A stretch of DNA of 64,000 nt from assembly GCF_003544875.1 (NCBI RefSeq), contig NZ_CP032093.1, positions 1,116,001 to 1,180,000 on the forward strand. The letters are read 5' to 3'. A model generated the notes under the pieces. That model worked only from the letters and a program-made list of their open reading frames with translations, was not told the DNA's origin and did not search any database. The DNA comes from Vibrio alfacsensis (GTDB lineage Bacteria > Pseudomonadota > Gammaproteobacteria > Enterobacterales > Vibrionaceae). Every line of letters begins with the position of its first letter. Positions within the stretch are counted from its first letter, which is position 1. The position numbers and the translations under genes are program-made. Below are positions 1 through 64,000 of this stretch, piece after piece.

Positions 1-363
1 TAGACTTTCTACGTTATTGTCCGCCAGAGTTTTTGGCGCAAACTCAAAGTTAAGTGAGTAGCCAATACCTGGTTTGTTCACCAGAATGTTTTTTTGGCTA
101 TCTTCTAATACTCGCCTGGTGCGGTTAATGAGCTGAGGTAAACTCTCTTGAGAGATATGCTCATTGCCCCAAACTTTCTTGATAATCTCAGTGTTGCATA
201 TTGTGTTTGGATGCGCGTCAACCAGACACGAGAGTAGCGCTCTCTGCTTGTTGGTAAGCGTTTTTGGATCTTCACTGTGATCATTTGGAACCAGTGGTTT
301 TAAGTAATGAGTCGTCCTGTCCCAAGTAAAATTCCCTAGCACTAGAATATTGTTGATACACAT
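1..363 (-). CDS. ToxR/CadC-type winged-helix transcriptional regulator, N-terminal part
   Basis: The frame is open from an ATG at 363 to the window edge, giving 121 residues with the 3' end missing. The translation begins MCINNILVLGNFTW and contains a typical OmpR/PhoB-type winged helix: LTNKQRALLSCLV is the first helix region, the recognition part reads ESLPQLINRTRRVLED, and the wing ends in NKPGIGYSL. This layout is that of the ToxR/CadC/TcpP class, in which an N-terminal DNA-binding domain is followed by a membrane segment and a periplasmic sensor; those later parts lie outside the window. It is transcribed away from the efflux operon that starts at 819, so it could control that operon, but nothing in the sequence proves this. 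Family call is good, specific target unknown. Confidence 0.8.
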   Translation of the reverse strand, partial: MCINNILVLGNFTWDRTTHYLKPLVPNDHSEDPKTLTNKQRALLSCLVDAHPNTICNTEIIKKVWGNEHISQESLPQLINRTRRVLEDSQKNILVNKPGIGYSLNFEFAPKTLADNNVESL

Positions 364-818
364 AACAAATTGATTTTGTATTTCGGGGTTTTTAGGGGAG
401 GGCGGATTATAAGCAGTTGAAGTGATAAATCAATGCAAATTGTTACAAAATATCTTTGTTTCAATGTCGCTTTTGCATATCACATTGACTTTATTGTATT
501 GAGTGGGCTTGTACTCTGAATGCATGGCATTGCCAGTACTTATCGTTCCTTTGGGTTGTTACTAGTTGCTTGAATTTGTCTAGAAGTTTATGCCGTTTTT
601 ATTACGAAAAATCATGTTTTCTGTGTTCACAGAATGAAAAAATTACCAATAAAAATAAGTGCTCTTTGAGACATCAGTAGCAGCTTTGGTACAAACAGTT
701 TTATCTATCGTAAAGAGCGGTAAATTTTGTTGTATGTACAACATCTAGTCACTATTATCCCGACTAATTTTGCAGGCCCTTATATTGGGCTCGCGTATAT
801 ACACAAGAGAGAAGTTTC
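364..818. other. Divergent intergenic region upstream of the RND efflux operon
   Basis: This AT-rich 455-base gap separates the divergent winged-helix regulator and the efflux operon. I see no credible ORF in it. It holds a palindrome at 728-743, listed separately, and must contain promoters for both directions. A TATATT-like -10 element lies near 781-786. Confidence 0.5.
728..743. promoter_or_regulatory. Palindromic operator candidate before the RND operon
   Basis: TGTTGTA-TG-TACAACA has perfect 7-base arms with a 2-base centre. It sits about 75 bases upstream of the adaptor start codon. Size and symmetry suit a dimeric repressor of MarR or TetR type. The MarR gene at 5428 is the nearest such candidate, but the link is inference. 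Confidence 0.4.
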
Positions 819-1955
819 ATGACACGTAGAACTACGCTATCTCTGCTCATCGCTTCCAGCCTACTTTTGGTTGGTTGTGAGCAGAGTCAAGAGGGCCAAG
901 CCCAGATGGGACCAGCGCCGACACCAGAAGTGACGGTAATGACAGTAGAACCTGTTCGTCAAGCACTTACGGTTGAACTACCAGGCCGCAGTCGTGCTTA
1001 TATGGAAGCAGAAGTTCGCCCACAGGTAACGGGCATCATCTCTGAGCGTAATTTTGTAGAGGGTGGCGTGGTTAAGAAAGGCCAATCTCTATACCAGATT
1101 GATGATTCGACATTCCAAGCGGATTTACTGAGTGCTGAAGCGGAGCTCATCCGCGCGCAAGCGGCAGCAGAATCTACGCATTCAACGGTGAAGCGTTACC
1201 GTGCTTTGATCACGAAGAAATCAATCAGCCAACAAGACTTAGATGAAGCAGAAGCGGCTTACAAAGAAGCAAAAGCACAAGTGCTAGTAGCAAAAGCAAG
1301 AATTAACACAGCGAAGATCAACTTGTCGTACGCACAAGTTAAAGCGCCAATCGGTGGTGTGATCAGCAAATCGAATGTGACTGCAGGTGCACTTGTGACG
1401 GCTAACCAAGCGGCAACACTGACGACAATCCAGCAACTTGATCCGATCAATGTGGACATCGTTCAATCGTCTTCTCAGTTGCTTCGTTTGAAGTCGGCAC
1501 TATCACAAGGCCAACTACAAGAAGATCAGTCTGCGCAGGTCACCCTGAAACTGGAAGATGGCTCAACGTATGCGCACAAAGGTATCATGAAATTTACCGA
1601 AGTTAACGTAGATGAAAGCACCGGTAGTGTAACGCTACGCGCTGAGTTTGCGAACCCAGACGGTTTGTTGCTACCTGGTATGTTTGTACGTGCAACGGTG
1701 ACATTAGGTGTTGATCCTGATGCCATCCTAATTCCTCAAAATACCGTGACGCGTGACTCTACGGGTAAAGCGTCTGTATTGACTGTCGGTGTCGACAATA
1801 AAGTTTCTGTTACCCCAGTTACGACGGCGGAGTCAATCAATAACCAATGGCGTATTACAGATGGCCTGAAACCTGGTGATAAAGTGATTACTACGGGAAT
1901 CCAAAAAGTGCGCCCAGGTAGCCCTGTAACGATTCAAGCAGGTCAGCAGGTATAA
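819..1955 (+). CDS. RND efflux periplasmic adaptor (AcrA/MexA family lipoprotein)
   Basis: This 378-residue protein is the membrane-fusion partner of a tripartite drug efflux pump. A lipoprotein signal is visible, with lipobox LVGC and the lipidated Cys at residue 20. The lipoyl/barrel-sandwich half [13 protein letters not shown] comes next, then an alpha-helical hairpin (about residues 95-165, rich in Ala, Glu and Lys), the returning lipoyl half [14 protein letters not shown], and the beta-barrel and membrane-proximal domains. Length is normal for AcrA-type adaptors. The ATG at 819 follows a purine-rich AGAGAGAAG. The stop lies two bases before the permease start, so the two are co-transcribed. 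No outer-membrane channel gene follows, so the pump probably uses a TolC encoded elsewhere. Assignment to a particular Vibrio Vme or Vex pump cannot be made by eye. Confidence 0.92.
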
Positions 1956-1957
1956 TC

Positions 1958-4900
1958 ATGGCTCGTTTCTTTATTGATCGCCCTGTATTTGCATGGGTAC
2001 TTGCGATCTTGACTATGTTGGCCGGTGTAATGTCACTGTTCAACTTGCCAGTGTCGCAATACCCGACGGTGTCACCTACGACGATCTCAATTAATGCTCG
2101 TTACCCAGGTGCGTCTGCAAAAACAGTTGAAGACTCGGTAACTCAGGTTATTGAGCAGAACATGACGGGTCTTGATTACCTACGTTACTTGAACTCAAGC
2201 AGTGATGCGTTTGGTAATGCAACGATCACGCTGACGTTTGATAGCGAAGCTGATCCAGACATCGCGCAGGTTCAGGTACAAAACAAACTGCAATTGGCCA
2301 TGACTTCACTTCCAATGGAAGTACAAAGCCAAGGTATTGTGGTGAACAAATCTAACACCTCATTCTTGATGGTTGTCGCCGTTTACTCTGAAGACCCAGA
2401 GTTTACCGGTAATGACATCGGTGATTTTGTTGTCACTAATATTCAAGATCCAATCAGTCGTGTAAGTGGTGTGGGTCAGGTTCAGGCGTTTGGCTCTCAA
2501 TATGCGATGCGCATATGGCTAGACCCGTTCAAATTGACGCAATTTAACCTAACTGCGATTGATGTTGCGAACGCGATCCGTGCACAAAACGCTCAAGTGT
2601 CTTCTGGTCAGCTTGGCGCAGCTCCGGCGCAAGCTGGTCAATTGCTTAACGCGACGATCTCATCGGCAAGCCGTTTAACCAGTGAAGCTGAGTTTAAGAA
2701 CATTATTCTTAAGTCAGAAGCGAATGGTTCGAACGTATATCTAAAAGACGTTGCTCGTGTAGAACGTGGCGCAGAAAGCTATGACATTAATGGTCAATAC
2801 AACGGCTTCCCTGCAGCTGGTTTAGGTATCTCTCTTGGTACGGGCGCTAACGCGTTAGAAACGGCAGAAGCGGTCAAAGAGCGTTTGGGCCAGATCAGCG
2901 AAACGTTCCCAGAGGGTCTAAAGATTGCGTATCCATTCCAAACGACACCGTTTGTGGAAGCGTCTATCCAAGAAGTTGTGAAAACGTTGCTTGAGGCGGT
3001 GGTACTGGTATTTTTGATCATGTACCTGTTCTTACAGAACTTCCGTGCAACGTTGATTCCTACGATTGCGGTTCCGGTGGTATTGCTAGGTACATTTGCA
3101 GTGCTTTACGCGACGGGCTTTAGTGTCAACACGTTAACCATGTTTGCGATGGTACTTGCGATCGGCCTGCTGGTGGATGATGCGATCGTTGTGGTTGAAA
3201 ACGTTGAGCGTGTTATGCATGAAGACGGGCTAGAGCCGAAAGAAGCAACTAAGAAATCGATGGGCCAAATTACGGGTGCACTGGTTGGTGTTGGTTTAAC
3301 GCTTTCTGCGGTGTTTGTACCGATGGCATTTATGTCGGGTTCAACGGGGGTTATTTACCGCCAGTTCTCGATCACTATCGTGGCCGCAATGACGTTGTCG
3401 GTATTGGTTGCGATCATTCTTACCCCGGCTCTGTGTGCAAGCTTATTGAAAAAAGGCGATGCGGAGTTCTCTGAGAAAAAAGGTTTCTTTGGTTGGTTCA
3501 ACCGTAAGTTTGATTCGATGACGGCGGGCTATGAAGCTGGTGTCGCGAAGATGCTTAAGCGTACTGGTCGTACTCTGATGGTTTTCCTAGCAATGAGTGC
3601 GGGTGCCGGTTGGTTGTTCTCAAACCTACCGACATCATTCTTGCCAGATGAAGACCAAGGTACGGTGTTCTCGATGGCAATTTTGCCACCGAACTCAACA
3701 CAAGAGCAGACAGAAAAGACGCTGGATAAAGTGCGCACTTACTTCTTGGAGCAAGAGAAAGACAACGTTCAGTCGGTGTTCTCAGTTGCAGGCTTTAGTT
3801 TTGCGGGTCAAGGTCAAAACATGGGTATGGCGTTTATCGGTCTAAAAGACTGGTCTGAACGTGAAGCCCCTGGTTCTGATGCGGCATCGTTGACTGGCCG
3901 TGCAATGGGTTACTTCTCAACCATCAAAGAAGCAATGGTATTCGCGTTCTCACCACCGGCGATTCAGGAGTTGGGTAACTCAACGGGCTTTGACTTCTAC
4001 CTACAAGATTCGCGTGGCTTAGGCCATGACGCACTTGTTGCGGCTCAATACCAATTACTCGGTATGGCTGCACAAAATCCGAAGCTCGTGGGTGTTCGTC
4101 CAAATGGTCAGGCTGATGCGCCTATGTATCAAGTTCATATTGATCACGTCAAGCTCAGTGCATTGGATGTAAGCATTAATGATGTAAACCAAATCCTATC
4201 ATCTGCATGGGGTGGTGCTTACATTAACGATTACATCGACCGTGGCCGAGTGAAGAAAGTAATGGTGCAAAGTGATGCTGAGCATCGTATGCAGCCTGAA
4301 GATTTCAACTCATGGTATGTTCGTAACGCACAAGGTGAAATGGTACCGTTCTCTGCGTTTGCTACGGGTGAATGGACATATGGCTCACCACAGCTACAAC
4401 GCTTCAATGGCTTGCCAGCAATGAACATTCAAGGCGGGGCAGCTCCGGGCGTGAGTACTGGTGAAGCGATGGAAGAAATCGAAGCAATGGTGCAGCAACT
4501 GCCTGTAGGCTTTACGGTTAACTGGAACGGCATTTCTTATGAAGAACGTTTGTCTGGTAACCAAGCGCCAATGCTATACGGTTTGTCGATTCTGGTTGTC
4601 TTCCTTGTACTTGCTGCATTGTATGAAAGTTGGTCAGTGCCACTGGCGGTTGTGTTGGTTGTTCCTCTGGGCGTTCTTGGTGCCGTACTTGCGGTGATGG
4701 GACGTGGCATGGACAACGACGTATTCTTCCAAGTGAGTTTGTTGACTACCGTTGGTCTAGCGACGAAGAACGCGATCCTTATCGTAGAATTTGCGAAGAA
4801 TACTATGAAAAAGGCGCCGGTCTCATTGAAGCAACGTTGCATGCGGTACGTGTTCGTCTGCGTCCAATCATCATGACCTCGCTTGCGTTTGGTCTAGGTG

Positions 4901-5109
4901 TAGTACCTTTGGCAATCAGTGCGGGTGTGGGCTCAGCGGGTCAAAACGCAGTAGGTACAGGTGTATTGGGCGGTATGATCAGTGCCACGATATTGGGTAT
5001 CTTCTTCGTTCCGGTGTTCTTTGTGGTGGTAGAGCGTTTGTTTGATCGCCGCGCGCAGAAAGAAGCACAAATGGCATCTCATTCACAGCCTGCTGTGAGC
5101 CAAGAGTAA
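1958..5109 (+). pseudogene. RND efflux permease (AcrB family), frameshifted near its C-terminus
   Basis: This is the inner-membrane proton antiporter of the efflux pump. The first frame gives 972 residues to a stop at 4876, and the remainder is read in another frame ending at 5109. Residues EFAK are encoded up to 4798; [16 protein letters not shown] then continues one frame over from 4801. Restoring one base at about 4799-4801 gives 1050 residues, the AcrB norm. The proton-relay Asp pair is in [12 protein letters not shown] (about residue 407). As read, the protein would lack the last two transmembrane helices and should not work. The site is not a long homopolymer, but many genes here carry similar indels, so a sequencing error is as likely as true decay. 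A terminator follows at 5157. Confidence 0.9.
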
Positions 5110-5427
5110 GGCTTAGCTCAATAGACTAAGTTATACTATTGCTAATAAGTACAAGAAAAGGACGTTTCGGCGTCCTTTATTTTTGCTTTCAACTGGGTAG
5201 TTTGGGTTGGCTGCTAAATTTTTACCTCATTCTGAACGAAGAGGAGAGAGTGTGTGGTAGCTAGAGTTATGATCTCGTCTAAGTTCTTGGAATGACGGTA
5301 GTGATGCGCTGTACTTATAGTTAAGCAACGAGTCATGCCCAAAAGCGATGAAAGTGCGCTAGTCGGGCGTCTTTTGTAATAATTGGCCATTTAAATCAAC
5401 ACTAAGCCGAAAACAGAATAGGTAAAC
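5110..5427. other. Intergenic region between the RND permease and MarR genes
   Basis: This 318-base gap contains the terminator at 5157-5185 and the presumed promoter of the MarR gene. Nothing else stands out. Confidence 0.5.
5157..5185 (+). terminator. Rho-independent terminator of the RND operon
   Basis: The stem AAAGGACG / CGTCCTTT with loop TTTCGG is followed by ATTTTTG. It lies 48 bases after the permease stop. Confidence 0.8.
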
Positions 5428-5817
5428 ATGAAAGAAAAGAAGATTTCTCCGATCTCTATTTTGGATCAAAGCCCAATGTTCGTCTGTGGTGTGATGCAGC
5501 GGATGTACCGAAATCGTGCTCAATCAGAATTGTCACGCCAAAACTTGATTACCTTAGAAATGGCAAGTGCATTGGCAGCGCTGGAAGAATTTCAGCCAAT
5601 GAGCCAACAAGAACTAGCGGATGCGGTTCTCACTGAACGCAGCGTTGCGAAACGTATGGTTGATAACTTAGAAAAGCGAGGGTTTGTTCAAGTATCAAAA
5701 AGTGAAGCGAACCAACGGCTCAAAATTCTGACTTTAACTCAAGAGGGCACAGAAGAAGTAAGAAAAGTGCATAGGATTATGAACCAATTACAAAAAGACT
5801 TTTTCATGTTTATCTGA
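5428..5817 (+). CDS. MarR-family transcriptional regulator, C-terminus probably frameshifted
   Basis: The 129-residue reading frame carries a MarR winged helix: MSQQELADAVLTERSVAKRMVDNLEKRGFV is the helix-turn-helix and wing entry, here about residues 52-81. MarR proteins are small dimeric repressors that often respond to phenolic ligands and control efflux pumps. The frame ends early at 5817. Removing one T from the run at 5809-5811 lets it continue as LSDKESTEFFRLVRKM and on to a stop at 5876-5878, giving about 150 residues with the normal C-terminal dimerisation helix. I therefore think the true gene spans 5428-5878 and that the listed end is an artefact or a truncating mutation. It follows the efflux operon after a terminator and is its most obvious local regulator, by position only. 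Confidence 0.8.
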   Translation: MKEKKISPISILDQSPMFVCGVMQRMYRNRAQSELSRQNLITLEMASALAALEEFQPMSQQELADAVLTERSVAKRMVDNLEKRGFVQVSKSEANQRLKILTLTQEGTEEVRKVHRIMNQLQKDFFMFI

Positions 5818-5919
5818 TAAAGAATCGACAGAGTTCTTCCGTTTAGTAAGAAAGATGACGTTGGCGAATCATGTATAGATAAATATAGTCATGATGTCTC
5901 ACCCGAACAAAGACTTATA

Positions 5920-6870
5920 TTAATCCATACGTTTTAAAATCACAATACCTAGGGTACCAGTTACCGTTGAAAGTACCGTTGTTAGAGCGATGATGTTCGC
6001 TGCTAAGACAGAGTTACCACCCATCGAACGTGCCATAACATAACTTGCCGCTGCAACTGGAGAGGCGTTCATAAAGAACAGAATGCCAAGCTCAACCCCT
6101 CTAAATCCGACTAAATACGCGCCTGTTGTAATCACGATAGGGGCAACGATCAGTTTGTAGCTGCTAGCAAACCAAGATGGTCCTTTTTCTTTCTTCATCA
6201 AACTTAAATCGAGTGAACCGCCAGTACACAGCAGAGCGAGGGGAAGCGTCATCTTCGATAGATAGTTACCGGCATCAATCGCCACATCCGGAACCGGAAT
6301 CGACAAAAGGTAAAACACCATGCCAGAGACGATCGCGATGATCAGCGGGTTGCGCGTTAAGGTTCTTACCATCATTTTGGCGGCTTGAGACCCAGACGTT
6401 GCACCTTTTGGAGACAAACAAATCACGGCTTGCACGTTATAGATAAAGGTGGTTACCGCGACATAAAGCGCAGCCAGAGCCACGCCTTGAGAGCCGTAAG
6501 CATTCGCTACATACGCAATGCCGATGATGCCCGTATTGGCGCGAAAGCCGCCTTGGATTAAAACGCCTTGGTCGGGTGACGATTTGAAGAACAGTTTGAC
6601 GGAAACATAGGTGAAGATGAAAAACGCGATGCTGGCAATAATGCCGTAATTGACGAAGCCGCTAGCTGCGGAGAAATCATGCTCGGAGACGACGATACTC
6701 AAGAACAACATCGCAGGCAGCGTGACCTGAAACACCAGTTTAGAACCGACTTCGATAAAGTTGTCGTTGATAAGCCCAATGCGTTTGAAGATAACACCCA
6801 GCACCAACATTAAGCAGATGGGGCCAGTGATCGACAACGAGAATTGCAACTGATGTAAAACAGCATCCAT
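5920..6870 (-). CDS. AEC-family (auxin efflux carrier-like) permease
   Basis: This is a hydrophobic protein of about 316 residues with roughly ten membrane segments and the usual AEC halves; the N-terminal half contains GPICLMLVLGVIFKRIGLI and the C-terminal half LPLALLCTGGSLDL. Family members move small organic acids. The frame is open back to 6927, but I prefer the ATG at 6870. It gives the standard MDAVLHQLQF start, and a near-perfect copy of the alginate-cluster operator (TTGTCATACAA, 6906-6916) would otherwise lie inside the coding sequence instead of 36 bases upstream. That operator suggests it belongs to the alginate regulon, perhaps handling a uronate or keto-acid intermediate. The substrate is not identified. 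It converges on the MarR gene. Confidence 0.85.
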   Translation of the reverse strand: MDAVLHQLQFSLSITGPICLMLVLGVIFKRIGLINDNFIEVGSKLVFQVTLPAMLFLSIVVSEHDFSAASGFVNYGIIASIAFFIFTYVSVKLFFKSSPDQGVLIQGGFRANTGIIGIAYVANAYGSQGVALAALYVAVTTFIYNVQAVICLSPKGATSGSQAAKMMVRTLTRNPLIIAIVSGMVFYLLSIPVPDVAIDAGNYLSKMTLPLALLCTGGSLDLSLMKKEKGPSWFASSYKLIVAPIVITTGAYLVGFRGVELGILFFMNASPVAAASYVMARSMGGNSVLAANIIALTTVLSTVTGTLGIVILKRMD

Positions 6871-6905
6871 GAGTGTATCCGCAGCAAAAGAAAAGAGTTT
6901 TATAA

Positions 6906-6916
6906 TTGTCATACAA
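6906..6916. promoter_or_regulatory. GntR-type operator, near-perfect copy (AEC permease)
   Basis: TTGTCATACAA differs from the perfect palindrome TTGTA-N-TACAA at one position. It lies 36 bases upstream of the preferred ATG of the AEC permease. Confidence 0.55.
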
Positions 6917-6999
6917 TTAAACCACAACTCAATCTTGGGAGACAGTAGGGTGGTGAAATTTTCTTCAGTTATTGTGGGGTTACTGGTGAAAGGAGAGGA

Positions 7000-7029
7000 A
7001 AACCAGTCTGGCTTGTATCACCAGACTGG
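7000..7029 (-). terminator. Rho-independent terminator of the symporter-PL6 operon
   Basis: On the minus strand, CCAGTCTGG pairs with CCAGACTGG across a 9-base loop and is followed by TTTTCC. It sits 21 bases past the PL6 lyase stop. Confidence 0.75.
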
Positions 7030-7049
7030 AAGCAAACTCTAAAGCAGAA

Positions 7050-8666
7050 TTACTTTTGAGCGTTTGAAAGGAGGTAATCAGGCCCTGCTGTTTCCGCCGT
7101 TACTACAGACAGCATGCTCGTATCTGCACCAACGCCTTGGTATTGAGTAAAGCCTTTCACTTGTTCGCTTTTTGGTAGCTCTACCGAGTAAGAAGCGATT
7201 TGTTCTGCGTTCGTCACCGTGCCGACGTACACTTCGTTGTTGTAGGTAGGATTCACCAGCGGCAACTCTTCTGTCGCGCGTACGCTGACGAATTGCTCTT
7301 GCTGGTGGTTATCAACCACATTGCTGTCGAAGTGAACGTCCACGCCAGCGAAAATGTTCTTCACTTCACTGTTATTGAATAGGCTAACGCGGTGCGTTTG
7401 GTTGCCGTAGACAATGCCCCATTCCGTATCCGCAAGGGTGTTGTTACGAATGGTGATGTTCTTTGGTGTCCACTGTTTGTTGAGCTCTTTGCCTTTCACT
7501 GCTTGGTTGAGCTTCTCACCGTTTGCGACATCAATGATGCCGGTGTTGATCACGATGCCGCCACGCAGATCTGCATTGCCTTCAATCTTGCCATCACGAC
7601 CGCGCGTGCCAGTGATGTAGTTGTTCTCAATCACGTGGTCTTCATCGTAAATACGCATACCGCCAGTCAGCAGTTTTTCGTTACCGAGAATTACGTTGTC
7701 TTTCACCACGTTCGCTTTACCGTGACGAAGAGAAATCAGAGAGGCGCTTTCAAAGATGGTGTTGCCAGAGATTTCATTGCCGCCTGACTTAATCGAAATC
7801 AGCTCACGCTCACCATCCATATCAATCATCAGGTTGTTGGTGAACTTAGAATTTGATGCCCATTGAGAAGATTTAGAGTCACCAATTCGAATCGCTTCCC
7901 AGCTGTTGCCGTTGTAGCGAATCGCTTCTTTGATGTCAAATTCATTGAACTGGTTTGGTTTTTGGTCCAAGAAAATGTTGTTAGCAATAAGGTGATTATC
8001 TGGTGTGTCGTCTTTTTGTACACCAATTAACGTACCGCGCTTTTGCTTACCTTCAAAACGGTTATTGATCACTTTGCCATCTTTACCCCAAAGTGAAACC
8101 CACAAGTATTTCGGGTATTCAGAGCGACGCTCGTCCGGTTGGTATTCGTAAGCGTGATTGAAGTAGTAGAACGTAGAGTTTTGTAACGTGTTGTTGTTAC
8201 CCATCATACGCACGCCACCGAAACGTTCAGCTGGGCCGCCTTCGGTAAACACCAAACCGTCGACAGTGATGTTGTTACCCTCAAGGCGAAGCTGAGCCAA
8301 ACCCGTTAGCCAAACGCTACCAGGTCGCTCCGCCTTGAGGGTAATGTCGTTGGCTTTCACCGTGACGATATCAAGATCCGCGTATTTACCCGCAGGAATC
8401 GTAATTGTTGTACCGTCTTCGGCATTCTCCATTTGTTGTTTCAATGCTTGCACAGCGTCTGCTGATTGCGCTTGAAGTGCGCTGCCGTCCACTGTGTTTA
8501 AGCGATCCGTAGCAAGCAAGTAATCGCGAGTGATGTCATTCACTGCGGTTTCAACAACAGCGGGAGCCGCAGCTTCCGTGGTTTGAGAAGGTGAAGTGTT
8601 GCAACCTACTAGGGTTAGGGCAGAAATGGACGCGGCAACCACGCCAGCAAGCATTGTTTTTTTCAT
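7050..8666 (-). CDS. Polysaccharide lyase family 6 alginate lyase (lipoprotein)
   Basis: This 538-residue beta-helix protein should cleave alginate by beta-elimination at the cell surface or in the periplasm. It has a lipoprotein signal (MKKTMLAGVV..., lipobox LVGC, Cys at residue 22). The first lyase domain contains the family's repeated Asn-rich turns (NNITVDGLVF, GNNNTLQNSTF, DNHLIANNIF). The catalytic Lys of PL6 fits SIKSGGNEISGNTI (about K293) and the catalytic Arg fits LRHGKANVVKDN (about R314). The family includes both alginate lyases and chondroitinase B; the alginate context decides. I chose the ATG at 8666 because it starts the classical signal; ATG at 8672 and TTG at 8675 are in frame. 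It is the second gene of an operon after a sodium symporter, separated by a strong hairpin. Confidence 0.9.
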   Translation of the reverse strand: MKKTMLAGVVAASISALTLVGCNTSPSQTTEAAAPAVVETAVNDITRDYLLATDRLNTVDGSALQAQSADAVQALKQQMENAEDGTTITIPAGKYADLDIVTVKANDITLKAERPGSVWLTGLAQLRLEGNNITVDGLVFTEGGPAERFGGVRMMGNNNTLQNSTFYYFNHAYEYQPDERRSEYPKYLWVSLWGKDGKVINNRFEGKQKRGTLIGVQKDDTPDNHLIANNIFLDQKPNQFNEFDIKEAIRYNGNSWEAIRIGDSKSSQWASNSKFTNNLMIDMDGERELISIKSGGNEISGNTIFESASLISLRHGKANVVKDNVILGNEKLLTGGMRIYDEDHVIENNYITGTRGRDGKIEGNADLRGGIVINTGIIDVANGEKLNQAVKGKELNKQWTPKNITIRNNTLADTEWGIVYGNQTHRVSLFNNSEVKNIFAGVDVHFDSNVVDNHQQEQFVSVRATEELPLVNPTYNNEVYVGTVTNAEQIASYSVELPKSEQVKGFTQYQGVGADTSMLSVVTAETAGPDYLLSNAQK

Positions 8667-8689
8667 AATCATCAACTTAATTTTTGAGC

Positions 8690-8719
8690 ATTAAGCGGTC
8701 GAATAAAAGACCGCTTAAT
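8690..8719 (-). other. Intercistronic hairpin between symporter and PL6 lyase genes
   Basis: ATTAAGCGGTC pairs with GACCGCTTAAT, a perfect 11-base stem with an 8-base loop. No T-run follows directly, so it looks like an mRNA processing or stability element rather than a terminator. Confidence 0.6.
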
Positions 8720-8737
8720 AACAGGAACGAGGGAAAA

Positions 8738-10516
8738 TTAGCTTTCTGTTATGGTTTCTGAAGCTTGCTCAATTTTGTCGTCAACCGCTTTCACTAGCAG
8801 TAGACCAACAGCAAGTACAATCACACCGCAGAAGACGAAGATTAGGCGTCCCCACATAGGGTTAGGTAGAACAAACATAGTCATAACACCAACACCTGCG
8901 ACTGCAATCAGTGAACCAAGCATTCGGCGTTGTTTGTTGTCTAGCTTCTTTTGTTCTGTTGATTCAGCAACGAGCGGTGTTGCTAGATTCTCAAAGAACT
9001 TATCTACGTTCTTTTGACGTTCCTCTGAAAGAGGTTTGTAGAATAGAGTTGACATAACAAAGAAGCCTGCGGTGAAGACAAGGTGCGCGATCAGGCCAAT
9101 AGCGACTTTCAAGTCAGACCACTCGCGGCCAGTTAGTGGTTCTAGATTGAACCAGTTCTGCACCATGTCTGCGGTGATAACAAAGCCGACGAAGTAAGAA
9201 ACGATACCGCCCACAACGAGCGTGCCCCAGCCAGCCCAATCTGGTGTCTTTTTAATAAAGAAGCCACAGAACGCTGGGATGGTCATTGGGAACCCGATCA
9301 GTGCGCCAACGTACATCATGGTGTCGAACAGGCTAAGCCCTTTAAGCGAGTTGATGAATAGAGCAACTAGGATGATGGCAATCCCAAAGAAAGTCGACGT
9401 GAGTTTAGACACTACGACTAGCTCTTTTTCTGTCGCTTGAGGACGCAGAATTGGTTCGTAGAAGTTCTTAACAAAGATACCTGAGTTACGGTTTAGACCT
9501 GAGTCCATAGAGGACATCGTTGCGGCAAACATAGCGGCAATCAGTAGACCAACCATACCTGCTGGCATGTATTCTTGGACAAAATAGAGGTACGCAAAAT
9601 CACCGGCTTTAGAGCCTGCGTCTGGGTATTGCGCAGCAAGATCAATACCTTGACCTGCGATAAACCAAGATGGCATAAACCAAATCATTGGTCCAATTGT
9701 CATTAAGATACATGCTAATAAAGCCGCTTTTTTGGCATTTTTTGAGTCTTTTGCTGCAAGATAACGGTAAGAGTTCAACATGTTATTGGTGATACTGAAC
9801 TGCTTGAAGAAGATAAAGAATGCCCAAATTCCGAAGATACTGAGGTAGTTTAAATTGTTGCCAGAAACAAATGATGCGCCCTCTTCGACAGGGAAGTTAT
9901 TCATGATTTCCGTAACACCACCGCCTTGAACGATAGCAACAACAGCACACGTTACCGTTACCGCCATGATGATTACCATCTGCATGAAGTCAGAAGCAAT
10001 AACCGCCCATGAGCCACCTGTCACTGACATCACTAACACGACAAGGCCGGTGACAATGATTGTGGTTGTCATATCAAAGCCAAAGATTCCTGAAGCGATG
10101 ATCGCTAAACCATTCAACCAGATTCCCGCAGAAATCACGCTGTTTGGCATGCCAGACCAAGTGAACACTTGCTCATTGAACTTACCGAAACGCATCCTAA
10201 TTGCTTCAATTACTGTGACAACACGCAGTTGTCGGAATTTTGGTGCGAAGTATAAGTAGTTCATTAGATAGCCGAACGCGTTTGCTAGAAAGATGACAGC
10301 AACTGCGAAACCATCTGCATACGCTTTGCCTGCGGCACCAGTAAATGTCCATGCACTGAACTGTGTCATAAATGCAGTTGCACCCACCATCCACCAAAGC
10401 ATGCTACCGCCACCTCGGAAGTAGTCACTGGTGGTACTTGTAAATGTTCTGAACATCCAACCTATTGCAATCAAGAATAGGAAGTAGATGCCTACAATCA
10501 GGGTATTGAGTTCCAT
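8738..10516 (-). CDS. Sodium:solute symporter, probable oligoalginate/uronate importer
   Basis: This 592-residue inner-membrane protein of the SSS family has about 14 helices. Visible family signs are the start MELNTLIVGIYFLFLIAIGW, the sugar-symporter-like WMVGATAFMTQFSAWTFTG, and AATMSSMDSGLNRNSGIF in the core sodium-site region. It closely resembles the second symporter at 28665. In alginate-using vibrios, Toa-type symporters of this kind import oligoalginate, so that is the likely job; substrate preference cannot be read from sequence. The start at 10516 follows AAAGG at good spacing. It heads the operon with the PL6 lyase, and a perfect operator copy lies at 10578, 62 bases upstream. Confidence 0.88.
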   Translation of the reverse strand: MELNTLIVGIYFLFLIAIGWMFRTFTSTTSDYFRGGGSMLWWMVGATAFMTQFSAWTFTGAAGKAYADGFAVAVIFLANAFGYLMNYLYFAPKFRQLRVVTVIEAIRMRFGKFNEQVFTWSGMPNSVISAGIWLNGLAIIASGIFGFDMTTTIIVTGLVVLVMSVTGGSWAVIASDFMQMVIIMAVTVTCAVVAIVQGGGVTEIMNNFPVEEGASFVSGNNLNYLSIFGIWAFFIFFKQFSITNNMLNSYRYLAAKDSKNAKKAALLACILMTIGPMIWFMPSWFIAGQGIDLAAQYPDAGSKAGDFAYLYFVQEYMPAGMVGLLIAAMFAATMSSMDSGLNRNSGIFVKNFYEPILRPQATEKELVVVSKLTSTFFGIAIILVALFINSLKGLSLFDTMMYVGALIGFPMTIPAFCGFFIKKTPDWAGWGTLVVGGIVSYFVGFVITADMVQNWFNLEPLTGREWSDLKVAIGLIAHLVFTAGFFVMSTLFYKPLSEERQKNVDKFFENLATPLVAESTEQKKLDNKQRRMLGSLIAVAGVGVMTMFVLPNPMWGRLIFVFCGVIVLAVGLLLVKAVDDKIEQASETITES

Positions 10517-10577
10517 CTTTAGACCTTTTTGATAGTTATTTAATGTTTGAGGTAATACTAACTACCAGTTTGCTTAT

Positions 10578-10588
10578 TTGTAGTACAA
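10578..10588. promoter_or_regulatory. GntR-type operator, perfect (symporter-PL6 operon)
   Basis: TTGTAGTACAA is a perfect palindrome with a central base. It lies 62 bases upstream of the symporter start. A weaker copy, TAATCATACAA, is at 10632-10642. Confidence 0.75.
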
Positions 10589-10844
10589 TAACTCAAAATC
10601 GTGATGTGTAATGCGAAATGGTAATTTTGAATAATCATACAAGTGATCGAGATCGGATATTGACATTGCACTCAAAATAACGAGCACTGGACCTGCGAGC
10701 ATTATCCTTATTTCGTGCACGTTTCTTATTTCAGTTGGTTGGCTACAAATGTTGCATGGTGAAATTGCGTGTATTCAAGCCAGTATTAGGAAATAGAGTT
10801 CAGGTCGAAACCGTTGATATAAGGCTATTTTGTATGATTTTAGA

Positions 10845-11040
10845 TAAAAACGCCCACGGCATGCCTGTAATGCGTGGGCGAAAACGGTATTAGTACCGTC
10901 TGAGCCAAGGGCTCTGTTGGATTGCAATAGAACAGTGAAACGAGGTTCTGGATGTAGCTGAAAGATACTCGAGGGGTATATCTCTCAATGTTGCTAACCA
11001 CGTTACACGGTAAGATCTTCGACAATCATTGCAAAGTTCA
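10845..11040 (-). ncRNA. Candidate structured small RNA upstream of the symporter operon
   Basis: Read on the minus strand, the segment folds into consecutive hairpins: GAGCC/GGCTC (10902-10914), ACGGTA/TACCGT with loop (10884-10899), then the terminator stem at 10851-10880 followed by TTTTTA. Such an arrangement is typical of a trans-acting sRNA or a leader attenuator. The 5' end is not defined; 11040 is a guess based on where structure fades. I do not recognise it as a named Vibrio sRNA. The overlapping 61-codon ORF looks accidental because its end is encoded by the terminator stem. Confidence 0.35.
10846..10880 (-). terminator. Rho-independent terminator (end of candidate sRNA)
   Basis: CGCCCACG (10851-10858) pairs with CGTGGGCG (10873-10880). 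On the minus strand it is followed by TTTTTA. No protein gene ends here, so it implies a minus-strand transcript starting within the intergenic region. Confidence 0.65.
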
Positions 11041-11282
11041 ACAAAGCTAGGCTCTGTAAAGTATTGTTATGATAAGGGAGCAACGGCAACAATCTACGTT
11101 GGGGGATCGTTATTCGTAAATGCTTGGTAGTTATGATGGTTATCTGCTTCGCGGTGAACCACCTAATCTATGCCGTTTTATTTATGCCTGTCGTTTAGAG
11201 CTTCTAATAATCACGTCTTCAACCTCAAAGCGATGAGTTATGTATTTCATCCGCCTTAATCTCAAAACTTGAAATGATTTTA

Positions 11283-11293
11283 TTGTATTACAA
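11283..11293. promoter_or_regulatory. GntR-type operator, perfect (lyase-porin operon)
   Basis: TTGTATTACAA, 250 bases upstream of the lyase start. A half-matching copy, TTGTAGTATTT, lies at 11506-11516, close to the start codon. Confidence 0.7.
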
Positions 11294-11542
11294 ATTAAAA
11301 TGCAGAGCTTTGGTGTAAAAATATGCGATAGAGCACAATTTTAACTTAATCTTCAGAGCGGCATGATGAGCTATTGTTTGGTTAATTCTATATTAATCAG
11401 AGGTTTAATTATAAACCCTGTATTTGTAACAAAGTTTTATTGATGCAATAAATCATACAATTAGATCTAATTCACAGAACCATCAACATCGGCTAGGTAG
11501 TATATTTGTAGTATTTTAATTCAAAACTAAAGGCCGATAATA

Positions 11543-12802
11543 ATGAAAACCCTACGACCTCTACATCTTGCTACCTGCCTCAGCGCCGTTCTTTTTAGTG
11601 CTCATTCTCTTGCTGCGGATTTCGTATTCCTTGAGCAAGCCACACTGGAGCAAAACCGCGCCGTTTTACAGTCTGATAAGGCTAGTGATTCAATGAAAGA
11701 TGCGTACAACCGTCTGATTGAAGAAGCAGAACTGGCGATGAAAGATGGCCCTTTTTCTGTGGCTGACAAAGGCATGACGCCTCCGAGTGGCAGTAAAAAT
11801 GATTACATGAGCATCAGCCCTTACTGGTGGCCAGACGAATCGAAAGAAGACGGCCTTCCTTGGGTTCGCCACGATGGCAAAACCAACCCTGCATCGAAAA
11901 CTGCTGAAACTGACTCAAAACGTATTGGTCACTTTACGCGCTCTGTTCGTGCTCTGGCTTTGGCTTACTATTTCAGCCAAGACGAGAAGTACGCAAAACA
12001 AGGTATCGAGTACGTTCGTACTTGGTTTATGAATGACGAAACTAAGATGAACCCGAACGTAAATTACGGTCAGGGTGTCCCTGGTCGCGCAGAAGGTCGT
12101 CGTGGCGGCATTATTGATACGCGTACTCTGGCTGATCGCATGTTGGATTCAATCGCCATCCTATCGCTTTCTCCTGCTTGGACAGATAAAGATGAGCAGA
12201 AAATCACACAATGGTACGGCGAATACCTAGATTGGTTGATCATAGATGACCTCTCAGGTGGTCCAAAAGGTGAAGCTGCAGCGGCAAACAATCACGGCAC
12301 TTGGTATGACTTCCAAGTCGCGAGTATTGCTTACTTCTTAGGTAATGAGCCTCTAGCAAAGCAGATGGTTCAAAAGGGCAAGATGCGTGTAGATACCCAG
12401 TTCGAAAAAGACGGCTCTCAACCTCATGAAATCGAACGTACTCGCGCTTATCACTATCACTATTTCAGCCTAGATCCATTGGTCGGCATCGCTCAAATCG
12501 GTGACAAGGTGGGCATCGATCTATGGCACTACGAGAACAAGAAAGGTGGCTCATTAGCGCAAGGTATTCAGCTAATGGCGACTTATCAAGACCCAGCGTC
12601 TGACTGGCCTTACACCGCAAAGGACAACCCACGCCGCGTAGAGCGCATGACACCGATTTACCTAAAAGCTGGTGTGGCGATGGAAAAACCCGAGTGGGTA
12701 AAACTGGCAACAGAAACCGACTTTAGCCACTTCACAGTGAAGAAACACTTGGCAGAAGTTTGGGCGCAGCGTGATATCGAATTGCTTTACCCAAAACAAT
12801 AA
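11543..12802 (+). CDS. Secreted alginate lyase superfamily enzyme (PL5/PL38-like)
   Basis: This 419-residue protein has a Sec signal peptide (MKTLRPLHLA..., cleavage likely after AHSLA, residue 24). The rest is an alpha-helical (alpha/alpha) toroid type lyase of the Pfam alginate lyase superfamily. The core motif NNHGTWYDF at 249-257 fits the Asn-His catalytic pair seen in these lyases, and RTRAYHYHY at 299-307 fits the conserved Arg/Tyr/His segment. PL5 AlgL enzymes are shorter, about 370 residues, and have a different N-terminus. PL38 is therefore a reasonable alternative, and a glucuronan-type specificity cannot be excluded. The start has AAGG at good spacing. It is followed by a KdgM-type porin gene, so it probably acts in the periplasm or outside. 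Confidence 0.78.
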   Translation: MKTLRPLHLATCLSAVLFSAHSLAADFVFLEQATLEQNRAVLQSDKASDSMKDAYNRLIEEAELAMKDGPFSVADKGMTPPSGSKNDYMSISPYWWPDESKEDGLPWVRHDGKTNPASKTAETDSKRIGHFTRSVRALALAYYFSQDEKYAKQGIEYVRTWFMNDETKMNPNVNYGQGVPGRAEGRRGGIIDTRTLADRMLDSIAILSLSPAWTDKDEQKITQWYGEYLDWLIIDDLSGGPKGEAAAANNHGTWYDFQVASIAYFLGNEPLAKQMVQKGKMRVDTQFEKDGSQPHEIERTRAYHYHYFSLDPLVGIAQIGDKVGIDLWHYENKKGGSLAQGIQLMATYQDPASDWPYTAKDNPRRVERMTPIYLKAGVAMEKPEWVKLATETDFSHFTVKKHLAEVWAQRDIELLYPKQ

Positions 12803-12813
12803 AACCTTAAAAG

Positions 12814-12835
12814 GGCGGCGTGAATTGGCGTCGCC
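12814..12835 (+). other. Intercistronic hairpin between lyase and porin genes
   Basis: GGCGGCG pairs with CGTCGCC (one G-T pair) across TGAATTGG. It is not followed by a T-run. Position and form match the hairpins inside the other alginate operons. Confidence 0.45.
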
Positions 12836-12871
12836 ACTTTGAACCCCATTTATTTACAGTGGAACATTCCT

Positions 12872-13587
12872 ATGACATCTAAAAAACATATTGCTTTAGC
12901 GATTGCGACAACCCTTTTGCTGGCAGCCTTTCAGCTGCATCTCTCGATATTCGTGAGGAATATAAACACGATTCCGAGGAATGGGCGGGTCGTGTAAAAA
13001 TTGGTGGCAGCACTGGTAACCACTATTACGGCGTAGAGATGAAGCACACTGGTAATCTAAGTGAACTTCAACGTGGTGATAGTGAATTTGAGTACGGTTA
13101 CCATTTTAAACTCGATGAAAACTGGCGTATAACAACCTCAATGCCAATCACATTTGGTAATGAGGCGGTAACGTACAAACCACAAGTTCGTGTTCAATAC
13201 AAATTTGATTCTGGTATTACTACGAAACTGCGCTACCGTCATGAATTTCGAAACTATGCCTCAGGTAAGACCGCAGAGGGCCGTGACGGAAAGCAACATG
13301 ATTCGTTAAATGCGAGCAAGATTACCGGTAATATTGATTACAATTGGAATGCTTGGCAATTTGGTTTTGAAGCCAACTATAAAGAAGATTTCTTTAATGA
13401 TGAATGGAAAGTGGGTAACAGAGACGGCAAATACGAGTGGGATTACAACGTGAAAATTGGTTACAAAGAGCAAGGTTGGGATTGGCGTCCATACGTAGAG
13501 TTCGGTAACGTTCAATGCAATAGCTCGTGCGATGATAAAGCATCACGTCAGCTACGTAGTCGTGTCGGCATCACGTACAGTTTCTAA
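12872..13587 (+). pseudogene. KdgM-family oligosaccharide porin, frameshifted in the signal peptide
   Basis: KdgM-type proteins are small 12-strand outer-membrane channels for acidic oligosaccharides. The body contains ASLDIREEYKHDSEEWAGRV, alternating beta-strand residues, a final RSRVGITYSF ending in the C-terminal Phe expected of outer-membrane proteins, and one Cys pair (CNSSC). The start ATG at 12872 encodes a signal peptide, MTSKKHIALAIATTL, but the frame breaks at the T-run 12915-12918. Adding one T restores TLFAGSLSAAS and a 238-residue precursor, the family's normal size. As written, the only downstream frame opens at 13039. The loss is a single base in a homopolymer, so a read error is more likely than true inactivation. 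It follows the secreted lyase and should pass its products to the periplasm. Confidence 0.82.
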
Positions 13588-13618
13588 GTCAGTCGTTGCC
13601 ATTTTAGGTTCAAGTTTT

Positions 13619-13652
13619 AGTAGCCAGCGAAATCGCTGGCTACTCTTGTTTT
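13619..13652 (+). terminator. Rho-independent terminator of the lyase-porin operon
   Basis: TAGCCAGCGA (13621-13630) pairs with TCGCTGGCTA (13633-13642), followed by CTCTTGTTTTA. Confidence 0.7.
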
Positions 13653-13706
13653 AATGAATGTCTTAATGAAATGACGATTAAAATGAAGTAGAGGAGGACA
13701 TATTTC

Positions 13707-14583
13707 TTAAGCCAAAGCGCGTTTCTTGGCTCGTTTCCCCTTGAATAATCGTCCCCATTTGATTGGCATCATTGGTAATACAATTAACAGAATGCCAACC
13801 GCAGTGAATAAATCTGGAATTTCATCAAACCACATGACACCAAATAGGGTGACAAATGCCAATCCTGAATATTCCGCTAAAGCGATTTGGCTTGCTGGTG
13901 CACGCTTAAATGCTTTTACGACTAGTGCATGATATGCCAGGACAAAGAGATTAATCGCGACAATCCACATTAAGTGTTGCCAAGTGATGGATTGCCATTG
14001 AGGGTAAGCGAGTACCAAAGCAATCGGCAACGTCATAAGCGTGGTCCAAAATAAAGTACAGACTAAAGGTTGGTTCTGTGGCATTCGACGAATCAGAACA
14101 TTCCCTGCTCCGATAGCAAGTGCACTGCCTAATGCAATCACTGCTGCCCAGTGAAAGTGTTCAGGCCGTAAAACGATCAGCACCCCGCCAAAGCCCACTA
14201 ATGTGCCAATCACTTTTCCTTTTGAAGGCCGCTCTTTTAAAAATATGACTGAGAGTGGTAGCACGAGCAATGGACCGACATAGAAGATGGCATTCGCTGT
14301 CGCCAGTGGTAAGTGTGTAATCGCGACCATGGCACAAGCACTGCCAAGCAGGATTAACTGAGCCCGCCAAAACGTGAGCCAATCGCAACCCATTTGACGT
14401 TCTCGTTTTTCTAAACGAAACCAAAGCGGTAACAATAGGAGTAAGCTAATAAATTGACGAATAAAGACGTATTGAAAAGTGGAACTTCGCCATTTAACAT
14501 TTTAATGACACGTCAGAGAGTGACGCAACCAAATTTGCCGCCACTAAGAGAAAAATGGCGCTAGAAACATCAGTTTTTTTCAT
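13707..14583 (-). pseudogene. DMT/EamA-family permease, frameshifted near the N-terminus
   Basis: This is a ten-helix drug/metabolite transporter with two EamA repeats; PLATANAIFYVGPLLVLPLSV belongs to the first and ASQIALAEYSGLAFVTLFGV to the second. The C-terminal 242 codons are open from 14435. The natural start is the ATG at 14583, giving MKKTDVSSAIFLLVAANLV, then the frame is lost. Two small indels explain it: one in the A-run at 14500-14503 (SLK-MLNGEVP) and one near the T-run at 14475-14478 (TFQYVFIRQF); a single insertion would also satisfy the frame arithmetic but gives a less typical sequence. Substrate is unknown. It is convergent with the porin operon and has no operator copy, so I do not count it as part of alginate use. 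Confidence 0.75.
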
Positions 14584-14603
14584 AAGGGTGTATTGCTCGT
14601 AAA

Positions 14604-15320
14604 TTAGAGACTCAGTCGATAAAGGGTACCGATGGTGGTTTGTCCTTGAGGGGTAATTCGAGTTTTTTGCGCCAACAATAATTCTGCCGTAGCAACCGCA
14701 TCGACTAGTGCATTGTGACCATTGTATTCGGGTAAACCATAGCGTGCGCGTGTCGCAGATAGGGTGACATCGATTTCGTCACGCGGGTTGAGCGCTTTTT
14801 GGAGGTGTTTTTCAATGCACATCGTGTCGATCCAAATCAAAGGTGGTTCGCTGAGCTTAAATACTCGATGTAGGTATTGACTAATGAATTTAGTTTCAAC
14901 GACACAAGCGTGAGCAACTAAGATCTTGCCTTTTGCAGCATGGAAGAACGTGCGCATTGCATCATGGATAGAAACACCCTCGGAAAGCATCTGAGGTGTA
15001 ATGTGGTTGATGACGGCCGTTTCTGGTTTGATCTGTGAATCACTGTTGATGTACATATGTTGGCTAGTGGCAAGATCCACTTTGCCTTTAGTGATGTCTA
15101 CCCAACCAATCGATAAGATCAAATCCTCTTCGCTGTCTAACCCTGTGGTTTCTAAATCCAGCACGATATAGTCAGCGTCCTGAGCGTATTGTGTGGCGTC
15201 CAAATGTGGTGTTTGAACCAACGCTTTGATGTAGTCTGGCATCGTTGTCTGTTTTGCGTATTGCTCGCGTTTTCTATTCAGGCGCGAGCAGGGATGAAAG
15301 CGCGCTAAGATTCGCTTCAT
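14604..15320 (-). CDS. DEDDh 3'-5' exonuclease (DNA polymerase III epsilon-like)
   Basis: This 238-residue nuclease has the exonuclease I motif VLDLETTGLDSEED (about residues 52-65), the ExoII region HACVVETKFI, and the ExoIII motif HNALVDAVAT, in which His and Asp complete the DEDDh set that binds two metal ions. Proteins of this group trim single-stranded DNA or RNA, and many are uncharacterised. The start overlaps the stop of the upstream DUF294 gene by one base (TAATG), so translation is coupled. This pairing is common in gamma-proteobacteria, where it often accompanies acetate genes; none is present here. The biological substrate is unknown. Confidence 0.85.
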   Translation of the reverse strand: MKRILARFHPCSRLNRKREQYAKQTTMPDYIKALVQTPHLDATQYAQDADYIVLDLETTGLDSEEDLILSIGWVDITKGKVDLATSQHMYINSDSQIKPETAVINHITPQMLSEGVSIHDAMRTFFHAAKGKILVAHACVVETKFISQYLHRVFKLSEPPLIWIDTMCIEKHLQKALNPRDEIDVTLSATRARYGLPEYNGHNALVDAVATAELLLAQKTRITPQGQTTIGTLYRLSL

Positions 15321-17182
15321 TAGCGGCTCCCAAAGCGTACTTTTGCCGCTTCCTGTAAGTCTGCAATAATACGGAATGCGTCTTTCAAGTGCTGGCGTTC
15401 AAAGCTACCAAAGGTATTTGGGTCGATGTGGTTATTTGGCTCTTCACCTCGCTTAAGCGCCTCTAATTGATGTCCAAAACGAAAAGATAAGATGAACTGG
15501 TACGCATTCAAAATGTTTTTGTAAGCATCTTCACTCAGCACTCCCGCTTCATTTGCCGCTTTGAAACGCTCGTCGGTCGCGGTTAAATCACATTCGACCG
15601 CCAAACCATAGATTCGCGCTAAGTCTATGATCAGGTTGATGGCGTACTTCTTCACATCTAACGTTTTTTTGTTCTCGCCGGACTTTTCTAAAACTAGGCT
15701 GTTGAAGATACCTAATGGCGGGTTGGTATTGACGGCATCGTTGACCAACATCGATAGGAATTCGCGATTGCTGCGAATATTCGTGTGCAGCTCATCTCGT
15801 AAGATGCGTTCGTAGTCTCTATTACCATGCAGTGTTCGGATTTCCAAAAATACACTGATGTTCAGTAAGCGTTCGTATTCTGGGTTTGCCACCCACTTTT
15901 TGTAGTACTTCTTCCAGACACTCAGTGTTTGGCACCACTTTGGTGTTGCTGCCATGAACTTGCCTGGGCACAAAGGGTAATCACAACTGGCCAAACCGTT
16001 AGTGACGATCATTGCAAGATGCTTAAAGTAAATCCGGTCGTTTTCTGTTGCATGGTCAGCAAGCACAATCGCACTGTCTTGGTCAGATAACATGTGGACT
16101 TCATTGCGAGCATGGGAACCAGCCACAATCCAGGAGAAGTCACAAGGTGGGGGCCCAAGCTTATCTATGGCAATTTGAATTAAACGGCGTGTATAGGCAT
16201 CCATGATCATGGTCATCACTTTGCCGATGGCTTCCGGTGAAACGTGCCCCTCAACGAGTGCTTCAAAGATTGCTTGGCGTTCCGACGTAAAGCTTGAAAG
16301 AGATGCCACACTGCCAGCGTATTTGATTTTTTCAATCAGGAAGATAGCTTGCACACGGTGATTTTGTACAAGATGTGTCGTGGTTAACACGCCAACGACT
16401 TTGTTGTTCTCAACTAACGGTAAGTTACGAATATTGTGTTGCATCATTATAGATGCGGCATGCAAGACAAGATCATCCGGTTTGATGGTTTGCGGATCGT
16501 GCGTCATGACGTCAGAAATAGGGCGGTCAGTACTAACGCCTTGTGCGATGACACGTTTAGTCATGTCGCGGTCGGTAATCAAGCCAACGATTTTGTCGTC
16601 CTCATAAACGACGGCGCAAGGTGAACATTTGGTGAGCATTTCATTAGCGACAGTTTGTATCGAGTGTTCGGCTTTCACGGTAGCAACACGAGCGCTAGCA
16701 ACCTCGTCTACGCGGCGAACGAATAAGCCTTTTTCTTTATTTGACCACACGACATCCAGCGCAGATTTCAATCTAACTTGAACTTGAGACGCAAAGTGCT
16801 CGGCACACTCTGGGTGAGTTTTAAACAATTGTTTTAGGGCAGAGTTGGGAATGACATACACAAGAGAATTTTCAATCGCAATCGCACGATAACCTTTACT
16901 GCTATCAATGTGGCTTCCAAGAAAAGTAAAGCCGAAAATGTCTTCTGGACCTAACTTCGCGCGTAGAATGCCATCCGTTTTTCTCTGTTCCATAGAGCCG
17001 GTTCGAATGATGTAGAGGGATTTCTCTTCACCTGTCACACATTGATCGATGACTTCGCCTTTTCCAAGGTAGATGATCTTTACATGCGATGCCAGATCAC
17101 GTAGTGCTGATTTTGGAATTTTATCGAATGGGTCAATCTGCCCGATAAATTGCAGTATGTTCGGTAATAAAGGATCAGTCAT
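15320..17182 (-). CDS. cNMP-binding/CBS/DUF294 nucleotidyltransferase-like signalling protein
   Basis: This 620-residue protein has four parts. Residues about 15-140 are a cyclic-nucleotide-binding fold (IYLGKGEVIDQC, IIRTGSMEQRK, GPEDIFGF). Two CBS motifs at about 160-290 contain GLITDRDMTKRVIAQG and VVGVLTTTHLV. A GlnD-like nucleotidyltransferase segment at about 310-450 has GSHARNEVHMLSDQDSAIVL, matching the G-S...D-x-D metal site. A DUF294 C-terminal helical domain completes it. The architecture suggests a sensor that modifies a partner by nucleotidyl transfer in response to nucleotides; the partner is not known. It is translationally coupled to the exonuclease downstream. A weak operator-like TTGTATTATTA lies at 17206-17216, too poor to claim regulation. 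Confidence 0.85.
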   Translation of the reverse strand: MTDPLLPNILQFIGQIDPFDKIPKSALRDLASHVKIIYLGKGEVIDQCVTGEEKSLYIIRTGSMEQRKTDGILRAKLGPEDIFGFTFLGSHIDSSKGYRAIAIENSLVYVIPNSALKQLFKTHPECAEHFASQVQVRLKSALDVVWSNKEKGLFVRRVDEVASARVATVKAEHSIQTVANEMLTKCSPCAVVYEDDKIVGLITDRDMTKRVIAQGVSTDRPISDVMTHDPQTIKPDDLVLHAASIMMQHNIRNLPLVENNKVVGVLTTTHLVQNHRVQAIFLIEKIKYAGSVASLSSFTSERQAIFEALVEGHVSPEAIGKVMTMIMDAYTRRLIQIAIDKLGPPPCDFSWIVAGSHARNEVHMLSDQDSAIVLADHATENDRIYFKHLAMIVTNGLASCDYPLCPGKFMAATPKWCQTLSVWKKYYKKWVANPEYERLLNISVFLEIRTLHGNRDYERILRDELHTNIRSNREFLSMLVNDAVNTNPPLGIFNSLVLEKSGENKKTLDVKKYAINLIIDLARIYGLAVECDLTATDERFKAANEAGVLSEDAYKNILNAYQFILSFRFGHQLEALKRGEEPNNHIDPNTFGSFERQHLKDAFRIIADLQEAAKVRFGSR

Positions 17183-17334
17183 AGTAAATGCGATTGGATG
17201 TTAACTTGTATTATTATATCTCTAACAACGTTCGCAAAACAACCTGTAAAAGAGGATTGGTTCGGTTAGAGGATTTTGTTGGTTTTGGCTTACGTACTTG
17301 TAGGGATGTCTCGAAAAAGTGTGCAGAATAAGGA

Positions 17335-17366
17335 CAAAAAAAGCACGTCATCAGGACGTGCTTTTG
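17335..17366 (-). terminator. Rho-independent terminator of the first GntR gene
   Basis: AAAAGCACGTC pairs with GACGTGCTTTT across a 5-base loop. The minus strand then reads a run of T. It lies 24 bases past the regulator stop. Confidence 0.8.
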
Positions 17367-17388
17367 AAAAATAGAATACGTTAACTAA

Positions 17389-18108
17389 CTAATTAACTAC
17401 TGCGAGTCGATGTTTAGAGTCTAGCAGGTGATTAGCTGACGCTTGACGGGCCTTATCTGCATTGCCTGCCATAATGGCATCATAGATCTGACGGTGTTCT
17501 TTGATGCAAGTGCTGCCTTCTTCAGAAGAGTGCGCAATGAAGTTTATAAACATTGTCGTCAAGATATTGCCAAACGGGAGATAAAAGTCATTTCCTGTTG
17601 CGTTGAAGATTAGGCTATGGAAACGAATATCGACCGTCATCCATCTTTCTTGATCAAAAACATCCGCCTCCGAAATCTCAACCATTTGTTGGAAAGTTTC
17701 AGATAATTCAATGCGTTGGTCTGCTGTGGCATGAATTGCGGCCAGTGCACAGGCTTCAGGCTCGATTGCTCGTCTTAAACCTAAGAACTGACTACAGAAT
17801 TGGTCGGTGTCTGCTAAGCCATCCATCCATTCAATGAGTTGAGGATCTAAGAAGTTCCAGTAAGCACGGTTGATAACACGAGTGCCTACTTTTGGTCGAG
17901 ATTCAAGCAATCCTTTAGATGTCAGGAGTTTTACCGCCTCACGTAGCGCAGTGCGGCTAATGCCAAATTGCTCACAAAGGGCCATTTCGCCAGGTAGGAT
18001 TGAACCTTGAGGAAGCTTACCAGACAAAATGCCACGTGCAATTTCACGGGCTACTTGCACATGAAGGCTTCGCTTAGAGCCTGAAATAGAATGAAATTCG
18101 CCAGACAT
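17389..18108 (-). CDS. GntR-family regulator, FadR/FCD subfamily (first paralogue)
   Basis: This 239-residue regulator has an N-terminal winged helix (LHVQVAREIARGILSGKLPQG, then GEMALCEQFGISRTALREAV and VGTRVINRAYWNFLDP) and an all-helical FCD ligand domain. Metal/ligand-site residues of FCD proteins are visible in DIRFHSLIFNATGN, EHRQIYDAI and ANHLLDSKHR. Such proteins repress uronate and hexonate catabolism until an intermediate binds. I chose the ATG at 18108 over the GTG at 18117 because it aligns with the start of the neighbouring paralogue. The two share the same frame of motifs throughout and point away from each other. It is a prime candidate to bind the TTGTA-N-TACAA sites. Operator-like ATGTATTATTT at 18129-18139 suggests autoregulation. 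Confidence 0.88.
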   Translation of the reverse strand: MSGEFHSISGSKRSLHVQVAREIARGILSGKLPQGSILPGEMALCEQFGISRTALREAVKLLTSKGLLESRPKVGTRVINRAYWNFLDPQLIEWMDGLADTDQFCSQFLGLRRAIEPEACALAAIHATADQRIELSETFQQMVEISEADVFDQERWMTVDIRFHSLIFNATGNDFYLPFGNILTTMFINFIAHSSEEGSTCIKEHRQIYDAIMAGNADKARQASANHLLDSKHRLAVVN

Positions 18109-18117
18109 AATCTTCAC

Positions 18118-18488
18118 TTAATTGATAAATATGTATTATTTAATCCGTACTATAGCACCCCTCGCCGTACCTACCAAGCAGATGTTTCCGTAATATAAGA
18201 ATGCTCACAAATGACGATTCAACAGTCGTTTCATGTTTGTTTGTATTCAATTTAGTGTAGTTCATTGTTTCATTACCCTCCTTTTCTTTCTGATTATTCA
18301 TACAAATTGTGGCGTTGAGTTTTTCTCTGTTGTGATCGATAACACGTATTCAATCAAATTTGGCGCGGTTTTGTCTGCTATGACTCAATTATCAAAGTGT
18401 ATGGTTGCGACAAAGAGTAATATTGTATTATTTATTTGCAAATTAATCAGTGTTAGGGCACTGCAAGAAAAATTATTAGGAGCGCTAA
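18118..18488. promoter_or_regulatory. Divergent control region between the two GntR genes
   Basis: This 371-base AT-rich region holds promoters for both regulators. Imperfect operator copies sit close to each start: ATGTATTATTT at 18129-18139 and TTGTATTATTT at 18423-18433. The two share the same nine core bases in the same orientation. ORFs read through here look accidental. Confidence 0.5.
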
Positions 18489-19205
18489 ATGGCACAGTTT
18501 TCTCTTGTAGAAGATTCACATCGTAAGATTCATGTGCAAGTTGCCAGGCAAATCGCCCGTAAAATACTGTCAGGTGAGTTAAATCAGCACGAAAGGCTGC
18601 CAAGTGAAATGGATCTCTGCGATGCATTTGGTGTTAGTCGCACAGCCCTACGTGAGTCAACCAAATTGCTATCTGCAAAAGGGCTTATTGAGTCTAAACC
18701 GAAAGTGGGTACGACCGTCTGCCAGCGTAACAATTGGCACTTTTTAGACCCTCAGCTCTTAGATTGGATCCGAGATCTTGAGAATACTGAACCATTTTTG
18801 GCTCAGTTTTTAGGGTTACGTAAAGCCATTGAACCAGAAGCTTGTGCATTGGCTGCAAGTAATGCGACAGCAGAGCACAGAAAGGAATTGTCTGTCATTT
18901 TTCAGCGTATGACTTTGGCCGCTGAACGTTATGAGTATGATGATTGGACGGCTAATGATCACTTATTTCACCAGACAATTTTCCTTTCAACGGGGAATCA
19001 ATTCTATATTCCGTTTAGTAATATTCTCTCTACCATTTTTAAGCTGTTTATCGATCATTCAGCCGAAGGTGGTCGATTTTGCATTGAAGAGCATTGCGAG
19101 ATATATGATGCCATTATGGCGGGAAATGGAGCTCAAGCTCGCTTGGCATCGCACACTTTGCTTAATGACGAAAACCAAAAACTGTCTCAGGTTGTCAATG
19201 CTTGA
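18489..19205 (+). CDS. GntR-family regulator, FadR/FCD subfamily (second paralogue)
   Basis: This 238-residue protein is clearly homologous to the regulator at 17389: the winged helix reads IHVQVARQIARKILSGEL, then EMDLCDAFGVSRTALRES and VGTTVCQRNNWHFLDPQLLDWI, and the FCD domain contains FLGLRKAIEPEACALAA, DHLFHQTIFLSTGN and EHCEIYDAIMAGNGAQAR. AGGAG precedes the ATG at good spacing. The wing and FCD cores are nearly the same in both proteins, which suggests an old duplication and possibly overlapping operators, with different ligands such as DEH and KDG. The C-terminal His pair of the other copy (NHLLDSKHR) is replaced here by HTLLNDENQ, so metal or ligand binding may differ. Confidence 0.88.
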   Translation: MAQFSLVEDSHRKIHVQVARQIARKILSGELNQHERLPSEMDLCDAFGVSRTALRESTKLLSAKGLIESKPKVGTTVCQRNNWHFLDPQLLDWIRDLENTEPFLAQFLGLRKAIEPEACALAASNATAEHRKELSVIFQRMTLAAERYEYDDWTANDHLFHQTIFLSTGNQFYIPFSNILSTIFKLFIDHSAEGGRFCIEEHCEIYDAIMAGNGAQARLASHTLLNDENQKLSQVVNA

Positions 19206-19317
19206 AAACCCTATATGTGTTTGATTTTGCTTTAAGCACATAAGAAGAGGGCAGAGCTAGCATTCTAGTGCTGATGACAACGGCTTGTTGTGATAGTGGT
19301 TATCGATGATAGCGGTC

Positions 19318-19328
19318 TTCTATTACAA
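19318..19328. promoter_or_regulatory. GntR-type operator, near-perfect copy (MATE gene)
   Basis: TTCTATTACAA has one mismatch to TTGTATTACAA. It lies 17 bases before the MATE start codon, between the second regulator and the exporter, where a bound repressor would block transcription. Confidence 0.45.
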
Positions 19329-19344
19329 TTTTTAAAGGTCTACC

Positions 19345-20703
19345 ATGGTTTCCCAATCCTACGTAAGAAAAAATTTATCTCTCGCTTGGCCCTTGGCTTT
19401 GAATGCATTGTTAATGCAATCGATGCTAATGATCGACACTTTCCTTGTATCACCTCTCGGTGAAATTTCCCTTGCTGCAATGGGTATTGCGACCACTATC
19501 GTGTCTTTTGTGCTAGGGGTTCAAATGGCATTGGCGAATGGCTCTCAATTGGTACTTAGCCGAGCGGTAGGTTCTGGACAACATCTTTCGTTGAACAAAG
19601 GTTTTTGGGCAGGCTTAATTATCAACGTTTTGGTCGCGGTCTTATTTTGGACGTTAATTACCGCCTTTGACAAAGTGTTGATCAGTAAATTGACTGATAA
19701 TGTTGCTCTGTATGCAGAGACGGAACGTTACCTAGCGGTTGCCAAGTTCATCATTATTTTCAATGCGATAACCCAAGTAATGATTGCGTTGTTTAATGCG
19801 TTAGGTAGAACTAAAGTGCCGTTTAAAGGTTACTTAATTGAGTTACCTGTAAACATGGCAATGTCTTATGCCTTAATTCATGGTTTGTTCGGCTTTGAAG
19901 GTATTGGTGTTCAAGGTGCAGCAGCAGGCAGTTTAATCGCTATAATGGTGCGACTTCTGTACTTGACCTTGTGTATTAAGTTAGACGATTCCATTGTCTT
20001 GTCGATCCAAAGTTTGGATGCGTCATTGAAGAGTAACACGCTCAACCATTTCAAAGAGATTTTCCCCGTTGCAGCAAACGTGACTATGCTGCAAACCGGT
20101 GCGACTATTTATATGCTGTTATACTCGCAGCTTACCTTGAATGCTTATGTCGCGATGACAATTGTGATGCCTTGGATTAAAGCGGGTACACAGTTCATTA
20201 CTGCATGGGCGCATTCGTCAGCGATTACGATTAGCCAAGCGATTGGGTCTCGACAAATGGATGATCTGCGCAAGAATGTCGATATCAGTATCGATATGGC
20301 TGTAATGATCTCATTTGTATCTGCCGTATTCTTTCTCGTACTGAGTTTTGTTCTACCGGACTTATATCCAGATTTGGACCCAAGTACGTATGTCGCGCTT
20401 GCTTCCATTGCACCGTTATACATTTTGTTGCCGATTGTACGTGGTTATAACACGGTACATGGGCATGTTTTACGTGCATTAGGCAAGACGACAGAAGTAT
20501 TCAAGATTAACTTCACAGGCCAGTGGATTATTTCCATACCTCTGTGTGCGTTGATCATTCTTCATTGGGATCTTTCTTTTTTCTGGGCATTCGCTGTCAT
20601 GCCGTTTGAGGAGATAGTCAAAGCATTGCCATTTAGGCACTTGGCGCGTAAGTCTCTGAATGAGTTTGATTTAAAGAAAGCTGAAAACTTGATGTATGAC
20701 TAG
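19345..20703 (+). CDS. MATE-family efflux transporter
   Basis: This 452-residue protein has about 12 membrane segments in two homologous halves, beginning LSLAWPLALNALLMQSMLMIDTFLVSPLG, the usual MATE opening, with a matching second half around TMLQTGATIYMLLYSQL. MATE proteins export cations or drugs in exchange for sodium or protons. AAAGGTCTACC places a good ribosome site before the ATG at 19345. It lies between the regulator pair and the YhcH gene, inside the alginate cluster. A one-mismatch operator just upstream suggests co-regulation, so it could export a toxic intermediate or an excess uronate. That role is inference; MATE genes are also common as unrelated neighbours. Confidence 0.85.
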   Translation: MVSQSYVRKNLSLAWPLALNALLMQSMLMIDTFLVSPLGEISLAAMGIATTIVSFVLGVQMALANGSQLVLSRAVGSGQHLSLNKGFWAGLIINVLVAVLFWTLITAFDKVLISKLTDNVALYAETERYLAVAKFIIIFNAITQVMIALFNALGRTKVPFKGYLIELPVNMAMSYALIHGLFGFEGIGVQGAAAGSLIAIMVRLLYLTLCIKLDDSIVLSIQSLDASLKSNTLNHFKEIFPVAANVTMLQTGATIYMLLYSQLTLNAYVAMTIVMPWIKAGTQFITAWAHSSAITISQAIGSRQMDDLRKNVDISIDMAVMISFVSAVFFLVLSFVLPDLYPDLDPSTYVALASIAPLYILLPIVRGYNTVHGHVLRALGKTTEVFKINFTGQWIISIPLCALIILHWDLSFFWAFAVMPFEEIVKALPFRHLARKSLNEFDLKKAENLMYD

Positions 20704-20727
20704 ATGATGAGGGCTTTATCGTTGTTC

Positions 20728-20766
20728 AATCCCCCTATGACTGAGTGCATCGGAAGGGGGATATTG
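20728..20766. terminator. Probable bidirectional terminator between MATE and YhcH genes
   Basis: ATCCCCCT (20729-20736) pairs with AGGGGGAT (20755-20762) between convergent genes. The loop is long and flanking T-runs are short, so confidence is moderate. Confidence 0.45.
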
Positions 20767-20779
20767 ATTTAGAATCGAA

Positions 20780-21250
20780 TTATGAGTTTAACCAGTCATT
20801 GGCTACTTTGATGATGGCTTTACGCACAGCCATAGGTTTATTGATCGCAACAAGAGGGCGATGAGGTTGCTGCGTTGCAAAAATCACGAAGTCTTCAGGT
20901 TGTAAGTCAACAAATCTCTCTTCGGTAATATCTTCGCTAAACGCTACGTCATTACTTTCGAATTTATCTTCGGCGATACTGTTGAACGGCTTTAAACTGT
21001 AGCCAAATCGCTCTTCACCGGAAAGAAGGATTTGCACATCTAGGTATTTGCGATGGCATTCTGATTTTCGTTCTTCAAGTGATTGAGTATGATCATCAAC
21101 AACAAAAAAGAAGACATCTTCGCCTTCTAGATTGTATTTACCATTTTCGACGTTGTTATTCAGTTGTTGTCTAACACTTGCGATAACTTCTAATAGTTTT
21201 TCAGATAGCTCATAACAGTTATCTAGGGTGGATAAATTTCCTTTAATCAC
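20780..21250 (-). CDS. YhcH/YjgK/YiaL-family cupin-like sugar-pathway protein
   Basis: This protein of about 156 residues belongs to the beta-barrel family that includes EbgC, YiaL and YhcH, found beside sialate, uronate and other sugar-acid genes. Visible family signs are the opening IKGNLSTLDNCYELSEKLLE, KSECHRKYLDVQILLSGEERFGY (metal-site His and Glu region) and VIFATQQPHRPLVAIN (His near the C-terminal half). Function is poorly defined; mutarotase- or isomerase-like handling of an open sugar acid is usually proposed. I prefer the GTG at 21250 because GAGG lies six bases before it and the protein then begins MIKGNL; an ATG at 21262 is in frame. A perfect operator at 21389 ties it to the alginate regulon. 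Confidence 0.8.
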   Translation of the reverse strand: MIKGNLSTLDNCYELSEKLLEVIASVRQQLNNNVENGKYNLEGEDVFFFVVDDHTQSLEERKSECHRKYLDVQILLSGEERFGYSLKPFNSIAEDKFESNDVAFSEDITEERFVDLQPEDFVIFATQQPHRPLVAINKPMAVRKAIIKVANDWLNS

Positions 21251-21388
21251 AATGATCCTCATTCATCATTTTATTGGCCACAAGACGATATGTCGGCGAC
21301 CTATTCTTATCTATGGTGTTCGGTTGTTATATGAGTGCTGGAGAATCCACTGTTAGGATAGGTTAAGCACATCACAAGACCAATACTA

Positions 21389-21399
21389 TTGTATTACAA
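21389..21399. promoter_or_regulatory. GntR-type operator, perfect (YhcH gene)
   Basis: TTGTATTACAA, about 140 bases upstream of the YhcH-type start codon. Confidence 0.7.
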
Positions 21400-21522
21400 T
21401 AAAGGTTAGTGAGTTACATCAATATGTATGATGCATACCTCAAATAATCAAACTTATTAACTAATTAGCCTGCTGAACAGACTGATAAGTAAGCGTCCGT
21501 ATTTGCATTCGTTCTTTAGATT

Positions 21523-21549
21523 AAAAAGCCGAACATGACGTCCGGCTTT
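21523..21549 (-). terminator. Rho-independent terminator of the PL17 operon
   Basis: AAAGCCG pairs with CGGCTTT across an 11-base loop; the minus strand continues with TTTTTAA-type sequence. It is 46 bases past the lyase stop. Confidence 0.65.
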
Positions 21550-21594
21550 GAATTAGTTCCCGATTTTACATTAATTTTAGTGACTAGCTAAAGA

Positions 21595-23760
21595 TTAAAT
21601 TTGTGCGAATGCGCCTTCCCAAGTGTAAGTCACACCGTCGAACTCAACGCAATGTGCCGCGTTCTGTTTGTCTTCGTCTAGGTTGCAGATAGCGAAGTGG
21701 TAAGCGTTGCCTGTGGTTGTTTGCAGACGAATCACGGTACCCACTTCGTTGTTGCCAACGACGGTTACTGACTCTACTAGACCACGAGCGCCAACCGATG
21801 CTTCGATAGACTCGTTGAAGTAACCGTGTGTCTCTAGAACAGAAGCAAACACGTGGTTCTGACCAGATTGACGTAAGATCAGTGCTGGTTCGCTCTTCAA
21901 GTTGAAGTCTGGATCATTTGCGCCAGTGCGAGTGAAGAACACTTCACCACCGTTTGCTGCACTCGTTACAAGCGAGTAGTAGCTGTTGTCGTGCAACCAG
22001 CTTACAAGCGAGCTGCTTTGCACTTTACCCGAACCCACATTCCATAGATGCTGGTAGCCGTTGTCTTCGCCCATTGGACGCAGCGTGCTTTCTACATCGT
22101 ATTCAAAATCCGTACGGATGATTTGACCAGAGTAGTGCACTGGCAGGTCGTATTGGTGCTCTTGATCTGCTTCGATGCGGTAAACATCAATCACAAGCGG
22201 TTTTTCGAATTCTGGCAACTCAGCAAGAATGATGCTGCGCTGCATGTCTACACCGTTGTAGTAACCAGAAATACGACCGCTCATGCCTTGCAGCTTTTCG
22301 TCATCAGCTTTGAAGAAGTGCTTAGAACCGAACTTGGTTTCTGCTAGTGCTGTGTCGAAGTTGTTTTGCGTCTTTTGGTCTACCGTTACTGTGTTGTGCG
22401 CGACTGTCTGCTTACAGTAAGACTTGTTCTCTGGGATGTAACGACCGCCAAATTTAGGCTCAACGTTTACCCAGCGACCAAAGCCGTAATCGTGCAGCAC
22501 TTCATGACCGCGGTTAAACACGCTAAGGTGCAGACCATCGTAGTGACCGTGGTCTAGCGCTGAGTGGTACTGGTGATCGCTGCCATGCTGACCAAACCAG
22601 ATAAGCGCCATCGTATCGTCGTCTTGTTCGTCACGATGACGAAGAATGCTTACGCCACCTTTTTCGCCTTCAGGGCCGTCTGTTACGAATAGGCTACCCC
22701 AGTTGAACGGTTTGATGTTGTCTGTTGCTGCAACTGCGTCAGACAATGTCTTGCCTGAGATATGAACCCAAACATCTTGCTGGTGGTCTGCCATGCCAAG
22801 TAGCGTTTCAGACTGCTCGTAACGGTGGAAACATACTGACGTTGCCATGATTACGCCTTCATCGTTAATCGAAATCGTCTTCGATGAATCGTTCAGTGCT
22901 GGCAAAGTACCATCTGGGAATGCCGTCTTAAATACTGCGTAAGACGTGGTCTTGATGACCGAATCGTTGAACTCGTAGATACCAAGCTCAGGCTGACGAC
23001 GTTCAATCGCTTCAGCAAATAGGTAGATTGGACGCAGCGAGAAACGGTGGTAGTAAGGACCTTCCATGTAGTAGCCGTCTGGCGAGAACAGTTGATCTAA
23101 CTGAGCTAGGAAGCCGCCGCTCACTTTGTCCAGTTTCAAGCCGTAAAGCGCTTTGTCTACCGCTTCTTGATCGTTAATTGCGTAACCACAGATACCCACT
23201 GCTGCTACTGCCCACAGACCGTGGTTGTGTACGATGTCGAAGTCGTGACCGTAAGTGACTACGAACAGCTCAATCATTTGTTTGAACAGGTCGTTTTCAA
23301 TCAGTGTTTTTTGCTCTTCTTCCAACGTGTGGTAAATGCAGCTATACGCACAAGACGCGTATAGCATCCACATGTTCTCGTTCAGAGTTTGGTGGAAGAT
23401 CTTACCCGGAGGGTTAGAGTCACGGCTGGTGTTGCTTTCTAGCGTCGGGTATACCTTCGCGTAAGCCGTTAGCATGTCGACGATGTAATCGCGGTATTTC
23501 TGTTCGCCAGTGATAAGGAATAGGCGACCCGCTAGATCAATGTGGATGTAGTTTTGCTTGTGGCGGTTGTGCTCGTAACCACCACCTTCGCCGTGACCTG
23601 GAACTTCAATACCGACCTCGGCCATGTAAGCGTCAGTTTGTTTGATGTCACGTGCTAATGCATTTCCTAATAGGCTATCCGTGCCAAGTGCTTTGCTTAG
23701 TTCTGCCGCTTCTTCAAAGTTCATTAATAGCGGTTGGTAAGACTGGGTTTGGTAGCTCAT
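21595..23760 (-). CDS. PL17-like oligoalginate lyase (second gene of the pair)
   Basis: This 721-residue protein has an N-terminal (alpha/alpha) toroid (about 1-330) and a C-terminal heparinase II/III-like beta-sandwich (about 350-720). No signal peptide is visible, so it acts in the cytoplasm on imported oligomers, releasing unsaturated uronate exolytically. Catalytic residues fit the PL17 pattern: Asn179-His180 in VHNHGLWAVAAVG, Tyr in DGYYMEGPYYHRF (about 228-240), and a His in DHGHYDGLHLSVFNRG. The substrate entry motif PGHGEGGGYEHNRHKQNY is at 54-71. AGGAG lies at good spacing before the ATG. It begins two bases after the stop of a similar lyase gene, so the two are coupled. It strongly recalls the Oal-type exolyases of alginate-using vibrios. 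PL15 is the main alternative. Confidence 0.88.
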   Translation of the reverse strand: MSYQTQSYQPLLMNFEEAAELSKALGTDSLLGNALARDIKQTDAYMAEVGIEVPGHGEGGGYEHNRHKQNYIHIDLAGRLFLITGEQKYRDYIVDMLTAYAKVYPTLESNTSRDSNPPGKIFHQTLNENMWMLYASCAYSCIYHTLEEEQKTLIENDLFKQMIELFVVTYGHDFDIVHNHGLWAVAAVGICGYAINDQEAVDKALYGLKLDKVSGGFLAQLDQLFSPDGYYMEGPYYHRFSLRPIYLFAEAIERRQPELGIYEFNDSVIKTTSYAVFKTAFPDGTLPALNDSSKTISINDEGVIMATSVCFHRYEQSETLLGMADHQQDVWVHISGKTLSDAVAATDNIKPFNWGSLFVTDGPEGEKGGVSILRHRDEQDDDTMALIWFGQHGSDHQYHSALDHGHYDGLHLSVFNRGHEVLHDYGFGRWVNVEPKFGGRYIPENKSYCKQTVAHNTVTVDQKTQNNFDTALAETKFGSKHFFKADDEKLQGMSGRISGYYNGVDMQRSIILAELPEFEKPLVIDVYRIEADQEHQYDLPVHYSGQIIRTDFEYDVESTLRPMGEDNGYQHLWNVGSGKVQSSSLVSWLHDNSYYSLVTSAANGGEVFFTRTGANDPDFNLKSEPALILRQSGQNHVFASVLETHGYFNESIEASVGARGLVESVTVVGNNEVGTVIRLQTTTGNAYHFAICNLDEDKQNAAHCVEFDGVTYTWEGAFAQI

Positions 23761-23762
23761 TA

Positions 23763-25946
23763 TTATTTCTCCTGCCCGAATGCATTCACTTCTAGAGAGT
23801 AGAAGCCATTCCAGCTGTAGGTTTTACCGTTCAATTCTACTTGGTGTGGGGTTTGGTCGTCAGCGCCTAGCACATTGCTGATCATCACAGTAACCAGTGA
23901 TTTTTCAGTCGTGATTTCTACGATGCTGCCAACGGCGTTGTAACCCACGACGCGGATATCTTTCACCTGACCACGTGCATTCACCGACTGCTCAAACTCT
24001 TCGTTGAAGTAGCCGTGTGTTTCTAGCACAGAAGCAAATAGTGTCGATTCGCCCTTGCTGCGTAGAATGAATGCCGGTTCGCTACGTAGGTTAAAGCTTG
24101 GGTCATTGGCGCCAGTGCGAGTGAAGATCACTTCATTATCGCCGTTCTGTTTCGCGCTGCTGCTTGTGCCTAACCAAGTGTAGTAGGTGTTGTTTTGTAG
24201 CCAGCTAACCAGCGCCGTATCTTGCACTTTGCCGCTCGCTACTTTCCAAAGGTGTTGGTAACCGAAGTCATCGCCAAGCGTGTTCAGTTCACCAAAGCTT
24301 TGATAATCGAAGTTAGTGCGTACGATTTGACCATCGTATTGATGAGAGTAGTCGTACTGATGCTCGCCTTCATCTTCAATGCGGTAAAGGTCTAGCAATA
24401 GCGGTGCTTCAAGCTCATCTAAGCTAAGCATGAACACACTGCGTTGCATGTCTGTATTCGGGTAATGGTCGTTCGCAAACGCACTCATACCGTTGATTTC
24501 AGTGCCTTCTACTTTGAAGAAGTGAGGCAAACCGTGCACCGAGTCAGCGCGGTCTACATCGAAACCATTCTGACATTGCTCATCAATCGTTACCGCGTTG
24601 TGCGCGATAGTTTGACGTGCATACGATTTGTTTTCGTCTAGGTAACGACCGCCGAATTTAGGCTCAACGTTTACCCAGCGACAGAAGCCGTATTCACGCA
24701 GTACTTCTTGACCACGGTTGAAGAAGGTAATGCCAAGCGTATCGAAGTTACCATGTCCCATGCCGTGTTGACCGTAGTTCATCACAAGCTGTGACACATC
24801 ACCGGTTTTATCCTGCATACGGATAAAGCCTTGTGCTCCGTTATTACCAGTTGGACCTTCGTTGAGCTCCACACTCGGCCAGAAAGGCATGCCGATTTCA
24901 CGGTCTGCGATGGCTTTATCGTAAGCTTGAGAAAGCTCAAGACCACATGGGTGCATCCAAACGGCGTTTTGAATTTTCGCCATACCTAGGATGTTGTCAT
25001 CCAAGCCCCTGTCACCTTGAAAACCATAGTGCTTGCTGTATACGCTTACTGCAACTTGAACGCCCATGTCGGTAATGCTCATGGTACGAGATGCGTCGTT
25101 TAGGGCAGGGAACTCACCATTCGGATAAGCGGTTGCCAGCATCGCTTGTACTGTGTTGCCAATCACTTTGTCTTTGTAGTTGTAGATGTCTACTTCAGGC
25201 ATGTGACGGTGTACGACTTCTGCAAATACACAAGTTGGACGAATCGCATAACGATGGTAGTACGGGCCTTCCATGTAGTAACCAGAAGGGGCGAACAACT
25301 GTGAGATTTGCGCTAAGAAGCCGCCGGTATCATCACGGTCTTGACCGTACACCGACATCTCTAGATATTCAGGTTTGCCAATGGCTAGACCACAGATCCC
25401 AACAGCCGCAACTGCCCAGATACCGTGGTTGTGAATACGGTCGAAATCGTGCGCGTATTTCACTGTGAACATGTCTAGCATTGGTTCGAAAATACGCTCA
25501 ACAACGGCTGTGCGCTCTTCTTCTGTCATCACTGATGCCACGCAAGAGTATGCAAGGCTAGTAAACATTAACCAACAGTGTTCATTAAGGATCTGGTGGA
25601 AAAGACGACCTGTTGGGTTAGTGTTTTTCTGAACGTGGAAATCAAAAGTTAGGTATTTCTCTGCGTAAATAGCAAGAAGATCTTTAACGAACTGCGCGTA
25701 CTTGTCTTCTTGAGTGATCAAGAACAAGCGACCCGCTAAGTTCATGTAGGTATAGTTTTGTTTGTGGCGGTTGTGCTCGTAGCCACCCGCTTCGCCGTGA
25801 CCTGGTACGTCTAGAGGCAGACGCATAAAGGTTTCAAGTTCCTTGCGATTCGCTTCAATGGATTTGCCCATTAAGCTCGGCTTTCCTACTTCCTTTCTTA
25901 GTAGTTCGACTTCTGCTTCAGTCAACAAAATCGGTTGTGTAGTCAT
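23763..25946 (-). CDS. PL17-like oligoalginate lyase (first gene of the pair)
   Basis: This protein of about 727 residues is a paralogue of the downstream lyase, with the same two domains and no signal peptide. Matching sites are Asn173-His174 in IHNHGIWAVAAVG, Tyr in SGYYMEGPYYHRY and PGHGEAGGYEHNRHKQNY. The His position differs in context: here GHGNFDTLGITFFNRG replaces HGHYDGLHLSVFNRG, which may change chain-length or M/G preference. The ATG at 25946 is chosen because GAGGGTGG sits correctly before it; a GTG at 25958 is in frame but falls in the ribosome site. A diverged operator copy (25997-26007) lies 51 bases upstream. It should work with the downstream enzyme to complete depolymerisation. 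Confidence 0.87.
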   Translation of the reverse strand: MTTQPILLTEAEVELLRKEVGKPSLMGKSIEANRKELETFMRLPLDVPGHGEAGGYEHNRHKQNYTYMNLAGRLFLITQEDKYAQFVKDLLAIYAEKYLTFDFHVQKNTNPTGRLFHQILNEHCWLMFTSLAYSCVASVMTEEERTAVVERIFEPMLDMFTVKYAHDFDRIHNHGIWAVAAVGICGLAIGKPEYLEMSVYGQDRDDTGGFLAQISQLFAPSGYYMEGPYYHRYAIRPTCVFAEVVHRHMPEVDIYNYKDKVIGNTVQAMLATAYPNGEFPALNDASRTMSITDMGVQVAVSVYSKHYGFQGDRGLDDNILGMAKIQNAVWMHPCGLELSQAYDKAIADREIGMPFWPSVELNEGPTGNNGAQGFIRMQDKTGDVSQLVMNYGQHGMGHGNFDTLGITFFNRGQEVLREYGFCRWVNVEPKFGGRYLDENKSYARQTIAHNAVTIDEQCQNGFDVDRADSVHGLPHFFKVEGTEINGMSAFANDHYPNTDMQRSVFMLSLDELEAPLLLDLYRIEDEGEHQYDYSHQYDGQIVRTNFDYQSFGELNTLGDDFGYQHLWKVASGKVQDTALVSWLQNNTYYTWLGTSSSAKQNGDNEVIFTRTGANDPSFNLRSEPAFILRSKGESTLFASVLETHGYFNEEFEQSVNARGQVKDIRVVGYNAVGSIVEITTEKSLVTVMISNVLGADDQTPHQVELNGKTYSWNGFYSLEVNAFGQEK

Positions 25947-25996
25947 TTTCTTTACCACCCTCAGATGAAGTGTGTTGTTTTCTTAAACTTTCAATA

Positions 25997-26007
25997 AAGT
26001 AATACAA
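25997..26007. promoter_or_regulatory. GntR-type operator, diverged (PL17 operon)
   Basis: AAGTAATACAA, read on the minus strand as TTGTATTACTT. It has two mismatches in one arm and lies 51 bases upstream of the PL17 start. Confidence 0.45.
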
Positions 26008-26185
26008 TATTAAGTTTGTTTGTAGGTTTTGTGGTGAAAAGAGAGTAAAATCACGTGGATTAATATAAACCATTGATTTGTAGTGGTGTAAAAATCCTTT
26101 TATGACTGATGCTTGTGCGTTATCAATCGATAAGTGAAATGATTTAGATCGTTCCACTTGACGAATGTCACATATTTTAGATATA

Positions 26186-26196
26186 TTGTATTACAA
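26186..26196. promoter_or_regulatory. GntR-type operator, perfect (kdgF-kdgK-eda operon)
   Basis: TTGTATTACAA, 138 bases upstream of the preferred kdgF start. Confidence 0.72.
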
Positions 26197-26333
26197 ATGG
26201 GAGTGATCGGATATGCTCGTTACCAATTCAGCAGCGAATCCTTTCTCTTTGATTTTGGCTTTGAATGAAAAGTACATAGGAGAAGAGAGTTTAGCAGGGT
26301 GAGCTTTAATAGAGACTTTTTAGGAGTATGACG

Positions 26334-26669
26334 ATGAATTCTTTTTTTGTTTTAGACGAGCACCCATGGGAAGAGTTAGGTGGCGGTATCAAGCGTAAAA
26401 TAGTTGCTTACACTGACGATCTAATGGCGGTTCATCTATGCTTCGACAAAGGCGCAATTGGCGCTCCGCATACTCACGACATTCACGATCAAATCGGTTA
26501 CGTGGTACGTGGCAGCTTTGAAGCGGAAATTGAGGGTGAAAAGAAAGTACTAAAAGAAGGCGACGCATACTTTGCTCGTAAGCACATGATGCACGGTGCG
26601 GTAGCACTAGAGCAAGACAGTATTCTTCTAGACATCTTCAACCCAGCTCGTGAAGACTTCTTAAAATAA
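26334..26669 (+). CDS. kdgF: KdgF, cupin that linearises unsaturated uronate
   Basis: This 111-residue single-domain cupin converts the 4,5-unsaturated monouronate released by lyases into its open-chain keto form (DEH). The metal site reads HTHDIHDQIG, giving His46, His48 and Gln53, with His87 in HMMHGAVAL; the proposed catalytic Asp and Arg fit DIFNPAR (Asp100, Arg106). These positions follow the pattern known for KdgF. I chose the second ATG, 26334, because AGGAG lies seven bases before it; for the ATG at 26328 the spacing would be one base. It is the first gene of kdgF-kdgK-eda, immediately after a perfect operator. Its place between two lyases and the kinase supports the call. Confidence 0.88.
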   Translation: MNSFFVLDEHPWEELGGGIKRKIVAYTDDLMAVHLCFDKGAIGAPHTHDIHDQIGYVVRGSFEAEIEGEKKVLKEGDAYFARKHMMHGAVALEQDSILLDIFNPAREDFLK

Positions 26670-26703
26670 TCTATAGCGCAACCTCAGTTGCTAAGGTGAC
26701 AAC

Positions 26704-27636
26704 ATGAAATCATTAAACATCGCGGTCATTGGCGAATGTATGGTTGAGCTACAGAAAAAGGAAGGTCAGCTAAAACAGTCATTCGGTGGTGATACGTTGA
26801 ATACCGCACTGTATTTATCTCGTTTGACCAAAGCTCACGATATTAAGACTAGCTATGTGACCGCACTCGGTAACGATCCTTTTAGCCAAGAAATGCTTTC
26901 AGCATGGCAAGAAGAGGGCATCGATACTAGCCTAGTTCTTTCAGTTAAAGATAAACAACCAGGTATTTACTACATCGAAACGGATGAAACTGGTGAACGT
27001 TACTTCCACTATTGGCGTAATGAAGCGGCCGCGAAGTTCTTATTTGAACAGAATGAATCTCCGGTACTGGTCGACACCCTTTATTCTTACGATGCGGTTT
27101 ATTTGAGTGGCATTACATTAGCGATTCTTACTGAAGAGGGTAAGGCGCAACTGTTTGGCTTCCTTGAACGTTTCAAGGCGCAAGGTGGTAAGGTTATTTT
27201 CGATAACAACTACCGTCCGAAATTATGGGAAAGCCGTGAAAATGCCATGTCTTGGTATCTCAAAATCCTTAAGCACACAGATATTGCTTTGCTCACATTT
27301 GAAGACGAGCAAATGCTTTACGGTGATGCGCATTTAGAACAGTGCATCGGGAGAACCTCTGCACTGGGCGTGGATGAAATCATCATCAAACGTGGTAGCA
27401 AAGATTGCTTGGTTGTGGCAAATGGCGAAGCGCAATACGTGGCGCCAAATAAAGTCGACAACGTGATTGATACAACAGCGGCAGGTGACTCTTTCAGTGC
27501 AGGCTTCTTGGCGAAGCGTTTGACTGGCGGTAATGCAGCTGAATCGGCTTACTCTGGCCACTGTATGGCTGGCGCGGTTATTCAACACAAAGGTGCTATT
27601 ATTCCACGTGATGTGATGCCAGATCTTCCTTTGTAA
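26704..27636 (+). CDS. kdgK: 2-keto-3-deoxygluconate kinase
   Basis: This 310-residue PfkB/ribokinase-family enzyme phosphorylates KDG to KDPG in the cytoplasm. The N-terminal substrate region is IGECMVELQKKEGQLKQSFGGDTLNTA, with the GGD and N pattern typical of KdgK. The ATP/catalytic motif DTTAAGDSFSAGF is near residue 260, where the Asp of GDSF is the base. Length fits the family. AAGGTG gives a good ribosome site for the ATG at 26704. It lies between kdgF and eda in one operon, exactly where alginate and pectin pathways need it. Confidence 0.93.
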   Translation: MKSLNIAVIGECMVELQKKEGQLKQSFGGDTLNTALYLSRLTKAHDIKTSYVTALGNDPFSQEMLSAWQEEGIDTSLVLSVKDKQPGIYYIETDETGERYFHYWRNEAAAKFLFEQNESPVLVDTLYSYDAVYLSGITLAILTEEGKAQLFGFLERFKAQGGKVIFDNNYRPKLWESRENAMSWYLKILKHTDIALLTFEDEQMLYGDAHLEQCIGRTSALGVDEIIIKRGSKDCLVVANGEAQYVAPNKVDNVIDTTAAGDSFSAGFLAKRLTGGNAAESAYSGHCMAGAVIQHKGAIIPRDVMPDLPL

Positions 27637-27643
27637 TTCTTTT

Positions 27644-27671
27644 GCGGAGCGTTGAGTAGTCGGCGCTCCGC
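27644..27671 (+). other. Intercistronic hairpin between kdgK and eda
   Basis: GCGGAGCG pairs perfectly with CGCTCCGC across a 12-base loop. No T-run follows, so transcription should continue into eda. It may stabilise or separate the two messages. Confidence 0.6.
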
Positions 27672-27714
27672 AGTGATTTATCGAACTCAAGTTAACGACG
27701 ACGAGTACACTCTT

Positions 27715-28338
27715 ATGACGACATTAAACGAACAACTAGCAAACCTAAAAGTAATTCCTGTTATTGCCATCAACAAAGCAGAAGATGCGATCCCTCTTGG
27801 CCGCACTTTGGTTGAAAACGGTATGCCTTGCGCTGAAATCACGTTCCGCACAGAGTGTGCTGCAGAAGCGATTCGTGCTATGCGCGCTGAGTTCCCAGAA
27901 ATGCTGATTGGTGCAGGAACGATTCTAACTAACGAGCAAGTTGACCAAGCGATCGAAGCTGGCGTGGACTTTATCGTAAGCCCTGGTTTTAACCCTCGCA
28001 CGGTTCAATACTGCCTAGACAAAGGCGTGGCTATCGTACCGGGCGTAAACAACCCAAGCCTTGTTGAGCAAGCAATGGAAATGGGTCTGCGTACACTTAA
28101 GTTTTTCCCTGCTGAGCCATCTGGCGGTGTTGGTATGCTTAAGGCACTAACGGCCGTTTACCCAGTGAAATTCATGCCAACAGGTGGCGTTAGCCTAGGT
28201 AACGTAGACGAGTACCTGTCTATCCCATCAGTACTGGCATGTGGCGGTACTTGGATGGTGCCAACAAAACTTATCGATGAAGGTAAGTGGGATGAACTGG
28301 GTACGTTGGTTCGCGATGCAGTCGCTCACGTAGCATAA
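27715..28338 (+). CDS. eda: KDPG aldolase
   Basis: This 207-residue class I aldolase cleaves KDPG to pyruvate and glyceraldehyde-3-phosphate, the last step of the alginate route. The Schiff-base Lys is K129 in GLRTLKFFPAEPSGG, and the catalytic Glu fits E41 in CAEITFRTECAAEAIR. GAGTILTNEQV and GGVSLGNVDEY complete the barrel phosphate site. The frame is open from 27652, but the ATG at 27715 gives the standard length and start MTTLNEQLANLKVIPV. It is the last gene of the operon, after an intercistronic hairpin and before a strong terminator at 28378. Confidence 0.94.
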   Translation: MTTLNEQLANLKVIPVIAINKAEDAIPLGRTLVENGMPCAEITFRTECAAEAIRAMRAEFPEMLIGAGTILTNEQVDQAIEAGVDFIVSPGFNPRTVQYCLDKGVAIVPGVNNPSLVEQAMEMGLRTLKFFPAEPSGGVGMLKALTAVYPVKFMPTGGVSLGNVDEYLSIPSVLACGGTWMVPTKLIDEGKWDELGTLVRDAVAHVA

Positions 28339-28377
28339 TTACTGTTGTAAGCTTAAGAACATACTAAAAGCATATCA

Positions 28378-28403
28378 AGCGAGCCCAGAGGCTCGCTTTT
28401 TTT
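28378..28403 (+). terminator. Rho-independent terminator of kdgF-kdgK-eda
   Basis: AGCGAGCC pairs with GGCTCGCT around CAGA, followed by six T. Confidence 0.85.
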
Positions 28404-28461
28404 ATCTGTACTAGAATCAATGCAATTCATCATAAATAACCTGAATAAAACTTAATTATAT

Positions 28462-28472
28462 TTGTAATACAA
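28462..28472. promoter_or_regulatory. GntR-type operator, perfect (second symporter, distal)
   Basis: TTGTAATACAA, 193 bases upstream of the symporter start. Confidence 0.68.
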
Positions 28473-28591
28473 TATTTATTTTGCCATGGCGGTGATATTG
28501 ATTATTTAAACGTTAAGCCTTTTATTTTACTGCGCAGGCCTCAATATTCATTAGCACGATAACTTTTGTTTGAGATCACAATAAAAGATTA

Positions 28592-28602
28592 TTGTAGTAC
28601 AA
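28592..28602. promoter_or_regulatory. GntR-type operator, perfect (second symporter, proximal)
   Basis: TTGTAGTACAA, 63 bases upstream of the symporter start, the same position and spacer base as the copy at 10578 before the first symporter. Confidence 0.75.
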
Positions 28603-28664
28603 ATAAAGATTAAAGTTGAGTAATCTAGGAGTCAGTTAATGATGATACTTAAAAGGCTGAAAAA

Positions 28665-30422
28665 ATGACTATTGATACTCTTGTTGTTCTTGCCTACTTC
28701 TTCTTTTTAATCGCAATAGGTTGGATGTTCCGAAAGTTTACAACATCGACTAGTGATTACTTCCGAGGGGGCGGTAAGATGTTGTGGTGGATGGTAGGTG
28801 CTACCGCCTTCATGACGCAATTTTCAGCATGGACGTTTACAGGTGCCGCAGGACGCGCATTCAACGACGGTTTCGTTGTTGTCATCCTATTCTTAGCCAA
28901 CGCATTTGGCTACTTTATGAACTATATCTACTTTGCTCCCAAGTTCCGCCAACTACGTGTTGTAACGGCGATTGAAGCGATTCGCCAACGTTTTGGTAAA
29001 ACTTCAGAGCAGTTCTTCACTTGGGCTGGTATGCCTGACAGCTTGATCTCTGCGGGTATTTGGTTAAACGGTTTGGCTATTTTTGTTGCAGCGGTATTCA
29101 ACATCCCAATGGAAGCAACCATCGTAGTAACGGGCTTAGTTCTGATGCTTATGGCGGTTACAGGCGGTTCTTGGGCGGTTGTCGCGTCTGATTTTATGCA
29201 GATGCTGGTTATTATGGCAGTAACCATTACCTGTGCGGTCGCGGCTTACTTCCATGGTGGTGGTATTGGCAACATCGTATCGAACTTCCACGGCGACTTC
29301 ATGCTGGGTAACAATCTGAACTATGTCAGTATCTTTATCCTTTGGGTAGTGTTCATCTTTGTTAAACAGTTCGGTGTAATGAACAACAGCATCAACGCTT
29401 ACCGCTACCTATGTGCAAAAGACAGTGAAAACGCGCGTAAAGCAGCAGGCCTTGCTTGTGTGCTAATGATTGTCGGTCCTATTATTTGGTTCCTTCCACC
29501 TTGGTACGTAGCGGCATTTATGCCTGACTTCGCAGAGCAGTACGGCTCAGTAGGTGGAGACGCAGCTTACCTAGCATTCGTACAAAACGTAATGCCAGCA
29601 GGTATGGTGGGTCTTCTGATGTCAGCAATGTTTGCGGCAACCATGTCTTCAATGGACTCAGGTTTGAACCGTAACGCAGGTATTTTTGTGATGAACTTTT
29701 ATAGCCCGATTGTACGTCCACAAGCGTCACAAAAAGAGCTGGTTATCGTGAGTAAAGCAACGACTATCGTGATGGGCTTCATCATCATTGGTATCGGTCT
29801 ATTCATTAACTCGCTACGTCACTTGAGCTTGTTCGATATTGTACTGAACGTGGGCGCATTAATTGGTTTCCCAATGTTGATTCCTGTACTACTTGGTATG
29901 TGGATTCGTAAGACTCCGGATTGGGCGGGTTGGGCAACACTGGTTGTTGGTGGCTTTGTTTCTTACATCTTCGGTATTTCGCTACAAGCAGAAGACGTCG
30001 AGCGCCTATTCGGTCTAGAGCAAGCGTTTACAGCACGTGAGTGGGCTGACCTGAAAGTTGGCTTGAGCTTAGCCGCACACGTTGTCTTCACCGGTGGCTT
30101 CTTCCTACTGACAACACGTTTCTACAAAGGCCTATCACCTGAGCGTGAGAAAGAAGTGGCTCAATTATTTGAGAACTGGAACACGCCGCTTGTGGCCGAC
30201 AGTGAAGAGCAACAGAACCTAGATACAAAACAGCGCGGCATGCTTGGTAAGCTTATTAGCGTAGCGGGCTTCGGTATCCTAGCAATGGCTCTGATTCCAA
30301 ACGAACCAACAGGTCGACTACTGTTCATTTTGTGTGGTGCGATGGTTCTCTCGGTGGGCGTCTTGCTTGTGAATGCAGCGCGAGGGCCTAAGAACCCAAA
30401 GTTAGCTAACGCGAAGAGCTAG
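28665..30422 (+). CDS. Sodium:solute symporter, paralogue of the first alginate symporter
   Basis: This 585-residue SSS-family importer aligns end to end with the protein at 8738: both share GWMFRxFTxxTSDYFRGGG, WMVGATAFMTQFSAWTFTGAAG, PAGMVGLL and SSMDSGLNRN, and both end in a long, divergent C-terminal helix. About 14 helices are visible. It likely imports DEH or short oligoalginate with sodium. Having two importers under the same operator suggests division of labour by chain length or by mannuronate versus guluronate, which the sequence cannot settle. The ATG at 28665 follows AGG at good distance. It is monocistronic, with its own terminator at 30450. Confidence 0.88.
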   Translation: MTIDTLVVLAYFFFLIAIGWMFRKFTTSTSDYFRGGGKMLWWMVGATAFMTQFSAWTFTGAAGRAFNDGFVVVILFLANAFGYFMNYIYFAPKFRQLRVVTAIEAIRQRFGKTSEQFFTWAGMPDSLISAGIWLNGLAIFVAAVFNIPMEATIVVTGLVLMLMAVTGGSWAVVASDFMQMLVIMAVTITCAVAAYFHGGGIGNIVSNFHGDFMLGNNLNYVSIFILWVVFIFVKQFGVMNNSINAYRYLCAKDSENARKAAGLACVLMIVGPIIWFLPPWYVAAFMPDFAEQYGSVGGDAAYLAFVQNVMPAGMVGLLMSAMFAATMSSMDSGLNRNAGIFVMNFYSPIVRPQASQKELVIVSKATTIVMGFIIIGIGLFINSLRHLSLFDIVLNVGALIGFPMLIPVLLGMWIRKTPDWAGWATLVVGGFVSYIFGISLQAEDVERLFGLEQAFTAREWADLKVGLSLAAHVVFTGGFFLLTTRFYKGLSPEREKEVAQLFENWNTPLVADSEEQQNLDTKQRGMLGKLISVAGFGILAMALIPNEPTGRLLFILCGAMVLSVGVLLVNAARGPKNPKLANAKS

Positions 30423-30449
30423 CTTCTATTCAACGGATTCTAGTTAATA

Positions 30450-30487
30450 AAAAATCCCACAGTGATGATACTGTGGGATTTTTTTAT
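30450..30487 (+). terminator. Rho-independent terminator of the second symporter gene
   Basis: AAATCCCACAGT pairs with ACTGTGGGATTT, followed by a run of T. Confidence 0.85.
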
Positions 30488-30576
30488 TTGTCTGTTTAAC
30501 TCTCTACACAGAGCTAGCTATTTGTCTCTTTCATCAATTTGGCTAGTTGGAATGAGGGATGGGGAGCACTGCGGTT

Positions 30577-31508
30577 TCAAACTGCTATCAATGGAGAAGA
30601 TTTTATTTGGTTTGAAACCGCAGTGATGCAGCGTTTTGCTGAACCACTCACTCCAGAAAGTTGGAAGAAGCCATGAATGACCCCCAGGTATCGCTCACAG
30701 TAAACGTCGACACCATGAGAGAGCATTAACTTGTAGAGCTGTTCGCCCTCGTCACGCAGTGGATCAAACTCAGCGGTGATGATCGTTGTTTTAGGTAAGC
30801 CGTTAAAGTCACTGCTTAAAAGGTTAAGCTCCGGTTCGGTCGTGACTCTGGATTCTCTGTTTGTGTATAAATCGAAACCAGAAAGAAGCATGTTGGCGGT
30901 AATAATATAGTCGCTCCCATTTTCACGGTAGCTTTGTGAGCAGCCCTTAGGATCTAACATTGGGTAGATAAGAATTTGTTGGCTCGGATACCAATCCTGT
31001 AAAGCCTTGAGCCTAAGCGTTGTCGCTAATGCTAATTGGCCTCCGGCGCTGTCGCCGATAAATACTATTTGTTCGGTATTTCCACCATATTTATGGCCAT
31101 GTTCTTTGATGCGAGCACCGCCTGGTAAACATCATCATGTGCAGCAGGATAGGTATGTTCTGGCGCAAGTCGGTATGTAATACAGATAACGATGGTATTA
31201 GAAAGCAAGGCGATTTGTCTGAGCTGAGTCTCATGCGTTTTAATACCACCACTAATAAAACAGCCACCATGAAAGTAGATGGTGATGGGTAAATTTACTT
31301 CGCTCGTTGGTTTATAAACTTTAACTTGAATGCCATTCATCACATCTAAATATTCACTGTGCAATGTTGGGCTCTCACCTGCTAAAACAGTACTGCCAAT
31401 ATAACCCGTGCGACGTTCTTCGATGGTTTGGTTTGATGGGCAAGGTTTTCCATTAGCTTGAAATTGTTCAACAAGCTCGCGGATGCCAGATTCTAGGTAA
31501 TGCTTCAT
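30577..31508 (-). pseudogene. Alpha/beta hydrolase (HSL-type esterase), frameshifted in the middle
   Basis: The N-terminal frame (31508 to 31065) contains the oxyanion motif YFHGGCFISGG typical of the hormone-sensitive-lipase group. The C-terminal frame contains the nucleophile elbow GDSAGG, then the acid segment TAEFDPLRDEGE and the catalytic His in VIHGFF. Adding one A to the run at 31105-31107 (plus-strand T) joins them as ASKEHGHKYGG, giving about 310 residues, normal for the family. As written, Ser and His are separated from the start codon, so no active enzyme is made. A perfect LexA-type box lies upstream at 31560. It sits within the alginate cluster but has no GntR operator, and its substrate is unknown. 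Confidence 0.82.
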
Positions 31509-31559
31509 TATAAAACTCTACAACAAATAAACTGGCGAATAATAGACGAACTTAAAAAT

Positions 31560-31575
31560 CTGTATATATATACAG
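31560..31575. promoter_or_regulatory. LexA (SOS) box candidate upstream of the esterase
   Basis: CTGTATATATATACAG matches the gamma-proteobacterial LexA consensus CTGT-N8-ACAG and is a perfect 16-base palindrome. It lies 52 bases upstream of the esterase start. Because the centre is a simple TA run, chance is not negligible. Confidence 0.5.
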
Positions 31576-31699
31576 TTCAAATGTGTGATGTCATCGTTAG
31601 AGCAAAGAAAATAAAGAGTTGAAGCTCGAGAGGCGGGTACAAAAGAGCCTTGCTATGGGAGAACATAACAAGGCTTTAAAGTAGGTTTAGAAAGGGTAA

Positions 31700-32578
31700 T
31701 TAAGCTTCTAGCTCTGCAAAGTAGTCAAAGATAACTGGAACGTCATTTTGACCAAGGCCTTGGTCTACTGCTGCTTGTAGACTCTTAGAAGTGCCTTCAG
31801 CGATGAGAGATTCAGTACCAAGGTCTTTAACCATTTCTAGGAAGTAACCTAGATCTTTGTTTGCGTTTGCGATTGAGAAACCTAGTTTCTCCTCACCGTC
31901 TACAGCGTAGAACTTACAGAACTGCATGAAAGGAGAATTCGAAGGGCCTGCAGACATGATGTCGAACAGCTGTTGACCGTCTACGCCAGCGCGTTTAGCA
32001 ACCGCGAATGCCTGAGACATTGTTGCTACGGTTGTCATCCCCATGAAGTTATTCACGAGCTTGGTTACATGACCAGAACCCAACGCACCCAAGTAGAATA
32101 CGTTCTCGCCTTGATCATCTAATACCGGCTTAACCTTGTTAAATGTTTCGATGTCACCTGCAGCCATGATGTTTAGTAGGCCATCTTTAGCGTGAGCCGG
32201 GGTGCGACCAAGAGGAGCATCAATCATGCCTGCCCCTTTCGCTGCAAGATCAGCACCGATCTTACGAGTAGAAGCAGGGATAGATGTACCGAAGTCGATC
32301 AAAGTCGCGCCTTCTTTGATGCCTGCTAGGATACCATCTTCACCGTAAACGATCTTTTCTACAACGTCTGATGTTGTTAGGCATAGCATCACGATGTCAC
32401 TTGCTTGAGCAAGCTCTTTTGGTGTGTTTACTGTTTTAGCGCCACGAGCAACACAAGCAGCAACAGCGTCTTTATTCAAATCCATTACGTTTAATTCGTA
32501 ACCACGGTTTTGTAAGTTCTCAACCATGTTTCCACCCATCAGACCTAGGCCGATGAAACCAATGACAGGTTTTGTCAT
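31700..32578 (-). CDS. NAD(P)-dependent reductase of the HIBADH family, probable DEH reductase (DehR)
   Basis: This 292-residue protein has the N-terminal Rossmann motif GFIGLGLMGGNMVENL, the family signature region GAGMIDAPLGRTPAHAKDGLLNIM (quoted in parts: DAPLGRTPAHAKDG), and the catalytic Lys in GHVTKLVNNFMGM. Members reduce or oxidise small hydroxy acids. In alginate-using vibrios a member reduces the 5-keto sugar DEH to KDG, the step otherwise missing from this cluster, so that is the best call. Tartronate-semialdehyde reductase is the main alternative. The ATG at 32578 is chosen because GGAG precedes it at good spacing; the frame is open to 32590. Operator copies at 32823 (perfect), 32682 and 32599 lie upstream. 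Confidence 0.8.
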   Translation of the reverse strand: MTKPVIGFIGLGLMGGNMVENLQNRGYELNVMDLNKDAVAACVARGAKTVNTPKELAQASDIVMLCLTTSDVVEKIVYGEDGILAGIKEGATLIDFGTSIPASTRKIGADLAAKGAGMIDAPLGRTPAHAKDGLLNIMAAGDIETFNKVKPVLDDQGENVFYLGALGSGHVTKLVNNFMGMTTVATMSQAFAVAKRAGVDGQQLFDIMSAGPSNSPFMQFCKFYAVDGEEKLGFSIANANKDLGYFLEMVKDLGTESLIAEGTSKSLQAAVDQGLGQNDVPVIFDYFAELEA

Positions 32579-32822
32579 ATCAGACTCCAAATATCGTATT
32601 GTATGATTATATGCTTTTATCTTAATGTCTCATCCAGAATTTGCAAATACAAAATGGTGATAAGTGGTAATAGCACTAAATTTATCATACAAATGAGACT
32701 TTGATCGCCTTTAAGCGGGACTTACTTGGCAAACTGGTATGTTTTAGAGCGACCGTAGTGAAAGAATAGTCAGATAGAAATGGTTGGTCAGTACGTTGTA
32801 ATGCTGAAAAGTTGCAATTAAT

Positions 32823-32833
32823 TTGTATTACAA
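32823..32833. promoter_or_regulatory. GntR-type operator, perfect (DehR-like gene)
   Basis: TTGTATTACAA. It lies 245 bases upstream of the reductase start, further than the other sites, with weaker copies between. Confidence 0.62.
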
Positions 32834-33039
32834 AATGGCGGTGTTATCTTGATGTAATCCTGTGAGAGATGTTCTTAGAGGCTTAAAGTTGAGATTTAAT
32901 CATCCTGTACTAATGTTAGGTCGTTGGCATTGAGAGCGATCGAGATACATGGTTGTATCCATTTGAACCATGCACTTAATCTTCAGTTATGTAAAGGGTA
33001 GGTAATCTCACACACGTTGAAAATGTAGCACGTATTACT

Positions 33040-33066
33040 AAAGCCGAGCTTGAAATGCTCGGCGTT
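33040..33066 (-). terminator. Probable terminator downstream of miaE
   Basis: GCCGAGC pairs with GCTCGGC across a 7-base loop, 55 bases past the miaE stop. The minus-strand T-run is short (TTTAG). Confidence 0.5.
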
Positions 33067-33117
33067 GTATTTCTGAAGAGTGGGTCTTGATTACGTAGCG
33101 ATCAAATAGACTGTTGA

Positions 33118-33888
33118 CTAGGTTGGAATACCACTATGAAACTTAAAGTCAGAATCCGGTGTTGAGATCAGCTCTGCTTCGATTTGTCCAAAGTAAGCAA
33201 CTCTTTCACTGATGTCTCTACCTGCAATTTGTTCTGCAAGTACTAAGTAATCTTGGTAATGCCGAGCTTCTGAACGAAGTAGAGAGACATAGAATTTAGC
33301 TATGTCTTCATCCATATGCGGGGCTAGTTTTGCAAAACGTTCACACGAACGTGCTTCAATGTAAGCACCGATAATGAGTTTATCAATGAGAGTGTCTGGC
33401 TCATGTGTTTTCATGTGGGAAATGAGCGTCTTTGCATAGCGACTAGCCGGAATGTTATTGTATTCCACTCCTCGGCTATCCATGATTTCCAGTACTTGGT
33501 AGAAGTGATGCAACTCTTCTTTGATCAGCAGTACCATTTTGTCGATTAGATCTTGGCTGTAGGGTGAGTCTGACTTTGCCATGATCGATTTTGATATATT
33601 GCTTTTGCCTTTTAACGTCGTTAATGAGCCTGTTTTGCGGTAAGCGAAATCTTCATAAGGTTTGAACCAATCGAGCAGGGTATGTGAGCTTGCTTTGTCG
33701 ACTGCGTATTTACGAATGAGGAACATAGCAGATTGACCCGCTTTTAATTCGCAAAGCAGATGATCGAGTAAAATGGTTGGCAGATTTTCTGGTTTTTTGG
33801 CTTGTTCAACCCATTCATCTGGGGTGCTGCACTGTAAGAATTGGTTAATTGGAGCCAAAAGGTCCTGATAGGCGTCGAGATTAATCAT
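33118..33888 (-). CDS. miaE: tRNA 2-methylthio-N6-isopentenyladenosine hydroxylase MiaE
   Basis: This 256-residue non-haem di-iron monooxygenase hydroxylates the isopentenyl group of ms2i6A37 in tRNAs that read UNN codons. The ferritin-like four-helix bundle shows its iron ligands in KEELHHFYQV, YIEARSCERF and LRSEARHYQDYL. The middle motif YRKTGSLTTLKGK is also typical. Length fits the family. It is a single gene between the DehR region and an unknown membrane protein and is not linked to alginate use. Confidence 0.92.
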   Translation of the reverse strand: MINLDAYQDLLAPINQFLQCSTPDEWVEQAKKPENLPTILLDHLLCELKAGQSAMFLIRKYAVDKASSHTLLDWFKPYEDFAYRKTGSLTTLKGKSNISKSIMAKSDSPYSQDLIDKMVLLIKEELHHFYQVLEIMDSRGVEYNNIPASRYAKTLISHMKTHEPDTLIDKLIIGAYIEARSCERFAKLAPHMDEDIAKFYVSLLRSEARHYQDYLVLAEQIAGRDISERVAYFGQIEAELISTPDSDFKFHSGIPT

Positions 33889-33964
33889 TTAATTATTAGT
33901 ACTTTACATTCGAATTTGGATTGTCCTACTTGTGTTCTATCCACGAAGACACAAAACTAAGATA

Positions 33965-33992
33965 TAAAAAGGCTGCAAATGCAGCCTTTAAT
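33965..33992 (-). terminator. Rho-independent terminator
   Basis: AAAGGCTGC pairs with GCAGCCTTT around AAAT. On the minus strand TTTTTATA follows. It ends the gene at 34021. Confidence 0.8.
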
Positions 33993-34020
33993 CGGATAGG
34001 ACAGAAAGCTTGTGTGGAGT

Positions 34021-34785
34021 TTACCACTTTTTCTTTTCACCGAAGAGTGCTTCCATATCACTGTCTCGCTCTTTGTCGGCAATTTGTTGCATTTCAGCAT
34101 CACTTTTGTCTTGGCGTCGTTTATCTAGGTCGCCAAGCATTTCTTCAAGTTTTTGTTTTGCTCTGATGGAGTAAGGGTCATTTTTTGTGCTTAACGCATC
34201 AATGCCTTTGCGTAGCAACTGTAGTGCGGTGCCCGGTTGGCCTCGTGCAATCGAATCGTTAGCGCGCTTAATGACGTTTTCAATGTTGATGCGAATTTGA
34301 ATGGTTTCAAGGCGTCCATTTTCGATGACGTAAGTTTGCGTATCAATACGGCCTTTATTGTGCTCATTGCGAATGGTATCACGCAGACGCTTAACCAGTT
34401 TAAGCATCATGATGGCTTGCTTATCGCTGCTCGGCAGTTTGAACTTGGTGCTTTCGCCATCTTGACCGTTTTCATTGAGCTGTTCAATTTGCTGTTTTAA
34501 GTTCGTGATACGCTGGGACAATTGCTTATTCTTTGGATCAAGGTCAAGCATGCTCTCCAGAGCATCGAGAATGCGATTGTTTAGACACAGCAGTAACTCC
34601 TTGCTGAAAGGAATATGGTGTGCATGGCCAATCAACTCTTCTGTACCATCAATGAGGGCCACATAGCGCGCCGACTCCTGTCGTTTCGCGGTTTCGATCT
34701 TCAACTTGTACTGCAACATAATGTTATAGCCAAGGATCAGGACCAGTAGTATGGCTACCAAAGCAATTATTAAACCAATATTCAT
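34021..34785 (-). CDS. Uncharacterised membrane-anchored coiled-coil protein
   Basis: I do not recognise a named family. From the ATG at 34785 (frame open to 34824) it is 254 residues: one N-terminal membrane helix (IGLIIALVAILLVLILGYNIM), then a cytoplasmic, largely helical body. Residues about 60-110 and 215-245 have charged heptad-like stretches (LSQRITNLKQQIEQLNENG; KLEEMLGDLDKRRQDK) and suggest coiled coils. A middle region, ARGQPGTALQLLRKGIDALS, resembles a TPR-like helix pair. The protein ends in a polar, Lys-rich tail. It may be a structural or adaptor protein at the inner membrane. It is divergent from cysB, single, with a strong terminator. Function cannot be stated. Confidence 0.7.
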   Translation of the reverse strand: MNIGLIIALVAILLVLILGYNIMLQYKLKIETAKRQESARYVALIDGTEELIGHAHHIPFSKELLLCLNNRILDALESMLDLDPKNKQLSQRITNLKQQIEQLNENGQDGESTKFKLPSSDKQAIMMLKLVKRLRDTIRNEHNKGRIDTQTYVIENGRLETIQIRINIENVIKRANDSIARGQPGTALQLLRKGIDALSTKNDPYSIRAKQKLEEMLGDLDKRRQDKSDAEMQQIADKERDSDMEALFGEKKKW

Positions 34786-36106
<1,321 letters not shown>

Positions 36107-36162
36107 CACTTCATTCAATTTGCAATTCCTCCTACAATCCACCACAAGTTGTAGGGGGAGCT

Positions 36163-37353
36163 ATGAAAACGCGATTTCAATTCATTAATGATTGCTTAAT
36201 TGAGCATCAATCATTGTGGCGATTTGAGCCATTCAAAAGCAGCATTGAATCATCATTACCATGGCAAGCAAAATACCCGCAACTTTGTCACTGGCTAGAA
36301 TCATTGATCCCCTCTCAAATAGAAACGCTTAAAGCAAATCCCGAGCAGGTATTGGAAAAAGTAAGTACTTTGATGCCTGAAATCAAATTGCTTACAGAGA
36401 TGACACTTCTTGAGCGTCTTCCTTTAAACGGTCTGCATTTAGAACGCGGGTTAGACAGTGGTATTCCAGGTCGTAAACTCGAACAAATTAGTGCGATGGG
36501 GGAAGCGGCCATTCAGCAGCATCAAGGTGAAGAGTGGCTTGAGTGGTGTTCTGGAAAAGGGTATTTAGGGCGAATTCTGACCACTCAAACGGGTGAACCT
36601 GTCACGAGTTTCGAATTTCAACAGGGGCTGTGTGAAGCAGGCCAACAGGCGGCAGATGAACATGATTGGAAGATGACGTTTATTCAAGGCGACGCATTTG
36701 ATTTGCAAGCCAAGGGGGTGTTTAAACCCAATCATCACGCGGTCGCGCTGCATGCGTGTGGTGATCTGCATGTTCGTTTGATGCAGTATGGTAGTGAATG
36801 TGGCGTGGCAGCGATGACCATTTCGCCGTGTTGTTATCATTTGATTCAAGGCAATCACTACCAAGCTTTGTCGCAACAGGGGAGAGCCTCCACTTTGTCG
36901 CTTTCCAAATCAGAACTTCGTATTCCATTGCAGCAAACCGTCACAGGGGGAGAACGCGTTCGCCGTCATCGTCAGCAAGAGATGATCTTTAGATTGGGAT
37001 TTGACTTAATGACTCGTCGAGTTTTGGGGTTTAAGGAATACCAAGCGGTTCCAAGTATTCGTAAGTCCCAATTAAGTGATGGGTTTGAGTCATTGTGTCA
37101 TTGGGCGGCAGAGCAGAAAGGTTGGACGTTAACCGCAAATGTAGATTTTGACCAATTTGAGAGAGAAGCCGAGCAACGATTTTGGCACATGGAGCGGATG
37201 AGCTTGGTCCAACTTGTGTTTCAACGTCCACTGGAAATTTGGCTTGCATTGGATAAAGCACTTTATCTTGAAGAACGTGGTTATCGTGTTAGATTGGCAG
37301 AGTTTTGCGCTAAAAAGTGTCACGCCTCGCAATATTTTAATTACCTCATATAA
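36163..37353 (+). CDS. Class I SAM-dependent methyltransferase domain protein
   Basis: This 396-residue protein has an N-terminal helical region and a central Rossmann methyltransferase fold: EEWLEWCSGKGYLGRIL (about 122-138) fits the SAM-binding loop, SFEFQQ the acidic strand-2 end, and HAVALHACGDLHVRLM the motif IV region. The Cys pair SPCCYHLI is a feature shared with a group of related, poorly studied methyltransferases (including the METTL25 type). The substrate is unknown; tRNA or protein are both possible. GGGGAG lies just before the ATG. It follows cysB closely and ends at a bidirectional terminator. Confidence 0.75.
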   Translation: MKTRFQFINDCLIEHQSLWRFEPFKSSIESSLPWQAKYPQLCHWLESLIPSQIETLKANPEQVLEKVSTLMPEIKLLTEMTLLERLPLNGLHLERGLDSGIPGRKLEQISAMGEAAIQQHQGEEWLEWCSGKGYLGRILTTQTGEPVTSFEFQQGLCEAGQQAADEHDWKMTFIQGDAFDLQAKGVFKPNHHAVALHACGDLHVRLMQYGSECGVAAMTISPCCYHLIQGNHYQALSQQGRASTLSLSKSELRIPLQQTVTGGERVRRHRQQEMIFRLGFDLMTRRVLGFKEYQAVPSIRKSQLSDGFESLCHWAAEQKGWTLTANVDFDQFEREAEQRFWHMERMSLVQLVFQRPLEIWLALDKALYLEERGYRVRLAEFCAKKCHASQYFNYLI

Positions 37354-37384
37354 GAAATAGTTATTATTTATATTTAATGGATAT

Positions 37385-37418
37385 AAACAAAACCCACGTC
37401 AAAGTGGGTTTTGTAAAT
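37385..37418. terminator. Bidirectional terminator between the methyltransferase and ald
   Basis: CAAAACCCAC pairs with GTGGGTTTTG around GTCAAA, between convergent genes, with T-rich flanks on both strands. Confidence 0.8.
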
Positions 37419-37449
37419 AAAACGTGACAATTTGTGCGTTACTTTGTCA

Positions 37450-38574
37450 TTAGTTGAACATTGCGATGGCTTGTGCAGGCTCTACGTATTCAAGGTCAAA
37501 ACTCTCTGCCACTTCTTTGCAAGTCACTTTGCCATGGATTACGTTGAGACCTTCAAGGAAGCCTTTATCTTCTAGCAGTGCTTCACGGTAGCCTTTGTTT
37601 GCAAGCCTAACAATGTAAGGAAGCGTGGCGTTGTTGAGCGCAAATGTCGAAGTACGAGCAACCGCACCTGGCATGTTGGCAACACAGTAGTGTACGACTT
37701 CGTCAACGATGTAAGTTGGATCGGCGTGGGTTGTTGCATGGGAGGTCTCAAAACAACCACCTTGGTCGATTGCAACGTCAACAACGGCGGCGCCTGGTTT
37801 CATTTTAGCGATGTGTTCTTTGGTTACTAGTTTAGGTGCCGCAGCGCCTGGGATAAGAACCGCGCCAATAACGAGGTCTGCTTCTAGAACATGCTTCTCG
37901 ATAGCGTCTTCAGTAGAATAAACCACTTTAGCGCGACCTTGGAATTCTTCATCTAGTCTGCGCAGTGTATCGACGTTGCGGTCTAGGATAGTCACGTCTG
38001 CACGAAGACCGACCGCCATACGAGCCGCGTTCGCACCAACGACGCCCCCGCCAACGACGACGACTTTTGCAGGTTCAACACCAGGTACGCCACCGAGTAA
38101 TAAACCTCGGCCACCATGGGATTTTTCTAGCGTTTGCGCACCGGCTTGGATAGACATCCGACCTGCCACTTCTGACATTGGTGCTAACAGTGGCAAACGA
38201 CCCATATTATCTGTTACAGTCTCATAGGCTATACAGACAGCTTTGCTCTTGATTAGCTCATCAGTTTGTGGAAAATCTGGTGCTAGGTGTAAATAAGTAA
38301 ATAAAATCTGCCCTTCGCGGAGCATTGCTCTCTCGACTGATTGAGGTTCTTTTACTTTTACAATCATGTCTGCTTTGGCAAAAACGTCAGCAGCAGTAGG
38401 AAGAATGGATGCGCCTACAGCGATGTAATCATCGTCTGAAAAACCGATGCCGGCACCCGCATTGGTTTCAACATAAACTTGGTGACCATGTGAGATAAGC
38501 TCTCTCACGCTAGCTGGGATCATGCCCACTCGGTATTCGTGGTTTTTGATTTCCTTTGGTACGCCAATGATCAT
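37450..38574 (-). CDS. ald: Alanine dehydrogenase
   Basis: This 374-residue enzyme interconverts L-alanine with pyruvate, ammonia and NADH. It opens [18 protein letters not shown], the standard family signature, with the substrate Lys and Arg in this N-terminal part. The nucleotide fold carries [20 protein letters not shown] (about 169-188), and [19 protein letters not shown] (quoted 19 residues) is near the C-terminal substrate region. A good AGAGGAT ribosome site precedes the ATG. It is divergent from lrp, with a 153-base AT-rich region between, the usual arrangement for Lrp control of ald. Confidence 0.95.
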
Positions 38575-38727
38575 CCTGTATCCTCTTTCTAAAATGGTTG
38601 TATTAACTGTTTGTAGGGTGTTATTGTCGAATTAACAACTAGTATAGTTGTTGAATTGTAAAATTTGGCACTAAATATTAAAAAGTTGTAGTATATTTTT
38701 GCAAGGAAGTAATAAGGTGGAATAAAA
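38575..38727. promoter_or_regulatory. Divergent ald/lrp promoter region
   Basis: This AT-rich region contains several A/T tracts and a TTGTAGTATATTTT-like segment just before lrp. Lrp binding here is expected from gene order; no discrete site is assigned. Confidence 0.4.
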
Positions 38728-39222
38728 ATGGCAGACAACTATAAAAAGCCGTCCAAGGAACTAGACCGTATCGACCGCAACATTCTTAATGAACTGCAGA
38801 AAGACGGTCGTATTTCAAACGTTGAACTTTCAAAACGTGTAGGACTTTCTCCAACGCCGTGTTTGGAGCGTGTGCGTAGACTTGAGCGTCAAGGCTACAT
38901 TACTGGGTATACTGCGTTACTAAATCCGCAGTTTCTTGATGCATCATTGTTGGTGTTTGTAGAGATAACACTTAACCGTGGTGCGCCAGATGTATTTGAA
39001 CAGTTCAATGCAGCGGTTCAAAAGCTTGACGATATTCAAGAATGTCACCTTGTTTCTGGTGACTTTGACTATCTTCTAAAAACCCGCGTATCTGATATGG
39101 GGGCTTACCGCCGACTATTGGGTGACACACTGTTACGTCTACCAGGCGTAAATGACACTCGAACCTACGTCGTTATGGAAGAAGTTAAGCAAACTAACCA
39201 GCTTGTGATTAAAACGCGTTAA
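38728..39222 (+). CDS. lrp: Leucine-responsive regulatory protein
   Basis: This 164-residue protein has the AsnC/Lrp helix-turn-helix DGRISNVELSKRVGLSPTPCL (about 29-49, shown here as VELSKRVGLSPTPC) and the C-terminal RAM ligand domain with CHLVSGDFDYLLKTRV. Sequence and length match Lrp itself rather than other AsnC paralogues. It is a global regulator of amino-acid metabolism that forms octamers and senses leucine. AAGGTGGAA lies before the ATG. Its place beside ald and before ftsK is the common gamma-proteobacterial order. Confidence 0.95.
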   Translation: MADNYKKPSKELDRIDRNILNELQKDGRISNVELSKRVGLSPTPCLERVRRLERQGYITGYTALLNPQFLDASLLVFVEITLNRGAPDVFEQFNAAVQKLDDIQECHLVSGDFDYLLKTRVSDMGAYRRLLGDTLLRLPGVNDTRTYVVMEEVKQTNQLVIKTR

Positions 39223-39304
39223 TTTATTGCAAAGAAAGCGGAATAACCTACCGCTTTCGCGATAGATTCATTGGGTTTTTCTCTTTGATATGGTTAAATC
39301 AATT

Positions 39305-39338
39305 TACCGAGCGGCTTATGCCGCTCGGAATGTTTTGT
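39305..39338 (+). terminator. Rho-independent terminator of lrp
   Basis: CCGAGCGGC pairs with GCCGCTCGG around TTAT, followed by AATGTTTTGTTT. Confidence 0.8.
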
Positions 39339-39373
39339 TTATCCCTATTTCATTCCCATATTCAAGTTGATTT

Positions 39374-42300
39374 ATGTTCAAAGAGAACGCAAAGAAAGTC
39401 GAAACGATCATTAAAACGAGTGAAGAGCCTCAGTCTTCACGTCTAAATGGCTTCCAACGCTTAAAAGAGTGCTGCTTTATCGTTGGCGTTCTTAGCTCAA
39501 TATTGCTTGCCGTTGCGCTATTTACTTTCAGTCCAGCCGATCCATCATGGTCCCAAACCGCTTGGGGCGGAGAGATCAATAATGCTGGTGGTCTATTTGG
39601 TGCTTGGTTAGCCGATACCTTGTTTTTTACTTTTGGCTCTCGCATACCCATTACCAGTGTTGCTCACTATCGCTGCTTGGGTGATTTGCCGTAAGCGTTC
39701 AGAAGACGATCCTATTGACTTCATGCTTTGGGGAACGCGTCTACTTGGTTTAACCATCCTTATTCTGACAAGTTGTGGCCTTGCAGACGTTAACTTTGAT
39801 GATATCTGGTATTTCTCATCAGGTGGCATTGTTGGTGACGTTCTGACGAATCTGGCGCTTCCAACGTTGAATGTCTTAGGCACCACGCTTGTTCTGCTCT
39901 TTTTGTGGGGCGCGGGCTTTACACTCTTTACCGGTATCTCATGGTTGACGATTGTGGAGTGGTTAGGTGATCGTGCGTTAAGTGTGATTGCAGCAGTGAC
40001 GAATAAAGCGCGTGGAACAGAACAAGAAACGTTAGAGCCTCAACTCAATGCATTTGCAGAAGATAGAGTTGTCACCAAGCGAGTCAACGATGAGCTTGAT
40101 GATGAACCATTGCCACATATGACGGCTTATGAGGTAGAGGAGCCAAAAGAGGCTTCTACGACGCATGAATACCCAATTTATGTGCCTCAGTCTGCAGTGG
40201 AGCAGCCTGCGAGCGTTAATTCTGCGCAGAAAGCGACTGCACACGTCCCTCAGCAAGAGCCTACGATTACTCCTGCATATCATGCTATTGCGGGGAATGT
40301 AGACCCAAGCATTGAGCGTACTAAGCAACTTAACGTCACGATTGAAGAGCTTGAAGCCGCCGCGCAACAAGCGGATGACTGGGCAGATGAGTCGCAAGCT
40401 GTAAATGAGCCTCAAGCTGTAAACGAATTTGTCGCACCGAGTATTGCACACGAGCAATCGGTTCAATCGACGTCTGCTCATTCTTCACCGTATGTGGAGC
40501 CAGTGTCAGTTCAACAACGCACCGAACCGTCGTCAATGAACGAGACAATGGAAGTTGCTCAACCAACATCATTCGTTCCGTTGGGTGATGAGCGAATTGA
40601 AAATGAGCCAGATTACTCTGACTATGATCAGTATGAAGCGGCGCAAGCCTATCAGGGGCAGCATGCTCAGCTTCAAGCTACGCAACAGCCGTTTTCGCCA
40701 CAGCCATCTGTGGATGCGCAATCAGTAGAACAGCAATCTGCGCCACAGCATGAACCTGTAATTGATCCAGAAGCATTAACTCAGATCAGTGAGCAAACAG
40801 AACCAAGTCATCATATTGAACCTACGATATCAAATTTAGATGTGTTAGATGATGAAGACGACGTGGTTACTGAACAACAAGTGCAGCCAGGTGCAGTCGC
40901 TACTCAACCTTTTATCGCCGATACTGAGCAAGTTTCAGAATCGCAATTACATACGCCATTGCCGTCTTCTGGGGAGTCTGTGCAACCAGCAGCGACTACA
41001 CCCGTTACGCCTGCGTTTGAACCCGCTCAAAATGCGATAGAATTCGAAGAGGTTCAAGAGGGCGATCAAGATGTGGCGGCATTCCAGAATTTAGTCTCGA
41101 ATGCTCAAGCGAAAGTAGTCGCTAAGCAAAACCCATTCTTAGTACAGAAAGAACATAACTTGCCGGTGCCTGAAGAGCCTTTACCGACGCTAGAGCTCTT
41201 GTATCACCCAGAAAAACGCGAGAATTTCATTGACCGAGAAGCGCTTGAACAAGTTGCACGTTTGGTGGAAACAAAACTGGCCGACTACAAGATCAAGGCG
41301 GACGTGGTGGGCATTTACCCAGGTCCAGTGATCACTCGCTTCGAATTGGATTTGGCTCCAGGTGTGAAAGTAAGTCGTATCTCAAGTCTGTCTATGGACT
41401 TAGCTCGTGCACTTTCTGCAATGGCAGTTCGTGTCGTCGAAGTGATTCCTGGTAAACCTTATGTTGGTTTAGAATTGCCAAATATGAGTCGTCAAACGGT
41501 TTATCTTTCTGACGTAATCAGCAGCCCACAATTTGAACAAGCGACATCGCCTACAACGGTAGTGCTTGGTCAAGATATCGCGGGTGAAGCCGTTATTGCA
41601 GATATCGCGAAAATGCCTCACGTACTCGTAGCGGGTACAACCGGCTCAGGTAAATCGGTAGGTGTGAACGTTATGATCTTGAGTATGCTTTATAAGGCAT
41701 CACCTGAAGATCTGCGTTTTATCATGATCGACCCGAAAATGCTGGAACTCTCAATTTACGAGGGTATTCCTCATCTTCTTGCTGAAGTTGTAACCGATAT
41801 GAAAGACGCCTCCAATGCACTGCGTTGGTGTGTGGGAGAAATGGAACGTCGTTATAAACTGATGTCAGCACTGGGCGTACGTAACGTGAAAGGCTTCAAT
41901 GAGAAGCTAAAAATGGCAGCGGAAGCTGGTCACCCAATTCACGACCCATTCTGGCAAGAGGGCGACAGCATGGACACTGAGCCACCGTTGTTAGAGAAAT
42001 TGCCTTACATCGTGGTAGTGGTTGACGAATTTGCCGATCTAATGATGGTTGTGGGCAAGAAAGTTGAAGAACTGATCGCGCGTTTGGCACAGAAAGCACG
42101 TGCGGCAGGTATTCACTTAATCCTTGCGACTCAACGCCCATCAGTGGACGTTATTACTGGTTTGATCAAAGCAAACATTCCAACACGTGTTGCGTTTACG
42201 GTATCAACCAAGACTGACTCGCGCACCATCCTAGACCAAGGTGGTGCAGAATCATTGTTGGGTATGGGTGACATGCTTTACTTACCACCTGGTTCTAGTC

Positions 42301-42665
42301 ACACAACGCGTGTGCACGGTGCGTTTGCTTCAGATGATGATGTTCATGCCGTAGTGAATAACTGGAAAGCGCGTGGTAAACCTAACTACATCGATGAGAT
42401 TATCAGTGGCGATCAAGGCCCTGAGAGTTTACTGCCAGGAGAGCAAATGGAATCCGATGAAGAGATGGATCCATTGTTCGACCAAGTTGTTGAGCATGTT
42501 GTTCAGTCTCGAAGAGGCTCTGTATCAGGTGTGCAACGTCGCTTCAAAATTGGTTACAACCGCGCCGCTCGCATTGTAGAACAACTCGAGGCACAAGGTA
42601 TTGTTAGTGCTCCTGGTCATAACGGTAACCGTGAAGTTCTAGCGCCAGCGCCACCAAAAGATTAA
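39374..42665 (+). pseudogene. ftsK: FtsK DNA translocase, frameshifted after the second membrane helix
   Basis: FtsK pumps chromosome ends and activates XerCD at the septum; it is essential. The N-terminal frame from 39374 encodes the first helices ([20 protein letters not shown]) and [11 protein letters not shown], then is lost at 39636-39641. The next frame continues as [17 protein letters not shown] missing CT dinucleotide in the CTCTC stretch explains this and restores about 1097 residues. Next come further membrane helices, a long acidic/Gln/Pro-rich linker (about 220-500), and the motor with Walker [14 protein letters not shown], Walker [11 protein letters not shown] and the C-terminal gamma winged helix that reads KOPS ([20 protein letters not shown]). 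Because the gene is essential, a true loss is improbable; I read this as a sequence error. Confidence 0.93.
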
Positions 42666-42738
42666 TGAACTTGTCTAGCTCACCTCAGTCAAAATGAGGT
42701 GAGTTATTTCGGTCTTTGACCCAATGATAGGTATTTGA

Positions 42739-43365
42739 ATGAAAAAACGATTTTCAGCGACACTTTTCTCCGCATTTGTATTGAGCTTGTCTCTTTTCTC
42801 TACAGCACATGCAGCTTCAGCAAAAGATGAACTCAATAAGCGTCTAGCGATGAATGAGGGTTTCAGTGCAGATTTCTCGCAACAGGTGATCAGCCCAGAG
42901 GGCGAAACCATCATGGAAGGGGAGGGCTCAGTTGAAATCGCTCGTCCGAGCCTGTTTCGTTGGAGCACAACGTTCCCAGATGAGAACTTGTTGGTATCCG
43001 ATGGTAAGTCGTTGTGGTATTACAGCCCGTTTATCGAGCAAGTGAGTATCTACGATCAAGCGCAAGCGACCGAACAAACACCTTTTGTTTTGCTTACCCG
43101 TAATCGCGCTAGCGACTGGGATAATTACACGATTTCACAAAAAGGCGATCAATTTACCCTTGTTCCAACGGCAATTGACTCCACGCAAGGTCAATTTCAG
43201 ATTAATATTGATACAAAGGGTGTGGTTAACGGGTTCAATGTGATTGAGCAAGATGGCCAAAAAGGCCTGTTTGAGTTCAGCAACGTAAAACTCGGTAAGC
43301 CTAAAGCAGACAGATTTACATTCACAATCCCAGATGGTGTGGAAGTGGATGACCAAAGGAACTAA
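42739..43365 (+). CDS. lolA: Outer-membrane lipoprotein carrier protein LolA
   Basis: This 208-residue periplasmic chaperone carries lipoproteins from LolCDE to LolB. It has a signal peptide ([20 protein letters not shown]..., cleavage after AHA, about residue 25), then the open beta-barrel fold: [14 protein letters not shown] and the typical [21 protein letters not shown], with the conserved Arg in the SLFRW motif that closes the lipid pocket. [14 protein letters not shown] is also characteristic. It lies between ftsK and rarA, the usual order, and ends just before the rarA start. Confidence 0.95.
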
Positions 43366-44721
43366 TTGCTAGTGAGTAATTACACATTAGATTTCTCGGG
43401 GGACGAAGATTTTCGTCCCCTTGCTGCTCGTATGAGACCAGAAACTATTGAACAATACATTGGCCAGCAGCATATTCTTGGGCCGGGTAAACCACTGCGC
43501 CGTGCGTTAGAGGCGGGGCATATTCATTCTATGATTCTTTGGGGGCCTCCCGGTACGGGGAAAACCACACTTGCAGAGGTCGCGGCAAATTATGCCAATG
43601 CCGAAGTGGAGCGTGTTTCTGCGGTCACCTCTGGTGTGAAAGAAATTCGTGCTGCTATCGAGAAAGCACGTGAAAATAAAATGGCAGGCCGTCGTACAAT
43701 CCTATTTGTGGATGAGGTGCATCGCTTCAATAAATCACAGCAAGATGCATTTTTGCCGCACATTGAAGATGGCACGGTGACTTTTATTGGTGCGACAACA
43801 GAGAACCCATCTTTCGAATTGAATAACGCGTTATTGTCTCGCGCCCGTGTTTATAAGCTCACATCGTTAGACAAAGATGAAATCTTATTAGCGCTCAATC
43901 AAGCTATCAATGATAAGCAGCGTGGCTTAGGTGATACGCCAGCCCACTTTGCTGACAATGTACTTGATCGCTTAGCTGAATTGGTAAACGGTGACGCTCG
44001 CATGTCACTTAATTATCTTGAGCTACTCTATGATATGGCTGAAGACAATGCGCAAGGCGAAAAAGAGATCACATTAAAGTTGCTTGCGGAAGTGGCAGGT
44101 GAAAAGGTGTCACGTTTCGATAAAAAAGGTGACATTTGGTATGATCTGATTTCAGCCGTGCATAAGTCGATTCGTGGCTCTAACCCAGATGCGGCGCTTT
44201 ATTGGGCGGCGCGTATGATAGCGGCAGGTTGTGACCCACTGTATATCGCACGTCGATTACTCGCGATTGCATCTGAGGATGTCGGCAATGCGGATCCTCG
44301 TGCAATGCAAGTGGCACTCTCTGCATGGGATTGTTTTACGAGAGTTGGTTCGGCTGAGGGCGAGCGTGCCATTGCTCAGGCGATTGTCTACCTAGCATGT
44401 GCACCAAAGAGCAATGCGGTATACGTTGCGTGGAAACAAGCGCTCACAGACGCTCATAACCTCCCTGAATATGAAGTGCCGCATCACTTACGAAATGCCC
44501 CAACGAACTTAATGAAAGACATGGGGTATGGTGCTGAGTATCGTTACGCACATGATGAACCGGGGGCGTACGCGGCTGGTGAGCAATATTTACCACCAGA
44601 AATGGGCGAACGTAAGTATTATCAGCCAACAAATCGTGGTCTAGAGACCAAAATTGGCGAAAAGTTAGATTACTTGGCTACTTTAGATGCAAATAGCCCA
44701 CAAAAGCGCTATGAAAAGTAG
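43366..44721 (+). CDS. rarA: Replication-associated recombination protein A (RarA/MgsA)
   Basis: This 451-residue AAA+ ATPase acts at stalled replication forks. It has the Walker [17 protein letters not shown], sensor/Walker [22 protein letters not shown] and Arg-finger region [17 protein letters not shown], and a C-terminal tetramerisation domain with [20 protein letters not shown]. It starts immediately after lolA. TTG at 43366 has AGGA at about five bases, while GTG at 43372 ([14 protein letters not shown]) would give the more usual N-terminus; either is possible. Operon with lolA and probably serS downstream. Confidence 0.94.
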
Positions 44722-44747
44722 GCGTTTTGGATACATTTATTCGATAA

Positions 44748-46118
<1,371 letters not shown>

Positions 46119-46137
46119 TTTATTAATCGTTAGAACA

Positions 46138-46168
46138 CCAAAACCCAGCCTCCGTGCTGGGTTTTGTT
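46138..46168 (+). terminator. Rho-independent terminator of serS
   Basis: AAACCCAGC pairs with GCTGGGTTT around CTCCGT, followed by TGTTAT. Confidence 0.8.
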
Positions 46169-46311
46169 ATCAGTATCGAGTTGAGATTAACTATTACAAA
46201 TAGGTAATAGTGTTTTGAATTTGCACTAATTATTTTGCCATTTGTAATCGATATAATCATCCACCTTACCACGGTAAGTAGATTTTCTCATTCAAGTAAC
46301 GAGGAGGGCTT

Positions 46312-46578
46312 ATGGCCGTAGGGTGGGCAAATGACGATAGCGTCAGCCAACAAATTCAAAATACCATAGACGATGATATATCACGTGTTCGAGGCAGTAT
46401 CCACCAGGGCGAAAGTGCCCATTACTGTGATGAATGCGGCGATAAGATTCCTGATGCGCGTCGAACTGCAATGAAAGGCGTTCGTTTATGTATCGAGTGC
46501 CAATCCACACTAGAACTGGTGTCTGAGCGTCATGCATTATTCAATCGACGAGCGAGTAAAGACAGTCAACTTCGATAG
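46312..46578 (+). CDS. DksA/TraR-family zinc-finger protein (YbiI-like)
   Basis: This 88-residue protein has the C-terminal C4 zinc finger of the DksA/TraR family: CDECGDKIPDARRTAM, then LCIECQ, spaced C-x2-C-x17-C-x2-C. The N-terminal half is short and lacks the long coiled coil of DksA, matching YbiI rather than DksA. Its role is poorly known; a link to RNA polymerase or stress response is inferred from family. CGAGGAGGG before the ATG is a strong ribosome site. It stands alone, ended by a terminator and convergent with bioA. Confidence 0.88.
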   Translation: MAVGWANDDSVSQQIQNTIDDDISRVRGSIHQGESAHYCDECGDKIPDARRTAMKGVRLCIECQSTLELVSERHALFNRRASKDSQLR

Positions 46579-46621
46579 TTGTAATTACCTATTTAATAAT
46601 TAGACAAGTGGCCTGACAAAA

Positions 46622-46664
46622 AAAACGGTTTGAGTGACCAGCTCAAACCGTTCTTGTTTTAATC
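46622..46664. terminator. Bidirectional terminator between ybiI-like gene and bioA
   Basis: AACGGTTTGAG pairs with CTCAAACCGTT across a 7-base loop, followed by CTTGTTTT on the plus strand and TTTTTTTG on the minus strand. Confidence 0.85.
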
Positions 46665-46699
46665 TTTTCTACATATTCTTTGAATTTAATGAGAACGAA

Positions 46700-47977
46700 T
46701 TAGGCAAAGCAATCTTCACGTTGAAGTGCTGCATCAATGGCATTCACCAACTTCTCAATGTGGTTCGGATTACTGATGAATGGCGGCATCATGTAAATCA
46801 GTTTGCCAAATGGACGAATCCAAACACCATGCTCAACAAAGAGAGCTTGGATGGCTTCCATATTCACGGGACGATGGGTTTCCACAACACCAATTGCACC
46901 AAGCCAGCGGGTACTTTTCACTAAATCGTATTGCTCGAGTTTTGGTAGTAATTCAGAAAACAGAGCTTCAATTTGCGTAGTTTGCTGGCGCCAGTCACCT
47001 TGTTCTATTAACTCTAAACTTGCGGTTGCTACCGCACAGGCGAGTGGGTTGCCCATAAAAGTTGGGCCGTGCATGAAGCAACCAGCCTCGCCGCCGCATA
47101 CCGTGTCTGCCACATGCTTGCTAGTAAGTGTGGCGGAGAGGGTCATATAGCCGCCAGTCAGCGCTTTACCGATACACAGAATATCAGGCTGAATATTGGC
47201 GTGCTCACAAGCAAACAGTTTTCCTGTACGACCAAACCCGGTGGCGATTTCATCCGCAATCAATAATAGCCCGTGTTTATCACAAAGTTGACGGACGCCT
47301 TTCAGGAATTCCGGGTGGTAAATACGCATTCCACCGGCACCTTGCACGATAGGCTCTAGGATCACGGCAGCAAGTTCATGGCTGTGCTGTGTGATTTTCT
47401 GTTCGAAATCTTGTAAGTCTTCTGCTTGCCACTCATCCCAATACCCACATGTTGGTGACTCAGCAAAAATGTGCTCAGGTAGAAAGCCTTTGTAGAGCGA
47501 ATGCATTGAGTTATCAGGGTCGGTGACCGACATGGCCGCAAACGTATCACCATGATAGCCGTGTCGCAAAGTTAGAAATTTTGGTCTGCGTTCGCCTTTC
47601 GCATGCCAATATTGCAGTGCCATTTTCAAGCTTACTTCCACGGCAACAGAGCCAGAGTCAGCAAGAAACACATGCTCAAGGTTACTTGGTGTCAGAGAAA
47701 GAAGTTTTTTGCACAAGTTAATGGCGGGTTGGTGGGTAATGCCGCCAAACATCACGTGAGAAACCTGATCAATTTGTTGATGCGCGGCTTGGTTTAAATG
47801 TGGATGGTTGTAGCCGTGAATGGTTGACCACCATGACGACATGCCATCTATCAACTTTGTTCCATCCTCTAGTTTTAGGTGCACGCCGTGTGCGGAAGCA
47901 ACAGGGTAGCAGGTCAGAGGTGTTAGTGTTGAAGTATAGGGATGCCAGATGTGCTGGCGATCGAACGCGAGATCCAT
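46700..47977 (-). CDS. bioA: Adenosylmethionine-8-amino-7-oxononanoate transaminase
   Basis: This 425-residue PLP enzyme makes DAPA from KAPA with SAM as amino donor, the third-from-last step of biotin synthesis. Family signs are IWHPYTSTLTP at the N-terminus, the cofactor segment ADEIATGFGRTGKLFACEHA and the PLP Lys in LCIGKALTGGYMTLSATLT (K about 276). WWSTIHGYNHP is also typical. Normal length. It is divergent from bioBFCD, sharing a 128-base control region with a BirA-type operator. GGAATAGCAC precedes the ATG. Confidence 0.96.
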   Translation of the reverse strand: MDLAFDRQHIWHPYTSTLTPLTCYPVASAHGVHLKLEDGTKLIDGMSSWWSTIHGYNHPHLNQAAHQQIDQVSHVMFGGITHQPAINLCKKLLSLTPSNLEHVFLADSGSVAVEVSLKMALQYWHAKGERRPKFLTLRHGYHGDTFAAMSVTDPDNSMHSLYKGFLPEHIFAESPTCGYWDEWQAEDLQDFEQKITQHSHELAAVILEPIVQGAGGMRIYHPEFLKGVRQLCDKHGLLLIADEIATGFGRTGKLFACEHANIQPDILCIGKALTGGYMTLSATLTSKHVADTVCGGEAGCFMHGPTFMGNPLACAVATASLELIEQGDWRQQTTQIEALFSELLPKLEQYDLVKSTRWLGAIGVVETHRPVNMEAIQALFVEHGVWIRPFGKLIYMMPPFISNPNHIEKLVNAIDAALQREDCFA

Positions 47978-48014
47978 GTGCTATTCCAATAATATATAGA
48001 TTAAAAATGAACTA

Positions 48015-48048
48015 ATGTAAACTTTATAATTTACCGTTGTGTTGACAG
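48015..48048. promoter_or_regulatory. birA operator: BirA operator candidate between bioA and bioB
   Basis: TGTAAAC (48016-48022) and GTTGACA (48041-48047) form an inverted pair with 18 bases between, the same spacing as the Escherichia coli bio operator (TGTAAAC-N18-GTTTACA) with one changed base. It sits between the divergent bioA and bioBFCD starts, where biotinyl-AMP-bound BirA should repress both. Confidence 0.65.
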
Positions 48049-48080
48049 TTTATCGAGACTCAGTAGACTGTCAACACAAC
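48036..48080. repeat. Perfect 14-base inverted repeat in the bioA/bioB promoter region
   Basis: GTTGTGTTGACAGT (48036-48049) and ACTGTCAACACAAC (48067-48080) are perfect inverted arms with a 17-base spacer. The left arm overlaps the right half of the BirA site, so it could be a second operator or an RNA hairpin in the bioB leader. Confidence 0.7.
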
Positions 48081-48105
48081 AACAAAAGTGACTAAAGGAA
48101 TACAC

Positions 48106-49158
48106 GTGGAAGTTCGTCATAACTGGACGCATGCTGAAGTACGAGAACTGATGGAAAAACCTTTCATGGATCTTCTATTTGAAGCTCAGCTTGTTCATCG
48201 CCAATATCAACAAACCAACCATGTTCAAGTAAGTACGCTCCTATCAATTAAAACCGGTGCCTGTCCGGAAGACTGTAAGTACTGTCCGCAAAGTGCTCGA
48301 TACACCACCGATATAGAAAAAGAACGTCTAATGGAGGTTGATCGCGTGTTGGATGCCGCGCTAAAAGCCAAGAATGCTGGGTCGACGCGCTTCTGTATGG
48401 GCGCTGCGTGGAAGAACCCTAAAGAGCGTGACATGCCACATTTGACAGACATGATCAAAGGCGTGAAAGAGATGGGTTTAGAAACATGTATGACCCTTGG
48501 TATGTTAACGCCAGATCAGGCGAATCAACTTGCGGCGGCGGGCCTTGACTACTACAACCACAACCTCGACACCTCGCCGGAGTTTTACGGCAACATCATT
48601 ACCACACGCACCTATCAAGATCGTTTGAATACCCTGTCTCATGTTCGCGATGCGGGTATGAAGATCTGTTCCGGCGGTATCATTGGTATGGGAGAAAGTG
48701 CGAATGACCGTGCAGGTTTGTTTGTCGAGTTGGCGAACTTGCCAGTGCACCCTGAAAGTGTCCCAATCAACATGTTAGTAAAAGTCAAAGGCACGCCTTT
48801 AGAGAAAGTCGAAGATGTTGAGCCGTTTGATTTCATTCGGTTAATTGCAATCGCTCGAATCATGATGCCTCAATCGGCTGTTCGTTTGTCTGCCGGTCGT
48901 GAAAATATGAACGAACAAATGCAAACACTGTGCTTTATGGCGGGAGCGAACTCGGTTTTCTATGGTTGCAAACTACTAACGACACCAAATCCATCAGAAG
49001 ATAAAGACATGATGTTATTCAGCAAGCTAGGCATTAACCGTCAAGAGGTCTCTCAAAAGCCTGATGAAATTGAAGAAAACGAATTGTTGGATCGCGTGGT
49101 AGAGCGTGTTGCAGCACGACCAACAAAAGGCGATTTGTTTTACGATGCTAGCGTTTGA
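48106..49158 (+). CDS. bioB: Biotin synthase
   Basis: This 350-residue radical-SAM enzyme inserts sulfur into dethiobiotin. The SAM cluster motif is C53-x3-C57-x2-C60 in [16 protein letters not shown], and the second cluster ligands lie in RFCMGAAWK and CMTLGML, with Arg in [10 protein letters not shown] chose the GTG at 48106 ([12 protein letters not shown]) because AAAGGA sits six bases before it; the frame is open to a GTG at 48088. First gene of bioBFCD; its end overlaps bioF by 11 bases. Confidence 0.96.
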
Positions 49159-50295
49159 GTATCGTATTGAGTCTGCGCTTGCTGAGCGAAAAAAATCGGG
49201 GCTTAACCGAACCATGAATGTGGTGTTTTCTGGTAACCAATCGATTTTGGAAAATGATGGAAAACGCTATATTAATTTTCCAGTAATGATTATTTAGGCT
49301 TAGCAAATGATCAGGCGCTCGTCCATGCATGGCAACAAGGGCTCAGTGTTTACGGCAGTGGTAGTGGTGCATCACCCATGGTGACAGGATTTAGCGCAGC
49401 TCATAGTGATCTTGAAGCGGCGCTTACCGAATGGCTTGGTTATGAGAGGGCAATCCTATTTGGCTCAGGCTTCAGTGCAAATCAAGCTTTACTATTTACG
49501 TTATTAGATAAATCTGACGTACTGATACAAGACCGATTGAACCACGCCTCTCTGATGGAGGCTGGTGCGTTATCTCCAGCGAAGATGAGGCGCTTTAAAC
49601 ACAACGATATAAAACACCTTGAGTCGATGCTTAATGGTGAAAGTAATCATCTGGTTGTGACGGAGGGTGTATTCAGTATGGATGGGGATTGCGCCCCCCT
49701 CAAAGGCATCGCTGCTGTCACTCAAGCGCCCAATACGTGGTTAGCGGTAGACGATGCGCATGGTATCGGAGTGTTAGGAGAATCGGGAGCTGGCTCCTGT
49801 GAGTTATCGAATATCAAACCCGAGATCTTAGTCGTTACTTTCGGTAAAGCCTTTGGTATGTCGGGTGCGGCAATTTTGTGTGATGCAAGCACTGGGGACT
49901 TTTTAACGCAGTTTGCAAAACACCATGTGTATTCTACCGCGATGCCGCCGGCCCAAGCCTACGCGCTGACACATGCCGTGAGTATGGTTCAGCAGCAGTC
50001 GTGGCGTCGAGAGAAGTTGACGGAGCTTAGCCAATATTACCAAGAGTATTTGGGGGAATTATCCGGTTTTGTCGACACTCAGACTCCCATCAAACCGTTT
50101 GTTATTGGTGAGCCGGAATTAACATTGAATGTAGCAAAATCATGTCGAAATAACGGAATATGGGTCACGGCTATTCGTCCTCCCACATTGCCAAAAGGCA
50201 CATCAAGACTTCGTATCACGCTCACTTCAAATCACAGTAAAGAACAAATAAAAACGCTTTCAATCGCCTTAAAGCAAGCATTAGGAGAGCGATAA
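49148..50295 (+). pseudogene. bioF: 8-amino-7-oxononanoate synthase, frameshifted near residue 44
   Basis: BioF condenses pimeloyl-ACP with alanine (PLP enzyme). The start ATG at 49148 gives [19 protein letters not shown], normal for the family. The frame breaks at the T-run 49276-49279: adding one T turns NFPVMII-stop into INFSSNDYLGLANDQALVH, the conserved entry motif. The remaining open frame (listed from 49378) holds VYGSGSGASPMVTGFSAAH, DDAHGIGVLGESG and the PLP Lys in VVTFGKAFGMSGAAIL. The corrected length is about 382 residues. Its stop overlaps bioC by TAATG. The break is a single homopolymer base, so a sequence error is likelier than a biotin-requiring strain, but the latter is testable. 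Confidence 0.93.
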
Positions 50296-51101
50296 TGGAA
50301 AATGCACAACGTGTAGCATTTGAAAATTATCATGCGAATAAAGAAGCCATTGCCACATCTTTTGGTAAAGCTGCCGAAACGTATGATAAGCATGCAGCAT
50401 TTCAACGCGATGTGGGATGTCGCTTACTCGATAAACTTCCGTGCGATTTGTCCAATAAGCGGATTTTGGATTTAGGCTGTGGCACTGGTTATTTTTCTCA
50501 TCTTCTGAGAGAACGCGGAGCAGAAGTTGTTTGTGCGGATATCTCTCAAGCGATGCTCGATAAGGCAAAGCAGCGTTGTGGTGAGGAACGAATGCACTAT
50601 GAACTGGCTGATGCAGAGAATTTGCCCTTTGATGATGATAGTTTCGATTATGTATTTTCGAGTCTTGCGCTTCAATGGTGTGTGGATTTGAGTTCCCCTT
50701 TAAGAGAAATTCGCCGAGTCTTAAAGGAGGGAGGGCAGGGATGTTTTTCGACATTAGTGGATGGTTCCCTGTATGAGTTGCGTGAGGCGTGGTCAAAAAT
50801 TGATGCATATCAACACGTGAATAACTTTGTTAGCAGCAATCAGGTAAAAATTGCGTTAGCGCAATCTTGGTGCCACAACCATCATCTAGACTTGACAACC
50901 ATCACAGTTTGGTACGATTCAGCGTTTTCTGTAATGCGTGATCTCAAAGGCATTGGTGCAAATCACGTAAGTGGACGCTCACATGGTTTGACAAGTCGTC
51001 GCACATTATTACAAGTTGAGCATGCGTACCAAGCATTTAGAAACGATCAAGGTCTTTTACCTGCAAGTTATCAGGTTTGTTTTGGAGTAATACATCTATG
51101 A
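50295..51101 (+). CDS. bioC: Malonyl-ACP O-methyltransferase
   Basis: This 268-residue SAM methyltransferase masks malonyl-ACP so that fatty-acid enzymes can build pimeloyl-ACP. The SAM loop is [20 protein letters not shown] (about 56-75, shown as [14 protein letters not shown]), with [10 protein letters not shown] and [19 protein letters not shown] as motif II/IV regions. Its place after bioF and before bioD makes it BioC. Its ATG overlaps the bioF stop and its stop overlaps the bioD start, so the run is coupled. Confidence 0.94.
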
Positions 51102-51781
51102 TTGATGCTTTTTTTATTGCTGGTACGGATACTGATGTTGGTAAAACGGTAGCGTCGAAAGCTATTCTGCAAGCATTAGCAGAAAAAGGATTAAATACTA
51201 TTGGTTACAAACCAGTAGCATCAGGCAGTGATAAAACTGCCGAAGGTTTACGAAACTCTGACGCGCTGCATTTACAAAACGCAGCTACGTTAGAGGTGGC
51301 TTATGACGATGTGAATCCATACGCTTTGGAATTGCCTGCTTCTCCTCACATCGCAGCAAAGCACGAACACGTAGAAATCAAATATGAAGTACTGAGTGAA
51401 AAGCTCGCTCAGCACAAAGAACAATCAGACATCGTTCTTGTTGAAGGTGCTGGCGGTTGGCGTGTACCTGTATCAGATACAGATAGCCTTTCGACTTGGG
51501 TACAGCAAGAACAGCTTCCGGTCGTTCTGGTTGTAGGTATCAAACTGGGTTGTTTGAGCCACGCACTGTTAACCGCAGAGATCATCAAAGCGGATGGTTT
51601 GAATCTCGTTGGCTGGGTGGCAAACCGAGTAAACCCTGGTACCGAGCATTATGCTGAGATTATCGATATGCTAGAAGAGCGCCTTGATGCACCTAAACTT
51701 GGCGAAATCCCTTATATTCCAAGTGCGAAGCGTAAAGACCTAGGCAAATACATCAATGTTGAGCCGTTGCTGAACGCATAA
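51098..51781 (+). CDS. bioD: Dethiobiotin synthetase
   Basis: This 227-residue ATP-dependent carboxylase closes the ureido ring of dethiobiotin. The P-loop [16 protein letters not shown] is at residues about 9-24, and substrate-site Lys fits [26 protein letters not shown] is a second signature. The ATG at 51098 overlaps the bioC stop (ATGA), the usual coupling; the frame extends to 51077 but has no better start. The last gene of the operon, before a terminator. Confidence 0.95.
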
Positions 51782-51804
51782 AGGTTTCGCGATTCAATAA
51801 ATAC

Positions 51805-51834
51805 AAAGGGCTGCGCAATGCAGCCCTTTTCTCA
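51805..51834 (+). terminator. Rho-independent terminator of bioBFCD
   Basis: AAAGGGCTGC pairs with GCAGCCCTTT around GCAAT, followed by TCTC. Confidence 0.8.
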
Positions 51835-51873
51835 TATAAACTTTGTGTCTAATCGTAAGATCCGACGCTCAGT

Positions 51874-52041
51874 TTATTTTTCTTGGCTAAGCCCCATCAA
51901 AGCTTGCTGTGTTTCAGCAACGCGCTTTGACATGTGAGCGTCAGTTGAAATACCAAGTTGTTGTTTTGCCTCATCCTCTGAGATACCTAGATGACAACAA
52001 AGTAGATCGATAGCCATTTGATAGTCGTTAGTTTCTGCCAT
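51874..52041 (-). CDS. Small uncharacterised protein, 55 residues
   Basis: From the ATG at 52041 (GAGGG seven bases upstream) it reads MAETNDYQMAIDLLCCHLG and continues to ALMGLSQEK. It has a CC pair and two short helices (ISEDEAKQQLGIS; SKRVAETQQALMGL). I do not recognise a family. Longer starts in the frame (to 52167) lack a ribosome site. The clear Shine-Dalgarno and lack of overlap with other genes make it a plausible real gene. It lies between the bio operon and htpX. Confidence 0.6.
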   Translation of the reverse strand: MAETNDYQMAIDLLCCHLGISEDEAKQQLGISTDAHMSKRVAETQQALMGLSQEK

Positions 52042-52355
52042 GATTTTTCCCTCAAGACATGGAAGTGAGAAGTTGCTTTTCAGTTTGCTGTATTGCAAAA
52101 GAGTGCACTTCGTTTTGTTCATCTGACTTGAATCTAACATGTTGGTAAGCACGCACAATAAGACCAAAGTCTATAGCTTGAGTAACATACTGTTTTTCTG
52201 GCGAGTTAATTTTAAGTTTTATTTCATTCTCGAAAACAAATGTTGCAATTTATTGCTTAACCTTGTTTTAACCACGTTAGACTATATCTATAACGCAACG
52301 AAGCTCGAATCCATTTTGAGCTTCATAAAACTATAAGCTTCCTCGGAGAAAAGTA
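52042..52355. other. htpX leader and divergent promoter region
   Basis: This gap of 314 bases contains the htpX promoter and a hairpin GAAGCTC/GAGCTTC (52300-52324, 11-base loop) in the leader, about 30 bases before the start codon. No ORF of note. Confidence 0.45.
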
Positions 52356-53225
52356 ATGAAGCGAATTATGTTATTCCTAGCAACTAACCTAGCCGTTGTG
52401 CTTGTGCTTAGTGTTGTTCTGAATATTGTTTACGCTGTAACTGGAATGCAACCTGGCAGCCTTTCTGGCTTGTTAGTGATGGCTGCGGTATTTGGTTTTG
52501 GTGGTGCATTCATCTCTTTGATGATGTCAAAAGGCATGGCACTACGCTCTGTTGGCGGTATGGTTATCGAAACTCCGCGGAATGAAACAGAACATTGGTT
52601 GCTAGAAACAGTCGGTCGTCAAGCTCAACAAGCGGGTATCGGTATGCCGACGGTTGCTATTTATGATGCAGCCGACATCAACGCATTTGCCACGGGAGCA
52701 AAACGTGATGATTCATTAGTGGCGGTTTCAACCGGTCTTTTGCATAACATGACGCGCGATGAAGCAGAGGCGGTATTGGCACACGAAGTCAGCCACATTG
52801 CGAATGGTGATATGGTAACCATGACGCTGATGCAAGGCGTGGTAAACACATTTGTTATCTTCTTGTCTCGTTTCATCGCAAACATCGTTGCTTCGAATGA
52901 TGATGAAGAAGGCCAAGGTACAAACATGATGGTTTACTTTGGTGTCTCTATGGTGCTTGAACTGGTATTCGGTTTCCTAGCGAGCTTCCTAACCATGTGG
53001 TACAGCCGTCATCGTGAATTTTACGCAGATGCGGGTGCGGCGAAGTTGGTAGGTAAAGAGAAAATGATTGCTGCATTAGAACGTTTGAAAATGAGCCATG
53101 AATCTCAACTCGATGGTACTATGATGGCATTTGGTATCAACGGTAAACGCTCTATGACAGAGCTTTTAATGAGCCACCCTCCGTTAGACAAGCGTATTGC
53201 GGCATTACGTAGCCAGCAGTACTAA
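52356..53225 (+). CDS. htpX: Membrane zinc metalloprotease HtpX
   Basis: This 289-residue M48 protease degrades misfolded inner-membrane proteins together with FtsH. Two N-terminal helices ([37 protein letters not shown]) precede the zinc motif HEVSH in [18 protein letters not shown] (about 140-145), with a third ligand Glu in [14 protein letters not shown]. Two more helices lie between ([32 protein letters not shown]). Length is standard. CTCGGAGAAAAGTA precedes the ATG. Single gene with its own terminator; heat or envelope-stress control is usual in the family, but I cannot assign the promoter. Confidence 0.95.
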
Positions 53226-53270
53226 GATACTTTTGCAAAGTAATCATCTATACTAACTAATAATATTTTG

Positions 53271-53305
53271 AAAAGGCTTGGTTTTAACCAAGCCTTTTGT
53301 ATTCG
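53271..53305 (+). terminator. Rho-independent terminator of htpX
   Basis: AAAAGGCTTGGTT pairs with AACCAAGCCTTTT, followed by GTATT. Confidence 0.85.
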
Positions 53306-53351
53306 TTGATCTCTAAGCGACGCCACTGCGTATCAAGTTACAGAAACAAAG

Positions 53352-53418
53352 TTATACAAAATAATTTTGTACAACTTTAGCGGCTGAACTATCTTGTACA
53401 TATAATAAATTTGTACAA
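53352..53418 (+). promoter_or_regulatory. TTGTACA repeat array at the promoter of the lipid operon
   Basis: Four copies of an 8-base element lie here: TTATACAA (53352), TTGTACAA (53367), TTGTACAT (53394) and TTGTACAA (53411). A TATAAT -10 box (53401-53406) sits between the last two. The inverted GTAC core suits a MerR-family regulator; light-responsive LitR/CarH proteins use GTACA-type elements. Which factor binds is inference. Confidence 0.6.
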
Positions 53419-53444
53419 CTACTAGCAAAAGTAGGAGCATTGAA

Positions 53445-53864
53445 ATGGACATTCAATCAGTTGGCAACATTTACCAGAATTTAAGTAAGGCGAATTTGCA
53501 CTTGCTTGAAGAGGTTTATCATCAAGATGTCGTGTTTGAAGACGCCGCTCATCGTCTCGAGGGGTGGCCTGCGCTGTCTGATTATTTTCAATCTTTGTAC
53601 ACCAATGTGATTCGTTGCGACTTTACTATTCATGACCACCAACAGGTTGGTGATACTGGCTTTTTAACTTGGACGATGGATCTTCAGCATCCTAAACTTC
53701 AAAAGGGCGCACCAATTTCAGTGAATGGGGTATCGCATCTCAAATTTGATGAGGGTCAGGTCATTTACCACCGAGACTACTTTGATTTGGGAGAAATGTT
53801 GTATGAAAACCTTCCCTTGCTTGGCTCGGTAGTGAAAACCATCAAGCAGAGGTTGGGGCAATGA
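53445..53864 (+). CDS. NTF2-like (SnoaL-fold) small protein
   Basis: This 139-residue protein has the cone-shaped NTF2-like fold: an N-terminal helix pair (VGNIYQNLSKANLHLLEEVYH), then FEDAAHRLEGWPALSDYFQSLY, and strands with DGHSHL-type residues (VNGVSHLKFDEGQVIYHRDYFD). Members can be isomerases, hydratases or lipid carriers. It is the first gene of an operon whose promoter carries a TTGTACA repeat array. GGAGCATTG lies before the ATG. Its stop overlaps the SDR start by four bases (ATGA). In related clusters of other gamma-proteobacteria the same gene leads the same series; the function is unknown. Confidence 0.8.
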   Translation: MDIQSVGNIYQNLSKANLHLLEEVYHQDVVFEDAAHRLEGWPALSDYFQSLYTNVIRCDFTIHDHQQVGDTGFLTWTMDLQHPKLQKGAPISVNGVSHLKFDEGQVIYHRDYFDLGEMLYENLPLLGSVVKTIKQRLGQ

Positions 53865-54565
53865 GTCGCGCGATCCTCATTACTGGCGCGACCTCTGGGA
53901 TCGGGAAGCAGCTTGCTGTGGACTACGCTAAACAAGGATGGAAAGTGCTTGCTTGTGGGCGCAATCAACAAGTGTTGTCTGAGTTAGAAGAGACATCAGA
54001 GAACATCGTCACCTTGCGTTTCGATGTGACCGACTATGACGAGACGATAAGAACGTTGTCCACCTTACCATTCACACCAGATACTTGGTTTTTCAACGCA
54101 GGTGACTGCGAGTACATGGATAACGGAGTCGTAGATGCGAAACTTATGGCGCGCGTGATGAACGTGAACGTCATTGGCATCGCAAACTGTGTTGAAGCAT
54201 GCCAATCCCAGTTTCAACGAGGGCATCGCGTTGTCATTGTCGGCTCTATTGCGTCGGAAGTTGCTTTACCGAGAGCAGAGGCATATGGCGCATCGAAAGC
54301 GGCGGTAAGTTACTTTGCCAGAACCTTGGCTGTTGATTTGAAGCCTAAAGGTATCAACGTTGTGACGGTTTTTCCTGGATTCGTTGAAACCCCCCTTACC
54401 GACAGAAACACATTTGACATGCCAATGATCGTTTCAGTTGTTCAGGCGTCAGAAGCAATTCGAAATCAACTCAACGCCAACAAGAGTCACATTTATTTCC
54501 CCGCGAGATTTACCGGTATTTTACGCTTGATCTCGTTGCTTCCTATAGCTGGCAAGCCCGGTTAA
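53861..54565 (+). CDS. Short-chain dehydrogenase/reductase, C-terminus probably frameshifted
   Basis: The 234-residue frame has the classical SDR features: cofactor motif TGATSGIGKQLA (about 8-19), NAG-type strand FNAGDCEYMDNG, and the catalytic Tyr and Lys in AYGASKAAVSYFA (YxxxK), with the Ser in GSIASEVALP. The last residues look wrong: at 54544-54546, adding one T gives PYSWQARLTAKLVS and a stop at 54583-54585, just before the AAGAGG of the next gene. The intact gene would thus be 53861-54585. It overlaps the NTF2-like gene. The substrate is likely a lipid-derived ketone or alcohol, inferred from context only. Confidence 0.82.
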   Translation: MSRAILITGATSGIGKQLAVDYAKQGWKVLACGRNQQVLSELEETSENIVTLRFDVTDYDETIRTLSTLPFTPDTWFFNAGDCEYMDNGVVDAKLMARVMNVNVIGIANCVEACQSQFQRGHRVVIVGSIASEVALPRAEAYGASKAAVSYFARTLAVDLKPKGINVVTVFPGFVETPLTDRNTFDMPMIVSVVQASEAIRNQLNANKSHIYFPARFTGILRLISLLPIAGKPG

Positions 54566-54595
54566 CCGCAAAACTCGTATCCTAAGAGGAAAAGC

Positions 54596-55904
54596 ATGAA
54601 TACAGTAGAAAGAAAGAAAATTGCGATCGTAGGAACGGGTATATCGGGCCTAACATGTGGCTATTACTTGCACAAAGCCCATGACGTAACGTTATTCGAA
54701 GCTAATGATTATATTGGAGGGCATACTGCGACAGTGGATGTTAACGTAGACGGTCGGGATTACTCCATTGATACAGGCTTTATTGTGTACAACGACCGTA
54801 CTTACCCCAACTTCATTCGCTTGATGAACGAGATTGGCGTAGATGGGCTGCCGACTCAAATGAGCTTCAGCGTGAGAAATGACAGTAACGGTTTAGAATA
54901 TAACGGTCATACGGTGTCGACCTTATTCGCACAAAAACGTAATTGGGCGAACCCCAAGTTCTATCGGTTTATTTTTGAGATTCTGAGATTCAATAAGCTA
55001 GCTAAAGCTTTCGCAAGTGAGGGAGCTTCGAATTCTCAAACGTTGGGAGAGTTCTTAGATGAGCATCATTTCAGCGATTTTTTTACTGATAACTATATTT
55101 TGCCGATGGGGGCTGCGATTTGGTCTTCGACATTGGCCGATATGCGTGCATTCCCATTAATGTTCTTCTTACGTTTTTCCTCAATCACGGTTTGTTGGAT
55201 ATCACTAATCGTCCGCAATGGTATGTGATAAAGGTGGTTCTCGATCTTACATTCCACCGTTGACTCAAGGTTTTGCTGACAACATTCTTCTTAATAGTCC
55301 AGTTGAGAAAGTCATTCGTAACGAAAAGGGGGTTGGTGTTCAGGTTCACGGCCAGATGCAATGGTTCGATGATGTGATCTTCGCTTGCCATAGCGACCAA
55401 GCGATGCGAATGCTCGGTGACATTAGCCCGGTGGAGCACGGCATTTTAGGTGATATGGCTTATCAAGCTAATGAGGTCATCCTGCATACTGATACAAGCG
55501 TGCTCCCTCAACGCAAGGCTGCTTGGGCTTCTTGGAACTATCGACTGGACGGGAGCAATGATGAGCAGCAAAAATTACCGGCTTTGACTTACAACATGAA
55601 CATTCTTCAGCATATACAGTCCGAGCACACTTTCTGTGTCACGTTAAACAGTTCTGAATCTATCGAATCAGGCAAGATCCTCCGTGCTTTTACGTATCAT
55701 CATCCCGTCTTCACGACGGAATCTATCACGGCCCAACAGCGGAAAGAAGAAATACAAGGCGTGCGAAACACATGGTTTTGTGGTGCTTATTGGTACAACG
55801 GTTTTCATGAAGACGGTGTACGAAGCGCCGTTGACGTCGTGAAAGGGCTAGAAGACAAGTACCGCGAGCAAAATATCGTTCCTTTTGAGAAAGGTGCTGC
55901 GTGA
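54596..55904 (+). pseudogene. FAD-dependent amine oxidase-like flavoprotein, two frameshifts
   Basis: The N-terminal part has the FAD dinucleotide motif VGTGISGLTCGYYL (about 12-25) and the second signature YDIGGHTATV-type region (DYIGGHTATVDVN) and DTGFIVYNDRTYPNF. The C-terminal part carries the cofactor-closing segment WFCGAYWYNGFHEDGVRSA. Two single-base losses separate them: one T in the run at 55174-55178 and one A at 55230-55232. Restoring both gives FFLNHGLLDITNRPQWYVIKGGSRSYIPP and a protein of about 436 residues. This group of flavoproteins accompanies Cfa-type genes and probably desaturates or oxidises lipids. Interrupted as written, probably by sequencing error. Confidence 0.85.
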
Positions 55905-55905
55905 T

Positions 55906-56724
55906 ATGGAAAGTCGAATGAACAGCCGATTGTTTATAGGCAATGTTCGCCATCGCCGATTTACTCCTGTCAATCATGAGTTGAACTACTCACTATTTAT
56001 GCCTGCCATTGATTTGGACGAGCTTGATGCCCTAGAGAAGAAAGTCTGGGGTTTCGGGTCACACTGGTGGCACTGGGCACGCTTTAAGCGCAGTGATTAT
56101 ATTGGCGAGGGTTGCGTTAAGTCTGCAGTACAAAACAAAGTGGAGCAACTGACGGGTGTCCGCTGTACGGGAAAAGTTATTGCAGTATGCCATCTTCGTT
56201 ATTTAGGACTCTATTTCAGCCCGGTGAATTTCTACTACGTTTATAGCAAGGAAGATGAATGGAAATATCTTCTCGCTGAGGTGAGTAATACCCCTTGGAA
56301 TGAACGACATTACTACGCGATAGCAGCAGATAGAGAGGATGAAGAGTTTGGTTGGGAACAAGACAAAGCGTTCCATGTGTCACCATTCAATCCGATTGAT
56401 CAACGTTATCGTTGGAAGATTAAGCCTTTGACAGACAAGCTGAATGTCCATCTTGAGTGTCACAAAGGGGAAAAACACTTCGATGCGACGATGGCGATGA
56501 AAGGCAAGCCACTTTCTAGCCAATCCTTATTGAAATGCTTGATCGTTACGCCGATTCAGACGGTAAAAGTAATGGTCGGCATTTACTGGCACGCTCTTAA
56601 ATTATGGATTAAAGGCGCACCGTTTTACTCTCATCCTAAATTTGAAAATTCGGATGAAGCAGAAAGTACTGATACGGTAGTCGATGATAAAAAGAATAAG
56701 CATAAGGAGAACTCTGCATGTTAA
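55906..56724 (+). CDS. DUF1365 family protein
   Basis: This protein of about 272 residues starts at the ATG at 55906 (MESRMNSRLF; an ATG at 55918 is also possible), one base after the previous stop. Family signs are LFIGNVRHRRFTPVNHELNYSLFM, YLRYLGLYFSPVNFYYVY (as HLRYLGLYFSPVNFYYVY) and the HVSPFNPIDQRYRWK segment. A His/Asp/Cys set (CTGKVIAVCHLRY) is visible. Its biochemical function is unknown, but it is nearly always beside an FAD oxidase and a cyclopropane synthase, so a part in fatty-acyl modification is likely. It overlaps the cfa gene by seven bases. Confidence 0.85.
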   Translation: MESRMNSRLFIGNVRHRRFTPVNHELNYSLFMPAIDLDELDALEKKVWGFGSHWWHWARFKRSDYIGEGCVKSAVQNKVEQLTGVRCTGKVIAVCHLRYLGLYFSPVNFYYVYSKEDEWKYLLAEVSNTPWNERHYYAIAADREDEEFGWEQDKAFHVSPFNPIDQRYRWKIKPLTDKLNVHLECHKGEKHFDATMAMKGKPLSSQSLLKCLIVTPIQTVKVMVGIYWHALKLWIKGAPFYSHPKFENSDEAESTDTVVDDKKNKHKENSAC

Positions 56725-57973
56725 ACACAACTTCTATGGCAATGCCGCGTGAGCTAACGACGACACAAAAAGCGGCTCGCGGAGTTCTATTTCAATGTTT
56801 ACACAAGATGGAAATAGGCTGCTTAACCGTTATTGAGAGCTTTAAAACGGAAACGACGGAGCGCAGTGAACGCTTTTCTACACCAAACGGGGAATACAAG
56901 GGAGAACCTGTCGCAGCAACAATTGAAGTGAAACATCCGGGCTTTTACTCAAGGATTCTTCAAGGCGGAAGTATCGCAGCCGGAGAGGCATACATGGATG
57001 GCTGGTGGGACAGTCCTGATTTGACGGCTCTGATGAAACTGATGGCGCTGAATATGCGAGCACTGGATCGCTTAGAAGAGCAGGGGAGTTGGCTCACTAG
57101 GTTACTCTATAAATTTAGCCACTGGACAAATAGAAATTCACAAGAGAATTCACGTAAAAATATTCATGCGCATTACGATCTGGGTAACGACCTTTATAAG
57201 GCGTTCCTTGATACCAATATGCTTTATTCTTCTGCTCTCTATAATCAGTCCACAGACTCTTTAGAGCAGGCGCAAATCAACAAGATGGACCGTTTGTGTC
57301 AACAACTCGAATTAAACGCAAATGATCATGTGATAGAAATTGGTACAGGTTGGGGCGCGATGGCTATTTATATGGCAGAACAATATGGCTGCCGCGTGAC
57401 GACAACGACGATTTCAGAAGAGCAACATGCTTATGCGGAGCAGAAGATTATTGAGCGAGGGTTATCCGATAAGATTACTTTGTTGAAAGAAGATTATCGA
57501 AATCTCACTGGAACCTACGATAAATTGGTATCGATAGAAATGATCGAAGCGGTTGGGAAACAGTTTCTCCCCTCTTATATTAAGAAGTGTGAATCTTTGC
57601 TTAAATCGGGCGGTTTGATGGCAATACAAGCAATTACCATTGCCGATCAACGATACGATTATTACAGTAATAATGTCGATTTTATTCAAAATATATATTT
57701 CCTGGCGGGTTCTTACCATCCGTTACTTCATTGACACAAGCTTCAACTAAATACAGTGATTTAGTGGTACGAGACTTGTTCGATATAGGTTTAGATTATG
57801 CCAAAACACTCAATGCATGGCATTACCGCTTTAATCAGGCGGAAGCCGAAGTACGCTCATTTGGCTATGATGATCGCTTTGTGCGAATGTGGCGCTATTA
57901 TTTAAGCTATTGCGAGGGCGGCTTTTTGGCTCGTACCATCAGTGCAGTGCACATGACATTTCAGCGCCCTTAG
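56718..57973 (+). pseudogene. cfa: Cyclopropane-fatty-acyl-phospholipid synthase, frameshifted at the C-terminal third
   Basis: This enzyme adds a methylene from SAM to a phospholipid double bond. The N-terminal helix-rich part contains VAATIEVKHPGFYSRILQGG and the hallmark AGEAYMDGWWDSPDL. The SAM motif is VIEIGTGWGAMAIYM, with the acceptor-binding YDLGNDLYKAFLD before it. The frame breaks at 57688-57691: adding one A converts QNIYFLAGSYHPLLH-stop into QKYIFPGGFLPSVTSLTQASTK (shown as KYIFPGGFLPSVT), the family's active-site segment. The corrected length is about 418 residues. Standing in an operon with FAD oxidase and DUF1365 suggests a methyl-branched, furan or cyclopropane lipid product rather than plain Cfa duty. 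AAGGAG precedes the ATG. Confidence 0.92.
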
Positions 57974-57978
57974 TCGTC

Positions 57979-58491
57979 ATGAAATTGTTGCTTGCTTCGA
58001 CATGGTTCCAACTCTGCTGGTTCGCCGCCGTGCTTGGAACCTATCAATGGCAGTGGCTAACGTTGATACTTACTTTGGTGACCCTCATTTACTGCATTAG
58101 AGCCGATGCACATTCACTGAAAAGTATCAGTTTTATCACGGTGACTGGTTTGGTGCTTGATACCATAAATCAACAATTCTCAATTCTTGTTTTTTCAACT
58201 CAATGGCTACCGGTTTGGCTGTTATGCCTTTGGGTCATGTTTTCTTGGTATTCGTACCAACTCAAGTCAATTTTGTACCGTTTCCCCAAACCCTACGTAT
58301 CACTAATAGGCGGTATCGGAGGAACGATGAGCTATTTTGCTGGATTTAAACTCCAAGCCGTTGAATTTGGATTCAGCACGAGCGTTACTCTCGCCATTTT
58401 GTTTGCACAATGGTGTGTGATGATACTTGTGATACTCAAGGTGTACGGAAATGAAGAGCTTGAAAAGAAATTGGAAACAGAAACTGACTGA
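57979..58491 (+). CDS. DUF2878 family membrane protein
   Basis: From the ATG at 57979 this is about 170 residues with five membrane helices (for example WFQLCWFAAVLGTY, LTLILTLVTLIYCI, WLPVWLLCLWVMFSWY, VTLAILFAQWCVMILVI). DUF2878 proteins are small inner-membrane proteins of unknown function that recur beside Cfa/DUF1365 genes. The frame extends upstream to 57889, but that part overlaps the cfa gene and has no ribosome site. The end overlaps the next gene by 41 bases, so translation is coupled. Confidence 0.8.
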   Translation: MKLLLASTWFQLCWFAAVLGTYQWQWLTLILTLVTLIYCIRADAHSLKSISFITVTGLVLDTINQQFSILVFSTQWLPVWLLCLWVMFSWYSYQLKSILYRFPKPYVSLIGGIGGTMSYFAGFKLQAVEFGFSTSVTLAILFAQWCVMILVILKVYGNEELEKKLETETD

Positions 58492-59044
58492 TGGAATGTT
58501 GTTAACGTTATTACTTGGTGTGACGTCTTTACAAGCCCAGACTCTCTCGGACAATCGCCAGCAGAGCGTTCAACCTGATTGGCAACAATGGCAAACCGTT
58601 GGTGAAGCACAATTAACGTGGTTCATTTTTGATGTATACAAATCAACATTGAAAGCGCCAGATGGTCAGTATCGGGTATCGAGCGATGTATCGCCACATG
58701 CTTTTGCTTTAGAAATCAATTATCAACGTGACATAAGTAAACAACAACTTTTGGAAGTGACGGACGAGCAGTGGCAGAAATTAGGCTTCACTCAGGCTTA
58801 TCGCCAGCAATGGATTTTAGAGCTCACGGCCATGTTCCCAAACATTAATAAAGGCGATGAGCTAACGTATTTAACGGACGGTAAAACTGGGCAACTTATT
58901 TACCGTCAATCGGGTAGCAAGCCCTATCAAACAGTGGGTTATGTGAATGATGAGCGTCTCAATGATGCCTTTCTTTCCATTTGGTTATCGCCACAAACTG
59001 AATTCCCAAGACTTCGTCAACAACTCATCGGGCAGGTTAGGTAG
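58451..59044 (+). CDS. Chalcone isomerase-like (CHI-like) periplasmic protein
   Basis: This 197-residue protein has a Lys-rich signal peptide (MKSLKRNWKQKLTDGMLLTLL, cleavage near QAQT) and then the CHI-like fold: GEAQLTWFIFDVYKSTLKAP is its signature entry, followed by FALEINYQRDISKQQLLEV and NDERLNDAFLSIWL. CHI-like proteins bind fatty acids rather than making flavonoids. The ATG at 58451 is chosen because AAGGTG lies seven bases before it. It should sit in the periplasm and handle the lipids made by the neighbours, which is inference. Its stop overlaps the next gene by one base. Confidence 0.8.
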   Translation: MKSLKRNWKQKLTDGMLLTLLLGVTSLQAQTLSDNRQQSVQPDWQQWQTVGEAQLTWFIFDVYKSTLKAPDGQYRVSSDVSPHAFALEINYQRDISKQQLLEVTDEQWQKLGFTQAYRQQWILELTAMFPNINKGDELTYLTDGKTGQLIYRQSGSKPYQTVGYVNDERLNDAFLSIWLSPQTEFPRLRQQLIGQVR

Positions 59045-59583
59045 TGAAAATACTTAAACGAATGATCAAAACATCGGTTGTCGCCGCTGCAACATTGCTT
59101 GGCGCTTGTTCTGCCGACATCGATAATTACCAGGCATCAACGCCAGTATTCGATTTGTTTGGTTACTTTGAGGGCAATGTCAAAGCATGGGGGATGGTGC
59201 AAGATTACACTGAGAATCAAACTCGTCGCTTTGAAGTTGAAATTGTAGGCACGGTTGATGGCAGAGAGTTGACGCTCGTGGAAGACTTTGTTTTCGATGA
59301 TGGTGAACTGGACCAACGTATTTGGGTGATAACCAAGCTTGAAAACGGACGCTATCAAGGTAAAGCCGATGACATCATTGGGGTCGCTACCGGCAAGGAG
59401 ATGGGTAACGCTCTACAGTGGCAGTACGACTTTGAGCTAAAGATGGATGATTCGACCATCACCGTATCGTTTGATGATTGGCTCTATCGTCAAGACGAGC
59501 ACCATGTATTTAACCTTACCAAAATCAAAAAGTTTGGCGTCGAGGTAGGGACCATCACGTTGTTTTTCCAAAAACAGCGTTAA
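59044..59583 (+). CDS. DUF3833 family lipoprotein
   Basis: This 179-residue protein starts with GTG at 59044 and has a lipoprotein signal (MKILKRMIKTSVVAAATLLGAC, Cys at residue 22). The rest is a beta-rich, lipocalin-like body: FDLFGYFEGNVKAWGMVQD and VEDFVFDDGELDQRIWVI are family stretches. DUF3833 is commonly found with CHI-like and Cfa genes and is thought to bind or carry lipids, though this is not established. It is the last gene of the operon, coupled to its neighbour by a TAGTG overlap, and ended by a bidirectional terminator. Confidence 0.83.
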   Translation: MKILKRMIKTSVVAAATLLGACSADIDNYQASTPVFDLFGYFEGNVKAWGMVQDYTENQTRRFEVEIVGTVDGRELTLVEDFVFDDGELDQRIWVITKLENGRYQGKADDIIGVATGKEMGNALQWQYDFELKMDDSTITVSFDDWLYRQDEHHVFNLTKIKKFGVEVGTITLFFQKQR

Positions 59584-59619
59584 CACCACTAACGGTCTCA
59601 ATATGGTGATGTACGAAAC

Positions 59620-59655
59620 AAAAAAGGTTGACGTGAAAACGTCAACCTTTGTTAT
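59620..59655. terminator. Bidirectional terminator between the lipid operon and purB
   Basis: AAAGGTTGACG pairs with CGTCAACCTTT across a 6-base loop, with T-rich flanks on both strands, between convergent genes. Confidence 0.85.
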
Positions 59656-59674
59656 TTAAGCTAGCATCCAGTGA

Positions 59675-61815
<2,141 letters not shown>

Positions 61816-61825
61816 GTAACGACTC

Positions 61826-62968
61826 CTAAGCTTGAGAATATTTAATACGTTGCTCGATAATGCCGCCACCTAGGCATACGTCACCGTTGTAGAACACTGC
61901 TGATTGACCAGGCGTAACAGCAATTTGCGGTTCATCAAAGATCACTTTAATGTTTTCATCATCGACAGGGATGATTGTACAAGGAATATCTTCCTGACGG
62001 TAACGTGTTTTCACTGTGCACTTCATAACATCGCGAATTGGCTCACGGTCGACCCAGTGAAGTTGTGATGCAAGTAGACCTTCTGATTTCAACATCGGAT
62101 GATCTTTACCTTGTACGGCGATCAAAACGTTACGTTTTAGGTCTTTTTCACCAACGAACCACGGATCTTCGTTACCGCCACCGCCTTTACGGCCACCAAT
62201 ATGCAGACCTTTACGCTGACCTAGCGTGTGGTACATCAAACCTTGGTGTTGACCAATAATTTCACCCTCTGGTGTTTCAATGTTACCAGGTTGAGCAGGC
62301 AGGTATTTACCAAGGAACTCAGTGAATTTACGCTCACCGATAAAACAGATACCCGTTGAGTCTTTTTTCTTCGCTGTAATCAGGCCTTGCTCTTCTGCGA
62401 TTCGACGTACTTCAGGTTTCTCTAAATCGCCAACAGGGAATAGGCTGCGAGCAATTTGCTCATGGCTTAGTGTATAGAGGAAGTAGCTTTGGTCTTTGTT
62501 GCTGTCCAGGCCACGTAGCATCGCTGGTTTTTCTTGTTCTTCACCAACTGAAGCGTTTTCCGGGAATGAGCGACGCACATAGTGACCCATTGCAATGTAG
62601 TCAGCATCAAGTACTTCATCAGCAAATTCTAGGAATGCCTTGAACTTGATTTCTTTGTTACAAAGAATGTCTGGGTTTGGCGTACGGCCAGCTTTGTACT
62701 CAGCAAGGAAGTACTCAAATACATTGTCCCAGTATTCTGCAGCAAAGTTAATGGTGTGTAGGTGAATGCCTAGCTTGTCACATACTGCTTGAGCATCAGC
62801 AAGATCTTCTGCTGCTGTACAATATTCTTCGTTGTCATCCTCTTCCCAGTTCTTCATGAACAGGCCTTCCACTTGGTAGCCTTGCTGCTTTAGAAGATAC
62901 GCAGAAACAGATGAATCAACGCCGCCGGACATACCGACGATGACTTTCTTTTGACTGTTATCAGACAT
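61826..62968 (-). CDS. mnmA: tRNA-specific 2-thiouridylase MnmA
   Basis: This 380-residue enzyme thiolates U34 of Lys, Glu and Gln tRNAs. The ATP-pyrophosphatase loop [16 protein letters not shown] is at about 10-25; the catalytic Cys lie in [12 protein letters not shown] and [12 protein letters not shown], and the tRNA-binding loop is rich in Gly ([13 protein letters not shown]). I chose the ATG at 62968 ([16 protein letters not shown]) because it gives the family length; the frame is open to 63100 but adds no conserved residues. Operon with hflD. Confidence 0.95.
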
Positions 62969-63156
62969 TACTAAACACCACTTAAATAAACGGGACGAAG
63001 ATTCTAACAGAATCCACAGACCGGTGACAGATCCGAGATCGAAATCACACTTCGATTTGCTACATTTTAAGCTAATAGCATCACGAGTTAGTAATTTCAT
63101 AAGTATAGAGAGGGTATATATGGCATAGTTGGCAAAAATCCAAGAGGAAAATTCAA

Positions 63157-63425
63157 ATGACGGAAGAAAACCAATTTATGCAAGAAGCCGAGTTGATCGA
63201 AATTATTGAGAATCAACTGGAAGACGGCAATCCACTAAAAGTAAAAGAACCCTAATGCGCTTAATGATGACAGGTACTCCACGTGAAGATGCAGTGGCGA
63301 TGATGGCTTGTGCGATGTCAATTGAGGTATTTGATGTCATGAAAAATGACGGTGAATTTAATTTAAAACGTTATACAGAACATCTAAATCAATTGCCTGA
63401 TTTGGGCTTTATGGAAGGCGAATAA
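63157..63425 (+). pseudogene. Small uncharacterised protein, frameshifted at residue 31
   Basis: The first frame (63157-63255) reads [20 protein letters not shown] and ends at VKEP-stop. Adding one A near 63248 (GAACCC to GAAACCC) continues it as VKETLMRLMMTGTPREDAV and on to LPDLGFMEGE-stop at 63423-63425, giving 89 residues. The restored protein is acidic and helical, and the change is again a single homopolymer base. AAGAGG precedes the ATG. It is divergent from mnmA. I do not recognise its function. Confidence 0.65.
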
Positions 63426-63449
63426 CGGGCTCGAGAACAAAAATACAAG

Positions 63450-63465
63450 CGGCAAACGTTTGCTA
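63450..63465. promoter_or_regulatory. PurR box candidate overlapping the gsk promoter
   Basis: The core GCAAACGTTTGC (63452-63463) is a perfect 12-base palindrome and matches the centre of the PurR consensus. It overlaps an extended -10 element, TGCTATAAT, at 63461-63469. Confidence 0.65.
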
Positions 63466-63469
63466 TAAT
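63464..63469 (+). promoter_or_regulatory. Extended -10 promoter of gsk
   Basis: TATAAT preceded by TGC gives the extended -10 form TGCTATAAT. It is 74 bases upstream of the gsk ATG. Confidence 0.55.
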
Positions 63470-63542
63470 TGCTTTTATTGCTGCTTTATTGTCAGCGGTA
63501 TAGAATCCGTTCTCCTTTTCATCCCTGACTCAGACTAACAAT

Positions 63543-64000
63543 ATGAAATTTCCTGGACAACGCAAATCGAAGCACTACTTTCCTGTTCATGCTCGTGACC
63601 CTTTGGTGAGCCAAGCACAAGAAAGCAAGAAGATGACGCGCACTCACATCATCGGTATTGATCAGACCTTGGTAGATATTGAAGCTAAAGTTACAACGGA
63701 TGTGATTGAAAAGTACGGTTTGAGTAAAGGACACTCGTTGGTTATTGATGATGCGACTGCTGAAGCGCTTTATCAACAATTAAAAGAAGAAAACCTAATT
63801 ACCAATGAGTATGCAGGCGGAACGATCGGTAATACGTTACACAATTACTCTGTGCTAGCGGATGACCGCTCGACACTTTTAGGTGTAATGAGTCAGGATA
63901 TCAAAATTGGCAGCTACGGTTACCGTTACCTATGTAACACCTCTAGCCGTATGGATTTGAACTACCTACAGGGAGTAGAGGGTGCAATTGGTCGCTGCTT
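63543..64000 (+). CDS. gsk: Inosine-guanosine kinase, 5' part
   Basis: The frame opens with MKFPGQRKSKHYFPVHARD and continues to the window edge, giving about 152 residues. It matches Gsk closely: GIDQTLVDIEAKV, YGLSKGHSLVIDD, AGGTIGNTLHNYSVLADD and SYGYRYLCNTSSRMDLNYL are all conserved. The enzyme phosphorylates inosine and guanosine for purine salvage and belongs to the PfkB family; the catalytic domain end lies beyond the window. A PurR-type box overlaps the promoter, so purine control is likely. Confidence 0.93.
   Translation, partial: MKFPGQRKSKHYFPVHARDPLVSQAQESKKMTRTHIIGIDQTLVDIEAKVTTDVIEKYGLSKGHSLVIDDATAEALYQQLKEENLITNEYAGGTIGNTLHNYSVLADDRSTLLGVMSQDIKIGSYGYRYLCNTSSRMDLNYLQGVEGAIGRC

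Follow-up and report, generated by a model that had tools for sequence, protein, structure and literature searches.

A TTGTA-N-TACAA palindrome as the predicted operator of a FadR-type GntR regulator in the alginate cluster of Vibrio alfacsensis

Regulators of the FadR type bind operators of the form TNGTNNNACNA. One of them, DgoR, is the GntR/FadR repressor of the D-galactonate genes of E. coli, and its published operator IR1 contains TTGTAGTACAA, an 11-mer identical to the site reported here. For alginate, the GntR-family protein AusR of Zobellia galactanivorans, likewise a marine bacterium, is named in a review as a repressor of alginate genes (PMC8286568); unlike the Vibrio cluster, its flavobacterial host relies on a PUL system. 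A predicted alginate regulator, algR, is tabulated in the Shewanella sugar encyclopedia (PMC2996990), and members of this genus carry GntR-A, one of the regulators described below; however, the entry gives neither family nor motif, so that algR is only a possible equivalent of GntR-A. The alginate locus of Vibrio sp. C42, which encodes GntR-1 and GntR-2, also contains genes for MATE, porin and SSS proteins as well as kdgF, kdgK, eda and dehR; alginate induces gntR1, gntR2 and most genes of this locus, and deletion strains for the GntR genes were constructed (PMC13390454). The same 2026 paper calls the transport and regulation mechanisms of alginate use by Vibrio “elusive”; no description of an operator or of binding was found in it, and its main text has zero occurrences of “palindrom,” “EMSA,” “repressor,” and “promoter” (PMC13390454). 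Among the sources retrieved in a literature search, no description of TTGTA-N-TACAA as an alginate operator was found.

The window analyzed here, 64,000 nucleotides of the V. alfacsensis contig NZ_CP032093.1 (positions 1,116,001 to 1,180,000), contains seven perfect copies of TTGTA-N-TACAA, which are referred to as class I sites and treated as candidate operators without strand assignment. They are located at 10578..10588, 72 bp upstream of the start of the symporter gene SSS1 (SSS1-PL6 unit), at 11283..11293 upstream of the unit comprising a PF05426 lyase and the porin KdgM, at 21389..21399 upstream of a YhcH/YjgK/YiaL-family gene (DUF386), at 26186..26196 in the divergent gap between PL17b and kdgF-kdgK-eda, where the site overlaps the end of a -10-like hexamer, at 28462..28472 and 28592..28602 as the distal and the proximal site upstream of the symporter gene SSS2, the latter at a distance of 73 bp, and at 32823..32833 upstream of a DehR-like dehydrogenase gene. 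The window scan thus confirmed the original prediction of seven perfect, intergenic copies standing before genes of the alginate cluster. The chance expectation for such an 11-mer, which that prediction had held to be computable, amounted to a mean of 0.10 and a maximum of 1 in 100 dinucleotide shuffles of the window, and with up to one mismatch 12 matches were present vs 3.1 expected. Genome-wide, ten perfect sites exist. The three outside the window all lie within coding sequence (for an IPPT of the miaA-like type, an SSB and an Ig-like surface protein), and therefore all seven intergenic perfect copies belong to the alginate cluster; an equal density in unrelated intergenic regions, the outcome that would speak against a regulon, was not seen. 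The binomial chance of finding seven of ten sites within a 22-kb stretch is 5e-15, the bounds of this stretch having been drawn from these same sites. In the genome as a whole, the exact word shows no excess (10 copies vs 14 for the pattern read backwards); what is unusual is its clustering and intergenic placement. Chance or base composition as the source of the sites is ruled out by the shuffles, the binomial estimate and the two comparative analyses given below, namely co-occurrence in the genus and a blind palindrome scan. A scan of the window for the strict CRP palindrome with up to one mismatch yielded no match, and promoter-like matches around the sites were not more frequent than in shuffles.

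Two regulator genes lie inside the cluster, GntR-A (17389..18117, minus strand), the likeliest reader of the predicted operator, and its paralogue GntR-B (18489..19205, plus strand), which is 57% identical. As had been proposed from the sequence, both encode FadR-type proteins, with PF00392 (GntR) and PF07729 (FCD) above cut-off. The recognition-helix core SRTALRE is near-invariant across GntR-A and GntR-B, and the Asp and His positions of the FCD domain are mostly retained in both. DgoR is of the FCD type too, and its winged helix and W-x-[FY]-L-D linker align with both proteins; with only 27% (GntR-A) and 25% (GntR-B) identity, however, it is a distant relative, and the low identity together with the alginate context speaks against GntR-A being a DgoR orthologue. 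At the sequence level, a DgoR-like operator specificity is nevertheless indicated by the TTGTA-N-TACAA operator itself, and TTGTANTACAA fits the proposed FadR-type form, with the blind palindrome scan returning the same motif. The arrangement differs as well, as the DgoR operator copies are spaced 21 bp apart and precede a single operon of galactonate genes, whereas the alginate cluster has sites at many promoters. Directly upstream of GntR-A, a conserved ATGTATTATTTAA is found (18131..18143, plus strand), and the word AAATAATACA occurs on either strand, anywhere in the gap, in 52 of 59 A-B gaps. Autoregulation through the symmetric site was considered for the genus and rejected, with class I sites before 3/67 GntR-A genes (approximately 2 expected) and 0/55 GntR-B genes; outside the genus, a symmetric site precedes the regulator gene in 12/37 cases vs 0.8 expected.

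Across 148 genomes of the genus, those with a GntR-A/B match (58) carry on average 9.5 sites and those without (90) carry 3.5 (P 7e-20), while the backwards pattern as control gave 11.6 and 10.3, respectively (P 0.056). Exceptions are found on both sides, with at least seven sites in 7/90 genomes lacking a match and at most five in 5/58 genomes having one. When every 5+N+5 palindrome (spacers 0-8) was scanned blindly, with expectations from base composition, TTGTA-N-TACAA ranked first both in 60 loci of the genus (74 sites vs 0.77 expected) and in 37 loci of GntR-A relatives outside the genus (28 vs 0.46); since the genus loci are related, their counts are not independent, and some genomes contributed two loci. 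Other palindromes also exceeded the composition expectation, with fewer loci and fewer sites. The seven match-free genomes rich in sites could be explained by a different regulator with its gene at another place in the genome, but such a reader is highly improbable given that the site number tracks GntR-A/B, that throughout the order the motif ranks first near these genes, and that, apart from GntR-A and GntR-B, V. alfacsensis encodes no close family member at E 1e-40.

The question which of the two proteins reads the site is less straightforward, as 57 of the 58 regulator-bearing genus genomes have two or more family matches, in almost all cases as an adjacent A+B-type pair (the A/B labels at loci being best-hit labels). 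This pairing, the common recognition-helix core and the 57% identity would also suit GntR-B as the main reader, with GntR-A having another target. Yet loci without GntR-B keep symmetric sites, namely 20 sites across 13 alginate loci outside the genus, and among seven A-only Shewanella loci four have a perfect site and three have none within 20 kb; moreover, the matches listed place GntR-B solely in Vibrio, Aliivibrio and part of the Shewanella. This makes GntR-B an unlikely main reader. Because symmetric sites persist at GntR-A-alone loci of many lineages, GntR-A is the likelier reader, and it appears to suffice on its own in many lineages.

Since the palindrome stands before most units of the cluster, occurs in no other intergenic gap, and tracks the regulator gene, it is very probably a binding site, through which alginate digestion would be switched on as one unit. 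We assign a probability of roughly 0.78 to the reading that GntR-A, a FadR-type regulator resembling DgoR, has TTGTA-N-TACAA as its operator and that this site ties the alginate cluster together as one regulon. From these data we infer the binding protein, the repression, the effector and the operon calls as follows. A GntR-A dimer would contact each half-site with one recognition helix and, as long as alginate is absent, repress the SSS1-PL6, PF05426 lyase-KdgM, YhcH, PL17b-PL17a, kdgF-kdgK-eda, SSS2, and DehR units, until a small sugar acid derived from alginate, most likely DEH or KDG, binds to the FCD domain and releases the repressor. GntR-B, having the same recognition-helix core, probably reads the same sites. 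The assumption that one or both GntR proteins govern the pathway is thereby largely supported, through co-occurrence in the genus and through conserved upstream sites.

Regarding this conservation, perfect class I sites were found upstream of 35/37 SSS1 and 5/5 SSS2 genus orthologues (window counted in both), and sites with up to one mismatch upstream of PL17b in 17/19 and of KdgF in 14/18 cases. Perfect sites in the A+B loci of the genus were present before KdgF in 10/26, PL17b in 10/28, DehR in 2/17, the PF05426 lyase in 1/10, PL6 in 0/10 and KdgM in 1/99, and the A+B loci of the family f6 had a perfect site before SSS1 in 0/4. In relatives, the PF05426 lyase site mostly takes a one-mismatch or class II form instead of the perfect one; no orthologue of the YhcH/YjgK/YiaL-family (DUF386) gene was found in the relatives' loci examined. 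The idea of a common code before lyases, porin, symporters and further genes therefore agrees best with the data at SSS1 and SSS2 and is patchy elsewhere. Nevertheless, sites upstream of orthologous alginate genes recur in several genera, as expected for a shared regulon.

In addition to the symmetric site, a second, asymmetric form, TTGTAT[T/G]ATT[A/T] (class II), is present six times in the window vs 0.29 expected and represents a new predicted operator form. It is found at 10632..10642 (minus strand), 54 bp further upstream of SSS1 than the class I site, a spacing shared by 16/37 SSS1 upstream regions (window counted), at 10830..10840 (plus) in the gap between SSS1 and the PF05426 lyase, at 11450..11460 (minus) upstream of the same lyase, at 17206..17216 (plus) downstream of GntR-A, as also in 15 genus loci, at 18423..18433 (plus) upstream of GntR-B, and at 32599..32609 (plus), 9 bp ahead of where the DehR-like gene is predicted to start; 14/17 genus orthologues of DehR likewise have class II upstream. 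Up to 400 bp upstream of GntR-A it occurs in 63/72 A+B pairs of the genus and in 3/4 of the family f6. With one intact and one degenerate half, class II is probably an accessory site that serves this system more weakly than class I.

Elements of one or the other class were also encountered at unlinked lyase genes. While the V. alfacsensis genome has no PF08787 (PL7) lyase, so that the suggestion that PL7 genes carry the motif could be answered in relatives only, of the PL7 genes that lie far from the cluster in those genomes, 9/13 have a class I or class II element upstream (four others, 49-55 kb from GntR-A, were left out), and 0/7 have either form in regulator-less genomes. This survey covered 16 genomes, chosen largely from clades expected to carry PL7 lyases, and its random sequences came from a dinucleotide model, not from exact shuffles. 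The result is a concrete predicted operator with a likely reader and a set of predicted targets, unlinked lyases among them.

Alternatively, class II might be a promoter element (-10 TATGAT/TATTAT). It does contain -10-like hexamers, some copies are close to gene starts, and of the seven copies elsewhere in the genome four are intergenic with no known alginate link. We nevertheless consider this improbable, as the elements stand in both orientations relative to the gene that follows, at distances of up to approximately 380 bp, the TTGTAT half tolerates hardly more variation than its class I counterpart, the copies per genome follow the regulators (19.7 with vs 11.4 without; control 15.9 vs 13.8), and PL7 genes of regulator-less genomes lack class II.

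Early counts suggested that class II needs GntR-B. Away from the GntR-A-adjacent region, A+B genus loci contain 123 elements in 224 kb (A+B here comprising all genus loci not known to lack GntR-B, a few of which have a fragmentary or distant one), and A-only loci contain 0 in 7 kb (genus) and 0 in 6 kb (f6). This distribution, together with the FCD ligand positions mostly retained in both proteins, could point to homodimers of each regulator and A/B heterodimers competing for both site forms, with each regulator sensing a different alginate product. However, A-only loci do carry class II next to GntR-A (1 in 2 kb and 3 in 5 kb), and nine loci from genomes with GntR-A as sole family member contain 14 elements vs 0.96 expected (centre base free, expectation from base composition), spread over 8/9 loci, so that GntR-B is dispensable for class II. 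For this count eleven genomes were tested, with Mangrovibacter (three matches) and Agarivorans (two) left out, and one of the three Shewanella GntR-A genes reads with an internal stop. As the recognition-helix cores of both proteins, in addition, do not differ, such a competing pair is rather doubtful. Beside the GntR-A regulon, it can be put forward tentatively that the twin repressors read operators of two grades: strict symmetric sites would mark the main cluster promoters, and asymmetric ones, which keep a constant distance of 54 bp (about five helical turns) at the main symporter, would also bring unlinked PL7 lyases and the two regulators under control. The second repressor, a duplicate that was observed in no genera other than Vibrio, Aliivibrio and, in part, Shewanella, could pair or compete with the first and tune the response to different alginate products. 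Genomes with one or two regulator copies form a natural series for studying the gain of this second repressor.

The six near copies named in the original prediction turned out to be of different quality: those at 6906 and 19318 have one mismatch, whereas those at 11506, 18423, 25997 and 32682 have two or three. The 5′ end of an ORF predicted to encode a permease overlaps with the copy at 6906. The one at 19318, before MATE, was rejected as a functional copy, since a copy with up to one mismatch precedes 3/46 genus orthologues, with approximately 2 expected from shuffles. Two of the others match the asymmetric form, namely 18423 and the class II-like TTGTAGTATTT (11506..11516, plus strand), 37 bp before the start of the PF05426 lyase and also present upstream of this gene in relatives, and 32682 is a class II form with one further change. 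Finally, the weaker site TTGTATTACTT (25997..26007, minus strand) lies near the PL17b start, and its form recurs in the KdgF/PL17b gap of 13 genus loci.

The genes of the alginate cluster (window positions 7050-32590) were assigned by Pfam, with short names given by analogy. They encode a Chondroitinase_B-type lyase (PL6), two sodium:solute symporters (SSS1 and SSS2), a PF05426 alginate lyase, a KdgM porin, a MATE transporter, a YhcH-family protein, two Hepar_II_III_C/PF05426 proteins (PL17a and PL17b; the oligoalginate lyase model NF042990 matched below cut-off), a cupin (KdgF), a PfkB kinase (KdgK), a KDPG aldolase (Eda) and a DehR-like NAD_binding_2 reductase. The two FadR-type regulators of the original prediction were recovered as GntR-FCD proteins, GntR-A (17389..18117, minus strand) and GntR-B (18489..19205, plus strand), which are 57% identical and divergently encoded. 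Likewise, seven perfect copies of the symmetric TTGTA-N-TACAA (class I) were confirmed at 10578, 11283, 21389, 26186, 28462, 28592 and 32823, with a mean of 0.10 and never more than one in shuffled sequences. With one mismatch allowed, 12 matches were found in the window (3.1 expected), and the five additional ones could largely be due to chance.

It had been proposed that one code marks lyases, porin, symporters, kdgF-kdgK-eda, YhcH and the DehR-like gene. In agreement with this, the seven sites fall on seven transcription units, as inferred from strand and spacing: SSS1-PL6 (10578), PF05426 lyase-KdgM (11283), YhcH (21389), the divergent PL17b-PL17a and kdgF-kdgK-eda (sharing 26186), SSS2 (28462 and 28592) and DehR (32823). 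Three genes at 13707-17182, coding for an EamA transporter, an exonuclease and a CBS/DUF294 protein, show no obvious connection to alginate, nor was a perfect site found at them. The 1-kb gap at 10517-11542, with no internal ORF longer than 61 aa, contains three or four asymmetric (class II, see below) sites besides two of class I. The neighboring ORFs 30577-30960 and 31065-31508 (minus strand) match, respectively, the C-terminal and the N-terminal portion of a single alpha/beta hydrolase family (Abhydrolase_3); since neither covers the middle of the profile, the gene looks broken.

Across the genome (4.91 Mb in three contigs; the window is C1:1116001-1180000), 10 perfect copies compare with 14 for the backwards control pattern, so that the word is not frequent as such. 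The three copies outside the window all lie inside coding sequence; instead of an equal density in unrelated intergenic DNA, all intergenic perfect copies are thus found in the alginate cluster.

Regulator and motif also go together across the genus. GntR-A had a match (E 1e-40) in 58 of 148 genomes drawn, 57 of which contained at least two matches, nearly always adjacent. These 58 genomes carry 9.5 perfect sites on average, compared to 3.5 in the other 90 (P 7e-20), the backwards control giving 11.6 and 10.3 (P 0.056). Seven genomes without a GntR-A/B match (G003, G022, G043, G086, G088, G111, G142) still contain 7-10 perfect TTGTANTACAA each, and the same word may be used there by another regulator. 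The nearest named relatives of GntR-A belong to the Vibrio harveyi / V. jasicida / V. owensii group (92-94% identical), in a comparison that may leave out records very close to the window's own genome.

A motif-blind scan covered 60 genus stretches around the regulator genes, each no longer than 20 kb, and another 40 such stretches drawn from the order (37 lying outside the genus); all 5+N+5 palindromes with spacers of 0 to 8 were ranked by locus number. TTGTA-N-TACAA came first both within the genus (74 sites, 0.77 expected, 45/60 loci) and outside it (28, 0.46 expected, 14/37 loci), these counts being drawn from related loci and hence not independent. AT-rich and terminator-like palindromes were also above expectation, at fewer loci and with fewer sites. 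In genus loci with both regulator types, window included, SSS1 has a perfect site about 72 bp before its start in 35 of 37 and SSS2 in 5/5 (outside the genus 3/3). With at most one mismatch, sites precede PL17b (17/19), KdgF (14/18) and the PF05426 lyase (8/8). Perfect copies are rare or absent at the PF05426 lyase (1/10), DehR (2/17), KdgM (1/99), PL6 (0/10) and PL17a (3/35), some of which are presumably second genes of operons. No YhcH orthologue was found in the fetched loci.

When the right halves following TTGTA-N were tallied in genus intergenic DNA, TACAA ranked first, ahead of TATTT (62, 4.85 expected), GATTA (38, 1.75 expected) and further halves. No enrichment of TATTT was seen outside the genus (4, 2.3 expected). 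The gap between GntR-A and GntR-B contains conserved asymmetric elements, with AAATAATACA in 52 of 59 gaps. The resulting class II, TTGTAT[T/G]ATT[A/T], occurs six times in the window (0.29 expected) and 13 times in the genome, three of the seven copies elsewhere being in coding sequence and four between genes not known to be linked to alginate. At SSS1, 16/37 regions have it 54 bp upstream of class I. Genus genomes with the regulators hold 19.7 class II copies and those without 11.4 (P 6e-12), compared to 15.9 and 13.8 for the control (P 0.08). An assignment of class II to GntR-B was rejected: genomes with GntR-A as sole family member (three Shewanella, Buttiauxella, four Marinomonas and one Vibrio) have 14 copies in 8/9 loci (0.96 expected). 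Because class II is abundant there, GntR-A probably reads it as well.

Outside the genus, most stretches contain the A-type gene alone, and alginate loci retain symmetric sites (20 in 13 loci); in A-only Shewanella loci, a perfect site lies upstream of KdgF in 4/7. In this sample, GntR-B was restricted to Vibrio, Aliivibrio and some Shewanella. The recognition-helix core SRTALRE hardly varies in either protein, so that GntR-B may read the same site. The FCD Asp and His residues, which fit a metal-bound sugar-acid as inferred ligand, are largely retained in both, the middle His less so in GntR-B (32/57 rows). E. coli DgoR, 27% identical to GntR-A, binds inverted repeats, of which IR1 includes TTGTAGTACAA (PMC12288454); in the K-12 dgoR upstream region, TTGTACTACAA and TTGTACTACAT occur at a distance of 21 bp. 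The simplest interpretation is that GntR-A, perhaps with GntR-B, represses the alginate units and that an alginate-derived monomer would lift this repression. It is backed by the family precedents DgoR and AusR (the latter as described in PMC8286568) and by the finding that alginate induces the homologous locus of Vibrio sp. C42 (PMC13390454).

The gap between the two regulator genes measures 371 bp in the window (18118-18488) and about 1.1-1.35 kb in many relatives; in L041, L053, L058 and L070 (stretches around GntR-A relatives), it holds, by eye, a short-chain-dehydrogenase-like ORF that is not in the window gap. Two stretches from records labeled as Enterobacteriaceae, L254 (Mangrovibacter yixingensis) and L268 (Buttiauxella agrestis), contain a Vibrio-like alginate cluster with GntR-A and class II sites, with perfect class I in L268 only, which suggests horizontal transfer of the cluster together with its regulation.

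A check of whether other alginate genes, for example PL7 lyases, carry the motif had been suggested. The window's genome contains no PF08787 (PL7) lyase. A search of 16 genomes, picked mainly from clades in which PL7 was likely to occur, found it in 13, and 30 of 82 matching regions were fetched. Thirteen genes were remote, either more than 100 kb away from GntR-A or on a different contig or chromosome; for two of them, located on separate contigs of a draft genome, the true distance is uncertain. In nine of the thirteen, representing a few orthologue groups, a class I, class II or near-symmetric site lies no more than 450 bp from the start (random expectation at the same dinucleotide make-up 0.31, maximum 5 in 1000). 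On the GntR-A contig but more than 100 kb away, sites were present at 7/9, at 49-55 kb at 2/4 and nearer at 6/13. Among the 90 genus genomes lacking the regulator, 80 were covered; they yielded seven distinct PL7-like genes, two of which scored below the family cut-off, and none had a site (0/7 vs 9/13, Fisher P 0.005). Upstream of PL7 genes (L306-L310), a CRP-type half-site, TGTGATC, comes no more than a few bases after class II, and control of these genes may overlap with carbon catabolite control.
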